Shown here one piece after another: positions 1 to 64,000 of a stretch of 64,000 bases of DNA. Both the position numbers and the translations under genes were made by a program. Positions within the stretch are counted from its first letter, which is position 1. Each line of letters opens with the position of its first letter. A model generated the notes under the pieces. The model saw only the letters and a list, made by a program, of their open reading frames with translations. It was not told the DNA's origin and made no database searches. The DNA comes from Cliona cf. orientalis (Eukaryota > Porifera > Demospongiae > Clionaida > Clionaidae): positions 2,108,001 through 2,172,000 of the forward strand of contig OZ005705.1 in NCBI GenBank assembly GCA_963930775.1, read 5' to 3'.

Positions 1-667
1 TTTGGCGAAAAACGAGCTTCACTGTGCCTCGAATCGAGGGATATGGTCCATGAGCGTCACAAATAGTGCCTTTTTGTTAGCCTTCGTAACCACGCCTATC
101 GACAGTGCCCACTCAATGCATTATGCATACAGGCCTTGTGCTTTCTGCTCATGCGCATAGCATTGAATAATTATGGATGGTAAAGGTCGTCAATAATGGT
201 AGTGGATCACGTTTGGCGGACTGGAATGCAAAGCCCCATCGAATCAGAATGTAAGATAACTATATCTACCTAGTCTAGATCTGGTGCAGAGAGAGATTCA
301 ATGATGTTTTGGCTGATAGCTATCACCAAGAGCCCTATATTATACAACCAGGGCTTATGGGGTCTATATTAAAATCCTTGATATAACCAAGCAACAACAA
401 AAGCAGACCTATAGATTGCGCAATGTGCGCGCAGGGTATGTGCTCTATAGAGCTCTAGTATTCCATGATACCAAAATGCAGTACATATAGGTTTTGTAAA
501 TGGTGTGGTGAAGAGGTTAGGGAAATTCACCTCCCCCCCCCCCCCCCCCACCCAAGTATGAATATGAAGGTCAACTTCACTCTGCAAGCCAAAGGTGCTA
601 CTTAGTATACACAGTACACACTACCAACACCAATGTTGTCAAACAGGAGTGGCCTATTCTGCTGTAC
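1..667. other. intron of the BRWD gene running off the left edge
   Basis: After the donor site at 667 (minus strand) the BRWD reading frame has to continue to the left, but I could not find a convincing next exon here. The sequence is AT-rich, with a run of 17 C at 533-549 and a near-palindrome CCTCGAATCGAGG close to the left edge. I see no RNA gene. The missing bromodomain exons presumably lie outside the window. Confidence 0.55.
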
Positions 668-877
668 CTGTATCATCACCTCCTCCCTGAGAAACTCTGT
701 CACCCTCAGAGTCATCCTCCATGGCTGTGGCTTCTTCAGCTTCAGCTGCTTTGTCACTGTCGTTGCTGTCGCTGGGGGGAAGGGGCTCCATGTCCCAAGG
801 ACTAAGACGATCCGTGTCCTTATTGTCACCCCACTCAACAAGGTAACACTGCCAACAGCTATCAGGGATATCAACAC

Positions 878-954
<77 letters not shown>

Positions 955-3900
955 AGAGAGAGAGAGAGATCACATGTAGTAGGCACACTTCCATGACATC
1001 ACTGAGAAGGATCCCATCCTAGTCCTTACGGGTTTAATTGGTCGCTCAAGTTCAATAATTGTGTGGTAAACAGCAATTCTTAGCCCCTGACCACCATAAT
1101 AATATTATTATAGTAACATTAATTAAATGGGCTAGGTACATGCAGATAATATCTCAGCCTGCACATAATAAAAAATTAACAATCACCTATTACAGCGTTT
1201 TATACAGGATTTTTTCCCAGGGGGGGGGGGGGAATACAATCGATGGTAATACTATCAGGCGTGCATAGCACACCCAGACTAGGGGGGTCTGGGGGCATGC
1301 CCCCCCTCCCCCCCCCCAGGAAATTTTTAATTTTATAACCTCTGAGACTGCTTCTGGTGGCTTCTGAGACCACATCTCAGTTTGGTTTGTTACTGCACAT
1401 TTTCACCTTTTTCATGACATATCTTGTGGGCATAGCCACCTATTGATCAAATTTTGCACTTTTGAAAAAATCTTGGACATATTAATTTTAAGGAGTCAAA
1501 CAGGCACATTTCACTTTAATTGTAGCTAGCAATAGGCAATGTGTTATGCATTAAGCTATCAATGGCTGTTATTAACAAATACTATTACTATATTATATGG
1601 CAGTTTTCAAGGGGGGGAAGCTAGTCGGGAGGGGGGGGGAATCCCATGGTTCCCCCCCTCTAAATAAAACACTGTATTATCTCCTGGGCTACAGAAATTA
1701 TCACTGAATAAACTATCACCAACCATTATTAGTTGGTATAATTAGGGCTCCTATCCCCAGGCCACTCCCACGTTTTCAATGTTACACATTGATATTGAAA
1801 ATGTGGGTGTGGCCTGGGGATGAGGCTAGGTATAAGATCAATCTATTAATTTTGCTTACAGCATAAAACTATTACAGTACCGATCACAGGTAACTTGACA
1901 AATGAGTGCGAGTAGCGAGGAGGTGGCCTGGACGTTCACGCGCACGTGCAAAAGGCGCCCTCGACGCACAAGCGCGAGTACTCGCACGCTCACACATATC
2001 CGCACACACTCGCGAGTACGTATAGGGCGTGGTCCAATTATTGCACCGACAAGACAATGGTGGCAAGATCAAGACCAACAGGCAGTTTGCGCGCTTATCA
2101 GGATCTCCTATAAAGAACGGACAAGACCCTGGAGACTAACCCTGACGGACAATCTTACCCGAAACCCAACCCCTGACTCCTCTCATACAGTACATGGCCT
2201 TTATAGGAGAGCCGATTTAGCTTCCTATTCTCTGTATTTTTTCATGACGAGTCTCGAGTACTTGTGAGCGTGATCGCGAGCAGCCGAGGCACGAGACTTT
2301 TAGAAAGCTTTAGCAAGCTTGTTGAGAGAAGAGAGGCAGTAAAACTACACCTACATGTGTAGCTCACAATTAGCTAGGTTTTTATGGTGTCGAGTCTCGA
2401 ATACTTGCGTGTGCCCTCGCGAGCGCATGCACTACACACGTGTCACTCACATTCGTTTGTCGAGTTAACCCGTGAGCGGTACTGTATGCACACTCATCTG
2501 AAGATTATAGTAAAATTTAGTTTTGTGCGTGACCACATCTCACTTCAACCAGTGTCAGCACTACAAGGACATGATGTCGACAGGCGTTAAACATTCACCT
2601 CAATCATGTCAACATAGATAAGAAACCAAACCACAACTAGAGCACCACAGAACCATCATACAGTGTAGTCCACTTAAATTGAATCTCAAACTCCATGAAA
2701 AATATTAAACAAAAATTTGAATTACAGAGATCCATGTACATGTAATATATAAACCACTGTATTGAGACCCTGCAATGCTTATTAGTGGAGCATTCAGCCA
2801 TTTATGAAGCTTTAGAATTGTTCTGAGAGTGATTTACGTAAGTCTTATAGATTCATATCTCACGGAGGATTGTAGTGATCTCCATGTGATCTATGTTCTA
2901 TATTTATATAAATATGTGTACTTTTGAATGCTAAAGCTGGCTGTAATTTTTCTAATTAAGAGAAAAGACCAATTCAAATTTATGTATTAGTTCTATGTAG
3001 GGAATCTAAAAGAATTTGAATTAGACGAAAATTCGTCTTAAGCGGATTTGAATTAAGTGGACTACACTGTACCATCTACAAGTACTTCAATCAACAACCC
3101 AAGCTGGAGAAGAAAAAAAAAACACATGCTTTGCAGTGCTGTTCACTGAAAAGTAAAAAGCTGAAACTACATACATATGCATATTGCATCCATAATTATA
3201 GGTGCTACATGTACAGTATCCATAAAGTGCGATTTTTTTATCTGCTTAGTGTTGTTCCTCAATAGGAAAAAAGAACCCCCTTCAGGGTAGCCAGTATACT
3301 ACAGTAGTGTGACCGTAATTGGGATGCATCGGATGTATAGTCGAATGCACCCTAATTAAGGTCCTGCAACAATTTTGCTTATACTCCTCTGATCTGATAG
3401 CCAGGAAAAAGTCTGTGGTTGCTAGGTGATAACCAACAAATGTACGTACATGTACGTACATGCACAGCTGCTAGCTATAGGTGACTTACTCAAATGGCTT
3501 TCTCTCCAGAATCGTTCCATACCAGTAGGTGCCGTCGATGAGGCTACAGAATTTCATCCCAGCACTCCACTGGTGAACAACGGACGCCTTGTAGAGTGAA
3601 TCCAGGATTAGGAAGTCCAGCACTCCGTCCATGTCATGGTACCTGAGGAAAAAGACGCTTGTTAGTTGTCTCCGTTCAAAAAATTCATTTTCTAACAAAA
3701 ACACCAGTGTTATTAAAATTAATTTCTAGTGTGGCTTAATTACTTGATTTGAAAGGTGATTCGTTGGTTTTGTTGTGAGGTTGAGGGTTCGTCTGGAGTG
3801 TGAGTGTGGGAGAGGAGTGCCAGCGTGATCTGGCAGAGAGTGGGTGGTCCAACGAGGTAGCGGACGTTCGTGATCTGACAGAACTCCTGGGGAAGCAGCT

Positions 3901-6637
3901 TGTACTTCTGCCACGGCATCTTGACGTTCTTAGTGGAGTAGACCCTCTCCTCCCGCACGCTATTGAGGTAGAGCCTGTGGCCTTGGTAGCAGTACACAAC
4001 CTGAACAGAGAGAGAGAGAGAGGAAAGATATTATTGAGATGATGTACATGTTTCACCATGAGGTGAATGCAGCTGCTATCGTTTATCCCAGTGAGTGTTT
4101 ATATAATTAGCTGCCTTGTAGGTCACTTTTATTAGTGGGTACAGGGATGTCCAGGATTGCCCCAGGACACCCTATGGCAATCCTGGACAAGTACAGAGTG
4201 TTAGCAGGAGTGGGTACAAATGTCATAATTCATTAATTTGATAATTAATAATCTCAAGTTCTGATACCTACTAGGTTTTTTTTGGATTATCTATAGTTTC
4301 CAGTGACATTGAGCTATCTCAGAAATAACTTTTACTGTACTCTGACATGTGCTCACTGATATTCTCCAACCATAATCTTGCTGGTACTATTATTCACTAA
4401 CTTGCTACATGTGTACATGTATATTAAACACCCACTACACACAAAGTGATCTTAGGTAATTGGTTATATATTATGTATCTATATCATAATTCATGAAATT
4501 TTCGTTATTAAAAAATCTGCAAAGTGACAAAATTTTTCACGCAAAAATAGTTTACTTATACTGACTTATATAGTGAACATATACGGTGCGTACAAAATTA
4601 ATGTGAATTACGGTACTCTAGATATTCAATTTCATTACCACATAACAGTTTAGAAATGCGATGTACTACAAGCTTTATAAAACGAAGTACCTACACCAGG
4701 CTGCATCGTAACATACTAAGGGTGCATCAACTGACATGGATGTTCCCTCGATTTTACTCTATGGCAATATCACTACATTATGTCAGGTCAGATTGGCTAC
4801 TCCACTTGCCCCATGCCTCAGGGGCAACAGCAATTCTTGGCCACAACATACACCAATTCCTTTCCCATAAACAGTCAAATTGGAAACAATTACGCCCACA
4901 ATTACTCTACAAGAGTGTACATGTAACCCCAACATCAAAGCGTGGGCAGAACATGAAAGCTACCCATTTACAGCACCAAACTGGAGTAGAGAGTATAATA
5001 TTACAGTAGTGCAACAAGCCATCAGACAAGATGACTACTCACCACGTCTCCAACTTGAGGCAGATAGGGAGAGAGTGTGGGTTTGGTCTGAAGAATCCAT
5101 GCGGGTGGCAGGTATGCCTCTAACGATTTGGCCTGGAAAACAAAAAAACATGAATGTTTGACAATATCACACAATGTACATGGTTTAACAACAAGAGGGT
5201 ACGACCGCCCCTTGGGACTACCTATGGGCTCCTGTGTATCCTGAGCATGCATACATTCTCCTATACAACCTACACAATGTACATGTACATGTACAGTATG
5301 TTTATTATTGTTCTATGGCAGTGATAATGTGGTTGGGTTGTACAGTTTCTACTTGTTTCGTGGTCACTTTGTGCATGCTCAAACTACATGTTGTCATGCT
5401 AACCGTTGCCGCTGTTGGTGTTTCTGTACCGTGACGATATTTTATGGTGTGACAGTCATACAGAAAAGGAAATAATTATGTGTGATTGCGGTTTATTGTC
5501 GAAAATATATGGTTTTTACGCCAAATTTCGTGTGTATTACTGCACGGTACCGCCCCAAACCGTTTATTTCCGGTGTGATCGAAAACGAAATAAAGAAAGG
5601 AGCGCTTCGATTCCGTGCGCGTTCGAATCTTCAGCTACTAAGCTTCAACAACCCCAAGTATCGCCCGCTACAAGCTTGCTTCAACGTCGAAACGCCATCG
5701 TCGTTAATTTTTGAACCACTTGCACCCACGTGTTTGGGCATGACCGGACGTTGAACGGTCAACATTTTACGTATATCCGTGTTGCGCTTGCACTAACCAC
5801 GCATATGTGCGTCCCTTTCATCCGGCCCCAATCATAGAAACCTAAAAAAGTTTACGTACAATATACATGCACTGGGGGAACCACTAAGATGCAGTTGAAC
5901 CTGTCTATTGTGGTCAATCATCAGTCAACAATGGGTGGTTGTAATGTTGGCTACTCTAAAGGGATAATCATGCTTGCTACATGTACGTAGTATGTACAAG
6001 TGTACAATAATATAATATATTGATGGAGTATTGCCACTTAGAGGTTAAAGCAAGCGGCTACAATACAATAAGAAGGTAGCTGCCTACATACTGACAGTGA
6101 CCATTATACACAGGTTCAACTGTGGAGCCAAAATCACACAATTGCCTCATCACACACGGTAAGATTTTAAAATTCATTTCTTTCATTTACTCACCACACG
6201 CTTCTTCTTTCCGGGTTTGCTCTCCTTCTTGATGACCGGCGGTGGCTCCCTCATCATCTCCTGGGCAGTCCTCTCCTTCCTTTGCTCCGCCCTCTTAGAC
6301 GCTGCTCCCTCCACTTCCTCTTCTTCCTCCTCCCCATACTCGTCCTCTGAGCTAGCCTCAACCTCTCGGCTACTCAATTTTCGCCGCCGTCTTTTTCTCT
6401 GGTTCTCATTGATGAACTTTATCCCCGCTTCAGCTGTCCAATCAGACACGTCGCTTGAGTCTCCGCTATCGTCCGAGTTCCATTCCTCGGCTTCACTCTC
6501 TGAGCTCTCGGAGAGCATAACGGGTTCACTGTCGATGGAGTCCACCCTTTGAGGCGGAGGGGAGTCGGGGAGGGTACGACCACTGCGAAGGGAACGACCT
6601 TTGGACAGCGCGTTGTTTCCTGGAGTAGGAGACTACA

Positions 6638-6676
<39 letters not shown>

Positions 6677-9600
6677 AATGGATGTGAGTGTGTGTACATA
6701 TTGTACTGTACATGTATGAGTGTGTGTGCATGAGTGTTTGTTTCTATTTGACTAGCAACTGTTTTATAGGTAAATTTTTGTCGGCTATGGGATGTGTATA
6801 GGTGATCATAGGGTAGCCTGATATTGCTGATAAACATTTTGCCAATGAGAATAGGTGGTAAAATAACTTGCTCCAGGCAAATGTTTCCAGTTATTGGGGG
6901 AGGGGGGCGGGGTGATGATACCACAATGTTTGTCTGCGTGTACAAATGATGTCCATACACAGAAAAGCAAGATCTATTATTTCAAGATCCACTCACGGGC
7001 AACTCTAGGAGTTCGGCCTTCCTGCTCTGTTCCTCAAAGTTCTCCTGCTCCTCTCGGTAGAGCTGCCTCCTTTTTGCCAGCTCAGCATTTAAGTCTGCCG
7101 GGTCCAGCTGTGGGATGATGCTGCGGTTGTGCCAGAGCGAGATGGCCTGCTTTGTCTCATGCTCTGTCATCCCCATCGAGTAGATGAGGCTAGAGAGCAT
7201 GTTCTGGCAGTCCTGACTATCCTCATCCACGTCCATGATATTCACCTGACCCTCTTCGTCCCTGCCGTTGTTCCTTCGTTGGGCTGCTAATAATGCCAGG
7301 GGCTGCCCCTCAGGTGCTGGTAACTGATGAGGAGGTTGCTCCTGTTGTCTTTGTTGCAAATTTTCAGCTGGTCTGTTAGTGCCATTGCTATTAGAAGCTA
7401 TTTGAATCTGCCGTCTGGTTCTTATTCCATTCCACTGAGTGTCAGAATGTGAAATTCCACTAGAGTCCATTCCCATTCCAATACTGTTACTGCTTCTCCT
7501 ACTGGTGCCTGTAGCTTCTGCTGCCAGAGGTGAGGTAGAGGGACCAGCCTGGGCAGTGCTATCAGTATCCCCAGCATAGTGGTGCTCACTGGTACAAAGT
7601 GTAGTATCTGGATTGGACTCGGATTTCACTTCTTGGTCAGAGTTAGAAGCACATGCAGATTGGGATTCGGCTTTGAGTGTGTTCTCAGTTTTGATTTCCG
7701 ATTCTGTCACTCGGTTGCAGCTGCTTTCTTCGCTTGACTTCCCACCAAGATCACTCCCCACTGCTGGTCCATCCACAACAGTAGGATCTATGGTTGCTGC
7801 ATGACAGCTTGCTTCCTCAAAAGCATTTTCACTGGTCAACATGGATTTATCACTGCCCTCCACCAAAGCACTTTGGTTTGCCACGGCCACGTGCACTGCT
7901 CCACTTGTTCCCTCCTCTTCATCATTGTGGTGTGGAGGGCCTGGAAGATCTGTAGCCATTGCTTCTTCAACAACATTCTCTCCGCCTGTCTCAGCTTGTG
8001 TTCTACCATCAGTCACATCCATAGCTTCATCACCATCGGCACTCCCTCTCTTAGCAGTGAAGTCGGTTGAGATATCACCGCCCTCCACTCTGTTAGTACT
8101 GGTTGTAGCAACAACAGCTACTGAGCTATGGCCACCGCTTTCATTTGGAGCTTTCTCCTGTAACGTATCCCCCGAGCTTAAAAGTGCACTGTCAGCATTT
8201 CTATGACCCAGTACGAAGGAAGAGGATGAGGAAGATGCGAGTGAGTTGGAGGTGGAGCTTGAAAAATTCGACCGGGCACGACCAAATCCGAAACTCTGCT
8301 GCTTGACCGCCTTCAGATGTTTCTTCATGTACTCGTCGTAATCTTCCATCTCCTCGGCCGTCCGTTCCTGTCTGACCTGCTCAGCGGGTCTGACACGTCG
8401 TAGCAGGGCTTCTTGGTAGCACGCTGGGTGGGCGTGTCCGTCGATGTTGACGAGGTAGGGAGGAGGGAGAAGGTGGGGAGGGAGCAGTGTCTGTTCATCA
8501 ACAACGTAGTGGTTTCTATCTCGCATCAGTGGACGGTAGTCTGTGTGGAAGAACTGCTCCATTGGTTGCTGTGGTGATAACAATAAACATAATAAAACGC
8601 CACACGATTGTTAACCTAACTTCTACATGTGTATCAAAAGTATCTTTTTTGAGCAAAATTAATAGAACAATAGCAGCCATTAGGCCTTCCTCAGCTAGAC
8701 TGACAGTGAGGTGTGGAGCTGTACTACTCAAGTGGAAATAGCTCATGACGTGTGAGTGGAAAAAAGTGAGTAGCTGAGCATGCAAACTACCCTTTACCAC
8801 ACAAGCACTAATGTGGTACAGGGTCGTTAGTCCACCTTGCTACACTTACGTTACACATGTACATGTACGTACCTTCTTATAGAGTTGGTTTGATCCAAAG
8901 CCCATGATGGTGAGGAAGCCGTAGCTATCGACAGCTGCACAGGTCAGCCCATCCGGGGAGAACTTGCAGTCAAAGACACAGACAGGTCCATTGTCCCACT
9001 CCAGCTGGAAGGATTTGAGCTTCACCCCGGCCAGCATGTCCCAGAAGATGACCAACCCATCATGACCGGCGGAGAGGAGGATCCTGGGATCACTGGGATG
9101 GGTCTCCAGGACAAATACCTCACCGATGTGAGCCTGCATGGGTGTGGGGGAAGATACTATAGAAACTAAAAAATTAATAGATACTATCATAGGTGGAAAA
9201 AATTTGAGGCAAAGACGACTTTCTTAGCTTGTCAATGATTTCAAATCCAGAGAGGGAGAACAGACAAACGAAGCCTTAATCAGCCTGAAAAGCTGTTTTT
9301 TGATTGGTTTTGAGCAACAATAATTTGAAAGCCTCAGAACTCACTTACATTGTATTTGGTAAGGGTTGAACGGGGTTAAAAGGCTCATTTGCCACATGTT
9401 ATGTTGCAGTATACAATAATATTCCATTGGTGAGTGTGTGCATTCACACTGGACAGCTGACAGTGCACCCCACCATACAACCTCACCTCATGGTAACATA
9501 TATACCACTATGCGGCTAATATACATGTACATGTATGTGTATGTATGAGCCGGGCTCACCTTGAGTGTCCGCACATGCTCTCCGGAAGAGCTCCTCCATA

Positions 9601-12600
9601 CTCGGATGTGGCAGTCCGGGGTCGTCGCTGATACAAGGTAGGTGTCCGTCTTCTCCCAGCCCAACTGTATGTGGGGAATAAAGATTGCACAGGCTCATTG
9701 ATAATTTACATCAGCGGTGCATGGTTATATATAGGCGCCTGCAGGCCTGGGGCTATATACCAGGGCATATATAGTCTAGCGAGGTAGCCCCTCTGTGCGC
9801 AAGAAGAAAGGAGGGGGCTAGCTCGCCAGACTAATCATGGCAATGCCTTGGGTTGTTGATACACCCAACACCTCTGATTTATAAGAATAGGCTACATTAT
9901 TTAATATAGGCACTAGAGTAACGACATTAACAGCAAACCAACGAGTAGCAATATTGCTCTTGGTTAGTTTTTATGTAATCATCACTAAAATATTTATGTC
10001 AGAGCATGTCAGCAGCTAACCATTGTGACTTGTTGCTTCTCAATCTTTCCACTCTCAACACCAGCTCTGAAGAATATACAACGCAACCACAACGTTATTA
10101 CAATAACTTGATGATCACATAGTTAGTATTATTGTGTGATCACAAAACTCACTTGTAGACCTCATCCTTTGGTATTTTCAGCTTTGTGGCCACCCAGCCC
10201 CGCTCACGGAACCTCCAGATACAGATGATCCCATCATCAGAGCCAGTCGCAAACAATCTACCAGGGAACGAGAATAGAAAGCTACATGTACGTACTACCA
10301 CAGAATCACATAATTCCCCCTAACCAACCAGGGTAGAGAGGTTTATCGTACATTTATGTGTGACGACCATTACCAATCGACTAATGTGGCCATGGGTGTT
10401 GACCAAGAAAGTTAATACATTCTTGAGGACACTATGGTAGTTAAATGCATGCATTTGCATTTGCATAAAGTTGTACTCGTCACACTCACCCTTCTCCAGT
10501 GTTCCCAAACTGCACTGTCATAATCTTCTCCTGAAAGTACATACAATCCGTAGCATCATGTCAAGCTATGCCATGGTAACCACTAGTTATCAGGACTGCA
10601 TTAGGGGGAAGGGAGGTAGGGAGGGGCCATCACCCCTCCTCCCCCGCTTGAGGTTTATAGTGTGGCTTTGACATTGAGTTTGTCTCTCCCCAGTATGCCA
10701 TAACGCCATTTTGCCCCCCCCTCCCCTCCCCCTCCCCCTCCCCCTGAAGGGAATATCCTAAATGCAGACCAGGTTACGTTAGCATGGTGTTAATTAATTT
10801 TTCTCACTGTGTGCTGGTCATCGAGCTCTGCCTGCAAGGTGGGGGGACCCGGGATGCAGATGTACACCCGGATGATGTGATCTGTACCACCAGTCACAAA
10901 GTACTTCCCACCTATGGAGAAAAAGCATTACACAAAGTTAGATCCTACATGTGAGAAATGCCGTCACGATATGATCTGACTGGTTGAATTGGAGCACCTA
11001 TCTATCCTTTAGTGTTTCGTACTGCCTAAAGATATTTTTGTAACAAGGTTGTAGCGGAAATACAGTACTCATTGAGGTAAGTGGTGACTAACCCGGGCTA
11101 AATGCTGAGCAAAGTGTCTGATCTCCCATTCTGTTCTTCTCCATAAACTTGACAGGTGTTGAACTGTGTGAAAAAAATCGAGACCAGAGTATCCACAGGA
11201 GTACATGCATAATGTATGTACTCTGCCCCCTTCCCCCTCACAGGCTGCGAATAAATACAAGACTGCATAAATTTATACACACTTATACCTGAATGTTTCT
11301 GAATCTGATAGCCACTGCCAGAAATATAGATAGCCATCCTTTCCAGTAGATGCCAGGTACCTAATACCAAATCATAAAGAAAAGTGATTACCAACCACAC
11401 TACTACATGTACATCATGTATTGATACATTTAAGTCTGGTAAAATGATACATTAGTACCATACACATACATACAGGTGTACAGTTACACTGCACTTTAAG
11501 TACCTGTACTCTTCAATGGGTGAGGGAGAGAACTGAACGGAAGTCACATGACTCTGGTGGCCGGTGAGCACGGCCAGAGACGCCGAGGACTGGGCGCACC
11601 ACACCCTCACCGATTTGTCCAGACTCCCCGAGGCTATCATGGTGTTGTCACAGCTGAGAGAGACGTCTGTCACTTCAGCCGCGTGGCCCCTCAGGGTGGC
11701 CAGGAGCTGACCTGTCTCGCTAGACCACACCTTCAGGAGGTCATCATCTGCACCCTGCAGGGTGGAACAAGCAGATCAATAATTGGCGCTCACAATCGTT
11801 TTAGCACTAGCAAGAGCTTATAGACCCCTTGGCACTAGTCAAAACGTGTGGTATGGTCCAATATATCCTGATGGCATCAGCATGGGCTATCTCCTTCCCC
11901 ATTCCAAAATGTTTAAAATCCATCACAAGGCCAGCATGCACACTAGTCCTTGGTGGCTAGTTGGGTACTATTAGTACATGTATCAGCAGTTTACAACGTA
12001 CTGTTATGATACGTCTTCCAGTGTGATCAAAGAGCACACAGAAGACTGGGGCGAGGTGGCCAAGGAATGCTCCGTGCTGCATGAAAAATTGAACAGAGAG
12101 GAATGAGAAAAAAAATTTCACATACTTGCATAGGTGTATTATTATTGCTGGTTCTTTAGGAGGAAATAGTACTCTTGCATTATACCCTAGGTATGGTTAT
12201 AAGTTACATAGGGAGGGGGAATCAATCTTAGGGTTGGAAAATCCCTGCGCTCCCCACCCTATACATGTAAATAAACCCCTACGTGATGCATGTATGCCTA
12301 CCTTCTTGATGGACTTGTAAAGCTGTGGTCCTTGAAGTGACTTCCTTGAAAAGTTGGTGGTCATCTGACGGGCACTGACCAGCCGGCCTGCAAGAAGCAA
12401 GTGAAAGGACATCCAATCACTGCAAAAAAAAGGAAGCAGACATTCACATACATGTATTTGCCACTGGCTGTTCCCTGTATATTGTGGATAGCTCATGGTG
12501 ATATTTGGAAACATGTGTGGTGGTCTTCAACTCGAGATCTGGAAGAAAATAAATACAATGTAGGAAGAAATAATAAACATTATCACCACCTTCTGTTTAG

Positions 12601-13479
12601 CATCTACCTGACGTTGGTGATGGTCGACATTGCAAAGCTTGTAGAACAGCAGTTCCCAGCAGACTCTGACTGTGTGGCTGGTTGCCCCTTCCACTCTGCA
12701 GCAAGCTGAGGAGCTGGGAGCATAGCTGCTGTAGATGGTCACTCTGCACATGCTCATAGCTTCCTCCCTGCAGCTATTTATAGCATGCGGATGTGATGTC
12801 ACGAGTGTGGTAACTAGAGTATACGGATGGGTTTACGGACAATTATGTACACTTACCTCGCTGTAGGTGAGCTGTCTTTCTTCCCCGAGCCAGTTTCTTT
12901 GAGTTGGGAGTAGCTGTAGCAAGAATTAATGACCACTCATACACTTTCAAACAGTGCCATTCGTACATAACACCCCATACACCTGCGCAAAACCGAAAGA
13001 ATCGGTCGCAAATGCGTGAAATTTGGCAGAAAATGATATTGCCTACAAATCTCAAAGACGCGTAGCTCACAAGAAACAAGCTTACAGTACCCTCCCGCAT
13101 CTCTGGTACCCTTTGCAACGCAGTTTAGACGTATTTCTCTGGACACAAACCTTGTGGTCGTATAACTCCCTCTTCAAGACCTGTGAAAATGGACAAAAAA
13201 TGAAGTTTGTGACATTGTGCCCAAGGCGCTACTTTGCAGCATGAATGGAGCGCTTTTTGCAACGTTTTTCGTGACAATTTTGCATCACCTGTGCTGCCTC
13301 TTGACATGGACTCGACTCTAGAAACTTTGCCACGAGAAAGAAGAGCTCTGGAGGGTGTCAGGGAGAGAGAGAAGGAGTGAATAGATGGCAGAGGAACACA
13401 GAAAACCGCCGATCTAGTTTGCAAAAAGCATACCTCGATCCACAAGGCCCACTTTTGAATTACCTCGACGCGCGTCCAT
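668..13479 (-). CDS. BRWD: BRWD/PHIP-family WD40-bromodomain protein, 22 exons, 3' end outside window
   Basis: Family role (established): nuclear chromatin reader (BRWD1, BRWD3, PHIP) with a LisH-like N-terminus, WD40 propeller, cryptic Tudor module and two bromodomains; the WD40 part is linked to CUL4-DDB1 ligases. Exons, 5' to 3': 13434-13479, 13289-13347, 13151-13180, 12857-12913, 12608-12767, 12302-12387, 12002-12076, 11504-11754, 11289-11360, 11093-11163, 10808-10911, 10490-10530, 10153-10257, 10021-10066, 9560-9664, 8873-9133, 6997-8568, 6195-6632, 5043-5132, 3744-4000, 3490-3642, 668-876. All junctions are GT-AG and phases agree, giving 1,429 residues. Seen: LisH-like [20 protein letters not shown] at residues 16-35; WD40 blades in exons 7-16; the family hallmark FFHTDYRPL opening the large exon; a Ser/Asp/Glu-rich linker; then [22 protein letters not shown] and SPWDMEP, the BRWD/PHIP Tudor-like region. 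The bromodomains lie off the left edge. The start is the first in-frame ATG, matching the family N-terminus in spacing. Paralogue assignment is not resolved. Confidence 0.93.
881..969. repeat. (GA)n/(CT)n microsatellite forming an intron polypyrimidine tract
   Basis: On the plus strand this is almost pure GA with a few GGGA interruptions. On the minus strand, the coding strand of BRWD, it is a CT tract ending directly in the acceptor CAG of the exon 668-876. It therefore serves as the polypyrimidine tract of that acceptor. Confidence 0.85.
1754..1820. repeat. 67-bp inverted repeat (hairpin)
   Basis: Arms 1754-1780 and 1794-1820 are near-perfect reverse complements (TCCCCAGGCCAC... paired with ...GTGGCCTGGGGA) around a 13-base loop; pairing extends weakly outward. 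This could be a tiny foldback element or a structured intronic RNA. No target duplication is clear. Confidence 0.7.
2661..3069. mobile_element. 409-bp MITE, pogo/mariner-like, TA target duplication
   Basis: Terminal inverted repeats begin CAGTGTAGTCCACTTAA at the left and end in the complement GGACTACACTG at the right. Each end is flanked by TA (2659-2660 and 3070-3071). The TA duplication and CAGTG-type ends fit non-autonomous Tc1/mariner/pogo elements. The interior is AT-rich without an open frame, so it would depend on a transposase from elsewhere. Confidence 0.8.
4001..5042. other. BRWD intron, no distinct content
   Basis: AT-rich intron of about 1 kb. The plus-strand open frames here (4656-5161) partly mirror the exon at 5043-5132 on the other strand and show no domain. 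I see no repeat or RNA gene. Confidence 0.5.
5133..6194. other. BRWD intron with a CpG-richer open patch
   Basis: The intron separates the acidic-region exon from the exon with [11 protein letters not shown]. Between about 5400 and 5760 it is richer in CpG and open in two plus-strand frames, which suggests an old inserted fragment. Neither frame matches a family I recognise, so no gene is called. A short ACATGT-type repeat is at 5278-5294. Confidence 0.4.
6641..6835. repeat. TG-headed dispersed repeat, copy 1
   Basis: A (TG)n tract at 6641-6673 is followed by a unique-looking tail holding CTAGCAAC and the 15-mer GATCATAGGGTAGCC. The same order of tract and tail occurs at 19485-19790, and its first half near 22575-22640. 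It lies in a BRWD intron. Confidence 0.6.
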
Positions 13480-13559
13480 TTGATCTCGGATCGGGTGGGA
13501 TGTTTCATAATGAATAACCACACCCACTACGTCCCTCATTTAACGCCCATATGGGCGAG

Positions 13560-13565
13560 TTTATT
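13560..13565 (-). terminator. polyadenylation signal AATAAA of DHDDS
   Basis: The minus strand reads AATAAA only six bases after the DHDDS stop codon (ending 13572). With BRWD starting at 13479, DHDDS can have only a very short 3' UTR unless its transcript overlaps the next gene. Confidence 0.55.
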
Positions 13566-13571
13566 TAATTA

Positions 13572-14917
13572 TCACACCAAAGCATTGCATGGACAAGCTT
13601 GCTCAAGAAAGTCTCTATGCCTGGCTTTTACATGTTCAACAAATTTCTTTATTCTCTCTTCTCTGAGTGTAGCATATGCTAGTATATCTCGTTCTACATC
13701 GTTGCTCTCAGCCACTCCATTTTGCTGAATTTTCGCCATGACACACCGCTTATCGGATTCATACTGCAGCTGTTTCATGTGTTTCCTGTGCTCCTCTCGT
13801 GCAGTCTGTATAGCTTGGTAGTTCTTTTGATAGGACAGTATTGCAGAGAAGAAATTCCATATTGAGAACTCGGGCCAGAGGACGTCTTGAAAGCACAGAC
13901 ATGAATACGAGCTCTATGGAAGGACAAAGACAACAGCATCTAAGTTATATAATCAGCAAAAAGCAAATGTTTTGTTAAATTTTACCTGCCATAGTAGGAA
14001 GTCACTTAGTCTCACTTCTCCAGATGTTCTAATGACCAGATCAGGAGGAGGAGAGTCACCAGTGTATAGACACCTCTGAAACAACTCCTCAGAAATATCG
14101 CTAAAATCAGAAATGGAAAGCTATTATACTGAATAACTCTTGAAGCAGGATTCAACCAGTAGAGTGTAATATTATATAATATACCTAGGTAGGATCATTC
14201 CTTCTTGAGCACCGGTTGCTAGCCTCCTGATGGCTTCAGTCATTTCGTGTCTGGATGTGTAGGAGAAACAGACATTAAGGAACGCTTGGTTATTGTTCCT
14301 GGAGAAGTTGACAGCTCTTGCTACCGACTCGAGCACGTCTCTTGGGAGGAGGTCAAGGTCCCCCAACACTCGGATACACACACCATGCTTCATGATTACA
14401 TCACTGTATAAAACAAGGTAAGGGTCGTCACATAGGAAAATTTCTCCATCACTCCATACCATGCACGCAGGCCAATGCCACACCAAAATTATGCTACAAG
14501 TATTAAAGCATTACTTTGCCAATATACGATAATAATTATTCTACTGTGTCAGGCAAACCCCTACCGCTCATCAAGAAGCTTGGTGACCTTCTGTTTAGCC
14601 AACTCCATTAACCCATCCACCTCCTCCTTTGGCCGCTTGAAGTTTTCAATACTGAAGGCATAGACAGTCAGCTCTGTGATGCCTAAATCCAAGCACCACT
14701 CCAATGTCTCCATGAACTTATCAAACCCCAACACGTGGCCCTGGAAAGTCCTACTGTACTGCATCTTTCGGGCAAACCGCCTGTTTCCGTCCATGATGAT
14801 TGCCACATGTTTCGGGATGTGCCCTGCTCTGAGAATTCTGCAACAGAGAGAACGGATCCAGCTACTACCACCGCTGCCTGGTTCACTCATTCTCGAGATC
14901 TCAGATCTGGCATTCAT
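13572..14917 (-). CDS. DHDDS: dehydrodolichyl diphosphate synthase subunit (cis-prenyltransferase), 4 exons
   Basis: DHDDS, with its partner NUS1, adds isopentenyl units in cis to farnesyl diphosphate at the ER to make the dolichol precursor for N-glycosylation (established). Exons: 14565-14917, 14185-14403, 13986-14100, 13572-13913, joined GT-AG with matching phases; 342 residues against about 333 in human. Visible motifs: [11 protein letters not shown] (diphosphate-binding Asp), [35 protein letters not shown], then [16 protein letters not shown] and the substrate-binding region [11 protein letters not shown]. The C-terminal tail is helical and charged, as in the animal protein. ATGs at 14917 and 14890 are both possible; the first is used. 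It diverges from ARMC2 and its stop is 92 bp upstream of the BRWD start. Confidence 0.95.
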
Positions 14918-15220
14918 CTGGCATTATCTGAGAGTGTGTTTCAATTTTTTCCTGGTTTGTTATTGTCGGTTATTTAGAGCACAAGGCCACGCCTTTTTTT
15001 GAAAATTTGACTGGGAGGTGGAGGTGCTAAAGCAACTTATTTCGTTAGTGTGCTATCGTAGACGATTGTCGAGGGAAGTAATGACACCTTAAAACAAATT
15101 TCGGTACGTTCTCCTAGTATAGAAGGGGTTAATTTGATAAAAGGCGATAAAGGTAGTGTAAATCTCTAATTAGTGCCCACCAAAACATTATCTTTCTCTC
15201 TGTCTCTCCACAGTTCAAAA
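14918..15220. promoter_or_regulatory. shared divergent promoter region of DHDDS and ARMC2
   Basis: Only 303 bp separate the two start codons on opposite strands, so both promoters must lie here or overlap the 5' exons. The sequence TCTCTCCACAG at 15203-15213 looks like a splice acceptor just before the ARMC2 ATG, so a 5' UTR intron is possible. No TATA box is evident. Confidence 0.5.
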
Positions 15221-30367
<15,147 letters not shown>

Positions 30368-31312
30368 CATAGGTGCCATAATGCATAAAGCTTTTTAGTA
30401 AACATTCTGTTGTTATGTTAGCCTTTTTAGCCCATTCTCTCTCTCTCTCTTCCCCCCCCCCCCCCTTTCGTCCCTCTCATCCGTTCCTTTATTGTTACAT
30501 TATTAATTTTTATTGTGCAGCATAGCTGAAAATGAAAGTTACAATACTTGTATTCTATTGTATAGCAATCCTTGCATACAGTTCTCTATAGAGATGGTCT
30601 ATTCAGTGCACCTGCTGTTGTCTTCTTGGCCAGTGAGTGCGTGTGGGGTACACGGTTTCGATCAAACTTGGAAATATGAAGCATTGCATTAAAATACTTG
30701 TCCCTAAACAGCCCATTGAATCCCTTTGTGAGCCTGTCTTTTGATGCCAGCCATGAAGCTCTTGTGTGCGCTCGTTTTAGCTACACTGAAGCTCTATAGT
30801 GTCGTCACATGCCACTAAATTATACGTCACTCCTAGGTGTGGATACGTGTGCATACGTTATTACCGGTATTATGTACAATGTATGCAGTTGTTATTATGT
30901 AGGCTGTGTAATTTATACGCAGGTATATAGTTGTGCAACACGTGCACCGTGAGTCCGCTGCAAGTGTATTGTACCCTGTATGTGTATACCCAACTTGGCT
31001 ATGGATGTAAATATATTGCATCATACGTGCAAATGTTGAATAATCAAAAGAGAGCAAGACGTTACAGAATCCTCAGCATGTATAAATAAATAAATAACCA
31101 GGATTGTGCATCAAAAAAGATCTGTATTAATTAATGAGAGGTTTATTAAGCTACGTATTGACATAGCTGATCACTTAAAAACTGTATACATATCCAGTGT
31201 AATGAAAAGTGAGACTGTACAGAAATTAAACGATCCAAATTAACGTATAATACATGATAGAAGGTGCACAAGTAAGTATTCATACGCAGAGTGTAGAGAA
31301 CTGACTGAGGTT
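30368..31312. other. convergent intergenic region ARMC2/TRABD
   Basis: Both flanking genes end here. ATTAAA at 30688-30693 and AATAAA at 31085-31090 are possible plus-strand polyadenylation signals for ARMC2. AATAAA on minus at 31142-31147 is a good candidate for TRABD. I see no other gene. Confidence 0.55.
31142..31147 (-). terminator. candidate polyadenylation signal of TRABD
   Basis: AATAAA on the minus strand, about 165 bases after the TRABD stop codon. Confidence 0.5.
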
Positions 31313-32197
31313 TTAACGGAAAAAGAATCTTCGGCCTACAAAGTAGATCGTAGCGGCGCAGACACCCAGGAGACCTACACGTATCGAGAGCCTAATCGCT
31401 CTACTTGTTCTTGTAGGGGGCGGGGTCGTCATTAGGTGCTGGACATCAACGTTTTGCATCCAGTTTGCCTCGACCCCGGGGATGTGTCCCATCCCCATGA
31501 CTCCTACCACAGTAACGGGCGGCCCATAGGGCACCTGTGCACAATTGGCAGCACGCATCAGCGAGTATGCCAAGATCTTGTCCCTCTCAGAGACGAACAC
31601 CTCCATTAGTGGTGGAAACTCGGAACCAAATTCCCCCATCAAAAGTTGGACCATGTCCTTTGTCTTCATGCGCTCTACCTCCTCAGGAGTGATCTCAACT
31701 TCTGACAGCATCGAGCGAAAGAGAAGAAAACTAAAGCGAATTCTCTGCCACAGAGAAAGGGATGCCATCGCTCTATTGAATGTAATTCCAACCTGTCTGT
31801 CTCCGAGGACGACTTGACAATTGGGCAGCTCTCTTGCTTCCTCATAGCCAGCACGAAACTCACCACCTGGTGCTACTCCCAGCTTATCTGTCAGCTCAGC
31901 TGATAGCCTCAGGAAGACAGACTGGGTGATGCCCGACACTAGGCCATCTCTTCTGATGATGCTCCTCATCTTTGCAAAGGTCATGGTTCTTGCCTCTCGC
32001 AGGATATCATCCTCCGAGAAGTGCAAAATCATCTGTCTGCTGTGGCAGAGCTCCAACACCACTGTGGCTGGTTTCGTTTCCCTAATGGTCGTCCGAACAT
32101 CTTCGACGCTTTCCGGACTAAAGTGCGCAGTACCAACGATGTGAACGACCGATCCGTTCGGACATTGGAGTGTCGTAACTGTTCGAGGTAGCGCCAT
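31313..32197 (-). CDS. TRABD: TraB domain-containing protein, single coding exon
   Basis: TRABD belongs to the TraB/PrgY-TIKI superfamily, whose fold is related to metal-dependent proteases of the EreA/ChaN-like clan (established); the animal TRABD role is poorly defined and a mitochondrial outer-membrane location has been proposed. The 294 residues show all family blocks: VVHIVGTAHFSPES near the start (GTAHxS), VVLELCHSRQ, APGGEFRAGYEEA, VVLGDRQVGITFNRA, FVSERDK and VGVMGMGHIPGVEANW. A hydrophobic C-terminal segment (VGLLGVCAATIYFVG) ending in RRFFFR fits a tail anchor. The ATG at 32197 gives the family-like N-terminus MALPRTV; an in-frame ATG at 32257 would add 20 residues that look like 5' UTR. 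The gene is intron-free while its neighbours are split. It diverges from PSMG1. Confidence 0.93.
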   Translation of the reverse strand: MALPRTVTTLQCPNGSVVHIVGTAHFSPESVEDVRTTIRETKPATVVLELCHSRQMILHFSEDDILREARTMTFAKMRSIIRRDGLVSGITQSVFLRLSAELTDKLGVAPGGEFRAGYEEARELPNCQVVLGDRQVGITFNRAMASLSLWQRIRFSFLLFRSMLSEVEITPEEVERMKTKDMVQLLMGEFGSEFPPLMEVFVSERDKILAYSLMRAANCAQVPYGPPVTVVGVMGMGHIPGVEANWMQNVDVQHLMTTPPPTRTSRAIRLSIRVGLLGVCAATIYFVGRRFFFR

Positions 32198-32651
32198 AAT
32201 AATATAGGTGGTATTAAATAATCGGTTTACTCCTATGATGCAGACGGTGTCAGGCAACGATCATAACGAGCTGAGCAGGAATTTCCTGAAGGTTTTCGCC
32301 GGGAGAATTGTTGTCAGGTAAGAAGGGGTTCGCCTGCATTGTCAGCCTTTTATATCACTGGCCACAGCCACAGGTCTGTCAGGTGCACCGTCAGCAAGCA
32401 GGCTCAATCACGATGATGCGAGCATGAGCTTGCACAGTGCAAGTTTCTGCTTTGTTTTCGTCTCGTGGTGTGCTTTATATGGAAGAAGCCGTCCAGGCCG
32501 GCCGGGCGCCTCCCACCTACGTAGATAATTGGGTGGGCGTTACATAGAGTAAGCTGCCCTGTAAACGCCCACGTGTATACACCTGGCAGTGCCAGTGCTA
32601 GTGAGGTGCATGCTGTGCTCTGGCTGAGACTCAGGCTCACAAGCAAGCGAG
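32198..32651. promoter_or_regulatory. shared divergent promoter region of TRABD and PSMG1
   Basis: The 454 bp between two opposite start codons must contain the 5' ends of both genes. The stretch is GC-richer than the surrounding introns. No TATA box or other motif is certain. Confidence 0.5.
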
Positions 32652-34184
32652 ATGGCGTTTGGGTTGTACGTAGACCCCATTGTTCTGACCCAGAGACACA
32701 CACTATACGATTCAGACGAGGAAGAAAGTGAAACTGAACAAACTGAGGTGGCTATCACTGCCTCTCTGAGTGATTCTAAAGCTCCTATCAGTGAAGGAGG
32801 TACTCTTCTCGTTGCAGTTGGACTCACAGCGTCCATATTTGCTAAAAGCTACCCACTTTTGGTGGAGCAACCCATCTGCAGCATAGTGGCAAATTCTCAT
32901 ACTGTACTTCAGGGTAAATATTTCCCTCCGCACAAAAGCCGGGAAACTGCTGAGAAAGTCTGTGATGATGTGGTTTGTCTAAGTGAGGTGTATGCCGTCA
33001 AGAGTGAAGCTGGTGGAGAGGGGGGAAACTGTTTTGTTTGTGCACACGAAAAGCCCCTCAAACCGGAGTACTGCAATGTCTGGGCATCTAAGGTACATGT
33101 ACATGTATGTGACCTTCATGAGATTGAGCTCCATACTTGTAAATAGGTATAATATTATACGTATAACTAGCCCTATGGTTTGGGGGTGGTGGATTTTGAC
33201 CATAAGAGAAGCTTAGTCTGGCGGGCTAGCCCCTTCACAATAGGTGGCGGCAAGAGTGCTGCTAATGTACTCTTGGTAGCGGTTAAAATTAAACCACATG
33301 CCAGCAGCAGCATGTGGAAGGTAACAGGAACCACTTTGAACGGCCAAGAAACTAATCCAGTTTCAAAGTAATTCATGTACATATCATTACTTATTGGTAC
33401 AGGTCTTTGAGTGCTTGCATCCTGCGACTATTGTTATTTTGACTTCACGTCCTTCCCAAGAACACTTCTCCCCACATGTTGTGAAGTCTGACCCTTGCTG
33501 TATGCTGCGCTGCCTCCAGTCTTCTAGTTGGTCTCAGTCCCCTCTCGTTCCAACATTCCTGGAACCCCCCAACACCATCGCTGGAGAAGCAGCTGCCAGT
33601 AAGTTCGATGTCTTAGCTCTTTAACTTCCAGCATTTAGTGAACAGGGTTTCATCTGGAAATTTTAGTTGGGATGGAAGGAGTGTAGCAATTTCGCTCACC
33701 TCACCACTAAATTTACATTTTGGTGTGTGTTGGTGTATAAATTATCATGGTTTTTAATTAGTCTAAGTGAAACCCTGGCTAGTTGCGATGGTTGTGAAGG
33801 CAATAACTATTAAATTTTGATGCTGTAGCCAGTTTTTTGGTAATAATAATTCCCACCTATCAATGTCTTGTTGTGCATTCGTCATAATAACTCTGCAGTC
33901 TTGACACACTGCCAAGTGAACAAGTTGCCAGCATCCCTGGTTGTGCTCTATACTGATTCCACGGTCAGCACAAGTGAAAGTATGAGTGCTCTGCAGACGG
34001 TACTCAAGCACCCATCACTCTCTCAGACCCTGCTTCTTACTGTAAGATCTCCATGTTAAGTGTGTGTCCGTAATAATTATGACAATCTATGACATTGTAT
34101 ATACAGCCTGCTGATGAAGCTCTCCTGAAGGTGAAGCAGCTGACACCTAAACCTCGTCATGATCTCAGTACTTTGTACACATAA
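32652..34184 (+). CDS. PSMG1: proteasome assembly chaperone 1, 4 exons
   Basis: PSMG1 (PAC1) pairs with PSMG2 to scaffold the alpha ring of the 20S proteasome (established). Exons: 32652-33092, 33403-33598, 33899-34041, 34107-34184; GT-AG, phases agree; 285 residues against 288 in human. Supporting features are the acidic N-terminal stretch DSDEEESETEQTE, the core strand TLLVAVGLTASIFA, the region NCFVCAHEKPL, and the C-terminal half with EPPNTIAGEAAA, CQVNKLPASLVVLYTD and a short conserved end LSTLYT like the vertebrate NIYT end. Overall length and block order match the family; sequence identity is modest. An AATAAA follows the stop directly. Confidence 0.85.
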
Positions 34185-34188
34185 CAAT

Positions 34189-34194
34189 AATAAA
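34189..34194 (+). terminator. polyadenylation signal AATAAA of PSMG1
   Basis: It starts four bases after the PSMG1 stop codon. PSMG1 and the cadherin converge with only 227 bp between stops, so their 3' ends must be short or overlap. On the minus strand ATTAAA at 34321-34326 is a candidate signal for the cadherin. Confidence 0.55.
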
Positions 34195-34411
34195 TTTTGT
34201 GGTGTTGTTCTTCCCCCGTGTTACCATAGAATTGTTGTTATAGAAAAAGTGATGGTTTATAGACTTCTCTTAATAGATAATACTGGTGTATAATAATAAT
34301 ATAAAACAACAACTCTAAAATTTAATAAGATAAAGATCAGCTATAATGTTTCTATCGATAATTATCATTGGGCCTAGTGTTTACTGTGTAAATGAGTTAT
34401 GTTAATTATTT

Positions 34412-35135
34412 TTAGTAAAGTACATCCACTTCTCCTTCCTGATATTCTCCGGAACCCCTCTTAGGTTTCCCACCACCATCTCCGATCAATGGTGCCATAT
34501 CGCTTAGCTCAATCTGCTCAGATGCTGCAAGTGCAGCTGCTTCAGCTGTTGAGTGTCGATTGGTGTAGAGTGGATTGGAGAAATCAGTCACGTAGTCGTT
34601 GGACGAGTATAGGGGATTGGCTTCAATCTGACTAGTCTCATTGCTCCACTGAGGTTTGGGTTTTCCTCCATCGGTCGTTTCAAGGAGAGGCTGCTTTAGA
34701 CCCGTCTTGGAAGGTGGTTTTTGCATCTCTCCCAGCCGCCTGGTCTCACTGGTGACTCGTGTTATCTTCTTGCTGGTGAACTCGCTTCCCTCGTCTCCTT
34801 TGATCACCGTTTCTTCAATCTCTTCCCTATAGACCAGGGCTCCCCTCTCTGGATGGAACACGCCTCCCACTGTCCTACTTTCTCTACGTTCTGTATTTGA
34901 TCAAGGAACCCAATGTTAATTAAGGCTATCCCCGGAATAGCATAATATAATATAATCAAAAGCTTACCTTCCAGCTCAATATTCTCATGGAGTCTAGCAA
35001 CCGAGTCAAATGCTTTCATACCAGTTTGTTCGTTCAGCCTACGCTGTTCCTCTTTCCTACGCTTGCTAAAGAAATTAATGAAATACCACAATAATTATGC
35101 TATATACTACGTCTTGATTATTATAGAGAGCTTAC
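34412..35135 (-). other. cytoplasmic tail of the giant cadherin, two NPLY motifs
   Basis: Coded by the last two exons. After the basic stretch KRRKEEQRR comes a hydrophilic tail with IEANPLYSSNDY and FSNPLYTNRHS, two NPxY-type motifs about 20 residues apart that PTB-domain proteins commonly bind. The protein ends GEVDVLY. I do not see the acidic, Ser-rich beta-catenin-binding block of classical cadherins nor a p120-type juxtamembrane motif. Confidence 0.75.
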
Positions 35136-38100
35136 TTTCGAAGAGACTTTAAAAGTAAGAAGAGGATAATCAGCAACACTGCAATGATGATGACTGAGTT
35201 GAGAACGACGATGACCGCCACGGCCCACTCAGGGATCCTTGGTGTGGGAATGCGGCTTGGAAGCTCGGGTGGAACGTTGCTGACAACCCCCGTGATGGAG
35301 ATTCCGGCTTGTTCAAGCAGTTCTTTCTGCTCCTGTGTGAGATTTCCGATCCTAGCTACCAGCATTTCAGATCCAACAACAATAGTGTTGTTTTTGCCAT
35401 AAACCTGTACTCCATAGTGGGTGCTGTTTATAGGTACGATGCCCGTTATGATGATGTTTAGGGCTAGGAAATCCTCAAGGAGCCGCTCTAAGGTGACATT
35501 AGTGTTAGCATCTCCACGCACAGTCACGTTGACGGTCCACGTGATCTGATAGACACGAACAAGAAGCTCACATTCATTCTCTAGGCTTGGTGTTCCACTG
35601 TCACTGACTCGGACCAGGGATCGGATGAGTGTAGTAGAAGCATCTGCTGGCTCACTGAAATAATAATGATTATACGAGAAATACATGTTAATAGTACATT
35701 AATAATTGTGTTAGTGTAACTAGTAATCTCACCCAATAGTAAAGACTTGTCCAGATTGATCAATATTAAACAGGGAGTTGGTGTTTCCGCTATCATTTTC
35801 AACTCCTAGGAACCGGATGCGAGCATTCTCATTGATATCAGCGTCTGACACGAGAAGTTGCAACAGGATGTAGCCTATGTCAACGTCATTCCTCAGTTGT
35901 ATCTCTGGCAGTGTTGGGCAAATAGGCTCATTGTCATTAGCATCTCCCACTACAACAGTTAGCTGTAGAAATGAAACATTAGATAAGTTTACCATTTTCA
36001 TAAAACAAGTACAAGAGAAATTGAATGGCTCTTCTAGCTAAACTCACAATAAGTTGATCTGGTGGATCAAGTTGAGAGGTCTGGTTGGTAGCACCACCAT
36101 CTGGTAGAAGCATGCCGTTATCACAGTCACCACTTGAAGCTCCACTCGAATCAAAACCGCTTGACTCTTCACTGCCTAGGCCACTTCCACCGGGACACCT
36201 GCGTCGTGTAGGTGCCCCATCAGTTGGTGCAGGTGTCATAGGAATATTCTGTTCTGCTTGACGTTGGTCACGGTCTGTAGCTTCGATGACGATGACATAT
36301 CTATCTCGAGTTTCACGGTCAAGAGGCCCGTTCAGCCGTAGCTCTCCCGTGATTCTATCCAGTTCAAATAGTCCTCTATGGGAGTCTGCTTCATCGGCAA
36401 ATCGATACTCTGTGTCTGGACGAGCATTACTGTTAGCGAAATCATAGTCAACAGCAAAGACAGTTGTGATGACTGTACCAACGTCTGCACTCTCAATGAC
36501 ATCTGCAATTTGGGTGTTGTTTACGAAGACGGGACGGTTTTGAGCAAATTCGACAGCAACCTCAATGATTCTCCTTCCCAGTATTCTCCCGCACAAAACC
36601 CAGCTTACGTTCAGATTCACCACTCCAACCTCTTCTGCTACGATAAAGTTTCCATCCACAGAAACAATGGAAGCATTGGAGGACTGGATGTCAAGTTCTG
36701 TGGGGTCATCAATAACAATTCTGCGGCCGTTTTCAAGCAGAGCAGATACAGTGACTTCTGCTCTCTCTTGCAGGTAGAAGAGTCCAGAGAGAACCTCAAG
36801 TATGACTCCAGTTTGACCAAGTCGTGATTCAGGTGGATTGTTGGGGTCTTCTCTTAAACGGAGAGCAGCAATAACTGGGTCTATCATCAAAGGTCTAACG
36901 GTATTATTTAACACAGTGATGTCACTACTGGCAGCTCCTCTGACGTTGCCAATTTGAAGGCCCAGTGCAATCTGAATGTTCTCTCCAACTGCAAGACCTT
37001 GGATGATTCCTCTTGATGAATCAACAAGAAGAACATTTGGTTGTGTTGAAAACAGCTGTATAATATTATGTATAATTATCACATTATAAATCTGTACATA
37101 ATGGTGTAAATGCTCAGTTACTTACCCTATGGGCTACAAGTGGTAGAATATTCGCAGTGAACTGGTTATTTCCTGAAGTAAAATTGGTGGTGGCCGTGAT
37201 CCTAGCTGTCTGATACCTATCAGGATCTGTATTGCTAGTACAGCTAGATTTCCACATCAGCACTCTCTCTAATGTATCATCGGATACAGACAGTTCAATG
37301 TTACCAGGATTCCAGAGGTGCAGCGTCACTCTGTTGGCACTAGGATGGACTGGTTCCAACACTGGCGGTGCATTGAATGTAACTGTCACATTTGGAGTGA
37401 CCTGACTGACGGTATTGTCTACTGTCGCTGCATCACAACTCGCTGGAAAAACAAATATTGCACATGATGTACAGTCATAATATTATAGAAGCAGCACAGG
37501 ACCCTAATCTTACCCGATGGGATGACAATGTTACTGGCAGAAACTGAGCAGCTGAAATTCTGTGGTAAGATCAAGTCCAATATATCCCCACTGAGAGGTC
37601 GACTGATTGCAGAGTTGTTGATAGAACGGAAGGTGAAACGGCGAGAAACTGGACTTCCATCGAGGAAGGCAGTGTTGACAATGTCTGGCTGCTGAGCAAC
37701 TGTGAAGTAGAATTGCGGCATCTCCTCTGTCAGCGTGTAGGTAGCCTATACACATAGAGAGTATTAGCTATTAAATTTTACATAGAGTTCATACTCAGAA
37801 AACATAATAACGAGGAGTTGCTGTACTCACAGGAAATGGGAAGAATAGCTGGGTGCTGCCTATCACAATCCTGTTAATTGCAAAGAGTAACAAAATATGA
37901 TTTTCCTGGTACACATAAAATTTGTAGTGTGTCATACCCATCTAGTTGCACAGTTTCTGTGGGGTCTTGGAAGGTGCTTGGCGCAGTGAAAATGATATCT
38001 GCCAACTTCAGTGGTCTATTGGTGGGTAGCGTACGTAATCTACAACTCAATTGGGCTCCAAATAGCACTGTATTGAAAGAAGCAATAGGCCCGGATAGAT

Positions 38101-41100
38101 TGATTATTATTATTATGACAAAAATAACAACCTACCGCAGTTCCAGATAGTTTCGTCATAGTCAATACCAACCAGAGTAGCAGCTCCTTCAATAATGTTA
38201 GCCTGTACATCCTCGTACACAGAACTGCTATCAAGTGGCGAAACAATATAGATCTCAACTGAAAAGTTTTGGTTGGGGTAGATATTGTGAGATGGACCAA
38301 GAACAAAAATAGGATTCACCGCAAAGGAGACAGCATGGGCAGGAGAGTGCTCGACTACGAGATTGTCTGCAATGATGACCTGAGACTGTTGGTCTGGTTC
38401 ATTTGCAATCCTAGCCCACACATTGACAGTGTGAGCAGAATCAATCGTGGAATCTCTTGCAAACCATGCGTCTGGCAGCCTTACTCGCACCATACAGTAG
38501 CCAAGATCTTCGGATGTGGTACAGGTTTCACTCACGAAATCGATTACACTGAGAACACTCAGTTGGGGACTAGGAGTGACTCTCACCTGAATGGGTGTGG
38601 GTCTGGCAATGACGTCTCTAGCATCAAAGGCTTGTACGAATGCTGTGACTGTCCTCAGGCTATGACTCACTCTGGAGTCGAACACTGATCCTTTTACTCT
38701 CACTGCAATGTCCCCGCTATTGGGAACCTCAACTCGATCAAGTTCTCCTGACGTAGCTGTGTTAATACCTCCACTCACAGACACTGGGGTGCCAATGTTC
38801 TCACCAAAGAGTGCTCCTACCTGCTGGACGTACCTCCTCCCTTCTGCTAATCGCTGAGGCTCTCCAAGGAGGAATCCTCTCTCTCCAATGTTGAATGTTA
38901 CTACTTGCTTCTCAATAACGTTTACCTTTAGAGTAGAATTGGAACTCTGTGGTACGTCCCCAAAATCATTGCTAGCTACAATCGTCAGTGTATATTCATA
39001 CTCCTCATTGATACTGAGGGGTCGTGAAATGGTTATGTCTCCAGTGGTGCTATCAATGGAGAATGGAACATTGTCAGGTAGAATTGAAAAAATAATTTCA
39101 GCGTTGGTGCCGATATCTATATCATCTGCTGATATTGTGGTGATGAGATAATTTACTGGTGTATCTTCTTCAAGAGTAGTCATCATTTCATTGCTGGGGG
39201 AGAAGATAGGTGCATTATCATTGAAATCTTCAATATCAATGATCAACTGGACAAATTTTGTGAGAGACGGTTGCCCCAGATCTGTAGCTACAACAGTGTA
39301 GTTGTAGCTATTCCTACTCTCACGGTCCAGTGACGATACAACAGTCAGTGTACCATTGCTACTGAGCTCAAATGGATTGGGTGGTTCAGAGTCATCAGCA
39401 ACAAGCATCAACAAAACTATAGCATTTGCTCCAGCATCTGCATCAGTAGCAACTATTGTGAAGTTTGGAACAACAACCCTGTTGCTAATGAAGATGTTTT
39501 CATTGATGCTCACAGAGTATTCTGATTCAGTAAAAATAGGTCTATTATCGTTGATATCCAAGACAGTGATGGTTATGGGTGCACTGCTGTTCAGCACTGG
39601 GATTCCCATATCGATGACATACACGGTCAAGTCATAAACCTCTTTAGTTTCACGATCTAATGCACCGATCAAATAGAGTTCACCCTCACGACTCATGTTA
39701 AAAGGTCCACTTGTGTTCTCAAGCATGAAGTAAAACTCTCCATTCTGACCATCGTCAAGATCCCGTGCACGAACTGTAAGTATAGGCACTGTTGTACTCG
39801 CCGTTTCATTTTCGGATAATTCTAGTGAGTAGGTTTCTGCGTCAATGAACTCTGGTGGGAAATCGTTAAGATCCCTCACAATGATGTTGAGCGTCACCTG
39901 GCCAATGTAGTAGTCACCCTGCTCAGAGTATGCATCAATGGTTAGGGAATAGGAAGGAATAGTCTCAAAGTCAAGTGACTGAGCAAGTCGGAGAACTCCA
40001 GTGTCGTTCTCAAGGGTGAAATGTCCCTCCTGTGTGGTGCTTGCAATGGTGTAATTTTCCATATAGGATGGGAAAGGAGGCTCGAATGCTGTGAAGTTGA
40101 AGACAACAGAATCAACAGGAATATTTTCAAGCAAAGTCACAGATATAGTAGTTCTTTCGATAAATCTACAATAGTCAGATCGCTCATCATTGGTGAATGT
40201 TGTGAAGGGACTTAGTCCATCAGGATCTAATATATTAAAGTTAGTGAAATCAGGGTTTAGATTGATGTTTCTCAAAGCTGGGATAAGATCACCATCTGAG
40301 ACAAAGATACTCCCTTGCGACTTTGTAAATACAGCCAATCGATCAAGTCCTGATGATATGACATCATCATCTTCAGTATAAACGACAACAGATACTCCAA
40401 TATTGCTAGCCTGACTGTCTAGGGGTGTGTTAAGAGTGAGCCCATAAACACCTTGCTCTTGTAGGGGAGCTGCTTGGAATATCACACTATCCTCAGCACT
40501 GACTGGGAGCTGACTACCTACCAAAGCATTACTGATGGCAATTTCATCCTGAAACTCTGAGTGAGAGAGAATGAAGTACACGGAAGTGCTGGTGTTAGTG
40601 AATTGCTCAGCGGAAAAGGTAAAGCCAGCTTGGATATCCAGTGAGCAATCTGAATCGGAGGAAACAGTTGTGATGGTAACATCGTCAATAAATGGTACCA
40701 GACCAGCTGAGGCACGAGCCAAAAACAGAACGTCAGCTACGGAGATGACTCCATCACGGTTGGCATCACCATTTCTGAGATCGACATTTCCCTCACCCAA
40801 TCCAATGTACCTCATGAGGTATGCAGCATCGGCAATATCTGTCGCTTCATCATCATTGAAATCCGGAAGCATATAAGTTGTCTGTCTAGGTGCACGTGGA
40901 CTAGCATTTCTTCGCCTCCTTGCTGATGTAACTGACCCAATGAGAACATCCATACTTGATGGACCCTGTGTAGGAATGCCGGCAATTGACTTGTCCACTA
41001 TCACAGGAAGGGTACTGGTGATTGCTGTCATTGTATTATTACGGATGGCTTGGAAATCGAAGCTTGCTATGGTTGGTTCAGACTCTTCTAGGTTGTATCC

Positions 41101-44100
41101 AAGGATGGACAGGTACACAGTATGAATCACTCCACTTGCAGTGTCAGCATTGATGACATACAATCCAGGCAGTGAGAGAGTTGCTGAAAGTGCTGCCAAA
41201 TTACTTGGATCGTAAGTAGTGACAAGATGGAATGCTCCTATTTCAGTACCATCTCCGATATTGATCCTAATGTCAGTAGAGAAGACCTCGTTAACACGGA
41301 CTGGTGGCTGTGGGATACCCACTGGGCGACCAAGGTCAATTTCTCCAAGTGATGGTTCAATGTTAGCGGCAAATAGGACTGATTCAGAGACTGGATTTGT
41401 GGCTGTTGTTGTTGTGGCTGTGAGGGTTACAAAGTTGTAGTGGTTACTGCTGATATTCAGAATTAGAGTAGTTTCATCAAGGGTGGCGATTCCCGGTGGA
41501 CTGAGAGAGAATCGAACAAGGCTTAGGAGTGCTGGATTGTAGCTTCTGATATCAGTTATTATAGATCCATCAGCAAAAGCAAGGTCTACCACAAGTTGTT
41601 TCTGAGTGGCAGAGATATTTTGAATCGTCAATTGCCTGATGGACTGTACCTCAGTTTGTACACCAGACACACTCACAACAACCGGTGGTACAACAAGCTG
41701 GCCTATGGTGAACCTAAGGATAACACCACCATTGGTCACACCAGAAACTACACCATCATCACTGATACTAACGGAACCAGATCCCTCGCGTGTAAAGGTA
41801 GATGGTACAAGGGAATAATTTGACCCATCAGATAGGAAGACCCGGGCATCAATCTGAGCTTGCTGCCATATACCTGGAGCTAGTATTTCAAGTTGGATTG
41901 ATGATATTGGTGGACCAACTGAGTCAGGATAGGCTAATAGGCCTAGTTCAGCTGATAGAACATTGATGATCGTAAAAGTGGCATCCTCACGAATTTCAAC
42001 TCCTTCAGCGGTAGTATACACTGCTGTTATTGTACCACTGGTGGCATTGGTTGCTGGATCAGCTGAAATGACATAGTCATCACTTGCTGTTGACACAATC
42101 AGTGAGGGAGAAGACCTGATCGTATACTCTGACATTGCTGCTCGTAGGGTACGTGTGCTACCATCACTATAGATTAGAGTGGCAGTGACTTGGCTAGTGG
42201 TTGGGATTCCCAGTCCTGGAACTCCTTGTGTATTTCCAGCAATTGTCTCTTCTGAGATGGTCAGCTCAAGGTCCACAGGAACTGGAGTTGTGACTTCAAA
42301 TGCAGCAAGATCGTTAGCAAGTTGCTGTTGTGTACTACACTCAGTAGGTATCCACGAGATTTCAATTTCTGCAGATCCTGAGGAGAGAGACTGAATCATC
42401 CCACCTCCTGTAGTGGACACCGTGACTGGGGTGTTTGTAGTAAAGCTGAGGCTGCTTTGTGGTATGATGTAGAGAGCACCATCAGTGAAATAGACATAGG
42501 CAGCAGTGTAGCCATCAACACCAACATTGTCAAACGAATCTTCAAGCACTGCTGACACAGTGAGAGCAGATGTTGGAGAGTACATTACAGGAGACAGTTG
42601 CAGACTCATAGAGGTGAAAATGTTAGTCACCATTGAGTATATCCCTACGGAGTTTTCAACCACTGCAATTGGTGTACTAATCTGCAACAAATCGAGGGAA
42701 ATATCAGCAACACCTGGTGCCACTCCTGATACAATTCTGTCTTCTACAAGTACATCAGCTACACTTGTGTTGCTAGATGTCACTCCACTAGCAACATACT
42801 CAGTGATGTCCACTCGTGGGCTGAGTTCATCTTCAGCTGCAAACCAACCCATTACTCTAAACCTGCTCTGTTGAAACCTATCTTCACTGCAATCGTCTGT
42901 CTTCCAGTCAGCAACCCTATCAAGAATGGGATCAGAGAGGTCTATCTCTGAGCCACTGTAGCACCAAATCCTGAGTGGAAGAGAAAATGCAGAAGAGCTT
43001 TGCATGTGTGTTACCTCCACTACTGTCTCTGAGCTACAAGATGTAAAGTTTGCTGTGAGGCTTATAGAACAATCTGGTTGGGTGCCCAAGTTTGAGTCAG
43101 AAGATGAACAAGTTAGTGAGGATGTGGGATCAGCTACCATAGCTCCAAAACGAGGATGTAGACGGTTGTAGATGGTATAAGCAGTGATGGAAGCTGTAAT
43201 AGGTACTCTATTCAATGGTACAGTGTTGATAAGCTCTGGACGCTCGGTGGATGCAAAAATACCCCTGACTTCAAGTGGCTCAAGATTCAGTACGCCTGGA
43301 GAGATAGTAATGTTGTTTCTATTGAATACGAGGGCTGGCCTTCTTGCACTGATGACTGATCCATACGTAGAGGCAATTGAAATGACATCAGCTTCTACAG
43401 TCACATCTGCAAAATCGGCAACAGTTCCACTCACAGAGGCCTGTACTCCAAAGAAACGGTCGGTTCCTGTTAGAGATGCTTGGCTATCCCCAGGAAGTGC
43501 TCTAAAGCACACGAAGGTTGCCATATTACTCTTGGGAGTTTCTTGAGTACAACCCCACTTATCATCTTCAATGATGGATCCCAACTGAACACTGGAAGGA
43601 AGTTGCAGAGAGAATTGGAAAGCCTTGATATCGATAGAAGGAGAAGCTCCAACCCAAATGATGAAATTGGTGTCAGGATAAACAGGGTAAGATGGAAGCT
43701 CGATAACTAAATTCTCTTGTAAACCAGAGACATCTGCAGTAACTGCCATCAGTTCCACTTGTCCAATAGAAACAGATACATTATTTGCTACCACTGATAC
43801 ATTAACACTGGAATAAGCACCAAACCAAGAGGATGGCACCTGAATTTCAGCAGCACAGATACCAGAGAGTGAGCCAATCTCTCTTTCACATGGCTCTCCA
43901 CTTACTGGACTCACTGAGGAGGCAGGATTGCTGGGCTGAATCTGAAGGACAACATCCGTATTATCAACAATTGTGTTGAAGGAGGCATCTCGAAGCTGAA
44001 CGGCTGCAGCAATGACTGGGCTATCTGGCCACAGCTCATCTTCATGGAGAATGCCATACAATCTTGCTGGGGGCTGGGGTGATCTGGTGTACGTTAAATT

Positions 44101-47100
44101 GTCACTTTGTCCACTAAGTCTACCTGTGATGTGACCACTGTTGAACGAATTAGCAAAGAAATTCACTTCCTGACTAAAGGTATTTTGGCCTTGTAGTTGC
44201 TGGACAGAGCTGCTGAAGAAGCCAGCTCCAGGACGGTCTATGGTGAAGTCAAATATCGGTGGCTCCACAACTATGATGCTCACAAGAATGGAACAGCCCT
44301 GACCATCTACATCAAACACAAGAATCGTAACATTGTATAATGTTTGAGCTAGACGATCTAGATTATCAGTGAGTGTAACGAGCACTGCAGAAGTGTCATC
44401 AACCTTAACTACATTGAATTCACGGCTCTCTTCAGCAAGTGTGAAGCTCAGCACACTGTGATCAGCACCTAGATCAGCATCTGAAACATTCACAGCAAAG
44501 AAGACTGTTCCATTACTTGCACTCTCAGATACAAGAGCTAGACGTTCTGTTGGATCACACTCTGGAGCATTGTCATTCACAGGATCCACATTGATTATGA
44601 CAGTTGTATTCCCAGTCAGTGCTGGATCTCCTCCATCAGTGGCAACTGCAACAAGAGTATACTGCTGTTCATTCTCATAGTCCAGAGTAGAATTAGTGAA
44701 AATTTCGCCTGTGGTAGAGTTGATATCAAATACGTCTTCGTATCCTACCAAAGAGTAAGTCACTTCAGCATTTGTGCCTATATCTGCATCAAGAGCAGTT
44801 ACTATGAGAACAGGGTAGCCTATCTCGACATCTTCAGGCACACCAGGGGGTACATAAGGATCTTCAATGAATATTGGGCTCTCATCATTGACATCTGACA
44901 CTCGCACGATAAGTTCACCAATACCTCCCCTAGGTCTCACTATACCCTGGTCAAATGCTTGTAGTCCAATAAAGTAGACCTCCGTTTCCTCTCTGTCAAG
45001 GGAAGAGACGAGATAAATCTCACCGGTAATATTATTGATCTCAAAAGTATTGTTTATATCAGCAGAAGCACGATAGAAGGAGTAGACAACATTGGCATTG
45101 GGACCTGCATCAGAGTCGTTGGCAAAAACCATGGTTACAAGGCTACCTACATCAAGATCTTCCGGATGCTCAACTGTGGTTACATTCGGGTAGAAGCGTG
45201 GAGCTTCTTCATTGATGCAGTTGGGAGAAGTGAAAGTTTGGTTGAAGAATCTGAGAGGATCGAATCCAAGTTGGAATTGGAATGGAATTTCCTCCCCAGT
45301 TGGATGCACGATGTTGACGTTGATGTACTCTGGGTACTGGACAGGAATCGATAGATACCTTGAGTGCACTATAGTGCTTCCTGTTGATAGAGTTCCATAG
45401 CTATCCACTCGTGTTTGGATGATCACTAGTCCGATATTATTTCTGCTGATTGGTGTGTTAAGTATCACTTGATGCTCATTTACTCCAACTTCAGATGCAC
45501 TGAAGAATCCTCCATTGGTACTTGCTGGCTGGTTACCACTGAATTCTGTGGCACTTCCAACACCGATAAATACTGATGTTCCATCGAACTGAGATTGAAA
45601 GGCTCTCTCACGGTGAAAGAGACCATAAAGAAGATTTGTGCGAGCTCCATTTGTCACAGATCTTCCACGTCCCGTGAGGGTAGTGCTAATGGTAAGGAAG
45701 CAATCTGCTGGAGTTACTGGAGAGACATCAACACTCTGAATGAAGTGGACAATTCTGTAGTTGGCTTGGAGCATGAAAATAATGTCTCCGTCATCACAGA
45801 TCCCATCCCAGTTGAAATCTTGGTCTGAGTCTGGCACACAACCTGTCTGTTGAAAGTAAAGGACATCGTTGATGTTGAAGACACAGTCACCGTTTAAGTC
45901 TCCTGTCTCTGTTCCATCAATGGGCATGCCACCAGGGCATGGAGTCACGGTTGGAGCCAGGGCAGCAAGAGCAGCTGCTCTCAGCATTTCAATGTCAGGT
46001 AGTGTGGTGTCTCTGATGTTGTCTCCGATAAAGACTCCAACATTGACAGCTGGAGAGGACCTAGGTGTGATATCCAAAGCAGGCTGACTGCGATCAAGAA
46101 TGGAAATAATCTCTCCAGAAATGGTTGCCACTCCACTAGCTCTATTGTCTGCTCTGAATGTGAGTACTGCAAGTTCCTGAATGCCAGTGCTGAGAGTCAT
46201 ATCATTCACAACTCCGCCAAAGTACACATAGCCTTGGAATTCGCGTAGAGATGATTCAACAAGTGCATTAGATGGGAAATCGCTACTGAATGATACTGAG
46301 AGGAGCTCCAATAGGTTACTGCTGTAAGAAACTCCGATTTCAAATGCACCAATTGCTTGGTTGATATTCATTCGTACTGGAACACTGAATACCTCACCTA
46401 GGGCTACTGGTGGGATGGGTGGGCCGGTTGGATTGCCAAGATCAAGTTCTCCCACGGCTGGTTCAAGATTGGTGTAAAATGGAAGCATCTGTGATATTAT
46501 ATTGGTGTTCTGATTGGTTGTAACGGTCACACCGACAGGCGTGTGTCTACTACCAAGAATTGTTAGCTGTCCTGTGCTTGAGTTCACTGCAAATAGAGTT
46601 GGATCATTGCTAACTACAGAGAGAAGTCCCAGGTAAACTTGTCCAGCTGGAGTAAAGACATCTTCTATTTGTGTTCCATCACTCAGTGTGATAGAAATAG
46701 ACAATCTAGAAGAAGTCACTTCACCAACTTGGCCAACGATGGCATCACCGGATGTAAGCTCAAATCGGTCAATTGAAAGGACTAGAGCTGGTGAAGAAAT
46801 GACAGCAAAGTTCTCAACTGATGTCAGAGGTAGAGATGAAATACTAACTTGGACATTACCACTAGAAGAGGGGATCACAATACCTTCGGGAGAAACTGAA
46901 GCAATATTAGCAGGACTAGCTGAATAGCTCAATGAACGATGCCTACTGACATCATACACTCTCTGAATACTTTCTTCTGGGGTGGCCAAAGTGAGGATGG
47001 TGGAAATCTGGGCTCTCTGATATGCTCCAGTGTTAGCAACAGGATGGAGTACTGTCAGTGCAACTGTGCTAGAGTTGGGATATGCAGGATATGGAGAAGG

Positions 47101-50100
47101 AGCAGTGGAGAGAGACAAACTGTACCCTGTGTAGAATGTAACTTGTGCCGATACACTTGAGGGATAGGAAACTGTCAGAGTAACATTGGAGCTATTATTT
47201 GGAGCCACAACTGTGACAACTCCATTCTGAATGGATAGAATACCTTCTGGTGAGAATGTGTAAGCAGTATCATCTCGAGCTGTGACATCAACAGTGTTGA
47301 GGATATCTTCTCCAATCCTAGACACAAGTTCTACAGTGATGCTCGCCCTTGTTGATATATTAGCGAGGCTGGCTGCTGGGTCTGATGAGTGGACAAGAAA
47401 TATACCCTCTGCTGGTACATTCACTGTAATCTCTGGCATCAGGAGAGCGATATCCAGCTCCCTGTTCTGAGAAAGAGCCACATTATTGCCACAAGTATTC
47501 CAAGTCACTTGAAGGAGCTGTCCACTTCCACTCGATAGAGCTGTCAGTGTTGACCCACTTACCTTGATGACAGAGGTGTTCAGAGACGCATAGCTGAGTC
47601 CATCGTCAGCTGATAGTTGTAGCCTTGTACCATCTGAGAATATAACAGTTGAGACCAAGGATGCTGTCTGTGTTTCATATCTCAAATTTGGATCCAGACT
47701 AGCAAAGAATGGCTGTACCCCAGTGTATGGGAGCTCCTCAGGTAGCAGCAAATTGAAATTAGTTGCATAAATGGAATCAAAGTCGACAGCATAAATTGGT
47801 AGAGTATTAACTGTAACCTCGAATGGATTCACAATTGAACGAGATATCCTATTATTGACAGCAGTAATGGTAGCTGTGCGGCCAGAAGACACTCCTACAC
47901 CGTATATCATTGCATTGCTGACCCTCACGATGTCTATGTTGCTAGATGTTATATCAAGTAGATTTTCAACCCTCAGTGATATAGAAGAGCTTCCTAGTCT
48001 GAATTCTGCTGTGGCATAGATATTTGCTCTCTGGAACTCTTGAATACAAGTGGACTCGTTTGCAAGTATCATCCATCCCTCAATTGGACTCAAGAACATG
48101 TCTGAAGCTGTGAATTCAGCAAGAGGCAGCTCTGGATACCACACATGATACTCGAGTTGGATTGGAAATACAGAAGATCTGTCGAAAGAAAAGTCTCCAG
48201 TCACATCCGTAGCATTGACGTTTATGTAGATTGCTTCTGCTCCATCATTTTCGCTGCCATCAACGTATACTTGCCTGCAGTTGGAGTCCACTTTCAAGAT
48301 GGTGTTGTTAGTGCTGGTACAAGTGAAAGTGCCAAATGATAGACCATTCACAAGAATACTGGTAAACCTAGGAGGAGCAGAGAGAATGACGCCATCTATG
48401 CTTGGGAAAAAGACTTTACGAGTGCCTGATAGAACAGCATCGTTTATGATGACCGTTTGTGTGTTGATAGGCACTGCACCAATAAGTATATCACGAGAGA
48501 TGCTGACTTGACCAGAGTTCAGCCTGCACTCACTTCCGACAGCCACGACAGCTTCAGAGAAACGCTCAAAGCTACCTTCATTATCTACAGCATCGAGGGT
48601 AATGCAGTTGATTGTTGAGGAGGAGACAGAGTTAGTCTGCACAGTGATGCTCATTTGAGCTACAAACTCCAAGGCTGATGATGATGTGATGTTTGTCAGC
48701 TTGCTGGCAGTGAACTTGAGCTGAGTCATTGAACGGGAAAGTTCATATGCAAGAGCCCAGCTATCTGGAGCTGTTACTGGCACATCACTGAATTGGAGTC
48801 CATTTCCAACATTGCACTGCAAGGCTACAGATGATGGTGTGTATTCAGTAGTCTGATATGCTATGACAGGTATATCAGCTACCTGGTCAGCATACAAAGT
48901 ATATGAAGGTGCCTGTACTAGCAGAAATGGTGCGGTAACATTTGTACAGATTTCATCATAGTTTGGTGCTGGGATAAAGGAGGCAGTGAAGTCAGGTAAT
49001 GAGGGTGGGCTACCTTCCACTCCATAGATGATAGTCACATTTCTTGCCTCGGTAAACCACTCGAGTGGCAGTACTAATGTCACAATGGCTGTGGATGACG
49101 GTCCAGTCTGTGCGGTTGTACCAACAGTAAAAACTTTGCCACCAATGTCAACAGTTGTGCTAAGGAAAACTGTAGTTTCATCGACTCTGTTGCTTCCATA
49201 CTGATCTACAGCTACCATGGCAACTTGGACTATGTTTCTGTCAAAAGGAATGACTGGAGTAAGTAACACTGCATTGACTCGTGTTGCAGGAAGCTTGGCT
49301 AGTTCAACATCTTCCGTCAGGATTCTGTCTCCAAAGCGAGCATCAACTTGGACAGTGGGGTTGCGTTCAAGGCGGTTATAATCGTAGAAGAAATCAAACA
49401 TTTGCTCATAGATATTAATTTCCGAGTCATCACTGGCCACCTTGCTTGGTTCAGCAACCTTGAATCCAACATCGGTCGTAAATTCAACGGGCACTGTCTC
49501 TCCAACTAGCACAATCACAACAGCTGTGCCACTGAGAGTGTTATTAGTGCCAGAATCCGTGGCTAGAACTTCAAAGAAATATTCAGTTGTGTCATTAGCG
49601 CTGGTCAGAGTGGCTGCTGTGAAAATTGTGCCTGTCCTACTATTAATACGGAATGGAGCATCGGTCATAATGGAGTAGGAGAGAGGAGGAGAGCAAATAT
49701 CAGCATCAGTTGCCTCGACTGTCAGCACTGGAACATCGGGTTCAACCCCGTCTTCAGTTATTCCTGCATAGTGCAGCCTTGTGAAGGCAGGTGGGAAGCG
49801 ATTGTCATCATACACAGAAACTGTCACTGAAATGTTTGAGGTTAGTGTAAGTTGACCACCTGGACGATCAACAGCAATCACTGTCAGTTCATATGATATA
49901 TTTTGGTTGGTGCAAAGGCTAGCTAGAGTAAATATTTCTCCCGTCAATTCATTGATATCGAACATCTTTGAAGATTCTGCTAACTGATACCTGACGACAC
50001 GATTTTCATCAGCATCTGTTGCAAATACCCTCAAGGCAACACCACCAATGGGTAGATTCTCACTGACCTCAGCAAAGTATTGTGTTGCATTGAACATCGG

Positions 50101-53100
50101 TGGAGTATCGTTGATGTCAATAATAACTATCTGTACATCTGCTGTATCATTGAAGTTCTTGTCAAGATTGAAGGCAAGTACTGTTAGGTTATATTCAGGC
50201 TGCCTTTCACGATCGAGTGTCCCAGCAACTGAAATTACTCCAGTAATAGGATCAATGGTGAAGTCCTCACTGCCGGGTCCTCGAAGCTCAAAGGTTATTA
50301 ACTGATTATCTCCACTATCCTTATCTACAGCCTCAATGAAATTAATCACAACTGTACCAGCTGTATAGTTCTCAACGGCTACATTCTCATAGAGATCACT
50401 CGAGAAAACTGGGGCATTATCATTCACATCTGTGACATTGATTATCAGGTTGGTGGTTGAACTGAGGGATGGATCACCCAAGTCATATGCCAAAATTGAC
50501 AGATTGTACATAATTTCGCTGGATTCAAAATCCAATGATCCATTAACCAGGATCTCTCCTGTTCTCTCGACAATCGTAAAAGGTACATCCTCTGTCAGCA
50601 GTTGATACATGACAATGTTATTTCCTACACTTCTGCTGTTGAAAGGGCAGAAAAGTCCCAGATCTGCATCGCTGGCATTCACTACAGTCACAATTGTGCT
50701 TTCTTCTGAGTTTTCTGCAATATACGCATAAAACGTGTCCAATTCAAACTGTGGTATTTCATCATTCTCGTCACAAACCATCACCCAGATTATCTGAATG
50801 GCACTGACAAGAGGATCTATACCTTCTTCTTCAGCGATGATATTTATCAAAAAACTGTGCTCTCCCTCTCGATCAAATGTTCTGTTTGCACTAAGTTGGC
50901 CAGTAGTGGGATCAAGAAGGAAATAGCCTATTAGAGGCTGTGCATTGGGGATCTGATTTCTGAAATCATCAGCCAAAAATACACTATTGAGAGTGAAATT
51001 AAATAAGGCATTGGTACCAATATCATTATCCTCAGCAGTGATTGTCAGAAGCGTGTCTCCAATATTGTTGTTTTCAGTGATGGTTACCCGATTGGGTGAA
51101 GTGAAAACGGGACGAAGATCATTGGCATCGATGACCTGAATGAATACATCAACAGAGGAACTAAGAGGAGAAGGGAGGCCTCTATCAAAAATTGTCAGTG
51201 TGAGGTTGTACGTGTCGATGGTCTCACGATCAAGAGGTCGAATGAGATACAAATGGATAGTGAAATCACCTCCATTATTTTCAGCTGCTACTGCTGCAAA
51301 TGTTGAAGACACAGCCTGATCACTGCCTGTCTCGGTCACTCTGATGGATGAGATTTGGTTATTGGGAATACTGACATCGCTATCATTACCACTGATCTGC
51401 AAAATGGGTGCAGCACTACCAGTTGGTGAGCTCTCGAGCACACGCACAAAATAAACTAATTCATCAGTAACTGGCGGATTATCGTTGACATCAAGTATGT
51501 TCACTAACAAATCTAGTGTGTCTTGCATCCTTGTTGGAATGTGAGGTCCTTGATCGGTAGCCACAATGGTTGCAGTGACCCTATCAGATTCCTCCCTATC
51601 GAGAAAGCTGGCTACAAAGATCCTGCCAGATTCTGGATCAATGTCAATTGCTCCAGGTGGGTTGATGTTTTCAAGGCTGAATCTAACATTACCAGCCTCT
51701 CGAGGAGCATCTCCATCTGTTGCACTGACAGTTGTCAGGATCCGTCCAATCGGATATGACTCTGAAGCTGATATAATAAGTGGTGGACGGCCAGAGATAA
51801 TAACTGGTGGAAAGTTGTTGTAACATCGCTCTGCAGTGATGTTGTTGTTGAAAAAGACAAGAGGATTCACCGAAGTACGCGAGACGGAAACAGGAGGACT
51901 TCCTACCAATGGAGTAAAGCTTGCACTGAGAACACTATAGGCTGGTGAAGTTGAAGGCTGACCAAATAAGAATTGCGTCCTTTCACTCGTTGGTTGACCA
52001 GCTGTATCATATGTTCCATACACAAGGATGAATCCTATGTCAGTTTTGGAGATGTTGCCAGGTGTAGTCCGTATGCCATAAGTGCCACCCTCACGATACT
52101 CTGCAGAAATCCATCCGCCAGAGTGATCAGGGGGTGGGATAATTGTAAGTTTCTCTCCACTGCTAAGAACAGTGTTATCATACTCCATTTGAAACAAAGG
52201 ATCTCGATGGAAGATACCATAGTACACAAAGGCTTGGTCATTGAGGTCTCCGTTCCAATCTTGTAGGGTCACGTTGATGGTGAGCACACAGTCTGAACCT
52301 TCTGCCTCAACTGGAACCAGAGATAGGTCCTTTATCAGTGGGAATTGGCCCATTCTTGTTTCAATGAGGAAGAGAATATCAGCTGGATCATTGATACCGT
52401 TCTTATTAGCATCGATGGCATTTAGCTGATGTGGAAGCAAGAGAGAATCCATATCGGGAAGATTAAGCATGGCCAAGACTGCATTGGTGTAAAGAGCATC
52501 AGCCAAGCTGAAGATACAGTCACCATTAGCATCTCCAGCTTGAGTAAATCCATTCAGGGCAATACACTGGCTCAAAGAGCAGGGCGGAGAATTGCATGGC
52601 ATTGTAGCATTGGGAAGATTGGGAAGACTGGACTCAGAACCAAATGAGGCCGGAGATAAAATTCGTGGGGTGCGTTCCCCAATGGTAGAATAGGGCTCTT
52701 CATTTTCCACAAGAGTCATGACCACAATGTTAAACTCAGGGACTGTGATGATTTGTTGAGTGACTGAAAACTCTAGAGAGAAGAGGTGTGAATTTACCGT
52801 ACCATTCACAGAGCTTGGAAAGATGGCTCCAAAACGAATAGAACCAGGTGTGTCACCATACTCACGAGAGAGAACATAGTCATCGGGGAGGTCTCCACCA
52901 GCAGAAATGCCACGGAGATCTAGGCTGTTTGAGTCGTAGTATGCAATCAGTTCAGCAGCACCAAGTGCATATCCATCTACATTTGCTAGCAGGTCAACAG
53001 TAATAGTCTGGCCAATGAAATATGGTGGAGGTTGTGATGCAACATCAATATCACCTAACTGAGGTAGTATATCGACAGTGAATGAAAGGGAGCGACTCAC

Positions 53101-56100
53101 TGTACTGTTTAAAATTGATACTGTCAGTGTGATTGGTTGTGGTGAGTTACGCCGCACTTCAATTTCCCCGTTCTCGTACACTTCTATCACTGTTGGTTCG
53201 GAAGAAGTCAGCTCTATTGTATTTGGTACAGTAAAGCCTTCAAGGCCAATGAAACTTGGGTGGTAGGTACCATCACTGAAGCGAACTATCAAAGTTGGAT
53301 AGAGAATTGCCTCAGATATTGCACTGAGTACTCCAGCAGTTGTGTTTGGAATTGAAAAGTCAATAATTTCCTCTGCATACACTTCTGTGTCATTCACTTC
53401 CAACTCAACACTATCATTGAATCTTGATCCAACATATACATAGATTGTCAGATTTCCCGATGTGAAGGGTTCAACAATATTTCCCTGAATGTCAGCAGAA
53501 ACATCTCCTCTGCCTTCGTATTGTGTGAAGGCCGAAGAAGAGATGTCTATATTGCTTCTGTTGCTGAGAACAGCCATCACATTCAGTTGCGCTTGTTGGT
53601 AGGCTGATGTGTTCCTATACATTTCAAGCACCAAATCTCCCTCCGCAGGCCACTGGCTGTAGTTTGGATAGGGAGAAGCTGTTAGTGATATTGATTCAAT
53701 TCCAACCACTTCGAGGTACACTGGGTTGGACACAACTCTCATGTCATTGTAAGTGTAGCTGACAGTAAAATTCACTTGTCCAGCTGAGGAGATATTGCTT
53801 GCGTCAATGACACCAGTATCCATGAAGTTCAGCTCAAAAGTAGTTTCAAATTCTAGACGAGAAGATTCAGTAGTGACATTTACTCTTGTTCCATCCTGGT
53901 GCACCAATTCCACATAGTAGTATGTTTGGAATGGGGTACGCAGTATAGCGGATTCGTCTCTAAGCGCTAGGATAGTAGGTCCAGTCATAGTTACCTCCAC
54001 AGAGGCAACTGGGTTAATCGTGATATCAACAAACTCAGTAGTTGCAGGTGATTCAGAACGAGGACAGCTGCTCTGGAGTCTACCTTGCAAGAGCCGTCCG
54101 GTTCCTGAGCCACGGACTGCCACTTGGAGATCATCAGTAACAACAATGGTTTCAGGCTCATTAGAAGTGAGGACCAGGCCATTGGCAGTAGATAATTGGT
54201 AGTTCCTATTATTGCTGAGTACAGCCTCAGGAATCACTTCCAGTCTAACATTGATGTGCTCCAAGTCAGCATTTAGTGCCACAAGAGCAGTCTCAAGGTA
54301 TGGGGTACCTGGAATGGAAGGTGGGTTAACAGCTGGTGTAAGACTGGAATAGAGACTGAGGCTGAGGTCTTCCACAGACACACTCCTCTCAGTTACTGTG
54401 ATGTTAGGTGAAATATACGCACGACCAAGACCGTCGATCAGCTGCACTTGAGCTTGACCTGCAGAAACGCCTACAAGCCTGATGGAATTGGAATCAAATT
54501 CAACTCTCAGTACTGTTTCATCGGAACTCTCCACTATATCCCCAACGAGTGGTACGATGGAGACAGGCTGACGAATACTGCCCAGAATAAAAGCAGCTTG
54601 GATGTTGAGATTAATATATTCGTACGCCTGACTACAGCTACCATTAGCATTGATGTATAGGCCTCGGATTGGGCTCAGCTCGATCACATCTGGTGTTAGG
54701 ATTGGAGCAGTTGGATACCAGACACTGAACGGTATAACAACAGAATCAGTAGGGGAAGTTGCTAGAATGTTGACATTAGTAGAACCTGCTGTTTCGTTTC
54801 CACTGAGATATACCTGGGAGCAGTCGGGTTCAACTTTAAGCACTGTGCTATCTGAACTCTCACACTGCAGCTGGGGGATGTCTCTAGTCAGGTTGCCAGA
54901 TTCAGTCAAGCCAAAGATGTTCAGCATGCCATTTACTCGTCGGCCATTGAGAACTGCTGTATTCAGTATGGAAACATCCCTTGGGAAAGGGAACAGTGCT
55001 ACAACAGTGTTGGGGCTAGATAGAACTGTTCCAATATCTGAGGTACAGCTAGCATAGTCACTGTGTATGGCTGAACTGTTGTATAGCTCAGCTATGTTGT
55101 TCACATTGATTAGATAGTCTACAGTGCATGAAATATTTAGAACATCAGAAACAATTTCAGCCGTCGACTCGAGGTACATTCTCACACCAATTTCAAACTC
55201 GGTTGAACCATCTGTATTCTGGTTTCTGAGACCACTGAATGTTAAATAGTTATCATTGGTGGCAGCACTGATGATGTAGTATTCAGGGACATTTGTGATT
55301 TCAACAAACTCCAGACCCTCTGATGCCATACAGGTAAAATGGAAAGTATCTATTTCAGTAGTTGACTGAGATGCTATTGTGATGTTGTAGAAGTCTCCAG
55401 GATACAGAACTAGGTGAGGTAAGGTCACACGCACATAGGGAGTGCTTGGTGTGGGGCACATTGCAGTTTCTCCAGTGGAGACTGTCGAAACATTTCCAGC
55501 ATAAATCAAGTCACTGTCGGTTGAGAGACTGTAGAACACTTGAGCAGTGGAGACGGCTGCAAATTGATCCAATGGCACTGAAACTTCAGCAACACATGTT
55601 GCACTAGGTGGTTGAGTTATGCAGGAAGTGGTGACATCATCAAAGCTGCCTGAACTCACTAGCACATACACTTCAGTTGGAAGTACAGAAACCTTGTTAT
55701 TACCTTCTCCCTGTACCTGCAATCCAACTCTCACGTATGGGTCATCACGATATATTTCATCCTGTGCAATTGCTCCCACAACAGAAGTTGCTTGAGTGCC
55801 ATTTGATGCAATGCGTTGTTCAGCAACAATATTTCCGAGAGAATAGCGAATGACTGGATCTGGAGAAACCTCAGAGCCGCCATTGAATAACCAGACATCT
55901 TGTTGGTACTCTTCCTGAGAAAACCTAGAAATTGCCGGCACAGTGAAACCACCCTCTACAGATATAGAAACCGGGAGCAGCTGGCCAACTAGGACAATGA
56001 GTGTCACTTGTGAGGCTCTATCGGGAGATTTGAAATTACCAGTGTCTGTAGCTCTCAGTGTCAGTGTAAATCCCAAGTCTTCTGGCAAAAGGTTGCGTGC

Positions 56101-59100
56101 AAGAGTGATGTGTCCAGTACCGCTGTCGATATCAAAGGTATCAATTGTGTTGCCATCTAAAATTTCAAAGATGGGAGGGCCAGAGCATCCATCTCTGTCA
56201 GTGGTTTGCAGCTCTTCAAGAACGGTTGTGCCAGCTAAGGCTCCTTCATCGAGCCTGCTGATGTATGATGGTCGTACAAACACAGGAGGGTATCGATTCT
56301 GTTCCACTACTGTGACTGTCACGGGAACAGTGTTATTTAGGTTGTTGTTTTGATAATCCCTTGCTACTAGGTCAAAGGAATACACAACTATATCAGCATG
56401 GTTGAAACAGATGGGACCAGTAGCTCTTATCACCCCAGCAAATGGATCCACATGGAAGAATCCATTTTCCTCTGAAAGAACGACGTACTCTGTCACGGCA
56501 TTTGCAGGTGAATCTTCATCAAATGTCATCACTTGACCAATTATTGTTGACCGGTATACATCTTCATCAATGGTGAAGGCATAGCTAAGTTCATCAAAAA
56601 CTGGAGCTTCATCATTGACATCATTGATGGTAATGATGACATTAGCCTGTGCAGAAAGGCCATCCTGGTCCAAGGCCTGTACACTCAGTGTGATATTCTG
56701 TATCTCTTCCCTGTCAAGATTTTGACTAGTGGTATAGATGATACCACTTAACACATCGATAACAAAGTACCCTTCAGCGTCAAAAATGGAATAATTTAGT
56801 GGAGCAACAAAGTTGTCAGGATCTATAGCACTAACGGTGAGTACAGAAGTCCCTTGAGGAGAATTTTCATTGACAGACCCCATGAATACTGGAACTGTAA
56901 AAACAGGGTTTTCATCATTTGTATCAATCACAGTGACGGTGACAATTACACTTGAGCTCATTGATGGAATACCAAGGTCATATGCTTCAACCACAAGCTC
57001 ATAGCTTGGGCCATCACTAAGTTCTGGAGCTTCACGATCGATTGGTGGTATGCTCATGATGACACCTGTCACCTCATCGATACTGAAACGGCCAAAGCCT
57101 CCACCAGCAATTCGATATCGTACCATGGAGTTGTTGGTTTCACGCTCATCCCCATCAGTTGCTAGTACAGAGCTCACCAGCAGTGGAACCTGATCATGCT
57201 CAACAATGAGAGCAGTATAACCTTCCTGAGTGAACTGTGGAGCAATGTCATTGACATCAGTGATCTGTACAATGAGCTGAGCTGTCATATTCCTTGGTAG
57301 ATCAAGGAAGGGTGCCTCACCGATCTCACTTTCATTTGGATCTATACTGTCGTTCATGCTACTAGCTCTGTCTGTAGCAGTCACATTCAATGTGTATGAT
57401 AGCTCACCAGCATCAAAGTCAAACTGATTGTTCCCATCAACAAATATCTCTCCTGAAACTGGGTCTATAGTGAACTTATCTGAGCCTTGCAGGGAATAAG
57501 ATATTCTGCCATTTGCACCCTGGTCCATGTCCACTGCATTTGCTGTGTACACAAGACTACCATTGTCAAGGCTTTCGGGGACTTGTACCACATTTGGAAG
57601 ATTTGTGAATGATGGAGTGATATCATTAGTCTCAAGAACAGTGATGCTTACATTGGTTAGTGCCTTAAAGTTTCCATCTGTTACCTCCACACGGAGGTCA
57701 TAAAATCGTGGCCCTGTTTCGTAGTCAAGTGATGCAGTAAGAAAGATGGATCCATTTCTAGAGTGAATGGCAAAAGTATTGTAGTCTGTTTCACCTTCAT
57801 CTGTGCTGACGAACGAATATGAAAGGTCATCGTTGCTTCCAATGTCACGGTCCCTTGCTTGTACAATCACAACTGGTGGTGATGAAAGTGGATGATCTTC
57901 CCTCACAAAGACGGTGTAGAGTGGCTGATCAAAAATCGGAGGGTTGTCATTCTCATCCAGAATATTGATGACAATAGTTGCTGTAGATATCATTTCAGGA
58001 AGTCCATCATCCACTGCCACAATTGTGAGCAAATAAAAAGGACTGGTCTCCCTGTCCAATGTAATATTGTCTGCTACAGTGATGGTACCATTTTCATTCA
58101 CATTAAACAGCTGTGCAGCTTCACCTTCAGCTAAAATGCGGATTGTGTTTCCGTCCAGATCTGATGTCATGATCTGCAACACGAAGGTGCCATTCGGTGA
58201 GTTCTCAAAGACACTACCACTGAGAGATTCTGGACTGATCATCGGAGGATGCTCATTGATGTTGGTCACGATGACAACGAAAGTAGCCTGGCCAGAGCGA
58301 GGTGGCATTCCACTGTCGGTTGCTTGAACGATCATGGTGCAGGGCTCACCACGTGCCTCAGCATCTACCAGTTCATTCAGGAAGACAGTCCCATTAGGTA
58401 TTATAGTGAATCGATTACTACAGTCTGGTGGATACACACTGAGTATAGCGTATGTCAGGACACTATTGAAACCAGAGTCTCTGTCGTATGCTTGAACAGT
58501 AAATGCTATATCGCCTACTTTACTATCCTCTGCAACAAGTTCTCTAATCAGAGTGCTATTGAAGTATGGATCATTGTCATTGGAATCTGAAATTGTAATC
58601 TCAACTGTGGCATTGGAGGTAAATGGAGGATTGCCTCGATCTGTTACCAAAATTTTCAGAATTATGGGATTTACAGCTTCTGGATTGTCAAAGTCGAGAG
58701 TTGAGTTTACTCTCAAGATGCCAGTTTCTGGTTCTAGTATGAACAGATACCCATCTCTCTCTTCTTCCTCGAGTGGCATCATCATATTATTAGTGATGTT
58801 CATACCAGAGCCCAGGCCAGATCCACTAAACATGCCATCCTCCTCCTCCCGTTGTTCTGTCACAGGAAAATGAAAGAACACCTCAGCATTGATACCAGAA
58901 TCAGCATCAGTTGCAGTGACACGGAGAATGGATGCATCAATACTGGTATCCTCAGGAATGGTGACAGCAAAGATATCACTATCAAAGACAGGAGGGTTAT
59001 CATTCACATCCTGCAGGGTGATAGTGACATTGATATATGCCCTCCTTGGTGGGTTGGCACCATCTATAGCTTCTACTTCGAGGATGTATACACTTGGTGG

Positions 59101-62100
59101 AGTATCGAAGTCATACCCAGTGGAATTGGTGTAGATATCACCTGTAAGTTCATTTATGTAAAAGAGATTGGAATATTCACTTGGGACAAGGCTGTACATA
59201 ATATTAGCAAACACGCTTTCATCCATGTCGGTAGCCTCAATTTGTATCACAAAAGTGCCATTCGGGGCATTCTCTGGAACGGAAGCTGAGTATTCTTGCT
59301 GTATGAACATAGGAGCATTATTGTTAATGTCTGTTACACTTACTTGCACCACTGCAGCATCACTAAATAGTCCGTCAGTCACATGAATCTGGAAACTGTA
59401 GACTTCAGTGGGATCTAGAGGACCATCAACAAGATAGAGATCTCCATTGTTGCGGTTCAGCTCAAAAAAGCCTCCAGCTCCTCCAAGTATAAAGTACTGA
59501 AGTCTGTTTTGACTAACTGAATCAAGATCTGTTGCAGTGATTCCCCTGAATGCAGGATCTCTGCGTGATACTGTGGTGTTTTCAAGTAGCGTCACCTCAA
59601 ATACATGCTCTGTGAAACGAGGAGCATTATCGTTTAAGTCTTCAACAAGAATTGTCACCGTAGCTGTGTCAAGGAGACCGCTACGATCTCTGGCCTCAAC
59701 GGTGAACTCCCAATCAGGCAAAACCTCATAGTTAAGAGCTCTAAGTAGGGTAATTTCACCAGTCTGGTTGTTGATTTCAAACGGGAAGGTGATTTCTTCT
59801 TCTGAATAGCCACTAGCTTGAAGCTCAGCGCTACCAGGTTCCTGAGCCATAACCTCAGAAGAATTGAAGTCACTAACTAGGGTATAGCTTACAAGATCAC
59901 TTCCATCCAGATCCACTGCTACTGCTTGAAGGATGACTTCTCCTTGGCGGCTATTCTCTTCAATTGAAACTGTGTACTCATCTCTATCAAACTCTGGAGC
60001 ATGGTCATTGATTGGAAGCACATTGACCATCACAATAGCTGGAGCACCATACATTCCAGCAGAGTCACGAAGAAACACAGTTATCCTATAAACGGTGTCT
60101 CGCTCAAAGTCAAGTGAGTCAGCTACAGTTACAGCACCAGTCATACTGTTTATCATTATTGGATATCCAAATGCAAAAGAAATGACTGTAACTGTGTCAT
60201 CAATATCCAAATCTACAAATGTAGCGATCAGGGGATTACCATCACTATTCAAGACTGGAGCACCGACCTGAGCACTCTCATTGATGAAGCCAATGTACCG
60301 TTCTTGAAGGAACTGAGGAGGGTGATCGAGTACATCTCCCACAGTGATACTCAGAATGGCAGTGGATGTGAGTTGCAATGGAGTGCCAGCATCAGAAGCT
60401 TCTATTGTCAAAGTGTAGTTTGTGGCAGACTCGCGGTCGAGACTCTGTTCTAAGGAGACTGCACCAGTTCTGGGATCAATGCTAAACTGACCGTTTTCAT
60501 TTCCAGCACTGATTACATGAGTGACCCGTCCATTTGTGGTGCTATCTAGGTCTGTTGCATTGACTATTTCTACAACTTCACGTATAGGATAGCTCTCTGG
60601 AATAGTAGCATTGTAGATAGTGTAGTCAAACACTGGCCTATTATCGTTCTCATCAAGGACGTAAATCTCAACGGTTGCATTGTCCTGGTTACCATTTGAG
60701 TCCTCAACGACTATGGAAAAGCGATACTGCTGTGTAGTTTCGTAGTCAATCGACTGACTGACTAGAATCAATCCACTAAATGGCTGGATCATGAAATTGG
60801 TGACTCCCTGATCGGCAGGAATGGAATAACTAAGGGAGATGTTGAAGTCTGGATCAGTGGCCTGGATGTTCAAGCCAGTCAGTGGCTCTCCAACCTCTAT
60901 GCTCTCACTGACATTAATTGTATACAGCTGTCGGCTGAACACGGGTGGCTCATCGTCAATATCAAGCACAAAGAGATAGCTGAGGTCAGCATCAGTTTCA
61001 CCGGTAGTTTGGTCGAATACTCGGACAAAAACAGGGATGCAGCTAGAACTGCGTGGGAAGTTTGGGGGGCAGGCATTGTTTCCCGGTGGAAATAGTGCAG
61101 GAGACTCACGGTCTATAGCACCATTGATGTAAATATCACCAGTAGCATTGTCCACTCTTAGCACATCGCCAGAGACTGTAAGAAAGTACTCAAGGACACT
61201 GTCTGGATCAAGATCGATGGCTGTAATATTACCAACTTGTTGTCCTAATTCAAGGTTTTCCCTCACAGTGTCTAAATAGACCATGTCAATGTAAACCTCT
61301 ACCTCATTTTCATCTAAAACTTCAATAACCACAATTGCCCTGTCAGTGATGTTTTCTGGCAGGTCTAGATAGAATGTTATTACAGTAAATTCATACTCGG
61401 GATCATTAATGATGTCAGGGGACTCTCGATTGAGGCGTTGTACTGCATAAATTTCACCAGTAGTAGTATTTATTGTGAATGGAAGATCAGGATCTGCGTC
61501 ACTGCTAAAGTTGTACCCAATTGACCTGTTTAGAGGATCCACATCCACTGCTACTACTCTACCTACAAACTGAGGAACACGGTTGTTCTCTCGAATCATG
61601 AACATGTAGGAAAACTGAGTAAACAGGGGATCATGATCGTCATCGTCCAGAATATTGATGACCAGTGTTATGGAGTCATTGAGGGAAGGAAAGCCCATAT
61701 CGGAAGCAACAACTACAAGATCATATTGGGACACATTCTCAAAATTCAATGGCTGGGCAACACTGATGACACCACTTACAGGGTTGATATCGAAGACCTC
61801 CAGCCCACTACCTCCTACAATGCTGTACCTAACTCGCTGATTGGCCGTGCCTCGTTGGTCAGCATCGTTAGCTAAAACTGTTCCGATTGGAGTGCCCACT
61901 TGTTCATCTTCGCTGATGGTGATTGGGAGTAAGGGTACAAAAATGGGAGCATGATCATTTTCGTCGAGGATAGCAACAGTGACGGTCTCCGATGTATTGC
62001 GAGGCTGATCACCATTGTCCCTGGCGTACACAGTAAAGCTCACGGAGGTATTCTCTTCCCTGTCGAACTCAACAAGGCTGGAAACTTGCCCCGTTGTAGC

Positions 62101-62292
62101 ATCTACTGTGAAATACTCGGAAAATGTGAAGTACGTGATCTGTGAGTTATACATTATCATTGTGATTTCCGAGTTGATTACAAAAATGATATCCAGAGAT
62201 CACTAAAACTATAGCTCTGATGTAATTATACTACATGTACCGTACCCTCGCGAAAGAGGGCCCATAGGCGGTGCACCTTACATTGGGCCAAG

Positions 62293-62324
<32 letters not shown>

Positions 62325-64000
62325 AGGGGGGAGCGATATTCGAGGTATCAGTATCGCGTTTATACGCGAAAGAGCACCCAGGTAAGTTACTCACGCTAGC
62401 TTCATAATTTGAATAGTAACAGCAGCTACTATTGATTTCAGCCTTATTCAAGCACGGTTACCAATCCAGAGCAAGGGCGGCTGCGATACTTCACCATGTG
62501 TCGTCATAGATTATAATTGGGGAATATATAATCTATGGTGTCGTTGAGTGCAGCCCTATTAAGTGGGCGTGGCTACGATCACTAGCCATGTATGCTCGTT
62601 TATTTCTGCTGAAACGCTAGCTAGGCTTAGTTTTACAGCTGTTTAGTACGTTACTTATCGATTTTACATAGACTATTCGAAGTTCAGTCCTCATAAACCA
62701 GCCATTTGAGCTGCGTTTTCAAGGGCAGCTACACATGGGCACATATTCGAGTAATCACTAGACATTAGCAGGAAATTGAGCCCAAAGTGGGGGGTGGGCC
62801 GACATTCCGTAGTGGGCCCTCTTTCGCGAGGGTACAGTATATACAATGAAAAATATTTTTCAGACGATCATTTTTTTTATATAGTCCGTATCCTAACCTG
62901 GAGGGCATAAAGATGTGCTCTGCTACAAGTTCAGAAGGCCCATGATCGGTCAGAATTGCAGTACCGTGTGCACAAACAAATGTGGCCATAGAGATGCATT
63001 CTCGAATAAACGGCGGAAGTGCTGCGCATTTGGAAAGGCCCTGCTCAGCAGGCCACCGAGCCTCAAGCGAAGCGCTAGCGAGAGACGAGGTCTGTTCTTT
63101 GTCATAGTCTGGTGGTAAATTCGACCAGAGAGAGAACGTCACCATTGCAGTGGCGATAGCTGCTGCATCGAGGGGTGTGTTCTACGAAGCAATAGGTTCA
63201 AAGTTCGTGCTGCTGCATGCGCACTATTGGTTGACATACAGCTAGGGAGATAGATTTTCTCTGACTATGTGAGCTGACCGTCAATAATTTATGCATATTA
63301 GCCACATTATCCCATGATTGTTACATCAAACATACTTGTTGTATATACAAGTACCGTGTTTATGCTAATAAAATTCTAATTAGATTCGTGTTCTAGGACT
63401 TCCATAATGTAGACTGTGATGACTTTGATCAAAAAATCGTGCAAAAGTTAAAATCAAAATTGTATTAGAATAGACACGGTATGTCCATAAACTTGTTATC
63501 ATACATGGTAAAAGTAATAGCTATTAAATTTTAGCGTACCTCAGCATTTGATCCAGAGTCAAGGTCGCTAGCTGAGACATTGCCGATAGGTGTTCCAATC
63601 GGCTGATTCTCATAGATCATAAACTGATAATTGTTTGAATCGAATGTAGGTATGTTGTCATTGACATCGAGAATTTCAATGTTGACTGTAGCAGTGCCGG
63701 TCAGGGATGGATTGGAGCCTGGTTCACTGGCAAGAACTTCAAAGGTGTACGATTTCCTACAGCAATACATGCATGTAGTACCCAATTGAATTCGTCATAA
63801 TAATTAGCTATTCATAATACCACCAGTGACAGTAACAGAGTTTATTAATTTTACTATGCAGCTGCTTACGTTAGGCTCTCAAAATCTAGCCTGACACTAG
63901 GGCTTCTCAACAGAATCGTTCCGTCAGTTGGAAACACTGCAAATTCTCTGACGTCGGCTCTTGTAGTGTACTGGATCTCTTCAAGTCTATCACTGTCTGT
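34412..64000 (-). CDS. giant cadherin with TMEM132-like, cohesin- and dockerin-like modules; N-terminus outside window
   Basis: Single-pass adhesion receptor, by domain content. Exons, 5' to 3': 63870-64000 (enters from beyond the window), 63540-63756, 38136-62139, 37938-38067, 37831-37870, 37514-37745, 37126-37442, 36048-37055, 35733-35962, 35136-35654, 34968-35065, 34412-34890. All junctions are GT-AG, phases agree, and they give 9,134 residues. The 24,004-bp exon has no stop over 8,001 codons. Order: about 20 cadherin repeats; TMEM132-like unit 1; cohesin-dockerin cassette 1; 7 cadherin repeats; TMEM132-like 2 and cassette 2; 3 cadherin repeats; TMEM132-like 3 and cassette 3; 4 cadherin repeats; TMEM132-like 4; 2 cadherin-like repeats; membrane helix; about 200-residue tail. 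Cadherin repeats show LDRE/LDFE and DxNDNxP calcium-binding motifs. I know no named orthologue. It is not hedgling: no EGF, laminin-G or SH2 part is visible here. Ligand and partner are unknown. Confidence 0.93.
35136..36559 (-). other. membrane-proximal cadherin-like repeats and transmembrane helix
   Basis: The segment, spliced over three exons, holds a cadherin-like repeat (FELDRITGELRLNGPLDRET ... DANDNEP), a second degenerate one, then a roughly 110-residue N-glycosylation-rich module before the helix AVAVIVVLNSVIIIAVLLII (about 35145-35225). An SG-rich insert (36095-36225) includes EESSGFDSSGASSGD, acidic-flanked Ser-Gly pairs that resemble glycosaminoglycan attachment sites. Confidence 0.75.
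36560..38914 (-). other. TMEM132-like unit 4 (intron-split, no dockerin)
   Basis: It begins after cadherin block 4 with VTFNIGERGFLLGEPQRL and shows the TMEM132 N-terminal-domain signature GYCMVRVRLPDAWFA, then a cohesin-like strand region (NIYPNQNFSVEIYIVSP). Divergent Ig/BIG-like domains follow. The last part is carried by six small exons between 38067 and 36560. Unlike units 1-3 it leads straight into cadherin-like repeats without a cohesin-dockerin cassette. Confidence 0.65.
38915..40164 (-). other. cadherin block 4, four repeats
   Basis: Four cadherin repeats with linkers such as DLNDFPPEF, DINDNRPIF and DFNDNAPIF and internal LDFET, LDRET and LDRES motifs. The last repeat lacks a linker and runs into TMEM132-like unit 4, as the last repeat of each other block does. 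Confidence 0.88.
40165..40689 (-). other. post-dockerin domain 3 (unfamiliar)
   Basis: About 175 residues starting DCSLDIQAGF, with VYFILSHSEFQDE near residue 30 and ending in a Cys (RSDYC) just before cadherin block 4. It aligns by eye with the domains at 45205-45754 and 51820-52344. No known family recognised. Confidence 0.7.
40690..41354 (-). other. cohesin-like and dockerin-like cassette 3
   Basis: Cohesin-like part: GEIDLGRPVGIP, VNEVFSTDIRI, GAFHLVTTYDPSNL. Dockerin-like part (40695-40862): loops DFNDDEATDIAD and DANRDGVISVAD, each with Asp/Asn at positions 1, 3, 5 and 12 of a calcium loop. Between them lies ARRRRNASPRAPRQ (RRRR at 40909-40920), a possible furin site unique to this cassette. 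Confidence 0.8.
41355..44264 (-). other. TMEM132-like unit 3 plus extra Ig-like domains
   Basis: Starts at FDFTIDRPGAGFF after cadherin block 3. It has the NTD signature GICAAEIQVPSSWF (43805-43865), close to the vertebrate TMEM132 pattern LCVAELELPSSWF. A cohesin-like domain starts PSYPVYPDTNFIIWV. BIG-type domains follow, with LRIWCYSGSEIDL in place of the WYPxLPL motif of the other units, and then further Ig-like repeats. Confidence 0.8.
44265..45204 (-). other. cadherin block 3, three repeats
   Basis: Three repeats beginning PRFYPNVTTVEHPEDLDVG. Linkers are DVNDESPIF and PVNDNAPEC; the third repeat lacks a standard linker and passes into TMEM132-like unit 3. Confidence 0.88.
45205..45754 (-). 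other. post-dockerin domain 2 (unfamiliar)
   Basis: About 180 residues starting DCFLTISTTL, with LLYGLFHRERAF and near the end DPLRFFNQTF followed by Cys. The same landmarks appear in domain 1 (YYGIFHRDPLF; NPLVFFNNNI; Cys). Confidence 0.72.
45755..46459 (-). other. cohesin-like and dockerin-like cassette 2
   Basis: Cohesin-like part: GELDLGNPTGPP, LGEVFSVPVRM, GAFEIGVSYSSNLLEL. Dockerin-like part (45755-45915): loops DLNGDCVFNIND and DFNWDGICDDGD, with calcium-loop spacing and an extra Cys pair that could form a disulphide. Confidence 0.82.
46460..49479 (-). other. TMEM132-like unit 2 plus extra Ig-like domains
   Basis: The clearest TMEM132 match. NTD: AIVTLVLPLEWFTEA. Cohesin-like: APSYTLYADQVADIPVI. 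Then INDAVLSGTRK, the BIG1 strand TCTSTNNTILKVDSNCRQVY and YHVWYPELPLAEFTASD with FLSPIEGW. These correspond in order to vertebrate NTAVLTG, CRSSDEDVVKVSDRC and VWVPRLPLQIEVSD with QIKGW. BIG2 and BIG3 and about three further Ig-like domains follow. Confidence 0.88.
49480..51815 (-). other. cadherin block 2, seven repeats
   Basis: Seven repeats from FPPVIISGRPP to GETVPVEF. Linkers include DVNDNPPV, DANDLRPVF, DENDEIPQF, DVNDNAPVF and DINDTPPMF. The last two repeats have a degenerate linker (DDNRFPPAF), exactly as in the last repeats of block 1 (EQNRYPPVF). Confidence 0.9.
51820..52344 (-). other. post-dockerin domain 1 (unfamiliar)
   Basis: About 175 residues: starts DCVLTINVTL, then YYGIFHRDPLF, KTDIGFILVYG, and ends NPLVFFNNNI with a Cys just before cadherin block 2. 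It is predicted to be all-beta from its alternating hydrophobic pattern. Not recognised. Confidence 0.72.
52345..53080 (-). other. cohesin-like and dockerin-like cassette 1
   Basis: Cohesin-like part: GDIDVASQPPPYF, IGQTITVDLLANVDG, GAAELIAYYDSNSLDL. A Cys-rich linker follows (PCNSPPCSLSQC). Dockerin-like part (52350-52548): loops DANGDCIFSLAD and DANKNGINDPAD separated by a linker of about 30 residues. Each loop has the DxNxD...D spacing of type I dockerins, whose duplicated loop-helix units bind calcium. Confidence 0.85.
53081..55989 (-). other. TMEM132-like unit 1 plus extra Ig-like domains
   Basis: NTD 55989 to about 55460 with ATCVAEVSVPLDQFA. Cohesin-like about 55445-55000 (LPHLVLYPGDFYNITI). 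BIG1 about 54990-54700 with LNTAVLNGRR, CESSDSTVLKVEPDCSQVYL and FSVWYPTAPILTPD, then LSPIRGLYI. BIG2 and BIG3 extend to about 54005, followed by three or so more Ig-like domains. The domain order is that described for human TMEM132 proteins. Confidence 0.87.
62240..62837. mobile_element. 598-bp MITE with TA target duplication
   Basis: Ends are 25-bp inverted repeats: C(C/T)GTACCCTCGCGAAAGAGG with GCCCA following. The flanking TA is at 62238-62239 and 62838-62839, which fits a Tc1/mariner-type non-autonomous element. Inside are a 29-base G run (62296-62324) and a small hairpin around CATAGATTATA. No transposase frame. Confidence 0.8.
62296..62324. repeat. 29-base G homopolymer
   Basis: Uninterrupted G run inside the MITE, followed by GGGA-rich sequence. 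On the cadherin sense strand it is poly-C. Confidence 0.85.

Follow-up and report, generated by a model that had tools for sequence, protein, structure and literature searches.

The locus raises the question of whether a giant cadherin of the sponge Cliona cf. orientalis carries copies of the TMEM132 ectodomain and, if so, what such copies might do there. The gene concerned, which we call gene A, lies on contig C17 in the window, by which we mean the whole stretch of 64,000 nucleotides that was analysed; the profile searches covered the 216.8-Mb genome. Coordinates are those of the window, with gene A on the minus strand throughout, unless a contig is named.

Coherins, lefftyrins and hedglings were reportedly described as cadherin families by Nichols et al. 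in 2012. All five TMEM132 domains are found, in the same order, in members of these families from choanoflagellates and sponges (Sanchez-Pulido & Ponting 2017; PMC6030884), and PMC5097364 does no more, in its available part, than restate the three families. The link between TMEM132 and cadherins is thus not new, having in essence been published in 2017 (PMC6030884). What the present locus adds is a large new coherin-type member with a longer repeated module, and a testable hypothesis of how that module could be cut and clasped. The long module with its linker sites was not found in literature searches that left most subscription papers, including Nichols et al. 2012, outside their scope, and we do not claim that the second cohesin or the dockerin of such proteins is unpublished. 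To the reading as a whole, namely a giant coherin whose modules work as furin-cut clasps, we give a probability of roughly 45%.

A giant coherin-type gene with TMEM132-type units

The minus strand of the window contains an open reading frame of 8,028 codons (62199 to 38113). Our splice model, with predicted GT-AG introns, has ten exons running from 62139 to a stop at 34412: a giant coding exon of 24,004 bp (38136-62139), open throughout and with GT-AG borders, and nine exons after it. From the giant exon onward the product has 9,018 residues, and further sequence lies upstream. Cadherin-coding stretches begin again at 63534-64000 and continue, as reading-frame stretches with cadherin profile matches, to C17:2174811; the gene extends beyond the window to about C17:2175600, with a signal-peptide-like exon, recognised by eye, within C17:2175671-2175513. 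The possibility that such a gene is an assembly artefact was considered and rejected: its splice sites are clean, no stop interrupts it, and the genome has two further genes homologous to it.

A local cadherin profile built from 5 repeats finds 35 repeats from the giant exon onward, in blocks of 19 (56002-62124, also matched by Pfam Cadherin), 7 (49504-51771), 3 (44305-45162), 4 (38911-40050) and 2. The last two are a repeat at 36267-36509 (Pfam Cadherin 1.2e-13 on that exon) and a weak one spread over two exons at 35545-35884 (local profile E 1.5e-4). With about eight more upstream of the giant exon, several of them split by introns, the total comes to about 43. A transmembrane helix (35141-35230), identified by eye as a hydrophobic stretch followed by basic residues, leads into a cytoplasmic tail which the splice model places at 34415-35140. 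Two NPLY motifs in this tail (34559-34624) are 14 residues apart, the second reading FSNPLY, and they resemble the NPxY pairs found in the tails of beta integrins. By pattern, neither RVxF nor WIRS occurs in the C-terminal 198 residues. A reading frame of the TraB/PrgY/gumN family (31313-32257; Pfam E 1.2e-17) follows gene A downstream, also on the minus strand.

An earlier note, made from the letters alone, had claimed four TMEM132-like units in this one cadherin, a claim to be given up if profile searches matched none of them; the searches returned significant TMEM132 matches, and the presence of TMEM132-type units inside a cadherin is confirmed. TMEM132 Pfam models match three of the units, U1 (51817-55992), U2 (45211-49509) and U3 (40162-44271), which could also be aligned to one another over a conserved region (CR), a first cohesin (Coh1) and Ig-like stretches (BIG). 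The model of the fourth TMEM132 domain (BIG1, PF16070) is over its cut-off in U1 (1.2e-22) and U2 (2.1e-12) and below it in U3 (0.0012), with no match listed for U4. The fifth (BIG2, PF23486) reaches 2.6e-6 in U3, scoring 37.1 bits within a long piece and 28.0 bits on the unit alone against a cut-off of 28, and 0.22 in U2. The sixth (BIG3, PF23487) matches U2 below cut-off (0.0038) and is not listed for U1, U3 or U4. Together with the cohesin-like third domain (0.063), U2 thereby shows the third to sixth domains in the right order and places.

The fourth unit, U4 (36531-38913), is a short form spread over several exons and consisting of CR, Coh1 and BIG1-3 only. Searched against Pfam as two stretches, it matches just the second (0.27) and fifth (0.0038) domains, the latter match sitting on BIG3 of the alignment and not on BIG2, and there is no Pfam match in the stretch 37440-37126. 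When spliced, it matches the seven other modules of the genome in a profile-profile comparison (hhalign, 99.7%, E 8.1e-27, 596 columns); it ends after BIG3, and a cadherin repeat follows. The conserved region before the cohesin aligns in all eight modules, with Pfam PF23481 at only 0.011 (U3) and 0.27 (U4). Predicted structures were obtained for Coh1, at low confidence, and for the second cohesin of U2, and both are poor; the Coh1 model agrees with solved structures, so that structural support for the TMEM132 identity, otherwise carried by Pfam and profile comparison, is limited to Coh1.

Other parts of the earlier description need amending. The ordered landmarks that it saw in all four units are, judged by eye in the alignment, clear in U1 and U2 but partly lost in U3 and U4, which lack WYPxxPL and LSPIxG and have NTVPLNR and NTAFLDG in place of N(T/D)AVL-G. 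The unit that it placed at 46460-49479 ends within two bases of the start of a second cohesin (46461) and so misses that cohesin, a dockerin and a last domain. Its interpretation, a cadherin fused to TMEM132-like ectodomains, was correct, though already known (PMC6030884) and drawn for a unit shorter than the real one.

Gene A combines cadherin repeats with a cohesin domain and the TMEM132 architecture, which is how we define a coherin, following PMC6030884 and general background. It is almost certainly a coherin-type cadherin with TMEM132-type modules and a tail with two NPxY motifs. An assignment to the lefftyrins was rejected, there being no laminin/EGF or phosphatase domain in the tail (Pfam) or in the upstream reading frames (by eye). 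The same holds for the hedglings: all six HH_signal matches of the genome are on C2 and C13 and none at gene A, in a six-frame search in which introns can hide a match. The matches among cadherin reading frames at C13:8469031-8510917 mark hedgling candidates, perhaps in tandem; the search with TMEM132_4th gave no match there, unlike the published statement, and introns may hide it.

Like the published coherins, lefftyrins and hedglings, gene A is a cadherin in which TMEM132 domains follow one another in order (PMC6030884), but compared with that description it differs in having three full units and a short one in a single coherin-type protein, in the greater length of the unit, which adds a second cohesin (Coh2), a dockerin and a further domain (DX), and in furin-like sites within the linker. 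Like TMEM132A-E of vertebrates it has a single transmembrane helix and a succession of CR, cohesin and three BIG domains, in which CR and BIG3 are probable assignments. Where those are stand-alone proteins of about 1,000 residues, the units of gene A form part of a cadherin that exceeds 9,000 residues (at least 9,018), have an extra C-terminal half and are followed by a tail with NPLY motifs and without RVxF or WIRS.

A longer module in three genes

Seven of the eight modules in the genome are long, at about 1,400 residues, or about twice the length of the TMEM132 part. Each runs from CR and Coh1 through six Ig-like stretches (BIG1-6) to Coh2, a linker, the dockerin and DX, and three of the four units of gene A (U1-U3) continue in this way into a cohesin-dockerin pair. 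The labels BIG4-BIG6 rest on length and on two profile matches (BIG2-BIG5, E 1.7e-9; BIG3-BIG4, E 1.7e-5), BIG6 giving no good match among the pairs tried.

The remaining modules belong to two other genes. One of these lies about 67 kb downstream of gene A on the same strand of C17 (C17:2073684-2036073), with other reading frames between, and holds three modules (n1, n2, n3), many cadherin repeats and a transmembrane helix. Pfam finds Laminin_N (7.1e-23), EGF_laminin (8e-28), Y_phosphatase (3.5e-33) and a weak LamG match (4.3e-5, below its cut-off); the second half of the tyrosine phosphatase domain is some 6 kb beyond the transmembrane helix, and the outer exons were joined by position and strand. 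We take this plan, a laminin/EGF N-terminus, cadherins and a cytoplasmic tyrosine phosphatase, to be that of a lefftyrin. Wnt matches at three places in the genome, the giant cadherins and this gene together accord with a probable sponge, lefftyrins being known from choanoflagellates and sponges and Wnt from animals. The other is a reading frame on contig C16 (C16:1500443-1491312) without cadherin repeats, consisting of mucin-like stretches, one full module (C) with a degenerate dockerin, and a transmembrane helix. When n2 was used as query, the C16 copy was not found at E 0.01, so other diverged copies may have been missed.

On its own, Coh2 is weak against Pfam in gene A. In U2 (46132-46401) it scores 24.4 bits against the Cohesin (PF00963) cut-off of 24.1 in the genome search and is not listed by hmmscan; in U1 it is below cut-off (0.023); and in U3 (40930-41355) it is recognised by alignment to the other modules only, with no Pfam Cohesin match listed. 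Those of n2 and n3 are over the cut-off. The dockerin of U3 (40699-40863), with two calcium-loop-like motifs, is over the cut-off of Dockerin_1 (PF00404; 2.3e-6), and no Pfam dockerin is listed for the other six long modules. Two calcium loops are present in five of the seven dockerins and one in n3 and C. A further Dockerin match, on C9, was dropped because its letters read as a calmodulin-like EF-hand reading frame. DX, of about 153-181 residues (U1, 52344-51817; U2, 45750-45211; U3, 40698-40162), is framed by two cysteines and aligns in all seven full modules, with no Pfam match listed.

Profiles of Coh2 and dockerin match solved cellulosomal domains (best E 0.0015), and these matches, like the paired calcium loops, are what the module shares with the cohesin-dockerin pairs of bacterial cellulosomes. 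It differs from them in that both partners are neighbours on a single chain, that of a membrane protein of an animal, and that five of the seven modules have convertase-like sites in the interval. The long module sets the TMEM132 ectodomain beside a binding pair that can be recognised and a probable site of cleavage, a starting point for asking what its cohesin once bound.

Origin of the module

In the part from CR to BIG3 the modules are only 17-27% identical. A tree of the modules of this genome, with no vertebrate or choanoflagellate TMEM132 sequence in it, sets U1 and U2 apart from all other modules, the ultrafast bootstrap values being 83 (CR-BIG3) and 92 (full module), both under the usual 95; other nodes reach 47-84 and 53-80, respectively. 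U3 and U4 fall outside the group of U1 and U2, and the modules are not grouped by gene. The modules thus probably multiplied before the three genes parted. By the same token, the extra half shared by all seven full modules, that on C16 included, makes it probable that the long module predates the three genes.

These results bear on the direction of descent. That a stand-alone TMEM132 gene was inserted into a cadherin and then extended and copied has two points in its favour: the cadherin-free reading frame with the module on C16, and U4, which has just the TMEM132 extent with its end after the third Ig-like domain. Both bear on descent versus capture, but allow either direction, and we consider a capture rather doubtful: the extra half is common to all full modules including that on C16, the lack of grouping by gene also points to a long module that probably arose before the three genes, and it is no less simple to see TMEM132 as a module that was shortened.

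Furin-like sites between cohesin and dockerin

We scanned the ectodomains of the three genes, 24,164 residues in total, for the strict motif R-X-[KR]-R. All six occurrences fall within Coh2-dockerin linkers, which make up 350 residues or 1.45% of the total, whereas 200 shuffles of the ectodomains gave 0.89 motifs in all on average and at most 5. Were there five independent places, the chance would be about 6e-10, a rough figure for a pattern that was noticed first. Wider patterns are enriched in the linkers without being exclusive to them (R-X-X-R, 9 of 32; [KR]R, 13 of 35). Outside the ectodomains, one strict motif is found on the cytoplasmic side of the membrane helix of gene A. The motif is absent from 1,154 residues of upstream reading-frame stretches of gene A, 599 residues of the laminin reading frame of the lefftyrin-type gene, 187 residues upstream of the C16 reading frame and 7,931 residues from five other cadherin reading frames, as well as from the 1,576 mucin-like and flexible residues of the C16 reading frame, which are counted in the 24,164.

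Five of the seven long modules (U3, n1, n2, n3, C) have furin-like sites; the linkers of U1 and U2 have none. In the order given, the proximal site after Coh2 reads RRRR, RKRR, RRRR, VGKR and ISKR, and the distal site before the dockerin reads RAPR, RIQR, RSRR, RERR and RSKR; the two sites of U3 are at 40885-40920. The linkers of these cut-type modules are 32-57 residues long. No cysteine occurs in any of the five from the start of Coh2 to the predicted cut. Between cut and dockerin there are three or four in n1, n2 and n3, one in C and none in U3, and with 7 to 12 before Coh2, a disulfide may span the cut. The genome has 13 matches to convertase P domains.

A possible cut-and-clasp working

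The working that we propose for gene A would run as follows. The cadherin stretches would reach outward and bind calcium. During export, a proprotein convertase would remove the Coh2-dockerin linker of cut-type modules, upon which Coh2 would grip the dockerin, a calcium-dependent bond joining both chains. Each cut-type module would then be a strong but releasable joint, whose outer part could come away or change partners when pulled or when calcium is low; U1 and U2, having no cut site, would stay continuous, and the part retained in the membrane would comprise the dockerin half of U3, four cadherin repeats, U4 and the tail. The observed basis is the order of the modules, their homology, the placement of the motifs and the stretch without cysteine from the start of Coh2 to the cut. 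Cleavage, docking and mechanical role are what we infer from these, and we regard the mechanism as tentative, at somewhat less than even odds, given the one-loop dockerins of n3 and C, the lack of sites in U1 and U2, the weak Coh2 of gene A and the poor predicted structures.

The nearest precedent for a chain that is cut but held comes from LAR-type receptor phosphatases: passages of PMC8711739 describe LAR as cut by furin-like proteases at a penta-arginine site into two subunits that remain joined non-covalently. The lefftyrin-type gene itself joins cadherins to a phosphatase. The difference here is that a cohesin and a dockerin would keep the halves together, with the cleavage predicted from motifs. 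In bacteria, the bond between these partners ranks with the strongest receptor-ligand interactions on record (PMC6030884). A real clasp would offer a novel means of making cell-cell joints that can detach, and would be a case of the cohesin-dockerin bond in use early in animals. In its widest form, which seems to us doubtful, the idea would be that early animals used a fastener of bacterial type armed with a protease. A proprotein convertase would sever the chains of coherins and lefftyrins at the very point between a cohesin and the next dockerin, so that calcium-dependent cohesin-dockerin joints would hold together adhesion chains ranging from 9,000 to over 12,000 residues, with TMEM132 as a remnant that lost the fastener half.

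Cleavage might also serve release. The linker sites would in that case shed the ectodomain or mature it into soluble matrix pieces, and Coh2 and dockerin would meet other molecules, joining pieces end to end as in a cellulosome scaffold. Bacterial cohesins and dockerins are normally on separate proteins, and after a cut Coh2 and dockerin would likewise be on different chains; in the lefftyrin-type gene, where all three modules have sites, this would yield several pieces, each beginning with a dockerin and ending with a cohesin. We nevertheless think it unlikely, since linkers of 32-57 residues are long enough for a dockerin to reach its own cohesin, and proximity would favour pairing in cis.

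Finally, the modules may not be cut at all, but serve as stiff spacers and adhesion surfaces between cadherin runs, the basic motifs being incidental to a flexible linker, as U1 and U2 without sites would allow and as would fit vertebrate TMEM132, whose adhesion function is predicted though dockerins are undetectable in vertebrates (PMC6030884), so that a module can do without a clasp; this is improbable in view of the confinement of all six motifs to 1.45% of the ectodomain against the shuffled expectation, the pairing of proximal and distal sites in five modules of such low identity and the motif-free flexible residues of the C16 reading frame.

Lysine content and cadherin reading frames of the genome

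The ectodomains of the three module genes have almost no lysine (gene A, 0.45%; lefftyrin-type gene, 0.25%; C16 reading frame, 0.91%), whereas it makes up 7.1% of the gene A tail and 8.65% of the phosphatase reading frame. As a mark of these genes the trait was rejected: pieces of five other cadherin reading frames are equally poor (0.06-0.78%), and low lysine seems to characterise the cadherins of this animal in general. Nor is the 24-kb exon exceptional within the genome, where long single-frame cadherin reading frames are common, with 9,771 codons on C16 (C16:4557014-4580962), 4,994 and 4,671 on C17, 5,658 on C14 and 4,223 on C8. Six matches on C16 score identically and lie multiples of about 1.6 kb apart, a pattern suggestive of repeats that are nearly identical.
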